Position numbers and translations under genes: made by a program. Below, in pieces: positions 1 through 64,000 of a DNA stretch of 64,000 bases (positions within the stretch are counted from its first letter, which is position 1; every line of letters begins with the position of its first letter). The stretch is taken from positions 3,720,001 through 3,784,000 of the forward strand of contig NZ_CP015772.1 of the NCBI RefSeq assembly GCF_001654455.1. Reading direction: 5' to 3'. This stretch comes from Niabella ginsenosidivorans. Its GTDB lineage: Bacteria; Bacteroidota; Bacteroidia; Chitinophagales; Chitinophagaceae. The notes beneath the pieces were generated by a model that saw only the letters and a program-made list of their open reading frames with translations, did no database searches and had not been told where the DNA came from.

Positions 1-54
1 AAACCTATGCCTTTCAGGCAGGTAAAGAATACGCAGAAAGAGAAAAACGGGGGT

Positions 55-311
55 CTACAGGGGTTGAGCGCCTTCGATCAGTACAGTTGTTTTGTTGTTC
101 AGCACTTCAGCAAAACCACCCTGGATCTGGAAGAAAACAGCGTCACCGTTCAGGCGGTCTTTCAGGATCTTTAACCGGCCCTGCTGCAAAGCAGCGATCA
201 TAGGGGCATGCTTATCCAGCACCTCAAAAGAACCGGAAATGCCAGGCATCTGCACGCCGTAAACATCACCGCTGTAGATTTTTTTTCGGGGGTTAATATT
301 TCTAATTGCAT
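55..311 (-). CDS. atpC: ATP synthase F1 subunit epsilon, apparent frameshift near the start
   Basis: Epsilon subunit of the F1 part of ATP synthase, which links the catalytic head to the rotor at the inner membrane. Only the N-terminal beta-sandwich domain is present (about 86 residues), a short form that is common in Bacteroidota. The family motifs are clear from SGDVYGVQMPG onward, through FEVLDKHAPM, to GGFAEVLNN. The ATG at 309-311 opens a canonical start, MQLEILTPEKK, but that frame then runs into a run of eight A (T279-286 on the plus strand) and leaves the epsilon frame. The epsilon frame itself can only be entered upstream from a TTG at 313-315, giving an atypical MYAIRNINPRKK. One extra A would restore a normal protein. 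This is an assembly or sequencing error, a real mutation, or polymerase slippage on the A run. The gene lies 80 bases downstream of atpD and shares its transcript. Confidence 0.9.
279..286 (-). other. A8 homopolymer, frameshift site in atpC
   Basis: Eight consecutive T on the plus strand (A on the coding strand) lie at codons 9-11 of atpC. The frame before the run (MQLEILTPEKK) and the frame after it (IYSGDVYG) are both family-typical but differ by one base. Nine A would join them. Confidence 0.85.
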
Positions 312-321
312 ACAATCTGAA

Positions 322-391
322 AATTTGAAAATTTGAAAATTGATAATGAAAATATGCCCTTTTTAAATCAGCACATCTTCAAATTTTCAAA

Positions 392-393
<2 letters not shown>
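322..393. repeat. 16-bp inverted repeat in the atpD-atpC junction
   Basis: The sequence aatttgaaaatttgaa at 322-337 is repeated in perfect inverse form at 378-393, where it overlaps the atpD stop codon. The loop is 40 bases. In RNA this could form a long A/U-rich stem between the two cistrons. It has no T run of terminator type, so a role in mRNA processing or in beta:epsilon expression ratio is only a guess. Confidence 0.6.
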
Positions 394-1906
<1,513 letters not shown>

Positions 1907-2011
1907 TTATTTGAGGCTGCAAAAGTAAGGTTTATCGCTATAATAAACACTTTCCGATCAAGAATTATTAATAAGCTGTGGAAAAATGCTTAAATATCTC
2001 CCGCACTCACG

Positions 2012-2019
2012 TATTTTTG
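2012..2019 (+). promoter_or_regulatory. possible Bacteroidota -7 element (TAnnTTTG)
   Basis: TATTTTTG matches the Bacteroidota housekeeping -7 consensus TAnnTTTG, 45 bases upstream of the L,D-transpeptidase ATG. No convincing TTTG -33 box lies at the usual spacing, so this is tentative. Confidence 0.35.
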
Positions 2020-2063
2020 TATAAAATAGTTTGCTAACCAATTAAAAATAATCTGATTATCCT

Positions 2064-3839
2064 ATGCCTGTTCGACGTGTTCTGACTGCAGTTCTGGTAT
2101 TGACTATCATTGCCGCTGTTTCCTGTAAAAATGAAGACAAAAAAGCAAAGAAAAAGGTTATACGGGTTGAAAAACCGGTTACAAAAGTGGACGTTACCAT
2201 TGACACCACTAACGCCTTTAACCAGCTATTTATTGACAGTTCTTTGGTTAACAGTTATTTAGCTAAAGATAGCCTGAGCGATACATTGATAAACAGGATC
2301 AAAAGCTTTTATAACAGCCGTAACTACCAGTATGCCTGGTTCTCTCCGGAAGGACTTCCGGAGCATACCGTTTCCTTCTGGAATATGCTGAAGAATTACC
2401 TGAATTATTCAAAGGATTCCACAGTGTATAATAAAGCGCTGGCCCTTAAAATGGAATCGATCATCAATACAGACAAACTGAAGATCCGGAATGATTCCAC
2501 CTACCAGGCCCTTGAGCTTGCGCTGACGAAATATTTTTATCTGTACGCAGATCATGCCTATGCTGATGATCCTGGTTTTGATATGAAAACCCTGGAATGG
2601 TATATTCCCAAAAAGAAGCTGACGTTAGAAGGAATGCTGGATTCGGTACTTGCGGGAAAGGGGCAGTTCTCCAACGCCTATGCTCCTACCAATCCGCAAT
2701 ACAAACAACTAAGGGAGCAACTGCAGAAATACAAAACCATAAAAGATGCAGGCGGGTGGCCCAGGGTAAACAGCCCCGTTGAAGTAATGAGGATCGGCTT
2801 CAAAGATCCCTCCGTAAAAACATTAAAAAAACGATTGAAAATTGAAGGATTCCTGGAAGGAGAAGACAGTACCTTTACCAATACCTATAACGCCTCTCTG
2901 GCAGAAGCTGTAAATGCTATAAAAAGAGCCTATGGCTATAAAGAGGATGGCACAGCCGGTAAAACCTTCTTAAAAGATGTGAACGTTTCTGTAGACGAGC
3001 GCATTCAGCAGATACTGATCAATATGGAGCGGATGCGCTGGATCCCCATTGAAACCAAGGATTCCGGCCGCGCTATCATGGTCAATATTCCTGAATATAA
3101 AATGCACGTTTATGAAAACGGGCGCCCGGCATGGGATATGAATGTGGTGGTGGGTAAAGAAAGCAATAATACCACGGTGTTTACAGGCGTTCTGAAAACA
3201 GTGGTTTTCAGCCCTTACTGGAACGTGCCTACCAGCATTGTTAAAAAAGAAATGGGCGGACGCCCCAGCCAGGCTTACCTGGAAAGGAACCATATGGAAA
3301 TCGTAAACGGGCAGGTACGTCAGAAACCGGGCCCCTGGAATTCCTTAGGGCTGGTAAAGTTCCTGTTTCCCAACAGCTATAACATCTATTTCCATGACTC
3401 ACCTGCCAAAAGCCTGTTCAACAGGGATAAGCGCAGTTTCAGCCATGGCTGCATCCGCCTGAAGGAGCCGGCAAAATTTGCAGAATATGTACTGGAAGAC
3501 ACAGCCCGCTGGAGCGAGCAGAAAGTTGACTCGGCCATGCACAGCTATAAAGAAAAATATGTACGTGTAAAAAGGCCCATACCGGTACTGATCACCTATT
3601 TTACTGCCTGGGTAGATGATGATGGTGCCCTCAATTTCCGGGAAGACATTTACGGGCATGATGCCGTAATTGCTAAAAAGATGTTCCTGAACAGCGTGGG
3701 CACTACCTATAGCCGTCAAAAGGCCATCAGGGACAGCCTGCAACACATAAAAGATTCCATTAAAGCAAAGGAACTGGAGCTGAAGCAGAAAAGAAAGGCA
3801 GACAGCCTGAAGCAGGCGAAAGTGATGAGTGGTGGGTAG
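2064..3839 (+). CDS. L,D-transpeptidase lipoprotein (YkuD domain, YcbB-like)
   Basis: Cell-wall enzyme predicted to form 3-3 cross-links or other L,D linkages in peptidoglycan, anchored as a lipoprotein. Residues 1-21 form a signal peptide with the lipobox AVSC (Cys21). Residues of about 60-230 resemble the scaffold domain of YcbB-type enzymes. A peptidoglycan-binding-like helical domain follows at about 240-305. The YkuD catalytic domain spans about 335-490, with His444 (YFHDS) and the active-site motif SHGCIRL, Cys463. The C-terminal tail (about 560-591) is rich in Lys and Glu and probably helical. Length (591) fits the large YcbB/LdtD group. It stands alone, divergent from atpD, and is followed by the acyltransferase gene on the same strand 128 bases away. 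Confidence 0.92.
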   Translation: MPVRRVLTAVLVLTIIAAVSCKNEDKKAKKKVIRVEKPVTKVDVTIDTTNAFNQLFIDSSLVNSYLAKDSLSDTLINRIKSFYNSRNYQYAWFSPEGLPEHTVSFWNMLKNYLNYSKDSTVYNKALALKMESIINTDKLKIRNDSTYQALELALTKYFYLYADHAYADDPGFDMKTLEWYIPKKKLTLEGMLDSVLAGKGQFSNAYAPTNPQYKQLREQLQKYKTIKDAGGWPRVNSPVEVMRIGFKDPSVKTLKKRLKIEGFLEGEDSTFTNTYNASLAEAVNAIKRAYGYKEDGTAGKTFLKDVNVSVDERIQQILINMERMRWIPIETKDSGRAIMVNIPEYKMHVYENGRPAWDMNVVVGKESNNTTVFTGVLKTVVFSPYWNVPTSIVKKEMGGRPSQAYLERNHMEIVNGQVRQKPGPWNSLGLVKFLFPNSYNIYFHDSPAKSLFNRDKRSFSHGCIRLKEPAKFAEYVLEDTARWSEQKVDSAMHSYKEKYVRVKRPIPVLITYFTAWVDDDGALNFREDIYGHDAVIAKKMFLNSVGTTYSRQKAIRDSLQHIKDSIKAKELELKQKRKADSLKQAKVMSGG

Positions 3840-3967
3840 TGAAGGGTGAATAGTGAAAAAAACAAGTATCCGGAAACAGGTATCCGGCATTAGGAATACT
3901 GGTACTTACAACAGACAAACCGACCATGGACTATGAACCATGAACCATAAATCAATAGTTTTGCGGT

Positions 3968-5161
3968 ATGCACATCATAGAAGTAACTTCCCCTGCACTG
4001 GCTAAAGCCTTTCTTCAGGTAAATGTGAGTATTAACAAAAACGATCCGAATTATATACGCCCGCTTGATAAAGATGTTGAAGCAGTATTTGATCCAAAAA
4101 AGAATAAAGCCTTCCGGTTTGGCGAAGCGATCCGCTGGATATTGCAGGATGAGCAGGGAAAACCAATCGGCCGCATAGCTGCTTTTACCAATAAAAAATA
4201 TAAAACAAAAGGAGATGACGGGCCCGTTGGAGGCATGGGCTTCTTTGATTGCATTCACAACCAGGATGCTGCCAATCTGTTGCTGGGCACAGCAAAAAAA
4301 TGGCTGGAGGAAAAAGGCATGACGGCGATGGACGGCCCCATCAATTTTGGCGAACGTGATAAATGGTGGGGGCTTTTGATAGAAGGTTTTGAACCACCTT
4401 TATATTGCATGAACTATAATCCGCCCTACTATAAAGAGCTGCTGGAAGCTTATGGCTTTAAGCCCTTCTTCTACCAGTCCTGCTTTGCACTGGACGTTAA
4501 AAACCGCTTACAGGAAAAATTTTACGACCGGCATGCAGCTTTGGCAAAAGATCCCGATTTTTCTTCTGATAATATCCGGAAGAGCAACCTGGTGAAATAT
4601 GCCAAAGACTTTACAACCGTTTATAACAAAGCCTGGGCAGGCCATGGCGGTTTAAAACAAATAGAAGAACGGGTTGCCATAAAAATGTTCCAAAGTATGA
4701 AGGCCGTTCTGGATGAGCGCATTTGCTGGCTGATCTATTATAAGAAGGAGCCTATTGGAGTATGGCTGAACTTACCCGACCTGAACCAGTGGTTCAGATA
4801 CCTGAACGGAAAATTCGGCTGGATCGATAAGCTTAAGTTCCTGTGGTACAAACATACCAAGCCTAATAACAAATTTGTAGGTTTGGTGTTTGGCATAGTA
4901 CCGGAATTCCAGGGCAGGGGCGCTGATGCTTATATGATCGTGGAAGGAGGTAAAATTATACAGGATTATCAACTGCAAAACGGAAAATACCAGGTAGGAA
5001 ATGTCATTTACGAAAAATACGAAATGCAATGGATCGGGGAATTCAATCCCAAAATGATTAATGTAGCAGAATCCCTTGGCACCTACCGCAGCCGCAGGCT
5101 GGCCACTTACCGTTATAATTTTAACCGGGAAAAGGAATTTAAGATGCACCCTGTATTATAA
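3968..5161 (+). CDS. GNAT-like acyltransferase family protein, function unknown
   Basis: A 397-residue cytoplasmic protein without signal peptide. It resembles a family common in Bacteroidota that has N-acetyltransferase (GNAT) fold and is often annotated as GTP cyclohydrolase or hypothetical. Supporting features are the opening with NDPNYIRPLDKD, the DGPINFGERDKWWG block at about residues 119-132, and a second half ending in a segment (about 305-325) with VPEFQGRGAD, which resembles the GNAT acetyl-CoA loop (Q/R-x-x-G-x-G/A). The substrate is unknown. The ATG at 3968 is the first in frame and fits homologue N-termini as I recall them. A hairpin follows directly after the stop codon. Confidence 0.7.
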   Translation: MHIIEVTSPALAKAFLQVNVSINKNDPNYIRPLDKDVEAVFDPKKNKAFRFGEAIRWILQDEQGKPIGRIAAFTNKKYKTKGDDGPVGGMGFFDCIHNQDAANLLLGTAKKWLEEKGMTAMDGPINFGERDKWWGLLIEGFEPPLYCMNYNPPYYKELLEAYGFKPFFYQSCFALDVKNRLQEKFYDRHAALAKDPDFSSDNIRKSNLVKYAKDFTTVYNKAWAGHGGLKQIEERVAIKMFQSMKAVLDERICWLIYYKKEPIGVWLNLPDLNQWFRYLNGKFGWIDKLKFLWYKHTKPNNKFVGLVFGIVPEFQGRGADAYMIVEGGKIIQDYQLQNGKYQVGNVIYEKYEMQWIGEFNPKMINVAESLGTYRSRRLATYRYNFNREKEFKMHPVL

Positions 5162-5166
5162 ACAAA

Positions 5167-5184
5167 GGCCGGCAAAAGCCGGCC
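5167..5184. terminator. GC-rich hairpin between convergent genes
   Basis: The stem ggccggc / gccggcc (5167-5173 and 5178-5184) closes a four-base aaaa loop between the acyltransferase (+) and the small lipoprotein (-). The minus strand has a partial T stretch after the stem. It probably ends transcription from both sides. Confidence 0.6.
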
Positions 5185-5205
5185 CAAAAATCATTCAGTA
5201 ACTGT

Positions 5206-5580
5206 TTACCGGTTACAATCTGCGCCCCATGTATTGTCTCCGTTTTTTAATGCAATATGAAGCTTACCGGCATCAATTGATAAAAGACCTGTATACCCGT
5301 TTACAGTACCAATATATCCCTGTTCCCCTTTTGACATCTGTACATCCTTGATGGAAGGGATATTGTCTGAAAAATTAAAATCGTACCGGTCTCCTACTTT
5401 TACTACAGTTACCGAGCCATTACTGTTTGTAATCGTTTTATCGCCTGTGTAACTAACACTTCCATGATAGGTACCTATAAATAAATCATTATCCACAGGA
5501 TTATCATCCTTGCTACAGGAGGCAAAAACAACCGTTGCTGCAATTAGCATCAGGCTTAAAAATTTGAAAACAGATTTCAT
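5206..5580 (-). CDS. small lipoprotein, hypothetical
   Basis: A 124-residue protein starting MKSVFKFLSLML with a lipobox FASC (Cys22) followed by SKDD, a sorting context typical of Bacteroidota lipoproteins. The mature part of about 100 residues is rich in beta-type alternation and Gly/Asn (FIGTYHGSVSYTG, DRYDFNFSDN), so a small lipocalin-like or beta-sandwich fold is plausible, but no family is recognised. The C-terminal end CNR lies beside the hairpin at 5167-5184. Function unknown. Confidence 0.7.
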   Translation of the reverse strand: MKSVFKFLSLMLIAATVVFASCSKDDNPVDNDLFIGTYHGSVSYTGDKTITNSNGSVTVVKVGDRYDFNFSDNIPSIKDVQMSKGEQGYIGTVNGYTGLLSIDAGKLHIALKNGDNTWGADCNR

Positions 5581-5978
5581 AGAATTTGATTTTGATTAAA
5601 AAATAAATATTAACAGCTATAAAACAAGCACAATGCCAAATACCGGAAAAGAACCGGCAGTAGTTGTTAAAAAACAGGACAAAAAGTGTTAAGGAAATAT
5701 CAACGGCTTTTGCAATAAACTGATAGCTACCAGAATAATCAAAGCCGTTTAAAAAAGGAATACAGCCATTGCTCCTGTAGTTTTCAGAAATAATTAGTTT
5801 TGTAATATTATTATGCCGTATCAATTTTATTAAAGTGGTCGCCACCCCGGATGGTTTTGTGCAGGCATACACTATAGCGATGCAGCGGTCAGTGTTTCAC
5901 AGAAAAAGAAGCAATGAGTTTGGGGACAGGCCCGCAAAGACAATTTTGATAGCAATTCATTTATAAAAAAGCATCATT
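5581..5978. other. 398-base gap between divergent genes
   Basis: A/T-rich spacer between the start of the small lipoprotein (-) and the start of the UPF0173 gene (+). It must hold both promoters. A TAGTTTTG at 5795-5802 matches the TAnnTTTG -7 consensus on the plus strand but lies 177 bases before the ATG and lacks a clear -33 box. No credible gene is seen; the open frames here are short and low in protein character. Confidence 0.5.
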
Positions 5979-6656
5979 ATGAAATTTACATTTTACGGCC
6001 AATCCTGTTTTCAGCTGGAGCTGGGTGGCAAAAAATTTTTATTTGACCCCTTTATTGCCGGTAATGAGCTGGCAAAAGATGTAGACATCAACCGTATTGA
6101 AGCGGATTACATACTGGTAAGCCACGGGCATGGTGATCATACAGCAGATCTGATCCCCATAGCCAAAAGAACCGGCGCGCTTGTGATCAGTAATTTTGAA
6201 ATCATTACCTGGCTGGGGCAGCAGGGCATAACCAATAGCCATCCTATGAACTTTGGCAGCTATGATTTTGAATTTGGCACCTTAACTTATATGCAGGCCC
6301 AGCACAGCAGCAGTTTATCTGACGGCACCTATGCCGGAGCTGCAGGCGGTTTTATACTGGCTTCTGACCAGGGCAATTTTTATTACAGCGGCGATACCAG
6401 CCTGATGCTGGACATGCAGCTGGTACCTTATTATGCCAGAGTGGATGTGGCCATATTACCTATTGGCGGCAACTTTACCATGAACGCAAAAGACGCCCTG
6501 AAAGCCTCCGACTTTATTCAATGCAATAATATTGTAGGCGTGCACTTTGACACCTTCGGCTATATCAAAATTGATCACGAAAAGGCAAAAAAGCTATTTA
6601 ATGATGCAGGCAAAAAACTGCTGATACCTGAAATAGGAGCCACTTACGACGTGTGA
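5979..6656 (+). CDS. UPF0173 metal-dependent hydrolase (metallo-beta-lactamase fold)
   Basis: A 225-residue cytoplasmic protein of the UPF0173 (YtkL-like) family, about the usual length. It starts MKFTFYGQSCF, typical of the family, and has the metal-binding motif HGHGDH at residues 49-54. A later Asp in the YSGDTSL segment (about 137-143) and the His of GVHFDTFGYI (about 181) complete the expected two-metal site. The natural substrate is not known for the family. It is a single-gene unit: a divergent promoter region precedes it and a rho-independent terminator overlaps its stop codon. Confidence 0.92.
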   Translation: MKFTFYGQSCFQLELGGKKFLFDPFIAGNELAKDVDINRIEADYILVSHGHGDHTADLIPIAKRTGALVISNFEIITWLGQQGITNSHPMNFGSYDFEFGTLTYMQAQHSSSLSDGTYAGAAGGFILASDQGNFYYSGDTSLMLDMQLVPYYARVDVAILPIGGNFTMNAKDALKASDFIQCNNIVGVHFDTFGYIKIDHEKAKKLFNDAGKKLLIPEIGATYDV

Positions 6657-6674
6657 TTGCATCGCACGTTTTTT
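6649..6674 (+). terminator. rho-independent terminator of the UPF0173 gene
   Basis: The stem acgtgtgat / atcgcacgt (6649-6657 and 6661-6669, one G-U pair) with a three-base loop is followed by six T. The stop codon TGA lies inside the left arm. Confidence 0.8.
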
Positions 6675-6919
6675 ATTGTCTATGAACATTTATTTTACTG
6701 GCAAAACCGCTGATCCTGTTTTACAAAATATTTAAGGCGCCCCGCTTCAGAGATCAATAATGTGGCCGTTATTCCACTCAACGGGCATTTTATTCCGCTA
6801 ACACAAAATTTCAACGATATTTTTTGCCGACTGACAGTTTTCCGGCCTTTTGCCGTCCTATAAATATTGAAATTTACAGGACTATAGAAATAAGCTACCC
6901 CGCAAACAGAATCAAATAT

Positions 6920-8083
6920 ATGAGAGGATTTCATTTGGCTGTTTTTTCCTTTGTGCTCCTGGCCGCCTGCACATCCGATAAAAATAAAGACAACAAAAAA
7001 GAGAACACAACAAGACCTTACCAGGTACTGACACTGGAACCAAGGCCGGCCATAACGTATCATGATTACCCGGCCACCATACAGGGACAGCAGGTAGTAG
7101 AAATCCGCCCGATGGTTGACGGCTATCTTGAAAAAATTTACGTACCGGAAGGCGCCGCCGTTCAAAAAGGCCAGCTGCTCTTTCAGATCAGCAATCCCCA
7201 ATATGAGCAGGAAGTGATCACTGCAAAAGCTGCCATTAAAAGCGCTGAAGCAGATGTAAGCGCCGCCCAAATGAACGTAGAAAAAACAAAGCCACTCGTT
7301 GCACAGGACATCATCAGCAAATACGAATTAGAATCGGCCCAGTATACGCTAAAAGCCAAAGAAGCGGCACTGGCCCAGGCAAAGGCCACCCTTGCCAATG
7401 CCTTAACCAATATAGGCTATACTACCATCCGGAGCCCGCAATCAGGGGTCATTGGCCTGATCCCCTATAAGATCGGGGCGCTGGTCAGCAGCACTACCTC
7501 CAGCCCGCTTACCACCTTATCCAACAACACCAACATATACGCTTATTTTTCTTTAAATGAAAAACAACTACTGAACTTTTCCAGCAGGCACCCTGGTGCT
7601 ACCATGCAGGAAAAGCTTAAAAGCCTGCCACCTGTAAATTTAGTGCTGGCAGACGGAACACTGTATAACCAAACCGGTAAAGTAGAGCCCGCCAGCGGCT
7701 CTATCACCACCGCAACCGGAACCATCACATTTAAGGCTACTTTCCCCAATCCCGGCGGCATTATACAAAACGGGGCCAGCGCCACTGTAAGGATCCCGCG
7801 CAATGAAGCAGCAGCATTAATGATTCCCCAAAGTGCCAGTTTTGAGCTACAGGACAAACGGTTGGTTTATAAACTTACGGCCGATAACAAAATTATCAGC
7901 ACCGCAATTGTATCCACACCTACTCCGGACGGGCAGTACCTGATTGTGCAAAGCGGGCTTACCAAAGGCGACCGTATTGTACTGGATGGTTTCAACCTTA
8001 AGGATGGAACGCAGGTCATTCCCAGGCCGGTAAATGCAGATAGCATCTATCATCTTCAGGATACTACACAAAACAATCCCTAA
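6920..8083 (+). CDS. RND efflux adaptor (membrane fusion protein), lipoprotein
   Basis: Periplasmic adaptor that joins an inner membrane RND pump to an outer membrane channel. The ATG at 6920 is chosen because it gives a clean lipoprotein signal, MRGFHLAVFSFVLLAAC; the open frame upstream starts only at a TTG and encodes no signal. The mature part shows the lipoyl-type half motifs (VVEIRPMVDGYLEKIYVPEGAAVQ..., about residues 55-75), an alpha-helical hairpin (about 90-165, Ala/Gln rich), the second lipoyl half around TTIRSPQSGVIG, and beta-barrel and membrane-proximal domains to the C-terminus. Length 387 is normal for AcrA/MexA-like proteins. Its stop codon overlaps the start of the pump gene by one base (TAATG), so translation is coupled. 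Confidence 0.93.
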   Translation: MRGFHLAVFSFVLLAACTSDKNKDNKKENTTRPYQVLTLEPRPAITYHDYPATIQGQQVVEIRPMVDGYLEKIYVPEGAAVQKGQLLFQISNPQYEQEVITAKAAIKSAEADVSAAQMNVEKTKPLVAQDIISKYELESAQYTLKAKEAALAQAKATLANALTNIGYTTIRSPQSGVIGLIPYKIGALVSSTTSSPLTTLSNNTNIYAYFSLNEKQLLNFSSRHPGATMQEKLKSLPPVNLVLADGTLYNQTGKVEPASGSITTATGTITFKATFPNPGGIIQNGASATVRIPRNEAAALMIPQSASFELQDKRLVYKLTADNKIISTAIVSTPTPDGQYLIVQSGLTKGDRIVLDGFNLKDGTQVIPRPVNADSIYHLQDTTQNNP

Positions 8084-11000
8084 TGTTAAAACGATTTATA
8101 GAACGGCCCGTATTAAGTACGGTAATTTCAGTGCTCATAGTTTTACTGGGTGTACTTGGATTGTTAAAGCTGCCCATTGAGCAATACCCTTATATTTCCC
8201 CTCCCACGGTGCAGGTAAACGCCACTTACAGCGGGGCAAATACCAGTGCTGTTTTAAACAGTGTTATTATTCCGCTGGAGCAGCAGATCAATGGTGTGGA
8301 AGGCATGACCTATATGACCTCTACAGCTACCAATACAGGAAGCGCCAACATCAGCATCTTTTTTGAGGTGGGCCGCGATCCTGACCAGGCTGCTGTAGAT
8401 GTCCAGAACCGCATATCCGCAGCTACCGGGAAGCTCCCGCAATCCGTTATACAAAACGGCATTACTGTAAGAAAACAGCAAACAAGCAATGTACTGATCA
8501 TTTCCATTTATTCTGACAAAAAGGATTATGACCAGACCTTCCTGCAAAACTATGCAGCAATCAATGTGATTCCGCAATTACAGCGGGTATCCGGCGTAGG
8601 AGGCGCCAATGTATTCGGGAATGTAATGACCTATGCCATGCGCATATGGTTAAAGCCGGATGTTATGGCGGTTTATGGCGTAACCCCTGCTGATGTTTCA
8701 GCAGCGCTTGCAGAACAAAATCTGAATGCTGCACCAGGCATCTTCGGACAAAATTCCAACCAGCCTTTTCAATACGTTATTACTTATACCGGCACACTGG
8801 TTTCTACCAATGAGTTTGGGAATATTATTATAAAATCAATGGGTAACGGGCAATACCTGCGGCTGAAAGACGTAGCCCGTATAGAGCTGGGCGCCCAAAC
8901 CTATACCGGCTCTACTGCAACGGATGGCAAGCCTTCTTTAGGAATTGCCATCAGCCAGACGCCCGGCTCCAATGCGCGCGAGGTGATCATCAACTGTAAA
9001 AAAGTGATCGAGCAGGCTGCAAAATTGTTCCCGGACGGGGTGAAATTTGTTTACCTGGTTGACATCAACAACTTCCTCAGCGCCTCTATTGAAAAAGTAG
9101 TGCATACACTGGTAGAGTGCTTTTTGCTGGTGTTCCTGGTGATCCTCATCTTCCTGCAGGATGTGCGCTCTACTATCATCCACGGCATCTCTGTGCCGGT
9201 ATCTATCATTGGTACCTTCTTTTTCCTGTACCTGTTCGGGTTCAGCGTAAACCTGCTCACCCTGTTTGCGCTGGTACTGGCTATTGGTATAGTTGTGGAT
9301 GATGCCATAGTGGTGGTAGAGGCCGTGCATGCAAAACTGGAGCATGGCTATACATCGCCCAGGAAAGCAGCCATTGATGCCATGCGTGAAATAGCGCCTG
9401 CTATTATTTCCATTACACTGGTAATGGCATCCGTATTCCTGCCGGTGACCTTTGTAACCGGATCTGCCGGTGTATTTTACAGGCAGTTCGGAATAACACT
9501 GGCCATTTCCATTATGATCTCTGCATTAAATGCGCTCACACTTTGCCCGGCTATCGCCGCCATGTTCTTAAAACCGCCCAAACATATACAGGAAGATAAG
9601 GAAGGCGAAAAAGTAACTTTCGGAAAACGTTTTGCCAGGGCGTTCAATTCCGGTTATAATGCTGTTGTAGAAAAATACACAGGAGGAGTAAAATTCCTTA
9701 CAAAACGAACCTGGCTGGTCTTTATCATTATACTGCTTTTTGCAGGCGCTTTCTTTGCGCTTATGAAAAGCACGCCCACCAGCTTTGTACCCAGCGAGGA
9801 CATGGGTACTATTTTTGTGAACGTTACCTTACCGCCGGGGTCAACCATGGAGCGCGTACGGGAAGTAGACCGGCAGGTAGACAGCGCTGCCCGGAAATTG
9901 CCGCAGGTAGCAAACACCATGCGCATGATGGGGCGTAATTTCATTGCCGGTGAAGGCAGCTCATACGGTATGGTGATCATACGGCTCAAACCGTGGAGCC
10001 AGCGGCCCGGTGTTTCTGATAAAGACCTGATCAAAAAGCTGATCGACAATACCTCCTATATCAGCGGTGCAAAGATCACCTTCATGCAACAGCCCACTAT
10101 TTCCGGCTTTGGTACCAGCGGCGGGTTTACCTTTCAGTTGCAGGACCGTGCGGCGCACTCTTCAGAAGAATTTTATAAGGTAGGGCAGAATTTTTTAAAT
10201 GAACTGAATAAACGGCCTGAGATCCAGTATGCAGCCACTTCCTTTAACCCGAACTTTCCGCAATACCTGCTATCCATAAACGTAGCAAAATGTAAAGATG
10301 CCGGTGTCTCCGTTTCTGACCTGCTCAATACGATGGGTGTGTTCTATGGAAGCGCTTATGTCAGCAACTTTAACGAGTTCGGGCAGCAGTACCAGGTGAT
10401 CCTGCAGGCAGACCCCCGTTATACAGCCAGTGTGCAGGGGCTCAACAACATTATGGTGCGCGCCGGAGACGGTTCCATGAACCCCATTACAGAATACATT
10501 ACCTTAAAACGGGTTTATGGCCCGGAATCGGTTACCCGGTTCAATATGTATAATTCCATGTCCGTAAACGGATCGCCTAATAACGGGTACAGCACAGGCC
10601 AATCCCTTACCGCCATTTCAGAAACCGCAGCAAAGGTGTTGCCGCCCGGTTACAGCTTTGAATACTCCGGCATCAGCCGGGAAGAGCAGAACAGCGGATC
10701 CCAGACCGTATACGTCTTTATCCTCAGCCTGATATTTGTATACCTGCTGCTGAGCGCGCTTTATGAAAGTTACCTGCTTCCCTTTGCCGTATTGCTTTCA
10801 CTGCCCGTGGGTTTGACCGGCGTATTTGTCTTTGCCAAACTTTTCGGGCTGGATAATAATATTTATATGCAGATCTCCATGATCATGCTGATCGGCTTGC
10901 TGGCAAAAAATGCGATTCTTATTGTGGAATTTGCACTGGAACGCCGGCAAAAAGGCATGGGACTTTTAGAGTCGGCGCTGGAAGGCGCCAAGGCAAGGCT

Positions 11001-11241
11001 GCGCCCCATCCTGATGACCTCTTTTGCTTTTATCCTGGGACTGATGCCGCTGATCTTTGCATCAGGCGTGGGCGCTTTTGGCAACCGGTCCATCGGTACC
11101 GGCGCTATTGGCGGTATGTTATTCGGTACTGTGCTGGGGGTATTCGTAGTTCCCGCATTGTATATTGTTTTCCAGGGGTTGCAGGAAAGAATTAAAACGA
11201 ATAAATATGACGAGAACGGGGAGCTTATTACTGAAAAGTAA
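8083..11241 (+). CDS. RND multidrug efflux pump, HAE1 (AcrB/MexB) type
   Basis: Inner membrane proton-driven exporter, 1052 residues, full length. Twelve membrane segments are expected, the first at residues 10-28 (TVISVLIVLLGVLGLL). The proton-relay pair Asp406-Asp407 sits in the TM4 segment GIVVDDAIVVVEA and aligns with AcrB D407/D408. The TM10 lysine occurs in LLAKNAILIVEFA near residue 943. These residues and the hydrophobic-substrate layout point to the HAE1 drug/amphiphile group rather than the heavy-metal group. It is the second gene of the adaptor-pump-channel operon. Substrates cannot be told from sequence; aromatic compounds, bile salts, dyes and antibiotics are usual for the family. 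Confidence 0.97.
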   Translation: MLKRFIERPVLSTVISVLIVLLGVLGLLKLPIEQYPYISPPTVQVNATYSGANTSAVLNSVIIPLEQQINGVEGMTYMTSTATNTGSANISIFFEVGRDPDQAAVDVQNRISAATGKLPQSVIQNGITVRKQQTSNVLIISIYSDKKDYDQTFLQNYAAINVIPQLQRVSGVGGANVFGNVMTYAMRIWLKPDVMAVYGVTPADVSAALAEQNLNAAPGIFGQNSNQPFQYVITYTGTLVSTNEFGNIIIKSMGNGQYLRLKDVARIELGAQTYTGSTATDGKPSLGIAISQTPGSNAREVIINCKKVIEQAAKLFPDGVKFVYLVDINNFLSASIEKVVHTLVECFLLVFLVILIFLQDVRSTIIHGISVPVSIIGTFFFLYLFGFSVNLLTLFALVLAIGIVVDDAIVVVEAVHAKLEHGYTSPRKAAIDAMREIAPAIISITLVMASVFLPVTFVTGSAGVFYRQFGITLAISIMISALNALTLCPAIAAMFLKPPKHIQEDKEGEKVTFGKRFARAFNSGYNAVVEKYTGGVKFLTKRTWLVFIIILLFAGAFFALMKSTPTSFVPSEDMGTIFVNVTLPPGSTMERVREVDRQVDSAARKLPQVANTMRMMGRNFIAGEGSSYGMVIIRLKPWSQRPGVSDKDLIKKLIDNTSYISGAKITFMQQPTISGFGTSGGFTFQLQDRAAHSSEEFYKVGQNFLNELNKRPEIQYAATSFNPNFPQYLLSINVAKCKDAGVSVSDLLNTMGVFYGSAYVSNFNEFGQQYQVILQADPRYTASVQGLNNIMVRAGDGSMNPITEYITLKRVYGPESVTRFNMYNSMSVNGSPNNGYSTGQSLTAISETAAKVLPPGYSFEYSGISREEQNSGSQTVYVFILSLIFVYLLLSALYESYLLPFAVLLSLPVGLTGVFVFAKLFGLDNNIYMQISMIMLIGLLAKNAILIVEFALERRQKGMGLLESALEGAKARLRPILMTSFAFILGLMPLIFASGVGAFGNRSIGTGAIGGMLFGTVLGVFVVPALYIVFQGLQERIKTNKYDENGELITEK

Positions 11242-11279
11242 GGGTCTTATTTACCGGAGGCCGCGCATCCGGCATCTTT

Positions 11280-11295
11280 CCCGCCTGCCGGCGGG
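11280..11295. other. hairpin between pump and channel genes
   Basis: cccgcc / ggcggg with a tgcc loop lies in the 115-base spacer between the pump and outer membrane channel genes. There is no T run, so it may modulate rather than end transcription. Confidence 0.4.
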
Positions 11296-11356
11296 TCACT
11301 CAATTTTACTTCAGTGCAAAGCCCGGCTATGCCCCTTATATTAAACAGTTTAAAGA

Positions 11357-12742
11357 ATGAAACGCACAGTCATCATCAATAAAATACTATGGATCGTTTT
11401 TACAGCGGCCCTCGTTCCCTCCTGTAAAGTGCTGCAGCCCTATTCATCAGAAAAAAATGTAAGCGATCAGCTATACCGGGATGCAGTAACCAATGATACA
11501 GCAACCATAGCTTCAATGCCCTGGAGAGCGCTATTTACAGATCCCAGGCTTCAGCATTTAATTGATGAAGGCCTGAGCAACAACCTGGACCTGAAGATAG
11601 CCGTTGCACGAATAAAAGCTGCCCAGGCCAACCTGAAACAGGCCAACCTGGCCTATCTGCCATCGCTGCAGGCAAACGCAAGCGCCGGTCTTTACCAAAC
11701 TTCCGGAGCACAGAACACACCCGCCCAGGTTTACCAGGTTTATCTCAGCTCCAGCTGGCAGGTAGATATCTGGGGCAAGCTGAAAAGCGCCAAACGTGCG
11801 GCACTGGCCAGCCTTCTGCAAAGCGATGCTTATAAAAGGGCCGTACAAACACAATTAGTAGCTGATATTGCGACCAACTATTATGCACTGATGGCTTACG
11901 ATGCGGAATTGACCCTTACTCTTCAAACAGTGCAGAACAGGAAGGAAGATGTAAAGACCATGCAAATTTTAAAAGACGGCGATGTGGTTACCGGTGCTGC
12001 TGTTGTGCAAAGCGCCGCCAATCAGTATTCAGTGGAAGTAACTATACCCGACATCAAACAGAACATTCGCCAGACAGAGAATGCTATTTGTTATTTAACA
12101 GGCCGTGCCCCCGGCCCTATAGAAAGAGACAGCCTTTCCAATGAGCCCATTCCTGCCAACCTTTCAACAGGGGTACCCGCACAGCTCCTGGCGAACCGGC
12201 CCGATGTGCAGGAAGCAGAATACCAGTTGCGTAATGCTTTTGAAATGGTCAATGTAGCGCGTACTTATTTTTATCCTTCCTTAAACATAACCGGCGAAGC
12301 AGGTCTGTATAATACCGGCATAAAGAACTTCTTCAATGCGTCTTCTTTCTTTGCAAATATTATCGGCGGCCTTACACAGCCCATCTTTAATAACGGGTTA
12401 AATAAACAACGGTTAGCCCTTGCAAAAGCGCAGCAGGAAGAATACGCTGCTGCTTTTCAGAAAGCGCTGCTGAATGCAGGGACAGAAGTTTCCAATGCCC
12501 TGTATCAATACCAGGCGGCGGCGGACAAAAAAACAGCGCGCCGGCTGCAACTGGAAAATCTTGAAAAAGCGGTTTCCTATACCCAGCAATTATTAAAATA
12601 TTCCAACAAAGCAAACTATACAGACGTACTTACTTCTGAGCAAAGCCTGCTGGCCGCACAGCTTAGCAGCATCAATGACAAGCTGGAGCAGCTTCAGGCA
12701 GTAGTGGCATTATACGCAAGCTTAGGCGGCGGCTGGAAATAA
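11357..12742 (+). CDS. outer membrane efflux channel lipoprotein, TolC/NodT (OprM) family
   Basis: Third component of the efflux operon; it forms the exit duct through the outer membrane. 461 residues. The signal peptide ends in a lipobox VPSC (Cys23). Two repeats of the outer membrane efflux protein domain follow, each with long Ala/Gln-rich helices. Family landmarks are LIDEGLSNNLDLKIAVARIKAA in the first helix region (about 70-90), SSWQVDIWGKL (about 131-141) and LLANRPDVQEAE (about 276-287), the last being a signature of NodT/OprM channels. It lies 115 bases after the pump gene on the same strand. Confidence 0.94.
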   Translation: MKRTVIINKILWIVFTAALVPSCKVLQPYSSEKNVSDQLYRDAVTNDTATIASMPWRALFTDPRLQHLIDEGLSNNLDLKIAVARIKAAQANLKQANLAYLPSLQANASAGLYQTSGAQNTPAQVYQVYLSSSWQVDIWGKLKSAKRAALASLLQSDAYKRAVQTQLVADIATNYYALMAYDAELTLTLQTVQNRKEDVKTMQILKDGDVVTGAAVVQSAANQYSVEVTIPDIKQNIRQTENAICYLTGRAPGPIERDSLSNEPIPANLSTGVPAQLLANRPDVQEAEYQLRNAFEMVNVARTYFYPSLNITGEAGLYNTGIKNFFNASSFFANIIGGLTQPIFNNGLNKQRLALAKAQQEEYAAAFQKALLNAGTEVSNALYQYQAAADKKTARRLQLENLEKAVSYTQQLLKYSNKANYTDVLTSEQSLLAAQLSSINDKLEQLQAVVALYASLGGGWK

Positions 12743-12835
12743 TTATATCAGCGGCTTTACCCAATCATTCAACTATTTTACCCCGCAGGTTGAAACTATT
12801 GTAATTTTTCGGGATCTTGCCTGAAAGAAAATTCT

Positions 12836-14347
12836 ATGCGGTCTTTATCCCTTACAATTGCTGTATGCATTTTTGGCAGTATTGCAATGGCGTTTGCCTT
12901 TATGCATCAATGGCAATCCGGATACATCCGATTCCATAAAGATGGCAGCCTGCAATACATTCCCGATGACCAGGGGAATATTATTCCCGATTTCAGCCGG
13001 GTAGGTTACCAGACCGGGACTATTCCTATCCCCGATGTTCCCGTTGTACAAACGATCATGCCGGGGCCTGATGCTGAAGCCGCTATCCAAAATGCCATCA
13101 GTGCCCTGGCCCAAGAACCAGCAGCCCCCAATGGTTTCAGAGGCACCATCCTGCTGAAGAAGGGGCATTATTCTATTAAAAAAAATATCAGCATCAACGC
13201 GAGCGGCATCGTATTGCGCGGAGAAGGCGATGAAACGGTATTAACAGCAGAAGGCAACGAACGGCGTGCGCTGATAGAAGTATCCGGATCAGGAACGGTA
13301 AAAGAGGTAAAAGGTACCCGCACCTCCGTTACTGATGATTATGTACCGGCAGGTGCAAAAGCCATCAAAGTAGCTGATGCAGGAGCTTTTAAGCCCGGGG
13401 ATGCTGTTATTATTCATTGGTCTGCCAAACAGCAATGGATCGATGATCTGCAGATGAACCGGATTGTAGAACGGCCCGGAACCCAGCAATGGCAGGCAAA
13501 GGATTATGACTTCCGGTTTCAGCGAACGGTGACCAAAGTAGCAGGTAATACGCTGTTTATCGATAATCCCGTAGTAATGGCTATGGATCCGAAATACAAT
13601 AGTGCGGAAGTTTACAAATACCAATTTGAGGGAAGGATCTCCAACGTGGGTATAGAGAACCTGTATTGCGCATCTGCATATACTTCCGATACATCAGAAA
13701 ACCATTCCTGGAACGCCATCACTTTTAATAAGATTAAGAACGGGTGGGTAAGGCACGTAACTGCACGCTATTTTGCCTATGCATGTGTGAACCTGGGCGC
13801 ATTGGCAAAAAACATAACTGTAACCGATTGCTATTGTTTTGATCATAAATCCATCATTACCGGCGGGCGCCGTTATTCCTTCAATAATAATGGTCAACTC
13901 AATCTGTTTATGAATTGCAGGGCCAAAGACGGCCGTCATGATTATGTGACCGGCGCAAGAGTGTGCGGCCCCAATGTATTTTATAACTGCACCGCATCCA
14001 ATACACATGCTGACATTGGCCCGCATCACCGCTGGGCCATGGGCACTTTATATGACAATATAACCACCGATGGAGAAATCAATATCCAGGACAGGGGTAA
14101 CTGGGGCAGCGGTCATGGATGGGCCGGCGTGAACCAGGTGGTTTGGAACTGTACAGCAAAAAGGGCTACGGTGCAAAACCCCTGGGCATCCGGCAAAAAT
14201 TATTGCATCGGTCTTACAGGACAAAAATCACCCGGAAGACTTGCAGGAAGGCCTGATGGTGAATGGGAAGGTCAAAATAAAAAGGGCCTTGAACCGGCCT
14301 CCTTATATATAGCACAACTCAAAGCCCGTTCCGCAGCCAGGCATTGA
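12836..14347 (+). CDS. secreted right-handed beta-helix protein, possible polysaccharide lyase
   Basis: 503 residues with an N-terminal signal peptide or membrane anchor (about residues 1-22). A region at about 80-160 (DAEAAIQNAIS, TILLKKGHYSI, GIVLRGEGDETVL) is typical of the start of pectate-lyase-superfamily beta-helices, where the turn motif IVLRGEG is common. The later Asn/His/Gly-rich repeats (about 260-440, such as NVGIENLYCASAY and ITVTDCYCFDHKSI) fit helix coils. No catalytic triad can be assigned with confidence. It is 93 bases downstream of the efflux operon, on the opposite strand to the glycan-degradation genes, so it may or may not belong with them. Alternatives are a non-catalytic surface or phage-tail-like beta-helix protein. 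Confidence 0.65.
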   Translation: MRSLSLTIAVCIFGSIAMAFAFMHQWQSGYIRFHKDGSLQYIPDDQGNIIPDFSRVGYQTGTIPIPDVPVVQTIMPGPDAEAAIQNAISALAQEPAAPNGFRGTILLKKGHYSIKKNISINASGIVLRGEGDETVLTAEGNERRALIEVSGSGTVKEVKGTRTSVTDDYVPAGAKAIKVADAGAFKPGDAVIIHWSAKQQWIDDLQMNRIVERPGTQQWQAKDYDFRFQRTVTKVAGNTLFIDNPVVMAMDPKYNSAEVYKYQFEGRISNVGIENLYCASAYTSDTSENHSWNAITFNKIKNGWVRHVTARYFAYACVNLGALAKNITVTDCYCFDHKSIITGGRRYSFNNNGQLNLFMNCRAKDGRHDYVTGARVCGPNVFYNCTASNTHADIGPHHRWAMGTLYDNITTDGEINIQDRGNWGSGHGWAGVNQVVWNCTAKRATVQNPWASGKNYCIGLTGQKSPGRLAGRPDGEWEGQNKKGLEPASLYIAQLKARSAARH

Positions 14348-15371
14348 GCACTTCGTGGCCTATCACAAATAATACGGAAGTGACATTTTGATCAGACCGA
14401 AAAGTTTCTTCAAAACGTAACGCTTTTTTATTGGTCTGTAATGAATTTCACTTGCATGTTATACCAATTAGATTAAAAAAGTATTGTCATCCGGCCTGAC
14501 GAAGTAAGTTTGTCAAATGAATTATGGTTCGACAAGCTGTTAATGACAAGTGTTGTAAGTTATTGGAAATGAATCTACATAAGGAACGTCATTCCGACCG
14601 AATGGAGCAGAGCGGAATGAGCGGAGGAATCTCTCTGAGAATACAGAGATCCCTCGGCTGCGCTGCCAATGACACATTTGTAAGTAACTGATTTGTACTA
14701 TTCTTTTCGCATCCACATGTATACCTTATTTAAAGCTTCCCTGGTATTTTTTTTATTTGTACCTTTTTGCTTGTCCAAAAAGGTACCCAAAAAAGACTCC
14801 CGAAATCGGTTACGGCACGATTTCGGGGAGCACTTCTATCGGCTTCAGCATATAGTGGTATGTTTCGCTGAAAGCGAAACGCTCAGCTGTTGAATTGCTA
14901 TCATTAAGCTGATATAGCCCTACATTTAGAAAACGCTTTCAATTTGAAAGAACAAATAAATACGTCATCGCATCATTGATTTGGGCCACCAATAATTTAC
15001 TCGGGATGACGATTAAAAAAAATTTGTCATCCGAATGAACTTAAATGCAATGTTTTTATGGTTGCCTCACCACTACATTGCTTATTGAACGGATTTTAAT
15101 GTATAAAAGGTATTATATCCCGCTGTTCCGGACTTTCGGAACGCAGACTTCCGCCAATGGCGGAAGCGCAGATGGTTGGTTGTCTGCGCTGTTCTGCGAT
15201 CTTTGCGGGAACAGGGAACGGCACCAACCCTTTCTTTTGATTCTTCGGAGATGTCGGAAATGCCATATTCTAAAATAGATTCATCTGCTTCTGGGAACTT
15301 TTTAAATGCTCTGGCTACTTAGCCGCAACACTTTGATTTATCTTTATAAGCCTGGAAAATGGCTTCACCTG
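14348..15371. other. 1-kb repeat-rich intergenic region without a gene
   Basis: Lies between two convergent genes. It holds a stretch at 14580-14680 with clustered imperfect palindromes (cattccgaccgaatgg; ggaatctct facing agagatccc), a double hairpin at 14759-14827, and inverted-repeat-rich sequence at 15125-15170 (ttccgg-actttcggaa; cttccgccaatggcggaag). The mixture looks like several eroded intergenic repeats. Open frames here are short, in different phases and without protein character. Confidence 0.6.
14759..14827. repeat. double-hairpin intergenic repeat
   Basis: First hairpin: gtacctttttg / caaaaaggtac (14759-14769, 14776-14786) with a six-base loop. Second hairpin: cccgaaatcg / cgatttcggg (14799-14808, 14818-14827) with a nine-base loop. 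Both stems are perfect. The arrangement is of REP-element type; no second copy was found in this window. Confidence 0.65.
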
Positions 15372-16511
15372 CTAACGAAGCAGTGCGGTGGCGCACCAAA
15401 GCAGCGGAGCCTGGCCGTGCAGATCACCGGTGATGCGTTTACGATCCAGGTAGTATTGATGATCATTTTTCTTATTGGTGCCTTCGCATACATCTGTAAC
15501 AGCGCCATCCGCATTGATGTATGTAATTAATGAAAGCCAGGCCCTGCGCGCAGCAGGCCCATATATATTTTTATCCAGCCACCCTTCTTTTACACCGGTG
15601 ATAAACGCAAAGGCAAACATGCCGGTAGCCGATGTTTCTTTCCAGGAAGCAGGATCATCGATCAACTGCCGCCACATACCATCTGCTGCCTGATACTTTA
15701 ATAAGGCGGCCATCATTTTTTTATACCCTTCCATTATCCGTGGCCTGTCCGGGTTGTCCTTTGGTAAAGAGCGCAACAGTTCGCTCATTCCGGCAGCCAT
15801 CCAGCCATTGCCCCTGCCCCAGTAATACGGTACATCCGGTGCATGATAAAAAAGCCCGCTGGGCTGCTGCAGTGAATCCAGGTAAAAGACCATTTCATGA
15901 GCCGCCTTATCAATATACCTGCGATTCCCCGTAGCCCTGTATGCCTGCGACTGAACCGCTGTGATCATAAACATATCATCGATCCACAGCCGGGTTTGCC
16001 AGCTCAGCCCTTTGTTATAAAAACGATAAGATTCAGCGGTTACCCTTTTGCCCTCCGGCGGACCCCATTGCTTATCCGCAAATAATTTTCCCGGTTTCAG
16101 GTAACGGGCATCTCTTGTTTGCAGGTATAATTCCAGCGGCACTGATCCGAATACGGTGTAGTCCACATGATCAGGTACCGGGATCAATGTATCCTGGTCT
16201 GCAAACAGGGGCTCAAAACGATCCGCCATTTGCCGGGTCAGCGATCTATTGCCGGTTACCTTAGCAAATGTCAAAACACCATACCAGGTGCAGGTTTCAG
16301 GGTAGGTGATTACACGGGGCGGCCCTGGCCGGTTAAAATTGGTATGCGGGGTTTCCACAAAGCGCGCTGCGATCCGGTCACCAATCTCTTTTGGCGATGT
16401 ACCTTTGGGCCAGTTTTGAAATACATCCATCTTTTGAGACTGTGCAGCAATATTAGTACTGCCCAGCAGCATGATAGCAGGGCTTGTAAGGAAAATGGTT
16501 AAGGATTTCAT
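15372..16511 (-). CDS. GH105 unsaturated rhamnogalacturonyl/uronyl hydrolase
   Basis: Glycosidase of the (alpha/alpha)6 barrel type that removes 4,5-unsaturated uronic acid from oligosaccharides released by lyases. The ATG at 16511 gives a signal peptide, MKSLTIFLTSPAIMLLGS, ending near AAQ at residue 24; a longer frame to 16541 begins with TTG and is not preferred. Typical features are TWYGVLTFA (about 76-84), the substrate-site Asp in HVDYTVFGS (about 117), the conserved catalytic region WIDDMFM (Asp178/Asp179) and YYWGRGNGWM (about 252-261). 379 residues is normal. It is the last gene of the susC1 transcription unit, 490 bases after the SASA esterase gene. Confidence 0.9.
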   Translation of the reverse strand: MKSLTIFLTSPAIMLLGSTNIAAQSQKMDVFQNWPKGTSPKEIGDRIAARFVETPHTNFNRPGPPRVITYPETCTWYGVLTFAKVTGNRSLTRQMADRFEPLFADQDTLIPVPDHVDYTVFGSVPLELYLQTRDARYLKPGKLFADKQWGPPEGKRVTAESYRFYNKGLSWQTRLWIDDMFMITAVQSQAYRATGNRRYIDKAAHEMVFYLDSLQQPSGLFYHAPDVPYYWGRGNGWMAAGMSELLRSLPKDNPDRPRIMEGYKKMMAALLKYQAADGMWRQLIDDPASWKETSATGMFAFAFITGVKEGWLDKNIYGPAARRAWLSLITYINADGAVTDVCEGTNKKNDHQYYLDRKRITGDLHGQAPLLWCATALLR

Positions 16512-16614
16512 GTATCTGTTTTTATTTTTTTCGTTGATCAAAAAGTTGTGTCCGCCAGTCCCGATTGTATTATTTCATAAGGCTGTCAATGCTAATAAAC
16601 AATAATGGCAGAAT

Positions 16615-16834
16615 GTCATCCTGAGTTTTCCATTTATAAAAACAAAATTAATGAGGCGATGACAATCATTCTTACGGGTCACCCTGCCCCGAATGTTCGG
16701 GGTGTTTCAGGGTCTACTCCTGTTTCAGGGTCCGGGTGAGCGATCAATAGATGCCGAAACAATTCCGAACTATCGGAACGGCATGACAAAAAGAAAGATT
16801 GATTTTCAAAACAATAACACATCTGTTATTGGCA
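16615..16834 (+). repeat. dispersed intergenic repeat, copy 1
   Basis: Copy of a sequence also found inverted at 57493-57720. The core at 16723-16834 (112 bases) matches the other copy with about four differences; it includes gagcgatcaatagatgccg and gcatgacaaaaagaaag. A weaker flank at 16615-16690 (gagttttccatt, then gaggcgatgacaatc) also matches, with a diverged middle. The rest of the 489-base gap to 17000 carries further repeat-like text (gcttcgacaagctcagcatgac near 16912). No open frame here looks real. Confidence 0.85.
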
Positions 16835-17000
16835 ACCCGCCCCGCCAGAATGACTTTGTCGGGCTGGCGTGCCGGTCAGACGGGCCTGACGAAGGGTGAT
16901 TTTATAATCGTGCTTCGACAAGCTCAGCATGACAATCAATATTGGCACCAAAAAAAGTAGGTGTCACCCAGCCTGCCGAAGGGCATGGTTCGACAGGCCT

Positions 17001-18515
17001 TTATTGTTTATTCATGGTTTCACCGGGCCAGTCGTCTGTCCGGTACGGAGATGCGGGCAATCCGGCCTCATTATACAACAGTGCATGCGGGAAATGCTTC
17101 CATCCGTAACGCACAGCCACGGGCTGCTGCACTGCCTCGCTCCATACAACAACCGTATTACCTTCAATCCTTGCATTTGCAGGCACAAATTGCTGATCCT
17201 TACCTGCAATCATAAACTCAGCGGCTGCTCCATCTTTCAATATCAATCCCCCATCTGCAAAATGAAACCGGACCCTGATCTTATTTCCCTGCGTTTGCAT
17301 GCCCTCGTATACCGGGCCCGAATACGGGATCTTTTTCCCGTAATCCTTTGCCAATGCCCATAAAGCCAGCCGGTGGCCTACCACATCTTTAGTACGCGGG
17401 TGAATGTTCAGAGAATCGCCTATATCTGTAATCACAGCCATCCCTGTATGGGGAACAGATTTATACGTAAGCAGCTGTGCTTCTCTTATTTCCGGGTTTT
17501 GCTTATAATGCGGGGCGATCTGTACAAAATAAAAAGGAAAATCATCCTTCCATTCCTGCCGCCAGCTGTTGATCAGGGCAGGAAATAATTTACGGTACTG
17601 GCAGGCACGATCCGCATTCGATTCTCCCTGGTACCAGATCGCTCCTTTAATGGTAAAAGGGATCAAAGGATGGATCATGGCATTGTACAGTTTGGAGGGA
17701 GATTTGGAGTTCTTAAGCGGATCAACCGGCTTTACAGGCTTCTTATTTCCGGCAGTGTCCTTTTTCCATTTATCCAGTTGCAGTTCATAATGCTTCAGGT
17801 CATCCGGATACGTCTTCATTGCCGTTTTATAACGATCCAGTATGGGCAAAAAATCTTTATCGGACAATAACACTTCCTTCCGAACCCATGATTCAGCGGG
17901 CGTTCCGCCCCAGGAGGAATGAATGAGCCCCACCGGAAACCCGGTTGTCTTACGGATCTCCCGGCCGAAATAGTAAGCAACTGCTGAAAAGCCGGCTACC
18001 GTTTGTGGGGTGCAGGCATCCCATTGCCCGTTTACATCCGCTAACGGTTCATCTGCCACTTCCTGTTTTACCGTAAACAAACGTAATTCAGGATCACCGG
18101 CCTTTGCTATCTCTTCTTCATAATGAAACACCCCCGTACGCCAGGCTTTTTGCTTGCCCAGCGGAAACTCCATATTGGACTGGCCGGAACATAACCATAC
18201 CTCACCCAGTAAAACATTTTTAACCGTGATTGTATTGCTGCCCTTAAAAAGAATGGAATAAGGGCCACCTGCCGCAATGGTTTGCACACGCACCTGCCAG
18301 CGCCCTTCTTTACCGGCTGTAACGCTGACCGGTTGCCGGTTCCAACTGCATTGCACCGTTACTTTTTCACCGGCAGCAGCCCAGCCCCATAAGGCCACCC
18401 TGGTATTTTGCTCCAATACCATATTGTCTGCTATCAGCGCCGGTAACTTTATTTCGGCATGCGCATTGCCAAACAACAATAGCGCTGCTACAGGAAGTAT
18501 CCATTTATTTTTCAT
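17001..18515 (-). CDS. sialate O-acetylesterase-like carbohydrate esterase (SASA family)
   Basis: Secreted SGNH-type esterase that removes acetyl groups from glycans. 504 residues with a signal peptide ending near AHA (residue 20). An N-terminal beta domain (about 21-100) precedes the catalytic motif GEVWLCSGQSNM (about 104-115, nucleophile Ser113). Downstream are GTPAESW (about 209-215), IWYQGESNA (about 295-303) and a His in the HPRTKDVVGHRLALW region, all family hallmarks. Despite the family name, sialic acid is not implied; in polysaccharide loci these enzymes act on acetylated plant or microbial glycans. It starts ten bases after the GH29 stop codon, so the two are co-transcribed. Confidence 0.92.
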   Translation of the reverse strand: MKNKWILPVAALLLFGNAHAEIKLPALIADNMVLEQNTRVALWGWAAAGEKVTVQCSWNRQPVSVTAGKEGRWQVRVQTIAAGGPYSILFKGSNTITVKNVLLGEVWLCSGQSNMEFPLGKQKAWRTGVFHYEEEIAKAGDPELRLFTVKQEVADEPLADVNGQWDACTPQTVAGFSAVAYYFGREIRKTTGFPVGLIHSSWGGTPAESWVRKEVLLSDKDFLPILDRYKTAMKTYPDDLKHYELQLDKWKKDTAGNKKPVKPVDPLKNSKSPSKLYNAMIHPLIPFTIKGAIWYQGESNADRACQYRKLFPALINSWRQEWKDDFPFYFVQIAPHYKQNPEIREAQLLTYKSVPHTGMAVITDIGDSLNIHPRTKDVVGHRLALWALAKDYGKKIPYSGPVYEGMQTQGNKIRVRFHFADGGLILKDGAAAEFMIAGKDQQFVPANARIEGNTVVVWSEAVQQPVAVRYGWKHFPHALLYNEAGLPASPYRTDDWPGETMNKQ

Positions 18516-18525
18516 GCCTGCTTTT

Positions 18526-20310
18526 TTATTTTATCGGTTCCGCTATGATCGATTTCAGCTTAAACAATTCTTTGCCTTGCTGATACGGTTTAACGGTAAG
18601 ATGGTAAATACCCGGAGTCGCAGCAGTAAAAATAGCTACAGGATGTTTTATAAACAATAACGGGGCCTTCCGGTCAAACTCCGAGGTACGCAACGTGCGG
18701 AACAGGTAGCTTTTATCATCCACATTTAAAACCCCTTCCTGTTGCGCGCTTTCCTGCGGGCAGGCATATTCCAGTATCAGTTTATAATCGCCGGGATCTG
18801 TTATACGCACCATAAAGACTGCACTATCAGCAGGAGCTTGCAGGTCTGTTACACAGGTTGTATGCTTCCAGTCGCCGTAATAATAGCTGTAGGTTAGGGA
18901 CTGGATCTTTGCATTCCCCGTAACTTCCGCAAACACAGCATCCACTGTATTGTTTTCAAAAGCGGCTGAAACGGTAACAGGTGCCCCTGCATTATATGCA
19001 GGAGGCGTGCCCCGGAATTCCACCACCAATACGGTATTGGGGCTGCGCACATTTTTTACCGCAGCCATGTTAATATACAGATCCTCTCCTTTTTTTATAA
19101 AAGGCAGCTTTACGGCTCCATCCAGTGCATAAACGTTTGAAACAGCATTTGTAAACCCGGGCACCAGCACTGTATCGTTTAACGGGCGATTGAATACGTG
19201 GAGAAATAACTTACCCGGTTTGGCAGTGGTTACTCCCCAGGGCTGCGCAGGAATAAAACCAGCAGTTGACGCATAAATGCCGGCGCCGTTTTTCTTTAAC
19301 CAGGCACCTGCCCTTTGTAAATACTTTACTGAATACTCAGGAATTTTTCCCGAACCATCCGGGCCTACATTCAACATCAGGTTACCGCCTTTGGAAGCCA
19401 CATTGGCAAGCAGCTTTATAATTTCATCCGGCGACTTAAAATTCATATCGTGCGCAATATATCCCCAGGAATCATTGTGCGTATAAATGGATTCCCATGC
19501 CCCTTCAATAGGTACCGGTGGCACTTCGGAATCTCCAAAATCTTTATAATCCCCCATACCCTGACCTACGCGACTGCTGAACAAACTATTGGGTTGTAAT
19601 TGCCTTAGCTCCTTTACAAAAGCCGCCGTTTGTTCTTTTGTCATTCCGCCAGGCGTATCAAACCAAACAATACCAAGCGGGCCGTAATTGGTCAACAATT
19701 CCTTTAGCTGGGGAATGGCTTTCTGCCGGTAATATGACTGATAATCTTTTTTTGATTCATCGTAATCCCAGGTATTCCTTCCTCCATTGGGCTCATACCA
19801 GTCCTGAAACTGCGAATAGTAAAATCCAAAGCGGATGCCTCTTTTACGCATAGCAGCAGACAGCGCTTTCATGGGGTCCTTCTTATACGGCGTGGCATCC
19901 ATAATATCAAAACCTGTCACCTTTGAATCAAACATAGAGAAGCCTTCATGATGTTTGGCCGTAATGACCATATATTTTACACCGGCATCCTCTGCTAATT
20001 GTGCCCATTCTTCCGCATTAAAATTTACCGGGTTAAAATCTGCTGCAATCTTCCGGTAATCTTTAACGGGAATCTTAGCCTGGTTCATGATCCACTCCCC
20101 GCTTCCATAATAGTTCTTGCCCTTCCAGGTGCCCGCCAGCTTTGAATATAAGCCCCAGTGAATAAACATACCGAATTTTGCATCTTTAAACCATTGAATA
20201 TTGGGATGCTCTTTTTTTGATGCGGAGCTATCCCACATTTCCTCCATCCCCTGGGCTTTGACTGTACAAGAGGCTATAATAAGGTATAACGTAAATAAAA
20301 TATGTTTCAT
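18526..20310 (-). CDS. GH29 alpha-L-fucosidase (first of three)
   Basis: Retaining exo-alpha-L-fucosidase, secreted (signal peptide to about residue 20, CTVKAQ). The (beta/alpha)8 domain shows KFGMFIHWGLYS (about 45-56), ITAKHHEGF (about 116-124), FGFYYSQFQDW (about 161-171) and GIVWFDTPGG with the nucleophile Asp218. A C-terminal beta-sandwich region spans about 350-594, with an extra beta module at the end. 594 residues is long for GH29, reflecting that module. It sits between the two-domain esterase and the SASA esterase. Linkage specificity cannot be read from the sequence. Confidence 0.94.
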   Translation of the reverse strand: MKHILFTLYLIIASCTVKAQGMEEMWDSSASKKEHPNIQWFKDAKFGMFIHWGLYSKLAGTWKGKNYYGSGEWIMNQAKIPVKDYRKIAADFNPVNFNAEEWAQLAEDAGVKYMVITAKHHEGFSMFDSKVTGFDIMDATPYKKDPMKALSAAMRKRGIRFGFYYSQFQDWYEPNGGRNTWDYDESKKDYQSYYRQKAIPQLKELLTNYGPLGIVWFDTPGGMTKEQTAAFVKELRQLQPNSLFSSRVGQGMGDYKDFGDSEVPPVPIEGAWESIYTHNDSWGYIAHDMNFKSPDEIIKLLANVASKGGNLMLNVGPDGSGKIPEYSVKYLQRAGAWLKKNGAGIYASTAGFIPAQPWGVTTAKPGKLFLHVFNRPLNDTVLVPGFTNAVSNVYALDGAVKLPFIKKGEDLYINMAAVKNVRSPNTVLVVEFRGTPPAYNAGAPVTVSAAFENNTVDAVFAEVTGNAKIQSLTYSYYYGDWKHTTCVTDLQAPADSAVFMVRITDPGDYKLILEYACPQESAQQEGVLNVDDKSYLFRTLRTSEFDRKAPLLFIKHPVAIFTAATPGIYHLTVKPYQQGKELFKLKSIIAEPIK

Positions 20311-20486
20311 TTTCTGTTTTTTATTTTTTCAATCGTCACCCAAGCGGGGCTGACTAAAAAGACTCCCTTGATTGTCTTATTGAGGCACTCATAAAAGCGT
20401 TGCATTTATGCTTATTGTGATGACAATTTTTTTTAGTCGTCATCCCCGGCATTGCCCCGTCCCGTGAGGCACTGACCGGATTTCTT

Positions 20487-22457
20487 TTATTGATTTACCA
20501 GGAAATGAACAATGCGCACTGCGTTTCCTTTTGACTCTTCATTTTTGCCGGGCGCGATTGTGATCTTAAGCCGGTGCGCACCGCTTGTAAGATCATCTGC
20601 CAGCAATATATACCAGGGTAAATGAAGCCCCTTGCTCCATTGTGTATATAGATCAACGGTCTTTGTTGCTTTGCCGTCAACCGAATACCGGATGCTTCCC
20701 GCGTCAGGCCCGGAAACCACCGCTATTCCTACAGCCGTTCCATTAAAAGGCAACTCCATTGTTGCACCGGGTGTTGAACCCACCAATACCGGCACCTGTA
20801 CAAAGCCCGGTCTTGTGTGCACACCATCTTCCGGCACCCAGGATGGATCCAAAACAAACCCTTTGCCAACCACTGCCTTATCAGACGAAAGATAGCCGCC
20901 TTTTGTATAGCTGTGCGCGTCCAGCATAGCCGGTAAGCAAGCCGGAGTCAATGCCACAGCTCCGCTTTTCCTAAAGGCGCCTGCCAGTAATGTTTGTATC
21001 GTATTTGCATACAATGCCTGCCCAAAGGGTGAGGGATGCAGGTTTTTGAAATCATCGTTCCAGGTAAATTCCTTGTTACCGATGCGCCGGTACACTTCTT
21101 CTGCAAGATTTATGAACGGCAGATGGTAATAACGGGCCAGTTCTTCATGCAATTTTATCTCTGTCGGTATTTTACCAGCCTGGTAACCGGCCAGCTTAAA
21201 CTCATCGGCAAAGCCCATTAATACAATATTTACAAATGGATCGGTATTCAATACATGGCGAATAATCCCTTCCAGCGCACGGCGTTGTATAACGGCGGGT
21301 GTTCCGTTTACATAATCGTTGACCGCAGCTTCCACAAAGAGCAGATCAATCCGCCCCTGATCCAGTACATCCTGCTGAAGACGGAACACATGTGGCAGGC
21401 TACCCAAAGAGGGAATACCGGCATTTATAAATTTAAAGGGCACATCAGGGTAGCGCTCTGACAGGTACCTGCATACCTGGTTACGCCAGCCTTCCATGTT
21501 GGTAATGGAGCCACCCAAAAATGCAACTGTTACTGCTTCCTTATTTTGAATGCGATGCAACACATTATCCAGGTTGCCATACCGGTAAATAAAATCATCC
21601 GCCGGCAATAACCCTGTAACCGGCACAGAATGATCATAGATAAATGCTGCCTGTTTCTCCGGATGTTCAATCGGGAAATGATGCCCGTTCAGCTCCTGTT
21701 TGCCTTTTGTCATTGGAACAACCGTTGCCGGGCCGCCGTTATTGATATAATTACGCACCAGGATAAAGGTATTTTCATCATTGGGCACCAGGCTATCCTG
21801 TAGTCCGATCACGTGCAGCACTGGTACTTTAAAGGCCGCCAGCGTTTCCAGGTGATCCTTTGGCTGATCATTGTATTGCAGTGCCTGTTCCTCTGTAAAT
21901 CCATATACTTTTAGTAATTTTTTCCATTCTTCCGGGGCACCTTTGCCTTTGCCCTTACCTCCCGGCCAGCTTGTAAAATCACAAACAGGAGCTTCTGCAT
22001 AAATGCAACTCACTTTAGACGGGTTCCTTTTTGCCCATGCATAGGCATACAAACCGCCCCTGCTTACCGCTTCCAGTGCGGGCCTGGAAGAAAAATGTTT
22101 TGTGTGCACCAGGTAATCATAAAAATCATCCCATACATTCATCGCCGATGAATGGCCATACCGGTCATTGGCTTTTATATAAGCAATATAAAAACCCCGT
22201 TCCAGTAAAATGCTGTCCATTTCAGTATGCCAATCGGGGAAATAGGCTCTCCATACCCAGGGATTCCCGGCAACAGGCTTATGCGGTGCTATATACCAGG
22301 CTTCCGCGCCGTTCAATAAGAACGTATACTTTTTAAATTGCTTCCAGGCCGTTTCATTCTGAGCCGTAATTTCCTGAGCCGCACAATAAAAAGCCTTACC
22401 TAAAAACAACAACAGGAAAACCCAACAGCTTAATCGTATGACCAGATTTTTTTTCAC
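20487..22457 (-). CDS. two-domain esterase: alpha/beta hydrolase plus SGNH hydrolase
   Basis: A 656-residue secreted protein (signal peptide to about residue 28) that joins two unrelated hydrolase domains. Residues of about 30-285 look like an alpha/beta hydrolase: the nucleophile elbow reads AVSRGG (Ser132) with Ala replacing the usual first Gly, an Asp appears in GLQDSLVPN and a His in ELNGHHFPI. Residues of about 305-490 are an SGNH/GDSL domain with block I FLGGSIT (Ser317) and the late DxxH-type segment KNLHPSPFGQ. A beta-rich C-terminal part follows (about 500-656). Such pairs are thought to be carbohydrate acetyl- or other acyl-esterases in polysaccharide loci. The start codon is GTG. 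It lies between a glycosidase-like gene and GH29. Confidence 0.82.
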   Translation of the reverse strand: MKKNLVIRLSCWVFLLLFLGKAFYCAAQEITAQNETAWKQFKKYTFLLNGAEAWYIAPHKPVAGNPWVWRAYFPDWHTEMDSILLERGFYIAYIKANDRYGHSSAMNVWDDFYDYLVHTKHFSSRPALEAVSRGGLYAYAWAKRNPSKVSCIYAEAPVCDFTSWPGGKGKGKGAPEEWKKLLKVYGFTEEQALQYNDQPKDHLETLAAFKVPVLHVIGLQDSLVPNDENTFILVRNYINNGGPATVVPMTKGKQELNGHHFPIEHPEKQAAFIYDHSVPVTGLLPADDFIYRYGNLDNVLHRIQNKEAVTVAFLGGSITNMEGWRNQVCRYLSERYPDVPFKFINAGIPSLGSLPHVFRLQQDVLDQGRIDLLFVEAAVNDYVNGTPAVIQRRALEGIIRHVLNTDPFVNIVLMGFADEFKLAGYQAGKIPTEIKLHEELARYYHLPFINLAEEVYRRIGNKEFTWNDDFKNLHPSPFGQALYANTIQTLLAGAFRKSGAVALTPACLPAMLDAHSYTKGGYLSSDKAVVGKGFVLDPSWVPEDGVHTRPGFVQVPVLVGSTPGATMELPFNGTAVGIAVVSGPDAGSIRYSVDGKATKTVDLYTQWSKGLHLPWYILLADDLTSGAHRLKITIAPGKNEESKGNAVRIVHFLVNQ

Positions 22458-22562
22458 TTATTACTATTCACGCAAAGCATCAGATCCACTAAAATACCAA
22501 ATTATGCAGGTATCTTACAGCTCTTATTGGCTATTTATTAAACGTTATATTCTTTCCTTTAT

Positions 22563-25109
22563 TTAAAACAGGTTTGATGGCAACCTGCTTGGCAAAGCGC
22601 CTTTTGGAACCAGTACTATCCGGTCTTCTTCCTGTGTGTTCAACGACAACTGTGCTGCTTTTGACCGGAGCCAGCGTTTCCCGTTCTTATAAATATCCAG
22701 CCTAGTACCCGGCCACGGATTTCGTACCTTACAAATACCACCGGACTTTGACAACAGTTCTACAAAGGCTACCTTACGGTCTTTTATAGCTGCGGTTGTT
22801 AAAAAGTTACCACGACATAACAAGGTAAACTGCGCATCCCACTCTTCCGGCCATGCCGCAAAAACATCAATGACAGGGTCTTTTCCGGGACCCGGAGGCG
22901 CGCTCTGGCAAAGGCTTTGCTGTAAAGCATCTGCAACTCTTCCGATACGCTGAATATTGGTTGTATAAAACCCTTCACTCAGATCCATCCTGTTTTCCAT
23001 TACATGAATCCGCTCATTGCCTTTTAACATATTCGGCAACAGGTATTTTATAGCATCTGCCCGGCCTAATACAGCCGCTGCTGCAGGTATTTTGGACAAT
23101 ATATGGGGAATGGTATTTGCAGGGCTGTGCTCCTTAAAATAAGCATTAAACGTATTATTGGCAATGCGTACCAGTTGCGGGTCACCTCCTTTATTGCACA
23201 AATCAAAAAACCAAACCGGCATCGTATTCCCATCCGGCAGCCGTTGTGCGTAACCCCGCACCGGGCTTACTGATTTCCGGGCGCCCACCCAAACTTCCGG
23301 TTCCTGCTGCCTGTTGGGATCATCCTTTGAGGAAGGAAGGGGCGAAAGATGCTCCAGGAACTCCTTCCACACCGGCCGCATTGCTGCATCCGTATTTAAT
23401 AATTCAGCGGCTTTTATAACCACCGGAAAAAGCCCCTTCATAGCCGCTATTTCTTCCACGGGATTTTCAGCATCCCAGATGGATTCATTATCATTCACAT
23501 GACTGATAGAATACAGACCATCGGTTCCTTTTTTTACATTTGGAAAATTCCTGTAAAACTCCGCCACACCCTTTAGCAGCGGGTAAGCCCTGCTGCGTAA
23601 CCATTCCAGGTTTTTTGTATACTCATATTGCTGCCAGTACTGGTAGGCTATTTTTGCTCCTCTTGAAAAAATATGATTCACCGGTCCAAAGGGGCCATCG
23701 CCACGCTCTACATATTCCCAGCGCCCGTTTTTCCATTCACCTGTGTGCTTCCAGTTCCAGCGCGCCAGAAAGGGCTGTTTGGTAAAAGCATAGTTCATAA
23801 ATGCAGCGGATCGTAACGCCCAGGGCTTTTTTAACAAATACAGGTCGCGCATTTCCGCAGCAATCGGCTCCGGCAGCGCGGGCACACCATCAAAGCCTAC
23901 TGTTTCCGGAATATAGGCTCCTTTTGAGCCCCACTGCTGCCGTGCTGCCCGCTCAAATGTGGGCAGCGCATGGGTGTACATGTTAAACATCGGCTCCATT
24001 AATTCCAGGTGGTTGGCAGGAAACAATGCCTCGTAATAACAACTTTGATTAGCGCCCCAGAACGCGCCGCCCCACTGGCGCGCATCCCCGCCGGTTGCCC
24101 ATAGCATGCCATTGAACTTAACCGGGAAGTTGCCTCTTGAGCTGGATGCCATCACATAAAGAAAGTACGTATAATTCTTTTCAATTTCATCTGCCACGCC
24201 ATCCCTGCTGGTCATATGAACAAAAGATTGTTTCCAGAAACCCGCCCACCACCGGGCGTTTGACTGATAAAGCGCTTCAAAGCCCTTTTGCTGAGCCGCT
24301 TCCAGTTGACGGATCGCCTTTGCTGTTACATCTTCGGTAGAGTCAAAGGAAGCCGCACTGGCAATATAAACGGTGGATCCCATTCCGGCGGAATTAATTC
24401 TTAAACGCAGGGCTGCATCATTCATGATTTCTGCTGTAGCAGCTTCATCAGATGCGCCCACCACTACTGCGGAGCTACAGTAATAATCGTTTTCTTTAAA
24501 GGTTTGTGTTAATACAATATGTTTTCCAATGATCTTCAGCGCTGACAGGGCCGAATGATTTCCCCGCAGCGTTACCGGCATGCGCAACATGCGTAAATTC
24601 ACCAATAAAGCGCGGTTGGCTGTACGCTCATCCTTTACCTGCACGGCCATAACATCCTGCTCGTTCCAGGCCAGCACTTTTGCGGCTACTGATCTGCCGG
24701 AAACGGTGGAAAGAGCATCATAGCAGGAAAGCTGTTGTTTAAAATGATCTTTGATAAATACATCATCTTCAAAATCCAGGTCTACATACCCGGTTCCGCC
24801 ACAATAATCTGTGTTCCGCTCGTAAAAATTATCGGAATTGGAATTACTGCCAAAAACGTCCACCCTGTTGATCTGCATTTTAATCTGCGAAGGAGTGGTC
24901 CAGACCAGGCTGCCCATGCGGCCATTGCCTACAGGCTGCCCCGCTTCACTGCGCGATGCAGGTTGGCTATATACCAGGTCGGCACGGGATATTAACGCCC
25001 GGTAATCCGGCATCAGTATTGCTGATCCTGCCGGATCCTGCTGCGGCTGCGCATTAGCTGCACTACAGAGCAGCAGTAAAAGAACAAATAATTTATTTTT
25101 CAGCTCCAT
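22563..25109 (-). CDS. large six-hairpin glycosidase-like protein (DUF5703 / GH95-like)
   Basis: 848 residues with a signal peptide to AANAQ (about residue 21). The N-terminal part (about 40-320) is a beta-sandwich with QPVGNGRMGSLVW, resembling DUF5703 and the first domain of GH95, where a similar LPLGNG phrase occurs. The remainder shows helices and aromatic-rich turns expected of an (alpha/alpha)6 barrel, including GGAFWGANQSCYYE (about 346-359) and NDNESIWDAENP (about 543-554). Activity is not established for this group as far as I know; an exo-glycosidase acting on a uronate- or fucose-containing glycan is an inference from context. Its start is one base from the stop codon of the upstream gene. 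Confidence 0.6.
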   Translation of the reverse strand: MELKNKLFVLLLLLCSAANAQPQQDPAGSAILMPDYRALISRADLVYSQPASRSEAGQPVGNGRMGSLVWTTPSQIKMQINRVDVFGSNSNSDNFYERNTDYCGGTGYVDLDFEDDVFIKDHFKQQLSCYDALSTVSGRSVAAKVLAWNEQDVMAVQVKDERTANRALLVNLRMLRMPVTLRGNHSALSALKIIGKHIVLTQTFKENDYYCSSAVVVGASDEAATAEIMNDAALRLRINSAGMGSTVYIASAASFDSTEDVTAKAIRQLEAAQQKGFEALYQSNARWWAGFWKQSFVHMTSRDGVADEIEKNYTYFLYVMASSSRGNFPVKFNGMLWATGGDARQWGGAFWGANQSCYYEALFPANHLELMEPMFNMYTHALPTFERAARQQWGSKGAYIPETVGFDGVPALPEPIAAEMRDLYLLKKPWALRSAAFMNYAFTKQPFLARWNWKHTGEWKNGRWEYVERGDGPFGPVNHIFSRGAKIAYQYWQQYEYTKNLEWLRSRAYPLLKGVAEFYRNFPNVKKGTDGLYSISHVNDNESIWDAENPVEEIAAMKGLFPVVIKAAELLNTDAAMRPVWKEFLEHLSPLPSSKDDPNRQQEPEVWVGARKSVSPVRGYAQRLPDGNTMPVWFFDLCNKGGDPQLVRIANNTFNAYFKEHSPANTIPHILSKIPAAAAVLGRADAIKYLLPNMLKGNERIHVMENRMDLSEGFYTTNIQRIGRVADALQQSLCQSAPPGPGKDPVIDVFAAWPEEWDAQFTLLCRGNFLTTAAIKDRKVAFVELLSKSGGICKVRNPWPGTRLDIYKNGKRWLRSKAAQLSLNTQEEDRIVLVPKGALPSRLPSNLF

Positions 25110-25110
25110 T

Positions 25111-27165
25111 TTATTTTATTTCGGGATTGATGATAACGGACTTTTTATTCCAGTCTATCGTTACGGTTGTGCCATCCTCAAAGGTTGTCCGTTCCCGGGT
25201 AAAATCCGTATTTAAAAACTCATGGTTGGTCATTTCTGTAAATGCCAGCCGCTTGTTTAGCCGGCTCATCCGTTCAATAAGCGCCAGTGAGGCAGCATCC
25301 ACCTTTGTATTGCGGCCAAACTGCGGAAGCCCGGCATTCAGCAACCCATAAAGATCATCCGGGTTGTAAGTGGTTAAAAGGGCATCATGATATACCAGGT
25401 CCCACAAGGGCACAGTAATGCCGTTACGGGCCCTGAGCGGGGATGAAAAATCAACATAAGGCACTGTCCAGTCGCAGGCCGTTTCAGTACCCACAATACC
25501 CAAATGGGCTTTGGCCCATAAATACAGTTTTTTCCGTTCGTTCAATGCGCCTGTCCGGGTCAGCCGGTTCTGCGGATTAAAATCCTCATCCGGCGGCACA
25601 TAGCCGAAAACATCCAGGTAAGAAGCCTGTGGTTGTATCTGGTGATCAAACAACCACTGGTAGTTTTTTTTCATATGCCCCAGCATCAAACGGCCATTCA
25701 GATAACTCATTTTACCACCATCCCAATAATCCATGTAAGGAATAACGCCCTGCTTTGAATCGCCAAAACGCGTACCGGGAAATACTGATGGCGGCCGGTC
25801 AGCACTGGCCTCATGAATTGCAAACTGCGTATCAAATGAGGGGGCATCCGTATAATAATCCCGGTATTGATCGTGCAATCCTAAAAGGTATCCCAGCGAC
25901 CGGAGCGTATCGCTCAACCGGCGCATTCCCTGCCAGCCGCCAGCTTCCGGAGCGGGCGGCAATACATCCGGGTGCTGCCGGTCGTAACCCAGCTTTGGCC
26001 ATCCTGTTAATACAACCATTAATTTTTTCAGGCCGGCATCTTTCCAGCGGCGAAACTCACGGGCCTTTTCATCAAAGCTTACTACACTGTGCCGGCTATC
26101 CGGATCGCGGTTCCAGCGTGCTCCCTCCGGATTGTAATTGGTTAAAATGCCGGAACGCACAATGGGCGTACCAATAAGGGCACCTACTTCAGGTTGTATA
26201 GCTACCTTATTTTTGAGCGGCACAAATAACCCGGATTCTATGGCATACTGCCGGTAACGTTTTGCCATTGAAACATAATTTCCCTTGTCAAAAAAACAAA
26301 ACCGGGCAGTGCGTGGATAACGCAATTTTCCCAGGCTTTCCTGCCACCGCGGCCCGATCACAGTAGGCCCACCGGCAGGATGGTGAAACTGGTATGCCGC
26401 ATCATCGGGCGTTTCTACAATGACCATCATTGCAGCGGCTCCTTTTTGAAACCCCCACCAGGACATTGACCAGGATTCAATCACATTGCTTTCTACTTCG
26501 CTCCTGTCTGTTGATGTAATCGTTCCGTCCTTTTCCGATGTACGGATCGGGTGATAGGCTTTTGGCCAGTTGCGGGGCAATAACACTCCCCTTATATTGC
26601 TCAGCAAGGTATAGTCAACCGCTGATGCCTCCAGTGCTGCCGGCCAGTCGATACGCTGCACCCCTTCGCCTTTTTCTTCGGCAGCTGTTGTAAAAACCAG
26701 CTCTTCTGATGGGCCTTCCAGCGCCATTGTAAAGAATAACTTTAAACCGGAGCCCTTCCAGCCGCCTGCAGTAAGCTTAATGCCCACGCTGTAACCGGTA
26801 TTAAAATATTCCGTGTGCTTAACCGTTGCATCAGACAATCGCAGTTTTACTTCTTTCTGATCTTTTTCTATTACCAGGTCACCCGGCTGCGATGGGAATA
26901 ACTGCCATTGCTCCGGCCCTGCTTTTATGTGTATTAAAAAATCTTTTTCATTAAAACGCACTATTTGTTTTTTTCCGGTAATTGTCCAAACTGACCCGTT
27001 CCGGGCAACGGTCACTTCCGGCGCGCCAAAAATGGTATTGGTGTATACGGCAGTCCCTTCCTGCTGCGCCTGCATATAGCAGGGCAGCAACCACCACAGA
27101 AGAGAAAGATAAAGGGCGGGTACTTTAAAGCGCCCGGAAAAAGCCCTGAAAAAATGCTTCATCAT
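25111..27165 (-). CDS. large secreted glycosidase-like protein (possibly DUF5696 type)
   Basis: 684 residues, signal peptide to about residue 35 (MQAQ). A beta-rich N-terminal half (about 40-320) precedes a region that reads like a (beta/alpha)8 barrel: LKKLMVVLTGWPKLGY (about 378-393), LGLHDQYRDYY (about 430-440), SYLDVFGYVPPDEDFNP (about 518-534) and GTETACDWTVPY (about 568-579). Conserved-looking acidic residues at the strand ends (Asp in SYLDVF, Glu in GTETACD) are candidate catalytic residues. I am reminded of DUF5696 proteins and of the GH101 barrel, but neither is certain. It follows susD1 directly, the slot usually taken by glycan-binding or endo-acting enzymes. Confidence 0.5.
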   Translation of the reverse strand: MMKHFFRAFSGRFKVPALYLSLLWWLLPCYMQAQQEGTAVYTNTIFGAPEVTVARNGSVWTITGKKQIVRFNEKDFLIHIKAGPEQWQLFPSQPGDLVIEKDQKEVKLRLSDATVKHTEYFNTGYSVGIKLTAGGWKGSGLKLFFTMALEGPSEELVFTTAAEEKGEGVQRIDWPAALEASAVDYTLLSNIRGVLLPRNWPKAYHPIRTSEKDGTITSTDRSEVESNVIESWSMSWWGFQKGAAAMMVIVETPDDAAYQFHHPAGGPTVIGPRWQESLGKLRYPRTARFCFFDKGNYVSMAKRYRQYAIESGLFVPLKNKVAIQPEVGALIGTPIVRSGILTNYNPEGARWNRDPDSRHSVVSFDEKAREFRRWKDAGLKKLMVVLTGWPKLGYDRQHPDVLPPAPEAGGWQGMRRLSDTLRSLGYLLGLHDQYRDYYTDAPSFDTQFAIHEASADRPPSVFPGTRFGDSKQGVIPYMDYWDGGKMSYLNGRLMLGHMKKNYQWLFDHQIQPQASYLDVFGYVPPDEDFNPQNRLTRTGALNERKKLYLWAKAHLGIVGTETACDWTVPYVDFSSPLRARNGITVPLWDLVYHDALLTTYNPDDLYGLLNAGLPQFGRNTKVDAASLALIERMSRLNKRLAFTEMTNHEFLNTDFTRERTTFEDGTTVTIDWNKKSVIINPEIK

Positions 27166-27196
27166 TAAAAATTCAGTTAAAAAATAAGCCGGCTAT

Positions 27197-28765
27197 TTAG
27201 CGGTAATCAGGATTTTGAAAATCAGGCCCCATCATATCTACCTCTGATTGAGGCACCGGCCAGTAATAAAAGCGGTCTTCAAACACGCGGGTCACATTCC
27301 CCGGGTCTTTTACCCCGTTCAGCACTTCTTTGCCAATTTTCCATCGTTTGATGTCGTAATAACGCAGTCCTTCAAAAGCCAGCTCCACCCTTCTTTCATT
27401 ACGTACCATCTCCCGCGTAAGCGGCGCAGTTTTCGGAGGCATGCCAATACCCGGTCGTGCCCGGATATCATTAATGGCCTTTAATGCAGCCGGATCGCTG
27501 GTTGTGCCACCGCCCAGCTCTACCATCGCTTCTGCATACATCAGCAATACATCAGCGTAGCGAAGCTTTACAAGGGCCTGGGAGCTGCCGGAAGGGCCAC
27601 CGGAACCATCATTTACCGTAAGGTTGATGTATTTCCGCATACCTAGATTATTAACAGAAGGAGATTCTGCCTTGAATTTTGCCTCGTTGTTAAACCCTAT
27701 CGTTGGATTATACGCCCAGGGATCGCCCGGGGTAAAGATGGTCAGCTTCAGGCGGGGGTCTCTGTTCCTGTAAAAATCATTCCGCATCCTGTTATTGGGG
27801 TCATAGAACGATGGAACGACCGGCGCCACCGGTTTGGAGCCGTCCAGCATTTCATAACTGTCTACCAGCTGGTGCAAAGGCACCATGGAAAACCGGGAAC
27901 CATATAAAAGATCCAGGTTGTGAACAATCGTCGGGCTGCTGGCTTTTATTGAAAATAATATTTCGGGGTTATTATCCTGTTCTCCCCAGAAAATACCCTG
28001 GTAGCTGTTCGCCAGTGAGCTCTTTCCTTCTGTGATTACTGTTTTTGCCGCATCAGCAGCCTCCTGCCATAATTCATTATACAGGCAGATACGCGCCTTT
28101 AATGCCAATGCCGAGGCCCTTACCGGATGCCCGGTGCTATAGGCGGTATTCGGAAGCCCGGCCGCTGCGGTATCAAGGTCTGCCAGGATCTGTTTTGCAA
28201 TAGCCGCCCGCGGTGTTTTTTGTATTTTAAAAACGTCCGGCCCAAAGCCAAGCTGTTCGGTCACAAAGGGAACATCGCCATACAGCATCGTTAATTCATT
28301 ATAAAAGAATGAACGGAGAAAATAGACCTCCCCCTTCATGCGTGCCTGATCGGCTTCAGTAAGATCAGGCACCCGGTACAGGTTTCCTAAAAACCAGTTA
28401 CAGGCAGCAATGCCTTTATAGGCATCTGTCCAAACACGGGACTGAATACCGCCAGATGTGGGTGTAAGCACGCCCCGTGAAATATCCGTATAGCTATCCA
28501 GTGTGGAATTGCAATAGGCATTATCAGAAAGACCTTCCATTTGCAGGGATGAGAATGAGCTGGCGTCTATGGCAAAGGCAGGAGTTCTCAATGTACTGTA
28601 ACAGCCGGCAATTGCCAGTTCTGCATCGTTTTTGGAAGTCCAGAAAACTTCATTGGTAATTTTATCGGTAGGTTGTTTGTTGAGAAATTCATCCTTATTG
28701 CAACTACAGTAAGCAAACAACAGACAGCAGATTATAAATCGAATGCAACTATTTTTTATAAACAT
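27197..28765 (-). CDS. SusD/RagB family glycan-binding lipoprotein 1
   Basis: Outer membrane lipoprotein that caps the SusC1 transporter and captures glycan. 522 residues. The lipobox CSC (Cys22, within FAYCSCNKDEF) is followed by the typical FLNKQPTDKITNEVFWTSKNDAE start. SusD landmarks are AYKGIAACNWFLGNL (about 109-123), GEVYFLRSFFYNEL (about 144-157), RASALALKARICLYN (about 210-224) and the C-terminal INDIRARPG and FEGLRYYDIKRW. It starts ten bases after susC1 and is co-transcribed with it. Confidence 0.96.
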   Translation of the reverse strand: MFIKNSCIRFIICCLLFAYCSCNKDEFLNKQPTDKITNEVFWTSKNDAELAIAGCYSTLRTPAFAIDASSFSSLQMEGLSDNAYCNSTLDSYTDISRGVLTPTSGGIQSRVWTDAYKGIAACNWFLGNLYRVPDLTEADQARMKGEVYFLRSFFYNELTMLYGDVPFVTEQLGFGPDVFKIQKTPRAAIAKQILADLDTAAAGLPNTAYSTGHPVRASALALKARICLYNELWQEAADAAKTVITEGKSSLANSYQGIFWGEQDNNPEILFSIKASSPTIVHNLDLLYGSRFSMVPLHQLVDSYEMLDGSKPVAPVVPSFYDPNNRMRNDFYRNRDPRLKLTIFTPGDPWAYNPTIGFNNEAKFKAESPSVNNLGMRKYINLTVNDGSGGPSGSSQALVKLRYADVLLMYAEAMVELGGGTTSDPAALKAINDIRARPGIGMPPKTAPLTREMVRNERRVELAFEGLRYYDIKRWKIGKEVLNGVKDPGNVTRVFEDRFYYWPVPQSEVDMMGPDFQNPDYR

Positions 28766-28775
28766 AAAACTTCAT

Positions 28776-31700
28776 TTAAAAGGTGGCCTTTATTCCAAAT
28801 GTATATACGCTTGCCTGCGGATAAATGGCAAAGCGCCCGCTTGTATTATCAGTAATTACCCGTTCCGGGTCTCCGATAAATCTGGAAAAGGTTAAAACAT
28901 TATCACCGGAAAAATAAACCCTTAAATTCTGAACTTTTATCTTTTTCAGCAGCCCCGTATTAAAGTTATAGCCCAGCGCCACGTTCTTCAGTCTTAAGTA
29001 GGAAGCATCCTGCAGCCAGAAAGAGGAAGCCGCCGTAACAGGCAAATACTGGTCTACATACATACCCGGCAGCTGGTTGGTGGGGTGCTCCGGCGTCCAG
29101 CGATCACGCCAGAAAGTGGGCGGGGGCGACCATTGGCGGAACGCGCCATAGCCCCATTGATCCGTATATACTTTAATACCCTCTACGCCCTGGAAAAATA
29201 CGGTAAGATCAAATCCTTTATACGCAAGCCCTATATTAAACCCATAATTAAATTCAGGATACTGACCAGGTATGACCACACGGTCATACGCATCCACTTT
29301 TCCATCGGGTGTGCCATCCGGGCCGCTTACATCTGCATAGATCAGGTCACCGGGTTTGGGCGTGTACTGCTGCTTTGGTGAAGCATCGATCTGCTCCTGG
29401 TTTTGAAAAACGCCAATCCACTGCCACATATACCAGGAGTTCCAGGGCAACCCTTCCCTTCTTAATTTATTATTCTGTATCTCTTCCGCACCCAGTTTGG
29501 TCACCTTATTTTTATAGGTGTAATAATTACCGCCAACGGAAAGCTCCACTTCTCCAAATTTCTGGCGGTAGGTCAAACTAAACTCTGACCCCTTGTTTTG
29601 CATACTGCCCGAATTAATGGTAGGAGCCGTCATACCCACAAAAGCCGGTACCTGCGCCGCACGCAGGATGTCGCTCGTATTCTTTATAAAATAATCATAG
29701 GTACCTGAAAGCCTGTTATTGAATAATGAAAAATCAAGACCAATGCCTGCAGCAGTTGTGGTTTCCCAGGAAATATCTGCATCGGCCAATGCCCTGCTCA
29801 CCACTCCTGTTGTTACTTTATCGTAAACATAGGTGCCATAATCCAGCAGGTTCTGATAAGGATAGTTCCCAATGTTCTGGTTTCCTAACCGGCCCCAGGA
29901 ACCCCGCAATTTTAAATCACTGATCCAGCTGATGCCTTTCATAAACTGCTCCTGTGAAATACGCCAGCCTGCGGAAACAGAAGGGAACAGCCCCCAGCGC
30001 CGGCCGGTACGGAACCGGGAGGAGCCATCATCCCTGATGCTGAGCTCTAATAAATAGCGGTTATCATAGGCATAATTCACACGGCCAAAAAACGATTGTA
30101 ACGCCCATTCATAATCGTAACCATTTGTCGTTTGAGCATCAGTGCCCCCGGCATTCAGGGATAATAATTTATCTGATGGAAAATCTCTTCTAAAACCGGC
30201 CAGCTGCTCATACCGGAAATTTTCCTGACTGTATCCTCCAAGCAAAGTCAGGTGATGAACGCCGTTAAATACCCGGTCATAGTTGAGCGTGGAATAAAAG
30301 GTGTAATGCACATCTTCTTCCTGCGTTTTTGTTAAGGTAATATAGGTACCCAGGTAATTTTGTTGCGGGTTATATACCCCATTGGCATCGGGCTGGAACA
30401 GGTAGGTTGGCAGGGGAATGTTCTGGCGGGTCTGCTTATCCGTATTATAGGTTACACCGCCTTTTACCTGGGCTTTTAGCCCTTTGGCAATATTTACATC
30501 CACATAGCTGATCGCAGATATGCCGTATGCCTTATTATAGTCCTTACTGGTTTGCATTACCGCATAAGCGTTCTGGTTGGTTGTTTCAAAATCATATGCT
30601 TTACTGGTTACGTGCCCGCTGCCATCCGGCAAATAAGGGCTCCATAAAGGATGCTGTGCATAAATGCTCAGGATCAGGTTTTCCGAATTACTATAGGGGT
30701 CCATCCGGTCGCCCTGCATAAAACTCAGGTTGCTTCCGAAGGTTACCACGCGGCTCATCTGCGTTCTAAAATTGAAAAGGGCGTTATATTTCTTATAGCC
30801 CGTTTTTATAAGAATACCATCCTGGTTTAAATAGCCTAATCCGAAGTTGTATGTGGTTTTTCCTTCTCCCCCGTTTACACTGAGAAAGTGTTGCTGCATG
30901 GGAGCATTTTTAAACATCAGCTTTGTCCAGTCTGTATTCGGGTATTGCGGTGAGCCGTTTCCATTCCGGTAAGCATCGATCTGTTCCTGTGAATACAGCT
31001 TACTGGTATTTTGCCCCGTACGGTTGATCCCTTCATTGCTCAGCTCCATAAACTCTACGGAGTTCCAGATCAATTTTGGCACGCCTAACGGTTTCTGAAT
31101 ACCCCAGTTGTACGAATAATCAACATTCAGCCGGCCCTTTGAACCCGCCTTAGTCGTTATCAATATTACCCCGTTAGCCGCCTGAACGCCGTATATAGCC
31201 GCTGAAGCCGCATCTTTCAATACGGAGATATTCTCAATCATATTGGGATTGATATTTGTGAGCGATCCCTGTATGCCATCGATCAGCACCAGCGGGTTAT
31301 TGCCGGCCTCGCTAAAAGTTCCCACACCATGAATCTGTATAGAAGCATTCTCCATACCCGGCTGTGCCGAATTCTGCACCACCTGAAGCCCCGGCACCTT
31401 GCCCTGCAACAGCAGGGCCGTATTAGCGGCCGGTCTTTTCACCAGTTCCGGCCCTGCAATAGTAGACACGGCCCCTGTAAGATTTACCTTTTTCTGTGTG
31501 CCATATCCCACTACAACCACTTCATCCATCTTTTTATCTGAGCGTTCCAGCACAATATCTGAAGCAAGCCCTTTTACAGCTACCTCCCTGGTCACATACC
31601 CAACGCTGGAAAAAACCAGCACAGCTTCTTCATCTTTTACCCGGATGGTAAAATTGCCGCTATTATCAGATACGGTACCATTGGTGGTGCCCTTCTCTAC

Positions 31701-32144
31701 AATATTGACCCCAGCTATAGCGGCACCCAGATCGTCTGTGATATGCCCTTTAACGGAAATGCTGGCCGTGCCCGGATTGGTGCCAATGATCACAATCAGA
31801 TTGTCCGGCATCATTTTATAGGAATACCCGGTTTGATCCAGTAATTGCTGCATCACATAACCGATGGATGCGTCCCGGGCCAGGATATCAATTTTCCGGC
31901 TGCTCAGGGCAACACTATCGCTGTATACAAACCGGTAGGAATACCGGCCCTCAATTTCCTCTAATATGGAAAGGAGCGATGTATTATTACGGCTTAAATT
32001 TATTTTCTCCTGTGAATAAGTATTGATGGCTATTGCCTGGCTGCTGCTGAACAGGATAATAAAAACGATAAGTTTCATTACCAGTATACATTTGATGAAT
32101 AATTGCAGCCCATTACATATGGCGGGGCAATCCTTAATTTTCAT
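28776..32144 (-). CDS. SusC-like TonB-dependent transporter 1, with STN sensor domain
   Basis: Outer membrane glycan importer of 1122 residues. After a long N-terminal signal region (to about residue 40) comes an STN domain (about 48-120), which in such proteins contacts the FecR anti-sigma factor in the periplasm. A carboxypeptidase-D-like beta domain (about 128-200), the phrase VVVGYGTQKK (210-219), a plug domain (to about 340) and the 22-strand barrel follow, ending in YTFGIKATF. The STN domain together with the adjacent fecR and sigma genes makes it a transducer: glycan arrival should release the sigma factor and raise expression of its own operon. A hairpin separates it from fecR. Confidence 0.97.
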   Translation of the reverse strand: MKIKDCPAICNGLQLFIKCILVMKLIVFIILFSSSQAIAINTYSQEKINLSRNNTSLLSILEEIEGRYSYRFVYSDSVALSSRKIDILARDASIGYVMQQLLDQTGYSYKMMPDNLIVIIGTNPGTASISVKGHITDDLGAAIAGVNIVEKGTTNGTVSDNSGNFTIRVKDEEAVLVFSSVGYVTREVAVKGLASDIVLERSDKKMDEVVVVGYGTQKKVNLTGAVSTIAGPELVKRPAANTALLLQGKVPGLQVVQNSAQPGMENASIQIHGVGTFSEAGNNPLVLIDGIQGSLTNINPNMIENISVLKDAASAAIYGVQAANGVILITTKAGSKGRLNVDYSYNWGIQKPLGVPKLIWNSVEFMELSNEGINRTGQNTSKLYSQEQIDAYRNGNGSPQYPNTDWTKLMFKNAPMQQHFLSVNGGEGKTTYNFGLGYLNQDGILIKTGYKKYNALFNFRTQMSRVVTFGSNLSFMQGDRMDPYSNSENLILSIYAQHPLWSPYLPDGSGHVTSKAYDFETTNQNAYAVMQTSKDYNKAYGISAISYVDVNIAKGLKAQVKGGVTYNTDKQTRQNIPLPTYLFQPDANGVYNPQQNYLGTYITLTKTQEEDVHYTFYSTLNYDRVFNGVHHLTLLGGYSQENFRYEQLAGFRRDFPSDKLLSLNAGGTDAQTTNGYDYEWALQSFFGRVNYAYDNRYLLELSIRDDGSSRFRTGRRWGLFPSVSAGWRISQEQFMKGISWISDLKLRGSWGRLGNQNIGNYPYQNLLDYGTYVYDKVTTGVVSRALADADISWETTTAAGIGLDFSLFNNRLSGTYDYFIKNTSDILRAAQVPAFVGMTAPTINSGSMQNKGSEFSLTYRQKFGEVELSVGGNYYTYKNKVTKLGAEEIQNNKLRREGLPWNSWYMWQWIGVFQNQEQIDASPKQQYTPKPGDLIYADVSGPDGTPDGKVDAYDRVVIPGQYPEFNYGFNIGLAYKGFDLTVFFQGVEGIKVYTDQWGYGAFRQWSPPPTFWRDRWTPEHPTNQLPGMYVDQYLPVTAASSFWLQDASYLRLKNVALGYNFNTGLLKKIKVQNLRVYFSGDNVLTFSRFIGDPERVITDNTSGRFAIYPQASVYTFGIKATF

Positions 32145-32210
32145 ACATTTGTAATAATTAAAGTGATGGTATAATTGCCGTTGGAGACAATGATGACTGT
32201 CCTTTTTAAC

Positions 32211-32241
32211 AGGCGGAAAATGTTGCGAGCATTTTTCGCCT
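32211..32241. other. hairpin between fecR and susC1
   Basis: The stem aggcggaaaatg / catttttcgcct (32211-32222, 32230-32241; one wobble) with a seven-base loop lies in the 141-base spacer. On the plus strand it is followed by a T-rich run, on the minus strand by gttaaaaagg, so it is not a clean terminator for fecR. It may separate the regulatory transcript from the sigma-controlled susC1 transcript, or cap the 5' leader of susC1. Confidence 0.5.
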
Positions 32242-32285
32242 TTTTCTTTTATCCTTTTTAGCCGCTCATTTTTTATAGTTTTGAT

Positions 32286-33326
32286 TTATTGAAATAATTG
32301 CACTTTGCCGCCTTCAATTTTATAGTTGATGCCGGCGGCCAGTTTAAACGTTTCCAGTATGGCTTCCAGGCTTTCCTGCCTGAAGCTTCCGCTCAACCTG
32401 CGATCCAGTAATGCCGAATCCCTGATGATCACTTCGCTGTTATAACAACGCTCAAGCTCCCGGGCAATATCCCTTAATTTCATCTGTTTAAAGATCAGCC
32501 TGTTTTTTATCCATGCTGTTTCGGGCAAGGCATCCTGCGTGGAATCCTGTATAATTTTTATAACCGCTATTTCAGGAGCCCCTTCTTCAGCTCCGGATGA
32601 CTGAGGGTACTGCTCATTTTTGACCAGGAGCTTTTCCATTGGCTTTAACCGTATCTTTTCACCGGTTCCCTTTTTCAGGAACACATCCACAATCCCGGTC
32701 AGCAACGTAGTTTCCGAAATTCCCTCACCGGGATAGGAGCGCACATTAAACGAGGTACCTACTGCCCTTACATCCGCGGTTGCGGTATGTACTATAAAAG
32801 GATGTTGTTTGTCTTTAGCCACCTCAAAATAAGCTTCACCGGTAAGGAATACGGATCGGGTCTTTTCTCCAAAAGAATGATCATAAGTAAGCCGGGTAGC
32901 GGCATTGATCCATACGCGGCTTCCATCCGGCAGGGTAATGGTGGTTTTAGACCCTTTTTCAGTAGCTATTTCATTTAAAGAACTGCTTTCCTTTGTTCTG
33001 CCTGCTGAATACCAAATGCCCAACACACCCATCCCCAGTAATAATAAAACAGCGGCAGCCACCAACAGGCGCTTTAACACGTGCACCCGTTTCTTAACAG
33101 GCGCAGCAAAGATCCTTTCGTTCAGCCGCTTCAGCGCATCATTTACCTCCCGGTGATCCTGTTTATTAAAAAGCGGCTGATCTTCTGACAAAGACTGCAA
33201 TCTTTTTAATATGGAAGCATACAGCGGCGTATCAGCAACGGCATCATTGAGCTCCTTTAATTCCAGAAGTGATATTTCTCCACCTTCTTTCTTTCTTACC
33301 AATTCAATAAACCGTGACTTTTCCAT
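32286..33326 (-). CDS. FecR-family anti-sigma factor
   Basis: Inner membrane regulator of 346 residues. The cytoplasmic N-terminal part (about 1-80) should bind the sigma factor. A single membrane segment spans about residues 86-107 (LLVAAAVLLLLGMGVLG). The periplasmic FecR domain (about 120-235) includes LPDGSRVWINAATRL and GEAYFEVAKD. The C-terminal DUF4974/STN-like domain (about 275-346) includes KLRDIARELERCY and RRLSGSF. It transmits the state of SusC1 to the ECF sigma factor encoded 76 bases upstream in the same direction. Confidence 0.95.
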   Translation of the reverse strand: MEKSRFIELVRKKEGGEISLLELKELNDAVADTPLYASILKRLQSLSEDQPLFNKQDHREVNDALKRLNERIFAAPVKKRVHVLKRLLVAAAVLLLLGMGVLGIWYSAGRTKESSSLNEIATEKGSKTTITLPDGSRVWINAATRLTYDHSFGEKTRSVFLTGEAYFEVAKDKQHPFIVHTATADVRAVGTSFNVRSYPGEGISETTLLTGIVDVFLKKGTGEKIRLKPMEKLLVKNEQYPQSSGAEEGAPEIAVIKIIQDSTQDALPETAWIKNRLIFKQMKLRDIARELERCYNSEVIIRDSALLDRRLSGSFRQESLEAILETFKLAAGINYKIEGGKVQLFQ

Positions 33327-33402
33327 AAAGCATGCGCTTAACAGTAAAGAGTACCCAATAACCGGGAACCCTTAGTCTGTTTCCATTTTTTTTGAAAAAT
33401 TT

Positions 33403-33996
33403 TTATTTTACTTTTTTGCGTGCCCGATATGGCTCCGCGTGCTCCGGCATCAACTGCTCCAGGAAGTCTATAATCCTGCTATAAGCAAGCGTCATATGCG
33501 CTTCTACCGTTTTTACGGATATTTCCAGCAACTGTGCCACATCCTTATACTTTAAGCCGTCCTCTTTTACCAAACGGAAAACAAGGCGGCATTTGTAAGG
33601 GAGCTCATTAATGACAGATTGTAGCTGTTGCAACTGTTCCCGGGCAATAAAAGAAAGCTCGGGGTTTGTTGCATCAAGGGTAATCCGCTCCAGGTCTTCA
33701 TTTGCAACGGGCGCTGTTCTATTTCTTTTATTGACATACCGGATGGCATTATTTTTTATGGAGCTGTACAGGTAATGGCCGATGTTACCTACGGCGCTAA
33801 GGCTGCGCCGGTTGTTCCAGATAGAGAAAAAGAGATCCTGTACCAGATCCCCCGCGGCTTCCCGGTCGCCCACAATCGTTGTTACATAGGCCAGAAGACC
33901 CGGAGAAAAATACCGGTATAGCTGTTCAAACGATTCATGATGATCCCGTTCCGCCATATTGATCACCCACTCACTGATCTTTGTTTTCATATTCAT
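33403..33996 (-). CDS. ECF RNA polymerase sigma factor, FecI-like
   Basis: 197 residues. Region 2 shows the helix around DLVQDLFFSIW (about 50-60, following the GDREAAG turn). Region 4 shows LPYKCRLVFRLVKEDGL, then the helix-turn-helix LKYKDVAQLLEISVKTVEAH (about 150-170). The pairing with FecR and an STN-bearing SusC is the standard glycan-sensing set in Bacteroidota. It probably drives susC1 and the downstream genes; it might also act elsewhere in the region. The GH29 gene ends 86 bases upstream of its start. Confidence 0.95.
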   Translation of the reverse strand: MNMKTKISEWVINMAERDHHESFEQLYRYFSPGLLAYVTTIVGDREAAGDLVQDLFFSIWNNRRSLSAVGNIGHYLYSSIKNNAIRYVNKRNRTAPVANEDLERITLDATNPELSFIAREQLQQLQSVINELPYKCRLVFRLVKEDGLKYKDVAQLLEISVKTVEAHMTLAYSRIIDFLEQLMPEHAEPYRARKKVK

Positions 33997-34081
33997 GGCA
34001 CTATGAATTACGGATCATTGTTTGTTTTTAATGCAGGGGGCGTCTTCCTGTGGTGGTCATTCCTGCTTTTAGAATATACTA

Positions 34082-35506
34082 TTAATCGAGCGCCCCGGTT
34101 TTCATTTTCCCGGAACCTTTTATATTCACATTCCTTACTTTTCCTTTTACCTGCAACTGAATGAATGTAGCGATTTTGTCCGGTGCATCCTTAGGCAGGT
34201 CAATAATGATATTTCCTCCCTGGTTTACGGCTTTTAATGGCTGGGCGGTTGCGATGAGCCGGGCATCAACAACTTTATTCGCAAGCGCCGGCACCACCAG
34301 CTTTCCATTTGCAGGCCAGTCAAACACAAACAGGTTCAGCAGGGTGTTATTGCCCGCTTCCTTCATGGTGCAGCGCCCCCAGGAAAGATCCTGCAGGGGG
34401 CTGGCTTTGGTAGCATAAATACCGGCGCTGTTCACTTTCATCCATGCGCCTATTTCTCTTAACCGGTCAATACTTTCCTGTGGCACAGAACCATCTTCTT
34501 TTGGCCCGATGTTCAACAAATAATTACCGCCTTTGGAGGCAATATCCACCAGGTTATGGATCAGGGTTTCGGCAGACTTCCAGTTATGATCCCAGCTTTT
34601 ATAGCCCCAACTGCTGTTCATGGTCATACAGGTTTCCCAGTCGGTGCCATCCAGTTCCGCCTGTGTGGGTACTTTCTGCTCCGGTGTTTTGGTATCTCCC
34701 GGAAAATTGGGGCGCTTCAGCCGGTCGTTGGTAATAATATCGGGCTGCAGCTTCAGTACGTCTTTCAGTTTTTGTGCGGCTGCATCGGTCATATTCGTAG
34801 GGGTATCCCACCACAATACCGCTATATCGCCATAATTGCTCAGCAGCTCCTTTACCTGTGGCACAGACACTTCGTCAATATACTGATCAAAGGTCTTTGT
34901 TTCCTGCGCCGGGTCCCAATGGCCGTTATGCGCTTTGGTATAGGCGTCTATTTTTGCAGAATCAGGATTCGGCCACCCTTCCCGCATTTCCTTACGCGCT
35001 GCGGCGCCACCGGGGTTGTTCCAGTCCTGGGCCTGCGAGTAATAGAAACCCAGCTTCATACCGTACTTTCTGCAGGCATCTGCCAGGGGCTTTATCAGGT
35101 CTTTTCCATAAGCGGTAGCATCCACCACGTTCCATTTGCTGGCGCCGGATTTAAACAATGCAAAACCATCATGGTGCTTGGAGGTAATGATAATATATTT
35201 CATACCAGCCTCTTTCGCCATCTTCACCCATGCATCAGGATCGTAGTTTACCGGGTTGAATGTTTTTGCACGCTCCTGGTATTCTGCAACCGGTATTTTA
35301 CAGCGGTTCATGATCCATTCTGCTCCTCCCCTGGCTTGCTGGTGCCCATGATATACACCGGCCCATTGCGCGTATACCCCCCAGTGAATAAACATTCCAA
35401 AACGGGCTGCCCGCCACCATTGCATGCGGGCATCTTTATCAGGAGCCTGGCCTTTTACAATACCTGCCAGCAGGCACAACAGGGCAAACGTAAAAATTCT
35501 TTTCAT
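34082..35506 (-). CDS. GH29 alpha-L-fucosidase (second of three)
   Basis: 474 residues, secreted (signal peptide to VKGQ, about residue 20). Landmarks are RFGMFIHWGVYAQW (about 35-48), ITSKHHDGFALF (about 107-118), LGFYYSQAQDW (about 152-162) and AVLWWDTPTNM with nucleophile Asp234. It lacks the extra C-terminal module of the other two GH29 proteins, ending after a single beta domain. The insertion around GGAAARKEMREGWPNPD (about 166-182) is a feature seen in one GH29 subgroup. It lies between the PDDEXK nuclease gene and the sigma gene, on the same strand. Confidence 0.94.
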   Translation of the reverse strand: MKRIFTFALLCLLAGIVKGQAPDKDARMQWWRAARFGMFIHWGVYAQWAGVYHGHQQARGGAEWIMNRCKIPVAEYQERAKTFNPVNYDPDAWVKMAKEAGMKYIIITSKHHDGFALFKSGASKWNVVDATAYGKDLIKPLADACRKYGMKLGFYYSQAQDWNNPGGAAARKEMREGWPNPDSAKIDAYTKAHNGHWDPAQETKTFDQYIDEVSVPQVKELLSNYGDIAVLWWDTPTNMTDAAAQKLKDVLKLQPDIITNDRLKRPNFPGDTKTPEQKVPTQAELDGTDWETCMTMNSSWGYKSWDHNWKSAETLIHNLVDIASKGGNYLLNIGPKEDGSVPQESIDRLREIGAWMKVNSAGIYATKASPLQDLSWGRCTMKEAGNNTLLNLFVFDWPANGKLVVPALANKVVDARLIATAQPLKAVNQGGNIIIDLPKDAPDKIATFIQLQVKGKVRNVNIKGSGKMKTGALD

Positions 35507-35788
35507 TAGTTCTTTAGAGTTTTTATTGAATATTATTTGTTTTTATTTTTATGTTACCAGCTGCGGTTGCCCTGCTCATCACTTCTTGTGTCACTCACTT
35601 CAGCTTCCGGTAATTCTATTCGTCAGATACACAACAACACCGGCTGCTTTATCAGATCATTTGTTATTATAGAACGCACCTACGGCGCTCAAAAATTATT
35701 CATCCCGGGTGCTACCCTTATTCTGCCCCTGCTGGGGCGTTGGTATATGGAGCATTTTCATCGCGTATCGATGTGAAATGCTTATACT
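35507..35788. repeat. repeat-like spacer between GH29 and the nuclease gene
   Basis: The 282-base gap holds an A/T-rich leader of the GH29 gene and, at about 35680-35745, sequence of intergenic-repeat appearance (acctacggcgct, then catcccgggtgctaccc, then a gcccc-tgct-ggggc hairpin at 35725-35738). I recall similar text scattered in other Bacteroidota genomes, but no second copy was found here. Confidence 0.4.
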
Positions 35789-36934
35789 TTACTCATTATT
35801 CTGTTCAAATTTTTTCAATTCATATTCTATTTCTTCTGCGCTTGGCAGGGCTCGCTGTATTTCTTCTGCCAGTTCAGTATAACGGTATGAGCTTACACCA
35901 ATGGGTTTATTTATGTCTTTTAATGCAAATTCCACATCATAATTATCTTTGTTCTTACATAATAAAATGCCAATCGTGGGATTGTCTGCAGCATCCTTTA
36001 TCAATTCATTGATAGCAGAAATGTAATAATTGAGCTTACCGATAAATTCGGGTTCAAATCCTTTTGTTTTCAGCTCAATGATAATGTAACATTTTAACCT
36101 GGTGTGATAAAAAAGCAGGTCGGTACGATATTCCTTCTTGCCGATTTTGAGCAGGTATTGCCTTCCCATATACGCAAAACCTTTTCCAAGCTCAAGCAAA
36201 AAGCGGGAGATGTGATCCACCAGGCTTTTTTCCAGGTCGGCTTCACGTACTTTTTCAGAAAGCTGTAAAAACTCAAAATTATACGGGTCTTTCAGCAATT
36301 CGTTGGCAAGGTCGCCCTGTGCCTGGGGTAAGGTTGTTGTAAAATTAGAAACAGCTTTGCCCTGCCGCTGATACAGGTTTATCTCCATCTGGTATTCAAG
36401 CACCGACCTGCTCCAGTTATTTTCTATGGTTTTGTTAACGTAAAACAGGGCTTCAGATACGTTTTTTATCTTTTGAATAATTAGTATGTGATGTCCCCAG
36501 GGAATAAGTGCTAATTGCGAAACAAGTTGCTGCGCTATTGCATCTTCAGGTTTTTCAAATGATCCAACAGCTTGTTGGACAATTACACTTTCATTCTTCT
36601 TAAATATTCCAACAACCTGTTGGAATACTTTAGTCTGTTGAAAATCAACATCTTTATAAAACAGATAGAAATTTCTGATATTGAATAAATTTGTTTTTGA
36701 CCATCCACCCATATCAGGAAATTCTGCCTGTAAATCTTTGCTTAACTGGCTAATGAAACCGCTCCCCCAGTTTGATCTTTCCTGTTTTTCAACAATTTGC
36801 CTGCCCAAATCCCAATAGAGCAAAATGAGCTGGCTGTTTACTACCAAAACTGCTTTTATACGGCTGTTTTTTATCTGTTGTTTCAGATCCTTAAGCCAGT
36901 TTCCGTATCCTGAAAGTTGTATTTTGTCTTCCAT
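35789..36934 (-). CDS. PDDEXK nuclease-domain protein (DUF1016, YhcG-like)
   Basis: 381 residues, cytoplasmic. The N-terminal DUF1016 helical domain (about 10-100) includes LLYWDLGRQIVEKQ and GGWSKTNLFNIRNFYLFY. The C-terminal nuclease domain (about 230-350) carries YRTDLLFYHTRLKCYIIIELK, which fits the D-(X)n-E-x-K core, followed by the family segment PTIGILLCKNKDN. Proteins of this type are often found with restriction-modification or mobile DNA; the role is not settled. It does not fit the glycan genes around it, its DNA looks more A/T-rich than its neighbours by eye, and it interrupts a series of lyases and glycosidases on the same strand. Between its two domains are three short repeats. 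Confidence 0.88.
   Translation of the reverse strand: MEDKIQLSGYGNWLKDLKQQIKNSRIKAVLVVNSQLILLYWDLGRQIVEKQERSNWGSGFISQLSKDLQAEFPDMGGWSKTNLFNIRNFYLFYKDVDFQQTKVFQQVVGIFKKNESVIVQQAVGSFEKPEDAIAQQLVSQLALIPWGHHILIIQKIKNVSEALFYVNKTIENNWSRSVLEYQMEINLYQRQGKAVSNFTTTLPQAQGDLANELLKDPYNFEFLQLSEKVREADLEKSLVDHISRFLLELGKGFAYMGRQYLLKIGKKEYRTDLLFYHTRLKCYIIIELKTKGFEPEFIGKLNYYISAINELIKDAADNPTIGILLCKNKDNYDVEFALKDINKPIGVSSYRYTELAEEIQRALPSAEEIEYELKKFEQNNE
36506..36622 (-). repeat. 45-bp degenerate tandem repeat inside the nuclease gene
   Basis: About 2.6 units with 45-base period: starts at 36622 (caacaggttgttgga), 36577 (caacaagctgttgga) and 36532 (cagcaacttgtttcg), read on the minus strand. They encode QQVVGIF, QQAVGSF and QQLVSQL. 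The first two unit starts are also small palindromes (tccaaca-gct-tgttgga on the plus strand). Confidence 0.7.
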
Positions 36935-36975
36935 CTTTCAATATAGATAAAAATCCTCAAAACAGTTTGAGGAAA

Positions 36976-38346
36976 CTATTTTACCAAAGCGCCTGCTTCA
37001 TCTGCTGTCAGTGCATGTGCCAGCACTTTTTCATTACTGTACTGATCGGCTCCGATATCCCATTTACCGCTCCGGGCCTGCCCGTCCATATCTACTGTTA
37101 CCACAGCATAAGCAGCCGTTCCGGCACCTATGGCAGGGCTTCCTTTATCCAAACGGCTGATGCCTTTTGCATCTCTGATCAACTTTGGGTCCTGTTCAAT
37201 AAAACCCGATGCCGGCATGTCTCCACCCTTTGCATCCGCAACGATATTATTTTTCCAGACCGGGTTGCTATAAGGGCCCGAAATATGCGCAGCAACACCG
37301 CCGCCCTGTATAATATTGCCGGCTATTATTACAGCAGTGGCACCGATGCCGTTTTTCCGGGATGTCTGCTCTATATTCTTTTTGTTGTTCACCAGGGTAT
37401 TAAACGCAATCAGCACACGGTCCGGCCGGTCGTGCGCTATCAATGGTGCGCCATCAGCCACCTCGCCGTCTCCGTTACCAATCACAATGGCCGGGTTACA
37501 GTTCTCAAAATAATTACTAAAGACAACATGATCATCTCCAAAAATGCGAAGCCCGGGTGTATTGAAAAAACAGTTACCATATACTGCGCATTTATTTCCA
37601 TGCCGCAACGTAAACTGTGCCGGGCAGTCGCGGATGGTGTTGTAGCGCAGCACAACACCGGAAGCCTTTACAGAGATCAGTTCCGTTTCCCCGGCGCATT
37701 TTTCAAAAAGATTATACTCTACAATACTGTTGCTTGCAGAAAGGCTGAAACCGCTGAGGCCAAACTGCAATGTCTCGGCGCCGTTTGCGCCACCCTGATC
37801 CGGAAAATTATAGAAATAATTGTGATGGATATGCAGGCGCTCAGCAATCTGGCTCCCTTCTCCCCTTATAGCCAGCATACGCCCCATATTGTTTTTATTT
37901 TGAAATGTATTATAGTCGATTTCATGATCATTCCCCGCAATGGTAAGATACTCCCCATTACCCGGCGTTTCAAAAATGTTATGTGTCCAGCGGCAGAAAC
38001 GGGTTCCTGCGGCAGAACGTGCATGAGAAGCAGCGTGGGTAAACCGGAAGCCTTTGATCACTACATACGCAGCAGTACCAACCAGGTTAAAGCCACCCTT
38101 GCCAGTAATAACGGCATCACCCACTGTTTCCGACCGGATCATGACAGGATGCTCTCTGGTGCCTGAGCAGCCGATCTTTATATCCTCATTAGCAGTATAG
38201 GTTCCATTCTTTACAATAATGACCGCGCCCGGCCGTGCTTTATTAATGGCCTTTTGCAGTGCTTCCACCGAAGAAACCGTGACCGGCATTGCCGTCAAAG
38301 CGGCAGCAAAATGGACGAATAAAACGGTAAAAAAGTAGTTGATCAT
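36976..38346 (-). CDS. PL6 polysaccharide lyase (alginate lyase / chondroitinase B type)
   Basis: Secreted beta-helix lyase of 456 residues that cleaves uronic-acid chains by beta-elimination, leaving an unsaturated end. The signal peptide ends near residue 19. Helix coils begin at about residue 40 (GAVIIVKNGTY). The catalytic pair is visible as Lys227 (LISVKASG) and Arg248 (TLRHGN); their 21-residue spacing equals that of the chondroitinase B pair. Calcium-site-type acidic residues occur in NGAETLQFG and CAGETELIS. PL6 members act on alginate or dermatan sulfate; the true substrate here may differ. The gene lies 54 bases after the jelly-roll lyase gene. Confidence 0.9.
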   Translation of the reverse strand: MINYFFTVLFVHFAAALTAMPVTVSSVEALQKAINKARPGAVIIVKNGTYTANEDIKIGCSGTREHPVMIRSETVGDAVITGKGGFNLVGTAAYVVIKGFRFTHAASHARSAAGTRFCRWTHNIFETPGNGEYLTIAGNDHEIDYNTFQNKNNMGRMLAIRGEGSQIAERLHIHHNYFYNFPDQGGANGAETLQFGLSGFSLSASNSIVEYNLFEKCAGETELISVKASGVVLRYNTIRDCPAQFTLRHGNKCAVYGNCFFNTPGLRIFGDDHVVFSNYFENCNPAIVIGNGDGEVADGAPLIAHDRPDRVLIAFNTLVNNKKNIEQTSRKNGIGATAVIIAGNIIQGGGVAAHISGPYSNPVWKNNIVADAKGGDMPASGFIEQDPKLIRDAKGISRLDKGSPAIGAGTAAYAVVTVDMDGQARSGKWDIGADQYSNEKVLAHALTADEAGALVK

Positions 38347-38400
38347 CTATTCCTGTTATGCATTTTAACCAGATCCACAGTTCCCGTTTGCAAAAAATGT

Positions 38401-39243
38401 TTAATCATGCGCCACACCGGGATTGGGATTGCTGTTCTTTTCATATATTTTAAAATCTGCAAGCCACAAAGACTCGTTTTTGAGCAGCGGACTTTGGCCT
38501 GCCGGGGTTTGATCAAGCTTTCCGCCGGCCAGGCTCCTGTAAATGCCATATTTGTTGCGGATATAAGAGCTGCCAATACGCCACATATCAATATTATTGT
38601 CTTTAAAATTGACCAATACTTTGTCATCACGTACGCGGGTAATCTTACAGGAATAGTAGCCATTATGCGTATAATGAATTTCTTCCTGAACCTGCACCCA
38701 TTCATCTTCAAAATCAGCCAGCGGAATATTGTCCACTATAGTTCCTTTTCCTGTATTGGCTCCGTCTACTGTATGAATGATCTGTATTCTTTTATTACTT
38801 CCATTACTGTTGGCGCGCGGTGTAATGGTAATAACCGGGCTTCCGTTATCAGGGCCATCCTGGGCCTTTAATTGATGAATATGACAAAAACTGCCGGTGG
38901 GCTGAAAGCCTTTGGGCAACTTAAACTTCCATTCCAAACGTTGCCACTCATCCCAGTTGCCCTGTATCTTGGCCCATTCGGTATTATTGGTAGCCGATTT
39001 CATTTCATTGCGCTGGCGGTCTACCGTTTTTGTATTACAGCGGTCGCCATCAATCACCGGGCTATTTATTTCACTATTCTTTTTGCCTGCCAGGGCTGCA
39101 TCCGCGGGCATAGCAGTTGTAAGGGTATAGCCATCGGAAACGGGTTCGGGAGGCCCCTGCTCAAACAACTTATTACTTTTGCAGGATAAAAAAAGCAGCA
39201 CCGGCGCCAGGGTTGCTGAAATAATATTTTTGAGCTCTTTCAT
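38401..39243 (-). CDS. jelly-roll polysaccharide lyase-like lipoprotein (PL7/PL13/PL20-like fold)
   Basis: 280 residues. The ATG at 39243 gives a lipoprotein signal with LFLSC (Cys21); a longer frame to 39306 adds no recognisable sequence. Three segments resemble the conserved strands of beta-jelly-roll lyases in the right order: RQRNEMK (76-82, compare R-x-E-L-R), HIHQLK (121-126, compare Q-I-H) and RNKYGIYRS (229-237, compare Y-x-K-x-G-x-Y). The heparinase-I-like Pfam family PF14099 is another candidate. It is flanked by PL6 and GH88 genes, which supports a lyase role, but substrate and family number are open. Confidence 0.65.
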   Translation of the reverse strand: MKELKNIISATLAPVLLFLSCKSNKLFEQGPPEPVSDGYTLTTAMPADAALAGKKNSEINSPVIDGDRCNTKTVDRQRNEMKSATNNTEWAKIQGNWDEWQRLEWKFKLPKGFQPTGSFCHIHQLKAQDGPDNGSPVITITPRANSNGSNKRIQIIHTVDGANTGKGTIVDNIPLADFEDEWVQVQEEIHYTHNGYYSCKITRVRDDKVLVNFKDNNIDMWRIGSSYIRNKYGIYRSLAGGKLDQTPAGQSPLLKNESLWLADFKIYEKNSNPNPGVAHD

Positions 39244-39308
39244 CTGTTTGTTTCTTATTGTTTTTGCAGCACCCCTTAACACTCCGGAAGGAACCTGCCA
39301 GTACATTG

Positions 39309-40508
39309 TTAGTTAAACAGGCGCTTTTTGTTATTTATCTTTTGCAGCCGCAGCAAGGCTTCCAAGTAATAGTAATCCGCATAGCTTAGTGGCACATCCA
39401 CTTCACTGTTGAATGGCTTTGACCCGGTGCTGTGCAGTAAAAGAAAACCGTAATCTTTACCAACCGGTGCCCTGTAATGATTAGTAAGGTTTGTAAGTAT
39501 CTTTGTTGCAATAGCCTTATAAGAATCACCTTTTTTACTATATGTGCTCAGCTCCAGCAACCCCGAGGCAATTACGGCTGCGGCTGATGCATCCCGTGGT
39601 TCATCAGGAATACCTGGTGCATTAAAGTCCCAATAGGGCACAAGGTCAGCCGGCAGGTTCGGGTGCTTTAAAATAAAGCCGGCAATATTTTCTGCCATTT
39701 TCAGATACTTCGGGTCTTTTGTTTCCCGGTAGCACATCGTATAGCCGTACAGCCCCCATGCCTGGCCCCGCGCCCACGCGGAAGCATCAGAATAGCCCTG
39801 ATGAGTCGTTCTTTTAATAACCTTACCCGTTGCTGAATCATAATCCACTACATGAAAGGAGCTGTAATCTTTCCGGAAATGATTCTCCATCGTTTTATTG
39901 GCATGGCTGACGGCAATATTGTAATAGGTTTTATCGCCCGTGAGCTTTGAAGCTTCAAACAACAGTTCCAGGTTGAGCATATTATCAATGATTACCGGAT
40001 AATCCCATTTCTGTTTATTATGATCCCAGGAACGGATGACACCTGCGGTTTTATTGAACCGGGTGCTCAATGTTTTAGCAGACTGAATCAATACTTCCTT
40101 GTAATGCGCATCATTTGTGAGCCGGTAACCATTCCCCACACTGCAATACACCTTAAAGCCCATGTCATGCGTGCGCCCGTTCCATTGCTCTTTTTCTATA
40201 TTTGCTGTAAACTGCTCTGCCTGTTTTTTCCATTCTGCGTTTTGAGAATACTCATACAAATACCATAATTCTCCCGGAAAGAAGCCGCTGGTCCAATCGC
40301 CCGATTTCACTAATTTCAACCGGTTGTTCTCTATGGTTCTTGGAGACACCAGCTCCCCTGATCCGTCTTTGGCTTTGTCAATTTCTGCCAGCATTACTTT
40401 TGTTTGTTGCTCTGCACCCCGGAACACTGCGGGAATATTGAGTTGCTGCGCCTGTATGGCGCCCGTGAATACCCATGTGGCTGCTATAGCAAATATCCTG
40501 TTCTTCAT
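39309..40508 (-). CDS. GH88 unsaturated glucuronyl hydrolase
   Basis: Removes the 4,5-unsaturated uronate left by polysaccharide lyases. 399 residues with a signal peptide to about residue 20. The two catalytic-site Asp residues are at THDMGF (Asp115) and IIDNMLNLELL (Asp175), 60 apart, as in characterised GH88 enzymes. Other family marks are GDWTSGFFPGELWY (about 70-83), RGQAWGLYGY (about 247-256) and VPYWDFNAP (about 286-294). It is tightly packed: four bases separate it from the GH29 gene upstream, and it is followed by two lyase genes. Confidence 0.95.
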   Translation of the reverse strand: MKNRIFAIAATWVFTGAIQAQQLNIPAVFRGAEQQTKVMLAEIDKAKDGSGELVSPRTIENNRLKLVKSGDWTSGFFPGELWYLYEYSQNAEWKKQAEQFTANIEKEQWNGRTHDMGFKVYCSVGNGYRLTNDAHYKEVLIQSAKTLSTRFNKTAGVIRSWDHNKQKWDYPVIIDNMLNLELLFEASKLTGDKTYYNIAVSHANKTMENHFRKDYSSFHVVDYDSATGKVIKRTTHQGYSDASAWARGQAWGLYGYTMCYRETKDPKYLKMAENIAGFILKHPNLPADLVPYWDFNAPGIPDEPRDASAAAVIASGLLELSTYSKKGDSYKAIATKILTNLTNHYRAPVGKDYGFLLLHSTGSKPFNSEVDVPLSYADYYYLEALLRLQKINNKKRLFN

Positions 40509-40512
40509 CTTC

Positions 40513-42387
40513 CTATTTTTTTATGAGTTGTAGTTCCAGCGGGCGCATCAGCTCCTGCCCTGAAATGGCCACAGGTTGCATCAATAACTGATGAACGCCG
40601 GGTTTTAATATTATCGTTCCCAGTTCCCGGTCTTCAATCTGCTCTCCTTTTATTGTTGGCTCAATCTTTTCTGTAGCCAGCAGCTTACCATCCAGCAATA
40701 TGCTACAGGTACCACCGGTATTGGTGTCCCTGATCCTCTTCAGTACCACACGGTATGCTGCTGCCGTTTCATTTCTAAAATTCCAGTCAATGGTCTGCGT
40801 TGCAGACTTCCATCCACTTACATAATAGCGGTTGGTCTTTCCATCACCAAATCCAAACCCTTTTCCATTCAGCGTGGCATCAAAAGCCAGCATCCGGGTC
40901 AGCGGAATATTGGGCGCCAGGTAACGGACGGCGTCAAACTTTTCGGGTATTGCCAGCTCTAACACCACTACTGTGTTTATGGTGTCCGGCGCTGTTCCGG
41001 GAAGTTCAATAACCACATCTTTTTTATCAGAACGGCTTATTTTTAAAGACTTCGACCGATCCGTTAACAGGTAAGCGCTTTTACAGGCAGACAACACCCC
41101 ACCCACATGCAATTTTCCATCGGTGGGATAATTAAACACATGCAGGTATAATTTTCCGGGCCTGGCGGTACTGACGCCCCAGCTTTGAAGCGGCAGCGGA
41201 GTGGCTTTTGTTCCATAAATGCTTTCGCCGTTTTTTTGCATCCAGTTACCAATACCTTTTAAGATCACCTCATCTTCAGGAGCCATTTCACCATTACCCA
41301 TGGGTCCTACATTCATAAGCAGGTTGCCTCCCTTAGCCGCTGCGCTTGCCAGCAGCCTTATAAAATGACCAACAGGCTTGTGCGAATGATCAAATTTACT
41401 ATAGCCATAGCTTTCATTGGTAGTAGGAATCGCTTCCCAGTCGCCTGTAACCGGGTAAAATTCCGCGGGACGATCGGCTGTGTTCTGATAATCACCAAAG
41501 TTATTCCCTGCACTCCTGGCCAGCCGGCCGTTTACCACCACATCCGGATCGGCCTTGCGGATCGCTTCCAGGATGCGGATATTTTCAGATAACGGGATCT
41601 TATGCGGCGTATCGAACCATAAAATGTCCGGGTGATATTTTTGAATCAATTCCAGTATCTGGGGAATGGCTTTTTCATCAATATAACGCTGTACCTTCTT
41701 CAGCAATTCCGGGTGCAGGTTATACCAGTTCGTCCCGCCATATAGCTGAAGATCACCACCCGGATTTTTATATTCCCAGTCATTGCCCGGGGCGTTGGGA
41801 TCCTCCCAGTCAAAAGCATGTGAATAATAGAAGCCGAATTTAATGCCCTGTTTTTTACAGGCTTCCCGCAGCTCTGCCGTCGGGTCGCGCTTGAAGGGAG
41901 TTTGAGCCGTAATATTAAAATCAGAAACCGTTGAGGGATACATGGCAAAACCATCATGATGCTTTGCAGTAATAATGAAATAGCGCATACCTGCATTTTT
42001 TGCAGCAGAGATCCATTCACTGGCATTAAATTGCACCGGGTTAAACTGATGCGCCAGTTCTAGGTATTCCTTACGTGTAATTTTTTCCTTACGCATCAGG
42101 TGCTCCGCGTAGCCCTTTACTTCCATTCCTTTCCATTCGCCACCGGGCAGGGAGTAAATGCCCCAATGTACAAACATTCCAAATTTTGCATCGCGCCACC
42201 ATTGCAACCGCTGATCCCGGTCTTTCATGGAGGCCGTCCACCAGCCGTTGACAGCATTGGCTATTGCAGCAGCATCACGCGCTGCACCTTCTTTATTGAA
42301 CATTTCCTGATCCTCATCGCCCTTCACCTGCGCCGAGGCTGTCAATAATCCGATACAACAAAAAACAAATACCGCTATCTTTTTCAT
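40513..42387 (-). CDS. GH29 alpha-L-fucosidase (third of three)
   Basis: 624 residues from the ATG at 42387, chosen because it overlaps the stop of the upstream lyase gene (ATGA) and starts a clean signal peptide MKKIAVFVFCCIG; an in-frame ATG also exists at 42399. Landmarks are KFGMFVHWGIYS, ITAKHHDGF, KFGFYYSHAFDW and ILWFDTPHK with nucleophile Asp259. A C-terminal beta module (about 510-624) may bind carbohydrate. The catalytic domain is clearly different from the other two GH29 proteins in the window, so the three probably cut different fucosyl linkages. Confidence 0.94.
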   Translation of the reverse strand: MKKIAVFVFCCIGLLTASAQVKGDEDQEMFNKEGAARDAAAIANAVNGWWTASMKDRDQRLQWWRDAKFGMFVHWGIYSLPGGEWKGMEVKGYAEHLMRKEKITRKEYLELAHQFNPVQFNASEWISAAKNAGMRYFIITAKHHDGFAMYPSTVSDFNITAQTPFKRDPTAELREACKKQGIKFGFYYSHAFDWEDPNAPGNDWEYKNPGGDLQLYGGTNWYNLHPELLKKVQRYIDEKAIPQILELIQKYHPDILWFDTPHKIPLSENIRILEAIRKADPDVVVNGRLARSAGNNFGDYQNTADRPAEFYPVTGDWEAIPTTNESYGYSKFDHSHKPVGHFIRLLASAAAKGGNLLMNVGPMGNGEMAPEDEVILKGIGNWMQKNGESIYGTKATPLPLQSWGVSTARPGKLYLHVFNYPTDGKLHVGGVLSACKSAYLLTDRSKSLKISRSDKKDVVIELPGTAPDTINTVVVLELAIPEKFDAVRYLAPNIPLTRMLAFDATLNGKGFGFGDGKTNRYYVSGWKSATQTIDWNFRNETAAAYRVVLKRIRDTNTGGTCSILLDGKLLATEKIEPTIKGEQIEDRELGTIILKPGVHQLLMQPVAISGQELMRPLELQLIKK

Positions 42388-43565
42388 TCTTCCATCCATA
42401 TTAAAGGGTTGCGTACCGGCAAATTGCGGATCACTTCTTCCACATCAGGGAAATGTTTCAGTTTTACCCAGGTATTTAACCATTGCCGATTCTTATACGC
42501 AGCTGCCCCAAAGATCAGGGACGGCTGTGCCACCGGCCATTCTTCCCAGTACATCACATCTTTTCTGAACGGCCATTTTGATTTATCCCGGATATAGGGA
42601 TACATATATGCAATCCCTTTTTTTACGGAGCGCCCATCCGGTGTCTGATACTCCCAAAGATCCTCTTCTTTCGTAGACAGGATCTGGCAGAGCGTTGCCA
42701 TAGCGTCCAGGTTGAACAAGGAATAGCCGTAAGGTTTCGTCCTTGCCAGCTCTTTGGGAAAACCGCCATCAGCGGCCATCTGAGCCGGCAGTAAAACGGT
42801 TTTATACCGGTTGCTGCAAAAATCCATTAATTTCTGATTCCCTGTAAATTTTGCAAAACAGGCTACCTGCATCGCCCAGCAGGTACCATGGTTATTGGCA
42901 GCATTCATTTCATCTTTACCGTATTGATGAGTGGTGACCCATTGCAGGTACTGTGCAAACCAGTTTTTGATCTGTTGTAATGCCTGCTGATCCATTGCCG
43001 GTGCTGACTGCATAATGTATAAACCCTGCGCTACTTCCATTAACTGGATCGCATCAATAATACCAATGCCCCGCCCCGTGGCCCGGCCCTTGATCGCCTG
43101 CGCATAGAGCAGGTTGGGATGCATCAGCGTAGCCGTATCCACAAACCAGGCGCAGGCATGCTCCATAGCCTTCTTTACGTATATCTCTTTTTTTGTGATC
43201 CGCCAGGCAGCAGCAAGCGTGCCCACAATACGGCTGAAACGGATCATGGCCTGCCGGTGCGCTACAAAATTATCCGGGTTGCTCATTCCGTCTTTTTGAA
43301 TATACGGACTATCCACGCTTACAGGGTTGGGCCACCAGTAATCGCCTTCGCTGTAAAAATCGTGCCTACCACCAGCGCTGCGCAAACAATGGGAAGCAGT
43401 AACGGTAACCGGTGGTTCCCGCAACGCTTTCTCTGCTTCCGCAAGCACCGTTTTACCCAACACTTTTACGGCTGTTTTATAAGCAGCCGGCTGTCCTGTG
43501 GCGCTTTCCTGTGCCACCGCGCTAACCGTCATTAAAAGCAACGCTATTGTTATTACTGACTTCAT
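42384..43565 (-). CDS. alginate-lyase-superfamily protein (PF05426, PL38-like)
   Basis: Secreted (alpha/alpha)-barrel lyase of 393 residues, signal peptide to SAVAQ (about residue 19). The signature GDYWWPNP (74-81) and PYIQKDGMSNPDNF (about 87-100) mark the alginate_lyase family. The active-site motif NNHGTCW has Asn225 and His226; a Tyr in TKPYGYSLFN (about 277-286) could complete the site. In Bacteroidota PL38-like enzymes cut glucuronan or mannuronan-type chains. It is packed between GH31 (three bases) and GH29 (overlap), so it belongs to the same operon as the PL6 and jelly-roll lyases. Confidence 0.85.
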   Translation of the reverse strand: MKSVITIALLLMTVSAVAQESATGQPAAYKTAVKVLGKTVLAEAEKALREPPVTVTASHCLRSAGGRHDFYSEGDYWWPNPVSVDSPYIQKDGMSNPDNFVAHRQAMIRFSRIVGTLAAAWRITKKEIYVKKAMEHACAWFVDTATLMHPNLLYAQAIKGRATGRGIGIIDAIQLMEVAQGLYIMQSAPAMDQQALQQIKNWFAQYLQWVTTHQYGKDEMNAANNHGTCWAMQVACFAKFTGNQKLMDFCSNRYKTVLLPAQMAADGGFPKELARTKPYGYSLFNLDAMATLCQILSTKEEDLWEYQTPDGRSVKKGIAYMYPYIRDKSKWPFRKDVMYWEEWPVAQPSLIFGAAAYKNRQWLNTWVKLKHFPDVEEVIRNLPVRNPLIWMEE

Positions 43566-43568
43566 CGG

Positions 43569-45713
43569 CTATTTGTTATCCGTCATAAAACGGAAGGTTA
43601 TTTTATTATACGATTGTACTGCTTTGTTATGGGGCGCTTCTACCATTCCCTTTAGCTGCCCGTTGGCCTCTTTTGCTACAGTTACGGTGCGCCAGTCAAA
43701 GCGCCCTTTTTCGTAATCCATCGTTACGCCATCATCATCATACAATTTATAAGAACCCGGTTTTGTTCCATACACCCGAATTTCCAGGTCAACCTGCTCC
43801 CCTTTCTTTGGTGCATGCAGCATAGGCGCCATCATAGGAATGATGGCCCCGTCTTTTACATAAACGGGAATTTTTTCAATTCCCGGTGTTGCCGTAATGA
43901 CTTCCCCGTTACCGGCATAGGCACCGGTATAGAAGTCGTACCAGTTTCCTTTTGGCAAAATGACCTTACGGTTCTGCTGACCGGCAAACAAAGGTGCTAC
44001 CAGCAAATATTCACCCGCCATATACTGGTCTTTTACTTCTTTTGAAACAGCTTCCAGATAAGGATTTTCTTCCAGGTTAGCTTTAACCGAACCGGTGGCT
44101 GTGCTTTCAAAGCCAGGCTCCAGGCTCATGCCCCTGAAAACCGGTGTGCCCTCAAAATGATATTTTGCAAATTCTGAATACCAGTAAGGCATCATGCGCA
44201 TGCGCAATAATGCCAGCTCTTTTATGGGCACTGCAACATCTGCATAAGACCAGGGTTTAGTACCGCTGGACCACGCGTTGATCATGGCCATGGGAGAAAA
44301 GATGACCGTTTGAAAACGGCGGATCCATTCTTCCGATGTTTTGGAAGCCCGCACTTCGGGTGTCCATAAAACACCAATATAGCCGCTGTTGATCAGCGCG
44401 GTTATAAAATCTTCATGGTTGTAATAGTCGTCATACAGCACATAGGGATAGCTGTTGGCGCCGGCGTTCGATGCTCTTACCAATCCATAGGTACGTTCAT
44501 TTTTTTTCGCAAACAGTTCCAGGCTGTAACGCATGGCCAGCACCCCATAGGTCTGGCGCATCTGCTCAGCGCTTAAGCCGGAGGGGAATGTGGCCACATC
44601 CGGCCACAGGTAATAATCATAGCCATCCACCTCATCAATCTTATAACCACTTACGCCAATATCCACCTGGTCTTTTTTCATCTGGCCAAAGAAGATCCGT
44701 CGGGCTTCCGGCAGGGTGAAGTCCGGCACTTCTCCCGTCCATACTGTATGAGAACCGGTGTAAGGGGTTATCTGTTTATAAAACGATGCCTGTTTTGAAA
44801 TATAGGGATTCATCCAGAGGTTCAGCCGGATGTCCTTGCCGAGCATTTTTTTTACAAAGCCAGCCGGGTCGGGATAACGTTTTTTATCCCACTCAAAAGT
44901 TCCGGGATAGGCGCGGCTTTGCCATCCGGGCTCCAGCCCTATAAAATCCAGCGGGTATCCTTTTAGCCGGAAAGAATCTGCTTCGGCAGCCACTTCATCA
45001 GCAGTAAATAACGATCTGACGCGCTGGGTAAAACCCAGCCCCCAGCGGGGCGGCAAGGCACCACCGCCATTAAACAGGTTATAACGCCGTATTGCATCTA
45101 ATGGAGTTGGCCCAGCAAATACATATACTTCTGTGCCGGCAGCAGGCACCTGTATCTCTACCGCATCCGAATAAGGACGGGCGCTCCAGGATTTATCCGT
45201 ATTCCTGTCTTTTTCAACCGGTGGGTTATGGCTGTCCTTTCTTACTCCTGTACCTATATATACAGTAAGGTATCTGGCGGCATTGATCAGCACGCCATAA
45301 CCCGCAGAAGAAACATAAAAAGGCACGGGCGCATGGGTTCGCCCATTATCCTTTCCCCCATAATGGTCCACATGCAATTGCAGGATCTTACCCCGCTGGT
45401 GCACGGTCTGGAAATTCAATCCTAAACCAAATACCTGTTCTTCTTTTTGTAACGGGAAACGCAGGTTGGTCTTCCCATCGCTTACTGTAGCCGAAACAGC
45501 TACCTGTGGAAACGGGAACGGCTGATCGCCCATTTTTTGTAAAGCAGCGATGGAAGGAGCGCTGCCGGCGGCTTTTAGCAGATTGTATGCTTCCGGCTGC
45601 CCCGCCACTCCTTTCCATACACCCGGCGCTACCTGTTGCCAGGTAAGCCCCTGTGCGGCTGCTCTATTTAACACAACGAGTAGAAAAAGCGTCAGAATTC
45701 CTTTATAAACCAT
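43569..45713 (-). CDS. GH31 alpha-glycosidase
   Basis: 714 residues, secreted (signal peptide to RAAAQ, about residue 21). The N-terminal beta-sandwich is followed by the (beta/alpha)8 barrel with LPPRWGLGFTQ (about 220-230), DFIGLEPGWQSRAYP (about 256-270), LNLWMNPYIS and YKIDEVDGYD, where Asp360 is the likely nucleophile. The acid/base region is around LYDDYYNHED. C-terminal beta domains include KLYDDDGVTMDY. GH31 includes alpha-glucosidases, alpha-xylosidases and alpha-galactosidases; the retained W in LNLWMNP does not settle which. It is first of the tightly packed run down to PL6 and lies just downstream of the MITE-like element. Confidence 0.92.
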   Translation of the reverse strand: MVYKGILTLFLLVVLNRAAAQGLTWQQVAPGVWKGVAGQPEAYNLLKAAGSAPSIAALQKMGDQPFPFPQVAVSATVSDGKTNLRFPLQKEEQVFGLGLNFQTVHQRGKILQLHVDHYGGKDNGRTHAPVPFYVSSAGYGVLINAARYLTVYIGTGVRKDSHNPPVEKDRNTDKSWSARPYSDAVEIQVPAAGTEVYVFAGPTPLDAIRRYNLFNGGGALPPRWGLGFTQRVRSLFTADEVAAEADSFRLKGYPLDFIGLEPGWQSRAYPGTFEWDKKRYPDPAGFVKKMLGKDIRLNLWMNPYISKQASFYKQITPYTGSHTVWTGEVPDFTLPEARRIFFGQMKKDQVDIGVSGYKIDEVDGYDYYLWPDVATFPSGLSAEQMRQTYGVLAMRYSLELFAKKNERTYGLVRASNAGANSYPYVLYDDYYNHEDFITALINSGYIGVLWTPEVRASKTSEEWIRRFQTVIFSPMAMINAWSSGTKPWSYADVAVPIKELALLRMRMMPYWYSEFAKYHFEGTPVFRGMSLEPGFESTATGSVKANLEENPYLEAVSKEVKDQYMAGEYLLVAPLFAGQQNRKVILPKGNWYDFYTGAYAGNGEVITATPGIEKIPVYVKDGAIIPMMAPMLHAPKKGEQVDLEIRVYGTKPGSYKLYDDDGVTMDYEKGRFDWRTVTVAKEANGQLKGMVEAPHNKAVQSYNKITFRFMTDNK

Positions 45714-45770
45714 AGTTAAACCCGTGTTTTATAGTGAAGAGTCAATAGTGACCGGTGAGTACTTTTTGAC

Positions 45771-45995
45771 TATTAGCTATCAATGTCGTTTCCTTTGGAG
45801 GCCGAATATCTCCCGCTGGCGGGAGTCCCCGCAGGGGGAAGGGTGGATTTCCTCCCTCCGGCCTCCGGCCACCCCCTCTAAGAGGGGGACAATTGCCAGG
45901 CCTTCACTAAACGAAAAAAATAGTATACGCCCTATGCACCTGCCAAAGTAGAACTTTACATATGTCGCTTAAGGAAACGACATTGTATTAGCTAT
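45771..45995. mobile_element. MITE-like element with 15-bp TIRs and 10-bp target duplication
   Basis: A 205-base element (45781-45985) begins with caatgtcgtttcctt and ends with its exact inverse, aaggaaacgacattg. It is bounded on both sides by the same ten bases, tattagctat (45771-45780 and 45986-45995), which is a target-site duplication. Inside are several hairpins: ctcccg-ctgg-cgggag (45810-45825) and a cccct/agggg pair near 45883-45900. It encodes no protein, so it is non-autonomous. It separates the GH95 stop from the GH31 start. Confidence 0.88.
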
Positions 45996-46008
45996 TCCCA
46001 ATTCACTT

Positions 46009-48576
46009 TTACAGCGGAATGACCGTATATTGCTTTCCTTTTTCAGTTTTAAAATCGATAGTGTATCCTTTATCCGGATTCACCTGCTGCAACACCTTCT
46101 TTGCCCTATTATCATAGGGTGTTTTACCATAACCGATCAGCAGTGCATTGCTCACTGTTCCGGACGCGTTTTCCGATTGTACTTCCAGCACTTTTACCGG
46201 TTGTAATGTGCGCAAACGGCAAACACCGCCTTTTTCGGAATAGATGGTTGCTTTGCTTAACCTGCCATTGTCCCAGTTAATAGCTACTGTAAAATTCCCG
46301 CGGGCTTTTATACCACTGATGACTCCTTTTTTCCAAACAGAAGGCAATGCCGGCAGCAGGAACAAATAACCTTCATGGCTTTGCAGCAGCATCTCCGTCA
46401 TGCCTGCGGTTGCGCCAAAATTTCCGTCAATCTGAAAAGGCGGATGCGCATCGAATAAATTCGGATAAGTGCCGCCTCCGCTCATCGTTTCCCTCTTTTC
46501 ACGGGGATCGATATAGGTAAATGCATCACTCAGGATCTTATAGGCATGCTCACCATCATGCAGGCGGGCCCACCAGTTGATCTTCCAGGCCATTGACCAG
46601 CCGGTGCTTACATCACCACGAAAGATCAGGGATTGTTTTGCGGCAGCAGCCAGCTCTGGCTCCTGGCTTAAGGTAATCTGGCTGCCCGGGTACAATCCGA
46701 ATAAATGAGACAAATGCCGGTGCTGATCTTTGGGATCGTCCCAGTCTTTGAACCACTCCTGTAATTGTCCGTACCGGCCAATACGAAAAGGATATAGCTG
46801 CGCTTTTGCTTTTAAAAGCGCCTGTGCAAATGCAGCATCTGTTTTTAACAGGGCAGCGGCTTTTATTACGTCAGTAAACAGCTCCCGTATTATGGACATG
46901 TCCATAGTGGAAGCCATTGAAAGCTCATGCTCCTGCCCGTTGATCTTAAACACATTTTCAGGGGAAGAGGAAGGATTGGTAACCAGGTACCCGGTTGCGG
47001 GGTCTTTTACCAGCCAGTGCAATAAGAACTGTGCAGCGCCTTTCATTAACGGGTAAGCGGTATCCCGTAAGAATCGTTCATTCCCGGAATACAGGTAATG
47101 CTCCCATAAATGCGTGCTGAACCAGCCTGCGGCCATGGGCCAGCAGGACCAGCGTGCCTTGGCTGAAGGATCATTCCATCCCTGCCCGCCGGGCGGTGAG
47201 GTCTTTGCCCAGATATCGGAGTTATGATGCGCTACCCAGCCTTCATTAATGCCATAGTTCTCTTTTGCGGTTACAGCGCCGTTTACAGCCAGTTCTTTTA
47301 TAAAATCAAATAACGGCTGATGGCATTCCGGTAAATTGGTGTTCTCTGCCAGCCAGTAGTTCATTTCCGTATTGATGTTGGTAGTGTAATTGCTGCCCCA
47401 GGGTGGCTGTACCTGGTCGTTCCAGATACCCTGTAAATTGGTGGGACGGGAACCGGGCCGGGAGGCTGCGATCATCAGGTAGCGGCCATACTGGTAGTAC
47501 AGGGTTTGCAGGCCAAAATCATCCGGCGCTTTTGCAAATAATTTCAGGCGTTCATTGGTAGGTAGCCCGGCATTGACAGCATCTGAGGAAATACTGAAAT
47601 CAACACGGCTGAATAATTGCCGGTAATCTTTTACATGCTGCTGTTTTAATAAATCAAATGGTTTTTGAATAACGGTGTTCATAATGGCCGTTGCTGCTGT
47701 ATGCGGATCTTTTCCATCCCTGCCGGGAGAACGGTTAAAGCCGTTGAAGCTGGTGGCATTGGTTACATAAAAAGTTACGCTGTTTGCCTTATTAATGATG
47801 AGCTGTTCCTGTTCACTTTTTACGGTTCCTCTTTCAGCAATTACCTTTAACTGTACTTCAAAATTTGTTCCCTCGCCATCCCAGTTGTTATAGACAACCT
47901 GCTGCGGCTCATACACCCTGTTAGCAACGAACTTTGGGGCCTTGCCTTTTAGCAGCAGCCCGTTTTGCCCGTAAGCGGAAACCTTGTATTTTAATTTGCT
48001 GCTAAGCGATGCATCCAGACTGATGGCATTTTTTCTATCGGCGGTAATACGGATGATCATTGCCTTATCCGGATAGCTGATAAACGTTTCCCGTTGATAG
48101 CGCACACCGTTTAGTTCATAAGACACTGTTGCCACAGCTGTGTTCAGATCCAGATCCCGGTAATATACCCTGGCAATGGTATCGCTGCTGTGAATGTTCA
48201 GCCACAGATCGGCCATTGGAAGATACCTTGCTGAATAAGGGCCCTGCATCTTTTTCCATACACGGGTAGCGCTGTCATATAAACCCTGAAAGATCAGCTT
48301 CCTTACATCGGCAAGAATTGCCGGCCCGCCCGGTGTATTGCCGGGGTTGGGAGCGCCCGACCAAAGGGTATTATCATTCAGTTGGAAGCGCTCTTTTATC
48401 ACTCCTCCAAAAACCATAGCTCCTGTTTTGCCGTTACCCAACGGTAAGGCTTCTTCCCATATTGAAGCCGGCTTTGTGTACCATAACTTCAGATCATGCA
48501 ATGGGTGTGGCTTTTGAGCGCTTGTCACAAGCGCTGTAAGCGATAGAAATAATATAAAAAACAATCTACAATTCAT
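46009..48576 (-). CDS. GH95 alpha-L-fucosidase / alpha-L-galactosidase
   Basis: Inverting exo-enzyme of 855 residues, signal peptide to VTSAQ (about residue 20). The N-terminal domain shows LPLGNGKTGAMVFGG (about 46-60) and LNDNTLWSGAPNPG. The (alpha/alpha)6 barrel contains NTEMNYWLAE (about 405-414), HHNSDIWAKTSPPGGQ (about 445-460), the acid region SSSPENVF and IDGNFGATAGMTEML near residue 720, which carry the usual catalytic Glu and Asp. Known GH95 enzymes release alpha-1,2-L-fucose or alpha-L-galactose. Its downstream spacer contains the MITE-like element, so polarity on GH31 is possible. Confidence 0.95.
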   Translation of the reverse strand: MNCRLFFILFLSLTALVTSAQKPHPLHDLKLWYTKPASIWEEALPLGNGKTGAMVFGGVIKERFQLNDNTLWSGAPNPGNTPGGPAILADVRKLIFQGLYDSATRVWKKMQGPYSARYLPMADLWLNIHSSDTIARVYYRDLDLNTAVATVSYELNGVRYQRETFISYPDKAMIIRITADRKNAISLDASLSSKLKYKVSAYGQNGLLLKGKAPKFVANRVYEPQQVVYNNWDGEGTNFEVQLKVIAERGTVKSEQEQLIINKANSVTFYVTNATSFNGFNRSPGRDGKDPHTAATAIMNTVIQKPFDLLKQQHVKDYRQLFSRVDFSISSDAVNAGLPTNERLKLFAKAPDDFGLQTLYYQYGRYLMIAASRPGSRPTNLQGIWNDQVQPPWGSNYTTNINTEMNYWLAENTNLPECHQPLFDFIKELAVNGAVTAKENYGINEGWVAHHNSDIWAKTSPPGGQGWNDPSAKARWSCWPMAAGWFSTHLWEHYLYSGNERFLRDTAYPLMKGAAQFLLHWLVKDPATGYLVTNPSSSPENVFKINGQEHELSMASTMDMSIIRELFTDVIKAAALLKTDAAFAQALLKAKAQLYPFRIGRYGQLQEWFKDWDDPKDQHRHLSHLFGLYPGSQITLSQEPELAAAAKQSLIFRGDVSTGWSMAWKINWWARLHDGEHAYKILSDAFTYIDPREKRETMSGGGTYPNLFDAHPPFQIDGNFGATAGMTEMLLQSHEGYLFLLPALPSVWKKGVISGIKARGNFTVAINWDNGRLSKATIYSEKGGVCRLRTLQPVKVLEVQSENASGTVSNALLIGYGKTPYDNRAKKVLQQVNPDKGYTIDFKTEKGKQYTVIPL

Positions 48577-48920
48577 CTACATAAATTAAACACAAAGTCG
48601 TATCTGGCTAAAGTTTATTTTCCACTTTTGTCTTAAGACAAAAGTGGAGCAAAAAGTCAAGTCCGCCGAAAGGCGAATCCCCCCTTATCCTTTAAAATTA
48701 CAAACCGGGCTATTCACCGGCGGTACCGGTAAAATCTGCGTTTCAGCCTTTGTTCCGCCTTCTGCGGAACGCCATTCCACTTGATTTTACCTTTCGCTGT
48801 CCGGCGGACACTCTTCTGAGCAAAAACCGTTTCACTAATTCCGTCATCTTTCTTAATAAACTTCTTCCCATCCATCTTGCTCTGAAGAATGTTCATTAAG
48901 ATAACAAAGTGGCTTCCAAT
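48577..48920. repeat. repeat-like spacer with a 28-bp perfect palindrome
   Basis: The 344-base gap between GH2 and GH95 genes holds a perfect palindrome at 48621-48648 (tccacttttgtctt followed by its inverse). It is followed by gcaaaaagtcaag and, near 48710-48810, G/C-rich inverted repeats (ccggcggtaccgg; tgttccgccttctgcggaac). A 60-codon open frame at 48714-48896 (minus) covers the latter but looks like translated repeat, with many Lys/Arg and no family. A transcript end or mRNA-stabilising structure is possible. Confidence 0.6.
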
Positions 48921-51401
48921 CTATAGATCCAAAAATACCACCGGAAGCTGATCTGCTTTAGCGCTGGCCACTGAACTGCCGCCATTGGTCTTTATACGAA
49001 TGATGGCCCGGCCATTGTACAACTGTACCCGCCTTGAGCCGGAAGAAGTGCCCAGGTCATCCAGTAAGATGCCATCGCCTGTAATGCCAAGCCGGATCCA
49101 GCCGGCTGCATCCAGGCACTGCACCTGTTTTGCATCATATACTTTAGCCTCAATAGTGGCTATACCATTCTCTTCTTTTATCTTTTCCAGCTTTACCTGT
49201 GCCGGTTTCCCCCATTGCTCCGTTTGATAAGTAAAACGGATCGTATCCCGGACTGTTTGCTTTCCTTCGCGTGCAATTACATAAGCCGTATTCGCACCTT
49301 TTTTGAAAACTACGTTCCAGCGCAAACCCGCTGCCGGGAAGTCCTGGCTGTTCCTTTTTTTAATACCAAAGGAGCTGCCGTTTAGAAATAACTCTGCTTC
49401 TCTGCAATTGGAATAGACCTTTATCATTTTCTCTTCTCCCTCCTTACCCCAGCGTACCGGCCAGGAGTGCCCGTAAATATGCGCCATTGGCTTTTTTGTC
49501 CAGTAAGACTGAAATACATAATAGGCCTCCTTCTTTGTAAGATCACGCGCTACCACGCCTTTCTGGTTCATATAGGGGATCGGGTTATCCGGTCTTACCG
49601 GGGTAGAAAAATCCTTAAAGACCCATTGTGCCGATCCTGTTAACCAGGGCATAGTTTCCTGCTCTTTTAAATGCCAGTCAATCAGGTTACAAATATAGGT
49701 CTCGCTCCAGTCACCGTCTTTTGAAGCACGCGCGGCGCCACCATATAAAGAAGCGTCGCCGGCGCGCTCATCCGCAGTACCGGTAGCTTTAATGTTCTGT
49801 AAGGATTTATCAGGATTTTCTGAATGACGCCCCTCATGACTGTCGCCTCCCCACTCCACATGCAAAAAATGATCGACTTTGTCAAACTCTGATTTTGAAA
49901 CTTCTTTGTACTCCGTATAAATACCCCTGTACCAGCCTGCCCAGATAGAGGGTGAATAAACGTCTACAATATCCTTACAAAAATCGCAGCGGCGGATGGC
50001 CGTTTTACGGGAAGGATCCAGTGTATGCGCCAGGCTGTTCAGCTCTTTCATATAGGTGCGGATCTTTTCCTGGTCAACCCCGATAGCCGTCGGAGCCGGA
50101 AAATCGCCAGGCCAGTCATTTTCATTCCCCAATCCCCAGATAATAACGGAAGGATGATTATAATGCTGCTCTATCATATTCCGCAGCATGCGCTTGCCCT
50201 GCTCCTGGTATACAGCGCCGCCCAGGCCACCGCGGCACCAGGGGATCTCTTCCCAAACGAGTATACCCAGGCTATCACATAAATTTAAAATAATGCGCGA
50301 TTGCTGGTAATGCGCCAGCCGGATAAAATTAACGCCCATCTCTTTTATAGCGATCATTTCCTGCCGCATCAATTCTTCGGTCATAGCTGCGGCCAGTCCG
50401 GCATGATCTTCATGCCGGTGGGTACCTCTTAACAGCAACCGTTTTCCATTTAAAAGAAAAGGGCCTTTTTTTACAAATTCAAAATTGCGGAAACCTATAC
50501 GGGAGCGGCTGGTATGTGCACCTGCTGTGGTAGTTACCGTTGCCTCTACCGTATATAATACAGGTTGCTCCGGGCTCCATAGCTGCGGATTCCTGACGAT
50601 AAGAGTGGCGGCTTCCACATCCCTGCCGGTCAGTTGCAGTGCTTTTTGTGTTTTCTGTACTTCCCTGCCTGACGGGTCTACCAGGCGTACCAGTAATTGT
50701 GCACCGGGCAATTTACCGGGATCTGAAAGCCGCAGCTTTATATTTACCGAACCGGAACGGCCATTGGCTGCCACTACCGGGGTTGCAAATAACTGGTCAA
50801 TATATAAAGCCGGTTCATACACCAGGTTCACATAGCGGTACAGGCCGCCATACAGGTTAAAATCCGACAGGTTGGAAGGCATCATTTCCAGGTCGCGCGA
50901 ATTATCACAGCGGATGACAACCGGCACCTTTCCTTTAAACCGTTTTACAAGACTGTCATCTTGCCGGAAGATATTTACTGCATCCGTAATATCTGCTGTC
51001 CATTCATCATAACCGCCAACATGGGTGCCCACCTTTGTTGTATAAACATATACTTCTGTTTTCTGCCCGGCTCCTTCAAAATGCAGGATCGTTCGGCCGT
51101 TCTTATAAGGGTTGCTGATCTTCAGCTGTGCCCGGTACCACATAGGCCCCTGGTAATAGTTTACATCAGGATCCACAGCATCTCGCTCATTGGCACAATG
51201 AGGGAGGATTACTTTTGTCCATAGAGGTACTGATTCAGGATCGCCCTGCTTCACCGGCCTTACGGCTTCCCATACGCCGCCCAGGTCCTGCCTCAGGAAT
51301 TCCCAGTTACTGATCAGCCGGGTGGATTGCTGGGCGGATGCCCGCTGCGAAAAAATTTCTAAAAAAAATACTGCAATAAAATAGAAAACTCTTTTCAACA
51401 C
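48921..51401 (-). CDS. GH2 beta-galactosidase/beta-glucuronidase-like
   Basis: 826 residues, signal peptide to RASAQ (about residue 24), start codon GTG. The order is sugar-binding jelly-roll domain (about 28-200), immunoglobulin-like domain (about 205-305), TIM barrel (about 310-610) and C-terminal beta domains. The acid/base is Glu427 in WGLGNENDW and the nucleophile is Glu516 in FLHVEWGGD. Further GH2 marks are LLLRGTHRHED and NFIRLAHYQQS. Galactosidase, glucuronidase and other activities all occur with this architecture. It comes after the FAS1-like gene in the susC2 operon. Confidence 0.94.
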   Translation of the reverse strand: MLKRVFYFIAVFFLEIFSQRASAQQSTRLISNWEFLRQDLGGVWEAVRPVKQGDPESVPLWTKVILPHCANERDAVDPDVNYYQGPMWYRAQLKISNPYKNGRTILHFEGAGQKTEVYVYTTKVGTHVGGYDEWTADITDAVNIFRQDDSLVKRFKGKVPVVIRCDNSRDLEMMPSNLSDFNLYGGLYRYVNLVYEPALYIDQLFATPVVAANGRSGSVNIKLRLSDPGKLPGAQLLVRLVDPSGREVQKTQKALQLTGRDVEAATLIVRNPQLWSPEQPVLYTVEATVTTTAGAHTSRSRIGFRNFEFVKKGPFLLNGKRLLLRGTHRHEDHAGLAAAMTEELMRQEMIAIKEMGVNFIRLAHYQQSRIILNLCDSLGILVWEEIPWCRGGLGGAVYQEQGKRMLRNMIEQHYNHPSVIIWGLGNENDWPGDFPAPTAIGVDQEKIRTYMKELNSLAHTLDPSRKTAIRRCDFCKDIVDVYSPSIWAGWYRGIYTEYKEVSKSEFDKVDHFLHVEWGGDSHEGRHSENPDKSLQNIKATGTADERAGDASLYGGAARASKDGDWSETYICNLIDWHLKEQETMPWLTGSAQWVFKDFSTPVRPDNPIPYMNQKGVVARDLTKKEAYYVFQSYWTKKPMAHIYGHSWPVRWGKEGEEKMIKVYSNCREAELFLNGSSFGIKKRNSQDFPAAGLRWNVVFKKGANTAYVIAREGKQTVRDTIRFTYQTEQWGKPAQVKLEKIKEENGIATIEAKVYDAKQVQCLDAAGWIRLGITGDGILLDDLGTSSGSRRVQLYNGRAIIRIKTNGGSSVASAKADQLPVVFLDL

Positions 51402-51429
51402 TGCTATTTAACCTGATTAAACGTTCCTG

Positions 51430-52227
51430 TTATCTTGAAGGGTACAAAGCCGCTCCGTATACGTGCACCACTCCGTTGGTAGCTATATAGCCGATAGACC
51501 TGCTGCTGGTACGATCATTAAATACGATGGGGGCAATATCTGCATTATTCTGAATATGCAGCGTAAATTTTCCTTCAGGATCAAACCCGTTGCCGCCTGC
51601 CACGTTAAACCCGGGCAGCTTGGGATCCCAGTACCCCAGCATTGATTCTTTTGTTGCTTTACTATTAGACGGCAATATCGATTGTATGGTTTTATTCTCT
51701 GCATTCAGATCGTAATAGTTAAATACCCCCTCACCGATCAGATACAGGAAAAAGTTCTTTACCGTTTCCCTGGAATAATCTTCCCATTTGGTGGCGGGAT
51801 GTGTTTGAGGCAGCCCTGTGGCCGGATTGATGATGGGGTTACCATTATCGTCATGGTCCAATATCTGGAAAGTAAAAAACAATCCTTTATCCATTACACC
51901 GGAAGTATTAAAGCCGCGTACCGCATCATTGTGCAGGAATATAAAGGTTCTCCCCGGCTTTTCATATTCTGAAAGATCAAACCCGCAATAATCCAGTCCT
52001 TTTTTCATCCACCGGAATACGGTATCTGTGGGCGCGTCCGGTGTGCCATCTGCCCGGCTCAGTAAAAATTCCTTGGCGGTCATGTTAATATTGGGATCAA
52101 TTGTTTGCTTATGATAATCATAATTCTTTTGCAGGCTTAGTCCAAGCAGCTTTTTACAGCCTGGTAAAAAAGTTGCAACAGCTGCAAGCACCAGAATGCT
52201 GTTGATGATGAATTTGCACTTTTTCAT
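51430..52227 (-). CDS. FAS1 (fasciclin)-like lipoprotein of the susC2 operon
   Basis: 265 residues. The ATG at 52227 starts a lipoprotein signal (MKKCKFIINSILVL... with FLPGC, Cys24); the open frame to 52365 would overlap the end of susD2 and lacks a signal. The body reads as one FAS1 domain: TVFRWMKKGLDYCGFDLSEY and TFIFLHNDAVRGF early, and the closing phrase ATNGVVHVYGAALYPS, which matches the H2 box of fasciclin domains (NGVVHVID type). Such lipoproteins often follow susC/susD pairs and may be surface adhesins or glycan-binding proteins. It is encoded 95 bases after susD2. Confidence 0.75.
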   Translation of the reverse strand: MKKCKFIINSILVLAAVATFLPGCKKLLGLSLQKNYDYHKQTIDPNINMTAKEFLLSRADGTPDAPTDTVFRWMKKGLDYCGFDLSEYEKPGRTFIFLHNDAVRGFNTSGVMDKGLFFTFQILDHDDNGNPIINPATGLPQTHPATKWEDYSRETVKNFFLYLIGEGVFNYYDLNAENKTIQSILPSNSKATKESMLGYWDPKLPGFNVAGGNGFDPEGKFTLHIQNNADIAPIVFNDRTSSRSIGYIATNGVVHVYGAALYPSR

Positions 52228-52321
52228 TCCTATATTTTTTTGTTTTGCCCGCCGCGGCGGGTGATTATTTTTTTTCAATGGCCAGGCAGGGTTCCTGCAC
52301 AACCGTTTCTGAAATTTATTT

Positions 52322-53896
52322 TTATCCGCCATAGCCCGGGTTCTGTACCAGTTGCCTGTTTGCATTCATGACACTCCGGTTGATCGGCCATAAAATTTTT
52401 CTCGGATCACCAAAACCGGTAGCATCGGTGGCAGCAGATCCCGCTTCTATTTGCCTTCTTTTCAGTATGGGATCCATTATTTTTACCACATTGCCTGTAC
52501 GTACCAGGTCAAACCATCTTTTACCTTCACCTACCAGCTCCAACTGGCGTTCCTTCAGGATAGCATCGGCCATTGCAGCCTGGCCGGTAACCGGTGCGCT
52601 GTCTGCCTCGTAAGCAGGAAGGCCCGCTCTTACCCGAACAAAATTCAGGTATTTCAGCGCATCGGCCGGATTGCCTGTAGCATTCAATGCTTCTGCATAT
52701 AAAAGATAGATATCCGCCAGCCTGTACATGGGTAAATACACAGGCGCCTCTTTAAAATAGTACGTTGCCAGCTCTGCCGCAGTGGATGCCTTGGTGGGAT
52801 TGACCGGAGAAGCATACCATTTAACAAACCGGTCGCGATAGGATGCGGTTGGATCATTGTTTCTTGAATACGGATCAATGGTCTGTTTCGGGCGAATATC
52901 CACCTCCGCAGGCGCTGCTACCGTTTGTGGTATCACCCAGTTATTATACAGATCAGCGTCCATAACAATCGGTTTGTTATTAGCCGTCCATGAAGTAACC
53001 ATACAGGCACAATCATTTTTAAGAAAATCCCAGTGAATGCTCCATATAGACTCAATGCTGGTATTGGGTGCTGTGAACAGGCTTTTCCAGGTGGCCTGCG
53101 GCTGAAGGTTCGCCCCGCTTGCTCCTGCATATAGGGCGCCGGTAGGGCCTTTAGCTTTAAACAGGTTGTTGATCCAAACGATGGCGTTGGCATAATCATG
53201 CTTCCACATATACACGTCTGCAAGTATGGCGCATATGGCTCCCTCACCCAATGTCCATACAGAAGGTGTCTGATTTTTTACAACCAGTGAATAGGCATTG
53301 GTAAGATCCGGTATAATCAGCTCATCGATCAGCTTATCTGCAGCCACCCTGGGTTTTTCCAGTGTATCGGTTAAACTCTCCATTGGAGTGGTCCAAACAG
53401 GCGCATCGCCCCATACCCTTACAATATAAAAATAGCAGATGGCGCGCATGGCATAACTTTCGGCCAGCGCTTTATTCATGACATCCTGCGTAACCTTGCT
53501 ATCGGTAATTGCAGCACCCGGAATGTATTTGATATTGGCGTTTGCTCTTCCTATAACTGTATATAAGCCTGACCAGTCGGAAAATTCATTATCGGTTGTT
53601 AATGAATTCATCGCCAGTTCTGTAGTTGTAATTGTTGTATAACTTAAAAAACGGTCAAAATTATCAGAGCGGTAATCCCCCCAGTACAATGCTCTTTCCT
53701 TGTATTGTGCTTCGCCAATCATTTGCTGTTGAAACCCTGCATACATGCCTGCCACAGCCGCATTTACATCGTAAAGGGTTTTGTAAAATTTACTCTGGGC
53801 TACCTGCGACTGGGGCGATACGTCCAAAAATTTATTACAACCGCTGCATACGGTAATGATACACAAAATTATGATGCTATAATTCAGTTTTTTCAT
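52322..53896 (-). CDS. SusD/RagB family glycan-binding lipoprotein 2
   Basis: About 524 residues from the ATG at 53896 (an in-frame ATG also exists at 53905). The signal MKKLNYSIIILCIITVCSGC has its lipidated Cys at position 20 and is followed by NKFLDVSPQSQ. SusD landmarks are VNAAVAGMYAGFQQQ, KALAESYAMRAICYFYIVRVWGD, AICAILADVYMW and the C-terminal AYLYAEALNATGN-like, FVRVRAGLPAYE and KRWFDLVRTG segments. It begins eleven bases after the susC2 stop, so both form a pair. It diverges from SusD1 enough to expect a different ligand fragment. Confidence 0.95.
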   Translation of the reverse strand: MKKLNYSIIILCIITVCSGCNKFLDVSPQSQVAQSKFYKTLYDVNAAVAGMYAGFQQQMIGEAQYKERALYWGDYRSDNFDRFLSYTTITTTELAMNSLTTDNEFSDWSGLYTVIGRANANIKYIPGAAITDSKVTQDVMNKALAESYAMRAICYFYIVRVWGDAPVWTTPMESLTDTLEKPRVAADKLIDELIIPDLTNAYSLVVKNQTPSVWTLGEGAICAILADVYMWKHDYANAIVWINNLFKAKGPTGALYAGASGANLQPQATWKSLFTAPNTSIESIWSIHWDFLKNDCACMVTSWTANNKPIVMDADLYNNWVIPQTVAAPAEVDIRPKQTIDPYSRNNDPTASYRDRFVKWYASPVNPTKASTAAELATYYFKEAPVYLPMYRLADIYLLYAEALNATGNPADALKYLNFVRVRAGLPAYEADSAPVTGQAAMADAILKERQLELVGEGKRWFDLVRTGNVVKIMDPILKRRQIEAGSAATDATGFGDPRKILWPINRSVMNANRQLVQNPGYGG

Positions 53897-53906
53897 GTTG
53901 CTCATT

Positions 53907-56900
53907 TTAAAAATTAACATTGATTCCAAATCCATATTCCCGCCTTTTAGGGTACTTGCCATTATCATAACCCGGCTGCAGTACATTGGATGCGCTGAAT
54001 TCGGGATCATACCCCCTGTAATTGGTCCAGGTAAGCAGGTTCGTACCATACACATAAACCGTTGCCCCCTTCAGGAATACTTTCCGGGTAATGCCCGGCG
54101 AGAACATATAAGAAAGGCGCAGACTGGACAGCCTGATGAAAGAGCCATCCTCAATGAACAAACTGTTGGCATCTTTTTTCTCATTTCCCCTGTTTTTATA
54201 TTCGGGGTAATAAGGGTACTTGGCTATATCGCCAGGCTGCCTCCATACATTGTAAGTCATTTCCGGGCTTCCGGCGCCGGTATTGGAGGGATAGCTTTGT
54301 GCATACAGCAATGCATTATACACATGGGAACCAAAAGAGGCATTGACCAGGAACGACAAAGAGAATTGCCGGTAGGTAAGGTTGTTGAGAATACCCAGGT
54401 AAAATTTCGGCTGTGCATTGGCCAGTATCTGCCGGTCGCGGTCATCTATCAGGCTGTCTTTATTCAGATTCTGCCAGATAACATCGCCACCGCGCAGTTT
54501 CCCTCCCGGATCGTACATGCTGTGCACGGTTCCGGTGTAACGCTGCCCATTGAAGGTGTATACCGGTAATCCGTTTTCATACAGGGGTTTTCCATCATCG
54601 CCCAACACCACTGTAAGCGGCTCCCAGTTATCATTGTAGGCGTTGGACTCGTTCCATTGATACACGCCAAGGTTTTTCCAGCCATAGAAATTACCGATTT
54701 TTCCTCCTTCTTCAATGTACCATTTGTTGGCCACAATAAACGGCGTGCCATCGCCCAGCTTTTTAATGATGCTCTTTTCAAAAGAAATATTTCCTCCTAT
54801 TTCCCAGGTAACGCCCCTGTTGCTGTTTTTTGCGAGGATGGGCGTACCTTTTACAGAAAACTCAAGCCCGCGGTTCTCCAGTGTGCCAAGGTTGACCATC
54901 ACATTATCAAAACCCGTTTCTCCGGGAAGGTCTTTTTGATACAGCAGATCCTTTGTAGTTTTTATATAGTAGTCTGTTGTAAAGGTTAACCTGCCGCGGA
55001 AAAAGGTCAGATCCAACCCGGCATCCTGCTGAATGGTGGTTTCCCAGTGTACCCGTGCATTTCCGAATGTAGGTGTGGTATAAGCGCCTCCCACGCCCGC
55101 ATAACTTCCGCCGGTAAACGTAACCTTATTGAGGTAATCGTTTGAACCGATGCGGTCGTTACCTACCTGGCCGGTACCGATCCTGAAGCGGCCATCCGTT
55201 AATACATTTTTTGCCCAGTTCATAAACGGCTCATCGGAAAAACGCCATCCGCCTGAAGCGGAATAGAAGTTACCGTACCTGGATTCATTACCAAAGCGCG
55301 AAGAACCGTCTCTACGGAAAATACCTGCAAGTGTATACTTCCCTTTATAACTATAGTTGGCTCTTGCAAATAAACTTGCGCCGGCGTTGAGATCTGCATC
55401 CGTATAAGTTTGTGAAGCGGTAAGATAGGAAGGCTGGGTAATAAATATTTCTTCACTGACAACATTGGCATATTCAGAGTGCGCTCTGTCGTAACGGGTT
55501 TTATCTGCACTAACGCCCAGTACTGCCTGCAAGTTATGGGCACCGCCAAAGGTTTTATTGTAATTCAAAAATGACTGGTACTCCCACGAAAATGTTTTTT
55601 GCATATCATTGGAACCATTGTTCTGGTCTTTATTGGCCGAAACATAGCGCGGTGAGAAAAACAGGTTCTGGCTGTTATTCAGCATAGCGTTAAAGGTGTT
55701 TGTAAATAACAGGTCTTTGGTGATCCGGTATTGCAATGAATTGCTGAATTGTATGGAGAACCGGTCTGTTTTATTGGTTTCAAGCAGGGCGTTTGCCAAT
55801 GGGTTGCGCTTGGAACCAACATAGCTGGTCAGTGAACCATCCGGATAATAGATCAGCGAATACGCCGGCCGGTCAAATGCAACGGCTACCGTTCTTGCGA
55901 TCGGTATTTCATTACCGGTCTGGTACATCATGGAAATATTACTCACATATTTAAATTTGGGAGAAGCCTGGTATTCTATATTGCTCCTTACCTGCACCCG
56001 TTTTATATAGCTGTTTGGTATGATCGACTTATCATTAAGGTAGTTCACCCCGGTGTAATAGTTCAGCCCTTTTTGCCCGCCACTTACGCCCAGGTTGATC
56101 TGCTGCCTGTCTCCAAGGTTACCCAGCAGCAGTTCCTGCAGGTCATTATCCGAGTTAAAACCGGGGTTCAGTGAATCAATATTCCCTCCGGTACTGCCAG
56201 TAGGGTTTTTTTGCTGCACTCTCCTGAATTCACGAACCTGGGCTGCATTGTTCTGTGGCAGCTTGTGCGCAAGCTTTCCAAAAATGCGGGAATAGTTCAG
56301 GTCAATCCGCGCCTTGCCTTCTTTACCTCTTTTAGTAGTAATAATGATAACCCCATTAGCTGCCCGTGCGCCGTAAATGGCTGCCGAAGCCGCATCTTTT
56401 AAAACTTCAATCTTATCAATATCCATGGGATTGATGCTGGCTCCATCCGGGGTAATCACACCGTCAACAAGATATAAGGGACCGTTACCGCTGTTAAGCG
56501 TTGATGCACCGCGGATCTGGATGGTACCTTCGGCACCTGGTGCGCCACCACCATCATTGGTTACCAAAACACCCGCGGCCTGCCCCTGCAATGCATCAAA
56601 TAAATTGACGGGCTGCCGCTCTTCAATATTTTTAGAAGTGATAGAGGAAATGGCGCCTGTAACATCCCGCTTTTTCTGTGTTCCGTACCCGATAACCACT
56701 ACATCATCCAGGTCTGAAACTGATTCTGATAACGTAACATCCATTGTGGCGCGACCGTTCACTGGTTCTTCTTTTTCAATATACCCTACCGCAGAGAAAG
56801 TGAGCACTGCTGATGTTCCCTTTACCTGCAGGGAGAAATGCCCCATGGAGTCAGTTGTGGTTCCGGTGCTGGTTCCCTTCAGGATAACAGAGACTCCGGA

Positions 56901-57044
56901 CAAGGGGGTGCCTTTGGCATTCAAAACCAATCCTTTTACCTGAGTTACCTGGGCATACAAGCCTGTAAACCCGAGGCATTGTAAAAGAAACAGGATACAT
57001 ACTCGTAAAAAGCAGTTACGTGCTTTGGGCAAAATTACAATCAT
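53907..57044 (-). CDS. SusC-like TonB-dependent transporter 2 (no STN domain)
   Basis: 1045 residues. The signal peptide ends near LYAQ (about residue 32). It begins directly with the carboxypeptidase-D-like beta domain (about 33-105), then VVVIGYGTQKKR (115-126), a plug domain and the barrel, ending YGFGINVNF. Unlike SusC1 it has no STN domain, so it should not signal to FecR. Regulation may instead pass through the operator-like site at 57154-57169 or through the neighbouring AraC protein. It heads the long operon susC2-susD2-FAS1-GH2-GH95 and beyond. Confidence 0.97.
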   Translation of the reverse strand: MIVILPKARNCFLRVCILFLLQCLGFTGLYAQVTQVKGLVLNAKGTPLSGVSVILKGTSTGTTTDSMGHFSLQVKGTSAVLTFSAVGYIEKEEPVNGRATMDVTLSESVSDLDDVVVIGYGTQKKRDVTGAISSITSKNIEERQPVNLFDALQGQAAGVLVTNDGGGAPGAEGTIQIRGASTLNSGNGPLYLVDGVITPDGASINPMDIDKIEVLKDAASAAIYGARAANGVIIITTKRGKEGKARIDLNYSRIFGKLAHKLPQNNAAQVREFRRVQQKNPTGSTGGNIDSLNPGFNSDNDLQELLLGNLGDRQQINLGVSGGQKGLNYYTGVNYLNDKSIIPNSYIKRVQVRSNIEYQASPKFKYVSNISMMYQTGNEIPIARTVAVAFDRPAYSLIYYPDGSLTSYVGSKRNPLANALLETNKTDRFSIQFSNSLQYRITKDLLFTNTFNAMLNNSQNLFFSPRYVSANKDQNNGSNDMQKTFSWEYQSFLNYNKTFGGAHNLQAVLGVSADKTRYDRAHSEYANVVSEEIFITQPSYLTASQTYTDADLNAGASLFARANYSYKGKYTLAGIFRRDGSSRFGNESRYGNFYSASGGWRFSDEPFMNWAKNVLTDGRFRIGTGQVGNDRIGSNDYLNKVTFTGGSYAGVGGAYTTPTFGNARVHWETTIQQDAGLDLTFFRGRLTFTTDYYIKTTKDLLYQKDLPGETGFDNVMVNLGTLENRGLEFSVKGTPILAKNSNRGVTWEIGGNISFEKSIIKKLGDGTPFIVANKWYIEEGGKIGNFYGWKNLGVYQWNESNAYNDNWEPLTVVLGDDGKPLYENGLPVYTFNGQRYTGTVHSMYDPGGKLRGGDVIWQNLNKDSLIDDRDRQILANAQPKFYLGILNNLTYRQFSLSFLVNASFGSHVYNALLYAQSYPSNTGAGSPEMTYNVWRQPGDIAKYPYYPEYKNRGNEKKDANSLFIEDGSFIRLSSLRLSYMFSPGITRKVFLKGATVYVYGTNLLTWTNYRGYDPEFSASNVLQPGYDNGKYPKRREYGFGINVNF

Positions 57045-57153
57045 TTAATAATTTTTTTGTTGGTTCAATCGTTAATACTATATGCAATATGAGAAACTTT
57101 TAAGGCCAAAGAGTACCACTTTTTGGCCCAGGATTCAATGATCTTACCATCTT

Positions 57154-57169
57154 ACTACAACGTTTTCAT
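57154..57169. promoter_or_regulatory. LacI-type operator-like site upstream of susC2
   Basis: actacaacgttttcat matches the LacI/GalR-family operator form ACGCAAACGTTTTCNT at 13 of 16 positions and lies 110-125 bases upstream of susC2. Fourteen bases (57159-57172) are identical to the site upstream of the araC gene. Confidence 0.5.
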
Positions 57170-57492
57170 AATATCGGGTGAAGGCTTTGATCAGTTCGCA
57201 ACTAAAAAAATTCGGGAATCTTTATTCCTTCACCCTGCAGGAAGTACATTGATTCAAAATAAATCGTGATCATTATTTGGGGCTGATCAAAAAGTTGTTA
57301 CTTGGCGTTTTCAATTTGCCGCCCAAAAGTTCAGATGAGGCAATGACAAGTGTTCTTTCCCATTCAGCGCCCTCTAAGGTATATTTATTATCTCCCGGCT
57401 GGTCTGAAGTTTCAGGCAGGCAGGTATAGCTAATAATTGCTCTTACTATAATTTATAATTGGCAGCGGAAACACGGCCCCTCAGGCTTCCGC

Positions 57493-57720
57493 TGCCAATG
57501 ACAGATGTGTTATTATTTTGAAAATCAATCTTTCTTTTTGTCATGCCGCTCCGATAGTTCGGAATTGTTTCGGCATCTATTGATCGCTCACCTGGACCCT
57601 GAAACAAAAACCAGACCCCGGTACAAGTCCGGGATGACATCTTCAGGGTGGCTATAAGAAGGATTGTCATTGCCCCATTAGATTTTGTTTTAAAAAATGG
57701 AAAACTCAACATGAGGATAA
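57493..57720 (-). repeat. dispersed intergenic repeat, copy 2 (inverted)
   Basis: Inverse of the repeat at 16615-16834. The core (57493-57604) is 112 bases with about four differences from copy 1; the flank at 57657-57720 also matches. It lies in the 1-kb gap upstream of susC2. The gap also contains sequence resembling copy 1's other flank (gatcaaaaagttgt at about 57286, gaggcaatgacaa at about 57330). No intact gene is present in 57045-57730. Confidence 0.85.
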
Positions 57721-57731
57721 AGTATAATTGA

Positions 57732-57920
57732 TCTTCAAAACCTATTCCCTATAGCGGGTCTGTACAAGGGCCAGGCAATGCAACCATTTTTCCGGCAGGC
57801 GATGAGTTGATCAATGTCGTCTTTGGAGCTCCTGGTTACTATGATGTAATCTGTGTGGTGACCATGAGCGACCATTCTCAGGTCACTTATGCACTTCCCG
57901 TAACGGTTACAGAAGAATAA
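57732..57920 (+). pseudogene. C-terminal remnant of a secreted beta-domain protein
   Basis: A 62-codon open frame between TGA (57729) and TAA (57920) with no start codon near its beginning. Its translation looks like real protein: PGNATIFPAGDELINVVFG, then APGYYDVICVVTMSDHSQ, then TYALPVTVTEE at the end, alternating in beta-strand fashion like the last strands of an Ig/PKD-type surface domain. The rest of the gene is missing, replaced by repeat sequence. It points the other way from all neighbours and ends just before the bidirectional terminator. A chance open frame is possible. Confidence 0.5.
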
Positions 57921-57954
57921 AGGATGCACATCGCAAACGGGCTTCTGTAACAAA

Positions 57955-57987
57955 AAAGGCTGAACCGGCATTTGCAGTTCAGCCTTT
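57955..57987. terminator. bidirectional rho-independent terminator
   Basis: The 11-base stem aaaggctgaac / gttcagccttt (57955-57965, 57977-57987) has an 11-base loop. The minus strand carries six T after the stem, ending the araC transcript; the plus strand reads tttattttat, serving the gene remnant. Confidence 0.85.
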
Positions 57988-58052
57988 ATTTTATAATACA
58001 ATCAGGAACGATTGGCGGCCTGGTAAAACAGTGATGAAAGCACTTTTGAAAC

Positions 58053-58919
58053 TCAGGTCAGAAACGCCCGTTTATAAGCCTGCGGGCTGCGGCCGGTAAT
58101 ACCTTTAAAATATTTATGGAAGCTGGTGAAGTTATTAAACCCGCTTTCAAAGCACAATCGTTTAAGACAGGTATTGGTTTCTATCAGTAATTTGCAGGCA
58201 TGCCCTACTCTTAATTCAGTAAGAAATTGTGAGTAGGTCTTATTGGTTCTTGACTTAAAATACCGACAAAAGGAATTGGGGCTGATGTTGGCAACTTCTG
58301 CGATTTCCTCCAGCGTTATCTTACGTTTAAAATGTTTTACAGAATAGTCAAAAATGGTCTGGATCCGTTCGTTTTCATCAGAATAAACATCCGGTTTAAA
58401 GCCTACAGACGACAGTTGCCTGCAGCATTTTTCTTCAGCAATGATTGTCAGCGCCTCAAACATCAGCAAAATGCGCAGGCTGCCTTCTGCCTCAGAAAGC
58501 CGCTCTAATATTGCTCCTACCTTTGCACGCGCTCCTCCTTCTATTTGTAATCCGCGCTTTGCACGTTCCAGTGTATCTTTTATACCCAGGTTTTCCGGCA
58601 GATCCAAAAAACCGGCTCCCAGAAAATTCTCCGGAAAATGCGCAACCCGTACATCAGTAATGCTGTCCGTATTTTCTTCAAAAAAAGGATCTGCAAACTT
58701 CCAGTAATGAGGAAGATTCGAGCCTACAAGCACCACATCTCCGGCCTGGAATTTTGAAATACTGTCGCCAATAAACTGGGTTCCCTCTCCGCTCCTGAAA
58801 TAAATCAGTTCCAGTTCTGCATGAAAATGCCAATGATTATTAATATACGGTTCGGAGTCCTTTCTCATGCTAAAAGACCTTTGAGGACCAGGAGCAACTT
58901 TAAGTAACTGCGGTTTCAT
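58053..58919 (-). CDS. AraC-family transcriptional regulator with cupin sensor
   Basis: 288 residues. The N-terminal cupin-like domain (about 10-150) shows NHWHFHAELELIYFRSGEG and FQAGDVVLVGSNLPHYWK, a fold that usually binds a sugar. The C-terminal DNA-binding domain (about 185-288) has two helix-turn-helix motifs: ITLEEIAEVANISPNSFCRYF and LKRLCFESGFNNFTSFHKYFK, closing with TGRSPQAYK. It is likely a local regulator of the susC2 operon, whose start lies about 1 kb downstream, or of susC3. It is a single-gene unit with its own terminator. Confidence 0.94.
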   Translation of the reverse strand: MKPQLLKVAPGPQRSFSMRKDSEPYINNHWHFHAELELIYFRSGEGTQFIGDSISKFQAGDVVLVGSNLPHYWKFADPFFEENTDSITDVRVAHFPENFLGAGFLDLPENLGIKDTLERAKRGLQIEGGARAKVGAILERLSEAEGSLRILLMFEALTIIAEEKCCRQLSSVGFKPDVYSDENERIQTIFDYSVKHFKRKITLEEIAEVANISPNSFCRYFKSRTNKTYSQFLTELRVGHACKLLIETNTCLKRLCFESGFNNFTSFHKYFKGITGRSPQAYKRAFLT

Positions 58920-59003
58920 ATGACATTATTTTTTCAAACAAACGCTATTTAACAGGCAATAACGTAAAATTATTGTGAACCTTTTTCCCCGAAAAATAAA
59001 TCT

Positions 59004-59019
59004 ACGCAAACGTTTTCAT
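59004..59019. promoter_or_regulatory. LacI-type operator-like site upstream of araC
   Basis: acgcaaacgttttcat agrees with all 16 positions of the textbook PurR/LacI-family operator form ACGCAAACGTTTTCNT and lies 85-100 bases upstream of the araC ATG. The rest of the 318-base gap (58920-59237) holds the M14 terminator and no gene. Confidence 0.55.
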
Positions 59020-59155
59020 AATTTTTTAAAAGCGGCTGTTTTCTTACCCCCTGCCCCCGATGTTTTTTCTTTGATTACATACTGGCTGACAGCAGCAGGT
59101 TATAAATCCGTCAATTTAAAATCAGGGTATTCTTCATTGGCTGCCGGGCTTTATT

Positions 59156-59184
59156 AAAAAGAGCCTGCTAAAGCTGGCAGGCTC
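59156..59184 (-). terminator. rho-independent terminator after the M14 peptidase gene
   Basis: The eight-base stem gagcctgc / gcaggctc (59161-59168, 59177-59184) is followed on the minus strand by five T. Confidence 0.8.
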
Positions 59185-59237
59185 CCGTTGTCATTGTATT
59201 TGTTGAGGAAGATAATCAGATCAGCGCGCTGTTCTTG

Positions 59238-61964
59238 TTATTGATACAGCTCGTTAAATAACATTTTGAAAGTGCCGTGCGCCTGTCCCCGAAAAGTAAT
59301 TTCAGGACCAAAAGCATAAAATACACCTTTATTCACTGTTGCTTTAAACGCAGCAATGCCTCCTTTTAAATAAGACTGCCCCCAGGCCCAGCCGCTTCTC
59401 AGCGCATCCTTTGCAGCATCAAACGATGCTATTACCTCAATATCATCTGCAGGCGCCCCTAATTTAAAAACAGGACTGTTGTTAAATACAATATCTGTTG
59501 TGGACGGCAACCCGTAATTTGCCGGGGATCCTGTATTGATATTGACTTCCAGTATACTGGTAGGAATATAATATTCATCCCCTTTTAAGGAAACGGTTTT
59601 TCCTCCTTTATTGGTTTTTACCAGTGCATTGGTTACGGGAAGTTTTAAATGATAGGCAAGCGCTGTATTATTACCGGTTGTAATGATCTTGCCCCCTTTT
59701 TCTAAAAAGGCCTTTACCTGCGGAAGCGATTTCTCCAGCGTAAAACTACCCAGCATTTTCTGGTATTCCTGCGGCACCCGATCCGGCTTTGGGCCCGTTC
59801 TGCGCCGGGTTGCAGCCGTTGTATCCGCAGCAGGCAGCCCGTCATTCATAAAGAGTATGACATCGTATTTGTCTTTCAGGTTTCCTGCATCAATATCCTG
59901 CGGGTAGATCACCGTAAAGGAATAGTGAAATTGCTCCAGCAGCCAGCGCGTCCAGCCAGAAGGTATAGAGCCGCCATAATAATCAAATAAGGCTATACGG
60001 GCTTTGTTTATTTTTTCCTTATTGCCGGGAACAGCGGAAGCTGCCATTATGGGAACACCTAAAGCAGTATTACCGGTCTTCAATACAGCAAACCCTTTCG
60101 CCGGAATATAAAAGGACCCGGCGGGTAATCCCTGTATGGCATCTTTTACACGAAATACATCAACTCCTGCTTTTAAAAGATCATTGACCAGGATGAACGA
60201 ATTATTTACAGCTGCGCTCAGCAGGAAGCCGTCTCCGGAAGCAGGTATCACTGATGCCGGAGGTGTTTGTAGGTTGCCATAAGGTACCTGTTCAAACGGC
60301 CCTGAAAAATCTTCCATAATACGGTCAAACTGTATGCCCATTTGAAAAGCCAACGTCCACCCCGTTACATCATAAGGCCGGATGGGAGGACCGCCGGGGT
60401 ATTGAAAATCATTGGGGTAATTCTGCGGCTCAAACATGTCCAGCACATGCGGCCGGAATGCCTGGTTCGTTTTAACAATATAAGATCCTTCAGGGTAGGA
60501 TTTTCCTGCTACGCTGAATGCACCGGTTGAGCGAAATACCTTAAGCCCTGATTGCAACAAGGCATTTATGAACCGGACGGCTGTAGGAAAATCTGGCTGG
60601 TCTGCAGGAATAATATACCCCCGCGGGTCTCTCAATTCCTTTGCTTTTATATACTGATCAAAGTAGCTGACCGGCAAACTCCGCTCACCCCAGCCCGATA
60701 CATTGTCTTTAGCTCTTCCTGATTTCCTATCCCGTTCATAGGCTGCCAGCAACGTATCAATTTTATACGACTGTACCGTCCAGGTATCTTCAGATCCTTT
60801 TTTTATGGAGTTCCGGCCCATCTGGTAAATGTTATACAGCAGTTTATCCTTCATCCGCGCGGCATAATCCAATACCCCGTAATTTAACGACATGGAATAA
60901 TCAATCGACTTTTGAAAGGTCCAGGCCTGGGGCATTACAGGAAAGGGAGTAGCATTGTCCGGCAAAAGGCGTTTCGGCACCAGGGGAATAGCAGAAGGCG
61001 TAGGATTACCAATAATTTCAGTTAACAGGCCGATCATGTTATGGTAATAAGGCGCAGTGCGCAAACCTCCATCCCACCATCCGTTGAATGAAGAGCCTTC
61101 CAGCCGGGTATACCCGGGTTTGTTTTCCACGTTTAACCGGTTGATCATTGAGGCCGCCACCCCGTCTATCTGGGTCATCAGCAACGGGTCATAATCATAA
61201 TTGAACGGCGCACGATACGGCGGGCCTGCAATCACAGATCCTGCAGGACCGGATTGATGATGGTTATAAATGATCTGCGGCATCCATTCCAGGTAATGCT
61301 GACGTGTAATATTTTGCGTTTCCTTCATGTTCATCATATAGAAATCGCGGTTATTATCATGACCAATGTATTTATTATACACCCGCGGAATCAGCATATT
61401 TCTTTTGGAGGAATCCTTTTCCTGCATATACCAGTTGGCTACCAGCTCCTGCCCGTCGGGGTTTACCTCCGACAAAAGGATGATCACATGATCCAGAATA
61501 TGCTTCATCTCCGCGTCATTGCGCGTCAGCAGCTCATAATACAGCTGGATCAATTGCTGCGAACCCACTGTTTCCGTAGCATGCAGCCCGCCATCTATCC
61601 ACACTACCGCCTTCCCCTTTTGCGCCAGCGCTGCCGCTTCCGAAGCACTTATCTCTGCCCTTGCCAGCTTTTGTGAAATCTGCCGGTATGCTTCCAGATG
61701 TTTCAAATTCTCCGGTGAAGAAACAATCATCATATATTGCGTTCTCCCCTCTTCTGTTTTACCAATCTCTGTAATCAACGCCCTCTCTGACTGTTTGGTA
61801 ACCAGCTGAAAGTATTTTTCCGTTTGGCTATAATTAGCCAAACGGTAATTATCCCCTATATTAAAACCAAAAAACTCTTTGGGTGACGTGATCTTTTGCG
61901 CAACGGTATTCAGCACAAAAACAGTCAGCAAAAGAAAAGATAATAAAGTCTTCTTTGTCATCAT
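59238..61964 (-). CDS. M14-family zinc carboxypeptidase-like protein
   Basis: 908 residues, secreted (signal peptide to TVAQ, about residue 23). The peptidase domain spans about 45-340 with zinc ligands in HATETVGSQQ (His128, Glu131), SEVNPDGQE (about 165-173) and a His in YNHHQSGPAG (about 236). The C-terminal half (about 420-908) contains a Rossmann-like segment (KARIALFDYYGGSIPSGWT, then VILFMNDG) similar to glutamine-amidotransferase-like domains fused to M14 peptidases in Bacteroidota. It acts on peptides or on an amide cross-link. It is encoded 30 bases after susD3 and ends with its own terminator, so its natural partner is the third SusC/SusD pair. Confidence 0.9.
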   Translation of the reverse strand: MMTKKTLLSFLLLTVFVLNTVAQKITSPKEFFGFNIGDNYRLANYSQTEKYFQLVTKQSERALITEIGKTEEGRTQYMMIVSSPENLKHLEAYRQISQKLARAEISASEAAALAQKGKAVVWIDGGLHATETVGSQQLIQLYYELLTRNDAEMKHILDHVIILLSEVNPDGQELVANWYMQEKDSSKRNMLIPRVYNKYIGHDNNRDFYMMNMKETQNITRQHYLEWMPQIIYNHHQSGPAGSVIAGPPYRAPFNYDYDPLLMTQIDGVAASMINRLNVENKPGYTRLEGSSFNGWWDGGLRTAPYYHNMIGLLTEIIGNPTPSAIPLVPKRLLPDNATPFPVMPQAWTFQKSIDYSMSLNYGVLDYAARMKDKLLYNIYQMGRNSIKKGSEDTWTVQSYKIDTLLAAYERDRKSGRAKDNVSGWGERSLPVSYFDQYIKAKELRDPRGYIIPADQPDFPTAVRFINALLQSGLKVFRSTGAFSVAGKSYPEGSYIVKTNQAFRPHVLDMFEPQNYPNDFQYPGGPPIRPYDVTGWTLAFQMGIQFDRIMEDFSGPFEQVPYGNLQTPPASVIPASGDGFLLSAAVNNSFILVNDLLKAGVDVFRVKDAIQGLPAGSFYIPAKGFAVLKTGNTALGVPIMAASAVPGNKEKINKARIALFDYYGGSIPSGWTRWLLEQFHYSFTVIYPQDIDAGNLKDKYDVILFMNDGLPAADTTAATRRRTGPKPDRVPQEYQKMLGSFTLEKSLPQVKAFLEKGGKIITTGNNTALAYHLKLPVTNALVKTNKGGKTVSLKGDEYYIPTSILEVNINTGSPANYGLPSTTDIVFNNSPVFKLGAPADDIEVIASFDAAKDALRSGWAWGQSYLKGGIAAFKATVNKGVFYAFGPEITFRGQAHGTFKMLFNELYQ

Positions 61965-61994
61965 AATTGATTTAATAATTTTAAAAGTAAAATT

Positions 61995-63476
61995 TTAAAG
62001 ACCCCTGTTGTAAAGAGCTTCACTGTTGGGGATCGGCCATATATAATTGCTGGTGCCCGGAGCTACTGCGGCCACCGGTGACCCACCACTGGGTGTTTTT
62101 GCCGGAACAGGCTTCTGAAGCCGCATCAGATCTGCATTACGGATCCCCTCGCCAAAAAATTCAATATGCCTTTCGGTAATAATTTTATCGATCAGCTCCT
62201 GTTTATTACCGGCAGTAATAGTGGTGGCATTGTCTGATCTGTTGCGCACTGCGTTCAGCAATGCCAGCGCTTTATTATCCACGCCGTTGAGGTTGGCCAG
62301 GGCTTCTGCTAAATTGAGCAATACCTCGGCGTACCTGATCACCGGAATAAAATCAATATAAGGGGAGCTCAGCCGGTATTTTACACACCACAGCCGCCCG
62401 GTGTTAGGCCCGGAGGGCGTTCTGAATACAAAGGACCGCCTTTTGTCATCCGCGCTCCAGGAAGGTTCATTTACTACCCCGTTCTCAAACAAATAAAAGT
62501 CGCCGGTACCGGAAGTGCCCAGACCGGTGGCATTTGTTCCATCCGGCAGATAGGCATTGCCCAGGGATGTTCCCGGAACATCAGTGGCACTGAAAGGCAT
62601 TGAAAATACTGATTCGGCAGAAGTGTACGGCGCTTTAAAAACAGCAGTTATGTCTGCCGCCAATGCATTTGCCACGCCTGAAGGTGCTGCAAACGGTGCA
62701 CTGGCAGAAACAATTTTATTGGCCTCATACACCACGCTGTCGTATTTTCCCATGCTTAAATATACATTGGTTTTTGCTGCAATTGCTGTGTTCTTATGGG
62801 CACGCGTTGTATTGAGCAGTGCGGTGCTGTATTGATCCGGGAGGTTTTGCTCAGCGAAATTCAGATCGCTGATCACCTGATTATATACCTGCGCTACTGA
62901 GCTCCTTGCAAGGTTATAATCAGCCAGTCCCCTGTTGGCCGTAAGCCGGAGCGGCAAGGCAGGGCTTGCTCCCGCGTTTTTCGTATAAGGGTCTGCATAC
63001 AACTGCAGGAGATAATAATAAGCCAGCGCCCGTAAAAATCTTGCTTCTGCAACATAATTTTTACCCGTTTCATCACCCACTACAGCATTGCCCTGCTTTT
63101 CCATGCCCTCAATAAAAACATTACATCCGTTAATGACCTGATACCCCTGTTCCCATACATTGGCCACATCTGCCGTGGCAGGATCTACGATCATCTGATA
63201 AGAGAGCGCCCCACGGGTAGGATTCAGATTGGTTGCAATAAAATCGCCGGCCCTTGCTTCACTATAATACAGATACCCGCTCCCCCAGAAGCCCCCCTGC
63301 TTATAGGTGGCATACAATCCATTTACCTGATTGGAAATCCGGTCCGGGGTTTCAAATGCCGACAGATCGGAGATCAGGGTGGTGGGTAAAGGGTTCAGTT
63401 TTTCGTTTTTATTACAAGCGGCTGCTGACACAATGAGTGCTACAACCAGGAATATATTGATCTGTTTCTTTTTCAT
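61995..63476 (-). CDS. SusD/RagB family lipoprotein 3
   Basis: 493 residues with a lipoprotein signal, lipobox AAAC (Cys21) then NKNEKLNPLPTT. SusD features are FETPDRISNQVNGLYATYKQ, VWEQGYQVINGCNVFIEGME, YVAEARFLRALAYYYLLQLYADPY, ARAHKNTAIAAKTNVYLSMG-like helices and the closing LLNAVRNRSDN and FFGEGIRNADLMRL. It lies 19 bases after susC3 and 30 before the M14 gene. It may serve a glycopeptide or peptide uptake system rather than the fucosylated glycan. Confidence 0.94.
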   Translation of the reverse strand: MKKKQINIFLVVALIVSAAACNKNEKLNPLPTTLISDLSAFETPDRISNQVNGLYATYKQGGFWGSGYLYYSEARAGDFIATNLNPTRGALSYQMIVDPATADVANVWEQGYQVINGCNVFIEGMEKQGNAVVGDETGKNYVAEARFLRALAYYYLLQLYADPYTKNAGASPALPLRLTANRGLADYNLARSSVAQVYNQVISDLNFAEQNLPDQYSTALLNTTRAHKNTAIAAKTNVYLSMGKYDSVVYEANKIVSASAPFAAPSGVANALAADITAVFKAPYTSAESVFSMPFSATDVPGTSLGNAYLPDGTNATGLGTSGTGDFYLFENGVVNEPSWSADDKRRSFVFRTPSGPNTGRLWCVKYRLSSPYIDFIPVIRYAEVLLNLAEALANLNGVDNKALALLNAVRNRSDNATTITAGNKQELIDKIITERHIEFFGEGIRNADLMRLQKPVPAKTPSGGSPVAAVAPGTSNYIWPIPNSEALYNRGL

Positions 63477-63495
63477 ACAATTCTTTATTAACGGT

Positions 63496-64000
63496 TTAGA
63501 AACCTACCTGTACGCCAACAGCATAGGTGCGCGCATTAGGTGTCATATTTTTATCAAACCCCTGGGTGGCTGTAGCATTACCGGAACTGGTAACCTCCGG
63601 ATCAGCCCCGGGATAGGGCGTAACAATAGCTAAATTCTGCCCGCTTACATAAAGCCGGATGCTTGAGAATTTAATCGGGTCTAACCATTTGCGCGGAAGA
63701 TTGTAGCCGATGGAAAGGTTTTTTAAGCGGGCATAGTCACTCTTGTAAACATTACAGGTTAAGGGCGTTGAATATCCCCAGGAAGTTATATCACCATCTA
63801 CTACTTTCGGAACATCTGTAATGTCGCCGGGCTTTTGCCACCTGTTCAGCACTTTAACCGAGTTGTTCTGAAACCGCATATCCATCAGAGACGCCTGGGT
63901 GGCATAATACATATAACCACCCAACTGGTAAGTAATTAAAAAATCAATATCAAAATTTTTAAACCGGAAGGTGTTGGAAAATCCACCAAAAAATTTTGGA
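63496..64000 (-). CDS. SusC-like TonB-dependent transporter 3 (C-terminal part, cut by window)
   Basis: Only the C-terminal 167 codons are in the window; the frame is open to the right edge (PKFFGGFSNTFRFKNFDIDF near the edge). The barrel end is typical of SusC: LKNLSIGYNLPRKWLD, IRLYVSGQNLAIVTPYPGADPE and the terminal AVGVQVGF. Whether it carries an STN domain cannot be seen. It is the first gene of the susC3-susD3-M14 unit within this window. Confidence 0.95.
   Translation of the reverse strand, partial: PKFFGGFSNTFRFKNFDIDFLITYQLGGYMYYATQASLMDMRFQNNSVKVLNRWQKPGDITDVPKVVDGDITSWGYSTPLTCNVYKSDYARLKNLSIGYNLPRKWLDPIKFSSIRLYVSGQNLAIVTPYPGADPEVTSSGNATATQGFDKNMTPNARTYAVGVQVGF

Follow-up and report, generated by a model that had tools for sequence, protein, structure and literature searches.

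A polysaccharide utilisation locus of Niabella ginsenosidivorans predicted to act on a fucosylated, acetylated, uronic-acid glycan without sulfate

Gene content and extent of the locus

The window analysed here is a stretch of 64,000 nucleotides (C1:3720001-3784000) from the one-contig genome of Niabella ginsenosidivorans, which comprises 5,627,734 bases. It contains a polysaccharide utilisation locus (PUL) that spans 12836 to 57044, with an AraC regulator at 58053; SusC/SusD pairs lie there beside carbohydrate-active enzymes and a regulator, as identified with Pfam. The original prediction placed the left edge at 15372. The edge is moved to 12836 by the gene for a right-handed beta-helix protein, P0007 (12836..14347, forward strand, no Pfam match), which belongs to the PUL because 33 of the 35 genomes with a homologue, among 294 genomes of the family, also have a PL38 gene.

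From left to right, the remaining members are all on the reverse strand and begin with a GH105-type unsaturated uronyl hydrolase (15372..16541; PF07470, 198 bits), a SASA-type carbohydrate acetylesterase (17001..18515; PF03629, 72.5 bits), a first predicted GH29 alpha-L-fucosidase, GH29a (18526..20310; PF01120, 299 bits), and a GDSL esterase (20487..22457; PF13472, 52 bits). These are followed by a divergent GH95-like protein with DUF5703_N (22563..25109; PF22124, 59.5 bits; PF18961, 37 bits), a DUF5696 protein (25111..27165; PF18952, 67 bits), SusD 1 (27197..28765; PF07980, PF14322), SusC 1 (28776..32144; PF07715, PF13715), a FecR-type anti-sigma factor (32286..33326; PF04773, PF16344), an ECF sigma factor (33403..33996; PF08281, PF04542) and a second GH29 alpha-L-fucosidase, GH29b (34082..35506; PF01120, 298 bits). 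The right half carries a predicted PL6 lyase (36976..38346; PF14592, PL6/chondroitinase-B, 140 bits), a jelly-roll lyase-like protein, P0003 (38401..39306; no Pfam match, jelly roll in the model), a GH88-type unsaturated glucuronyl hydrolase, UGL (39309..40508), a third GH29 alpha-L-fucosidase, GH29c (40513..42399; PF01120, 283 bits), a predicted PL38-type uronate lyase (42384..43565; PF05426, 303.5 bits), a GH31 enzyme (43569..45713), a GH95 alpha-L-fucosidase or alpha-L-galactosidase (46009..48576; PF22124, 601 bits) and a GH2 enzyme (48921..51401). At the far end are a lipoprotein-like protein, possibly surface glycan-binding (51430..52365; no Pfam match), SusD 2 (52322..54055; PF07980, PF14322), whose ORF start overlaps SusC 2 and whose true start is probably inside, SusC 2 itself (53907..57044; PF07715, PF13715), and the AraC-family regulator, possibly of the second unit (58053..58919; PF12833, PF07883).

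The enzyme classes named in the original prediction are all found in the window (by Pfam, with the jelly roll taken from the model), as are its two SusC/SusD pairs (28776/27197 and 53907/52322), three GH29 genes and two esterases. Its count of one GH95 gene missed the divergent GH95-like gene. GH88 and GH105 enzymes are both present as it claimed; it did not state which gene is which, and this was settled through the nearest solved structures. The DUF5696 protein, the ECF sigma/FecR pair, the lipoprotein-like protein and the beta-helix protein are members beyond its enzyme list. A YhcG-type nuclease gene found with Pfam (35789..36934) has a GC content of 37.5%, against 46.8% for the locus. It sits in the gap between GH29b and PL6, which is 1470 bp here but 51 bp in one and 161 bp in another genome of the genus, and it looks like an insertion and not a part of the PUL. 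Neither Rfam nor a tRNA scan gave a match in the window, and NCBIfam gave nothing over its cut-offs but one anchor-domain match, to PL6.

The nearest sulfatase match (PF00884) is at C1:4167463, about 390 kb past the right end, and the next to the left is about 700 kb away, among 31 matches genome-wide. Sulfatases just outside the window had been named beforehand as an observation that would speak against a glycan without sulfate, and none lies within about 390 kb; the sulfatase in or near the locus that marks a fucoidan, ulvan or chondroitin sulfate locus is thus missing over that distance. PF07940, the PL15/PL17-type oligoalginate lyase family that marks alginate loci, has no match in the window and seven in the genome. 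No mannosidase family was found among the window proteins with Pfam, nor any arabinosidase, xylosidase or rhamnosidase family among those scanned. At the level of the whole genome, matches to a fucose isomerase (PF02952, 169 bits) and to KduI (110 bits) are in line with the use of fucose and unsaturated uronate.

Predicted activities of the enzymes

The PL38-type protein has 3nfv as its nearest solved structure (219 bits), with the 8bdq series at about 150 bits. We take this series to be BoPL38, with catalytic H243 and Y298. In the alignment with the chain of 9fi1, a member of the series, H226 and Y281 of the Niabella protein occupy positions 243 and 298, and both are invariant in all 13 aligned sequences. 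The protein therefore keeps both the kinship and the catalytic His/Tyr pair of PL38, and its activity is predicted on that basis. The PL6 protein is nearest to 8bwk (113 bits), and its K227 matches what we take to be the Lys of the AlyGC catalytic pair. Its R248 aligns with the Arg of that pair, which is named in entry 5gkq. Beta-helix kinship and a Lys/Arg pair are thus retained, and lyase activity is again a prediction. Of the characterised PL38 enzymes, two are glucuronan lyases, and one of these does not act on alginate (PMC9029943).

Fold comparison was used for the two proteins without a Pfam assignment. A PDB sequence search with the jelly-roll protein P0003 gave no match. Its top Foldseek match is the glucuronan lyase 2zzj (PL20), from a model that is weak outside the core, and in VIA-align 2zzj and heparin lyase I score level; where a family does not appear in the VIA-align lists, this was not counted as evidence. 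In fold, the modelled protein appears nearest to heparinase I and glucuronan lyase. The beta-helix protein P0007, a probable uronate lyase or epimerase-like enzyme, resembles phage capsule depolymerases in structure comparison, including a K1 capsule lyase, and alginate epimerases and polygalacturonases share its fold at similar or higher Z. Together, the three lyase-like proteins and the beta-helix protein point to a uronate-rich chain.

GH31 matches PsGal31A (4xpo) with 1142 bits. In a paper about human MYORG (PMC9491548), W486 and Y274 of PsGal31A bind the alpha-galactoside, R418 and E366 belong to the +1 subsite, in which fucose was captured, and Y432 is also named. These five residues correspond to W481, Y269, R413, E361 and Y427 of the Niabella protein, so that 5/5 are kept (the chain index lies one above the published numbering). 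With these residues kept and fucose in the +1 subsite, GH31 is most likely an alpha-galactosidase acting next to fucose, which adds alpha-galactose to the predicted substrate. GH2 matches the beta-glucuronidase 6d7j with 1145 bits. It carries N612-x-K614, placed by eye and not by alignment, and N-x-K is presumably the carboxylate motif of GH2 beta-glucuronidases. GH2 is read as a probable beta-glucuronidase, pointing to beta-glucuronate in the substrate.

For the remaining glycosidases, nearest solved structures give the assignment. The protein at 39309-40508 matches 3wiw, named glycosyl hydrolase family 88, with 379 bits and 2zzr with 196 bits; the one at 15372-16541 is nearest to 3k11 (122 bits), with YteR/GH105 at 90 bits. 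By sequence kinship the first is GH88-type and the second GH105-type. GH29c is nearest to 9s0x (269 bits), and the GH95 protein at 46009 to 2rdy, 8zbv, 4ufc and 7kmq.

Conservation in relatives and unity of the locus

PL38 orthologues, taken at a threshold of 54% or more, were found in 52 of the 294 family genomes. The close form of GH31 (64% or more) is present in 31 of the 294, and 29 of these 31 also have a PL38 orthologue (Fisher p = 1.3e-23, a value that is only indicative because the genomes are not independent), with the two genes less than 1 kb apart in 26 of the 29. Another GH31 form, at 55-58% identity, does not track PL38 (1/13), and the jelly-roll family does so only partly (20/28). 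From the 52 positive genomes, 28 PL38 regions were hand-picked for genus spread and read over 40 kb each, less at contig ends. UGL was found in 21 of them, GH2 in 20, GH31 and GH29c in 15 each, and GH95 and GH29b in 13 each.

Named loci provide a second sample. Stretches encoding PL38-type relatives number at least 577 in Bacteroidota genomes, many of them soil or rhizosphere isolates by name. Since these relatives are common and many come from soil or rhizosphere, the glycan that they target is probably abundant in those habitats. The best 80 of these at least 577 stretches were read with 10 kb on each side, the window's own genome possibly being left out, and contain UGL in 46, GH2 in 36, GH31, GH29c and GH95 in 27 each and GH29b in 26; at least six species are shared with the 28 regions. 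Host genera among the best 80 include Niabella, Chitinophaga, Pedobacter, Segetibacter, Hymenobacter, Spirosoma, Mucilaginibacter and others, and the closest named relatives of the PL38-type protein there are mostly from Niabella (68-77%, five loci), with Arachidicoccus at 71%. Parts of the set SusC/D-GH2-GH95-GH31-PL38-GH29-UGL recur across Bacteroidota.

Labels of genomic context, given by tblastn, divide the 108 regions into 46 of fucose type, 56 without any of four fucose/galactose genes in the stretch read, and 6 intermediate; a gene missing from that stretch may still be present elsewhere in the genome. A second labelling from called ORFs gave 43 of fucose type and 58 others, including three stretches of the window's own genome. 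A UGL orthologue is present in 39/46 fucose-type and 26/56 other regions, while relatives of the lipoprotein-like protein at 51430 (about 23% identity or more) are found in 32/46 and 0/56, respectively. GH29b orthologues occur in 37/46 fucose-type regions and GH105-type relatives in 13/46. In the small form of the locus (the 56 regions), GH2 is present in 20, leaving 36/56 without it in the stretch read, and the existence of this PL38/GH2/UGL form, which lacks fucose genes in its vicinity, suggests that both forms share a uronate core. GH31 was found in 5/5 genomes tested, at 67-85% in four of them and at 57% in the fifth. Small-type PL38 loci are present in two of these genomes, with GH31 at 67% in one and at 57% in the other.

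The PL38 lyases of fucose-type loci do not form a clade of their own. The contexts interleave in the PL38 tree, where the labels change 17 to 19 times and the starred branches require 4 and 7 of these changes (this is a quick tree with several long branches flagged). The fucose module appears to have been gained or lost repeatedly, and with the two contexts interleaved the lyase may serve many uronate glycans. A GH28 gene is found in 19/43 fucose-type loci, including other Niabella (15/43 at 57% identity or more), and in 0/58 others. Some species are counted twice, which in part affects three of the 15 loci at 57% or more; this genome has no relative of it closer than 36%. Among 28 neighbour proteins of related loci, Pfam identified GH28, a second PL6 form, a DUF4955 beta-helix, further GH95, GDSL, GH3 and GH97, with several left without a match. 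In a second family, that of Pedobacter planticolens (251 genomes), 38 genomes contain a GH31 match with an E-value of at most 1e-200; a PL38 orthologue lies in the 40 kb around GH31 in 5 of 10 regions hand-picked from these, so the coupling of GH31 and PL38 is looser than in the window's own family.

The locus is read as one composite PUL with two SusC/SusD importers. Alternatively, it could be two neighbouring PULs for different substrates, one with the ECF sigma factor (15372-33996) and one with AraC (34082-58919), an arrangement that we consider unlikely. It would account for the two SusC/SusD pairs and the two regulator types, the nuclease gene would mark the break, and DUF5696 and the first SusC/SusD are near PL38 in only 1/28 regions each at the cut-offs used. 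However, both halves adjoin in a genome of the same genus (G277), where the window order is kept from SusC2 via ECF sigma to SusC1, SusD1 and DUF5696, with GH28 in between. In another (G237), the first-half enzymes GH95-like, GDSL, GH29a and SASA directly join the second half, and the first SusC/SusD is not in the stretch. ECF sigma genes follow GH29b in two further loci (L092 and L093), SusC1/SusD1 relatives adjoin GH31 in G406, and the far-left beta-helix gene tracks PL38, all of which argue for a single composite locus. Relatives of AraC 58053 (82% and 52%) lie a few genes from SusC2 in G237 and G277, which makes it a possible regulator of the second unit.

Substrate and significance

From homology, compared active-site residues and conserved linkage, all of them observed, we infer the order of steps, their cell location, the linkages and the substrate. 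Esterases would take off acetyl groups, and PL38, PL6, the jelly-roll protein and perhaps the beta-helix protein would cut 1,4-linkages to uronate by beta-elimination. Oligomers would be imported through SusC/SusD. The GH88- and GH105-type enzymes would remove unsaturated uronate, GH2 saturated glucuronate, GH31 the alpha-galactose next to fucose, and GH29 and GH95 fucose, with regulation probably exerted by ECF sigma/FecR and AraC. The probable substrate of the PUL is a non-sulfated, O-acetylated glycan in which beta-linked glucuronic acid, or a close uronate, is abundant and which carries L-fucose and alpha-D-galactose as decorations. This agrees with the original prediction of a fucosylated, acetylated, uronic-acid glycan without sulfate, which the Pfam content and the lack of a nearby sulfatase support. 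Against this explanation, the PL38 and PL6 families also include alginate lyases, the jelly roll matches heparin lyase I equally well, the interleaved PL38 tree allows a lyase of broader use, only half of the GH31 regions read in the second family have PL38, and most small-form regions (36/56) are without GH2 in the stretch read.

Candidate polymers were weighed from general knowledge of their chemistry: colanic acid, FucoPol, maize root mucilage, arabinogalactan, mushroom fucogalactan, RG-II, alginate and Mucorales glycuronan. The families that we regard as hallmarks of RG-II and arabinogalactan are missing among the window proteins (Pfam), and these two were therefore dropped. Among the polymers considered, those of Mucorales fit the enzyme list best. 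In a review on the walls of Mucorales (PMC6433966), the glycuronan has Fuc:Man:Gal:GlcA = 5:1:1:6, exopolysaccharides are essentially beta-1,4-GlcA with 9-25% fucose and 4-13% galactose, and the mucoran backbone is alpha-linked GlcA. Umbelopsis walls hold up to 25% fucose, according to PMC10481521. Of the sources offered originally, the fungal exopolysaccharide becomes the lead candidate, a bacterial exopolysaccharide is a strong rival close behind, and a plant gum is possible. The fucosylated glucuronan of Mucoromycota walls and exopolysaccharides is put first only tentatively, its chances being well short of even. Against it, the window has no mannosidase family although the fungal polymers hold mannose, the alpha-linked GlcA of mucoran is not obviously attacked by the enzyme set, the GH28 of sister loci implies an alpha-linked uronate or another linkage that a glucuronan leaves unexplained, and in some relatives of Sphingobacteria type GH31 occurs without PL38 in its vicinity.

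A bacterial exopolysaccharide or capsule with fucose, galactose and 4-substituted glucuronate (colanic acid-like, FucoPol-like or K1-like) would involve the same chemistry and is a serious possibility, if still a minority one. Here the lyase would remove the C4 substituent of glucuronate, UGL the unsaturated unit and GH31 the alpha-galactose on fucose. The colanic acid repeat has such an alpha-galactose on fucose, beside glucuronate. The fucose captured in the +1 subsite of PsGal31A (PMC9491548) agrees with this reading, as does the resemblance of the beta-helix protein to phage capsule depolymerases, one a K1 capsule lyase; no mannosidase would be needed, and GH28 would suit a polymer that also holds galacturonate. 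However, several lyase types and a beta-glucuronidase are more readily explained by a chain rich in uronate than by a repeat with a single uronate, the top Foldseek match of the jelly roll is a glucuronan lyase, and alginate epimerases and polygalacturonases have the beta-helix fold too, with Z values that are similar or higher. A search of the open-access literature for colanic acid together with PULs returned one review only.

A plant polymer is doubtful, whether a root mucilage that is rich in fucose and contains glucuronomannan, a gum or a pectic fraction. Root mucilage contains fucose, galactose and glucuronate, many hosts among the best 80 of at least 577 stretches are soil or rhizosphere isolates by name, and GH28 and GH105-type genes recur in related loci; yet arabinosidase, xylosidase and rhamnosidase families are absent among the window proteins scanned, and GH31 does not belong to the alpha-xylosidase type. 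That the locus serves alginate or uronans in general, with little part for the fucosidases, is very improbable: alginate lyases do occur in the PL38, PL6 and jelly-roll folds, but the window has no PF07940-type (PL15/PL17-like) lyase and does have five fucosidase-family genes, UGL and a beta-glucuronidase-like GH2.

Loci of this kind are well known. The PsGal31A locus of Pseudopedobacter saltans was reportedly the subject of a 2015 paper, and G406 is taken for that species since 102/103 residues over one stretch are identical to PsGal31A. Its locus shares with the present one a close GH31 in which every residue compared is kept, a GH29 relative (59%) near it, and SusC1 (48%) and SusD1 (43%) relatives before GH31; orthologues of PL38, GH2, UGL and GH95 are absent from the 40 kb examined, which sets it apart. 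The glucuronan lyases CUL-I and TpPL38A (PL38) are alike in their PL38-type lyase with the catalytic pair, a likeness drawn at the level of the family (PMC9029943), and the Trichoderma PL20 lyase 2zzj is the top Foldseek match of the jelly roll, level with heparin lyase I in VIA-align. Importers, fucosidases, an alpha-galactosidase and esterases are added in this locus. An alginate utilisation locus of Bacteroides ovatus CP926 combines PL6, PL17 and PL38 (PMC11381880) and resembles ours in having PL38 and PL6 in one SusC/SusD locus. The present one has no PL17-type gene but has fucosidases, UGL, GH2 and GH31. The original view that the combination is not a described system agrees with a search of the open-access literature, in which no account of it was found.

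More broadly, the locus might represent a widespread, undescribed system of soil Bacteroidota for eating the fucosylated glucuronan of Mucoromycota walls and slime, in which a fucose/galactose module is gained by or lost from a core of PL38, GH2, UGL and the beta-helix lyase or epimerase that has no Pfam family; we offer this as a speculative proposal. The beta-helix and jelly-roll families found here are without a Pfam assignment, and the beta-helix one is conserved. If the fungal reading is true, soil Bacteroidota would be tied to the recycling of Mucoromycota biomass, and these enzymes would help to solve the structures of the wall polysaccharides, which are called unknown in the Mucorales review (PMC6433966).

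A probable insertion and a shorter jelly-roll gene within the locus

A YhcG/DUF1016 PDDEXK nuclease gene (window 35789-36934) lies between GH29b (34082-35506) and the PL6 gene (36976-38346), and has the look of a recent insertion. Its GC content is low, at 37.5% against 46.8% for the locus, and at the same site in two genomes of the genus the gap between GH29b and PL6 measures 51 and 161 bp. The nuclease is possibly a defence or mobile gene. Further along, the jelly-roll lyase-like gene (38401-39306) encodes 301 residues, with conservation limited to those from about 82 on; some Niabella relatives have longer products of about 465 residues.

Related loci in this and other genomes

Among 43 PL38 regions with fucose/galactose genes (labelled from called ORFs, with some species represented twice), 19, including other Niabella, carry a GH28 family protein next to the core genes (e.g., L031:10202-11749), a protein with no close relative in the window's own genome. 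Proteins of 998 (L041:2062-5058), 683 (L050:14842-16893) and 361 residues (L057:2873-3958), all without a Pfam match, also repeatedly adjoin such loci. Elsewhere on the Niabella ginsenosidivorans chromosome (L089-L090, G000:C1:2970200-3010199) is a second PL38-like gene (33%), accompanied by its own ECF sigma factor, FecR, SusC/SusD and a relative (51%) of the unsaturated glucuronyl hydrolase.

The right flank

Adjoining the locus on the right (window 59238-63999) are an M14 zinc carboxypeptidase gene and a third SusD gene, along with the end portion of an open ORF that gave no match in a Pfam scan. Together, these three may form a peptide-uptake unit.
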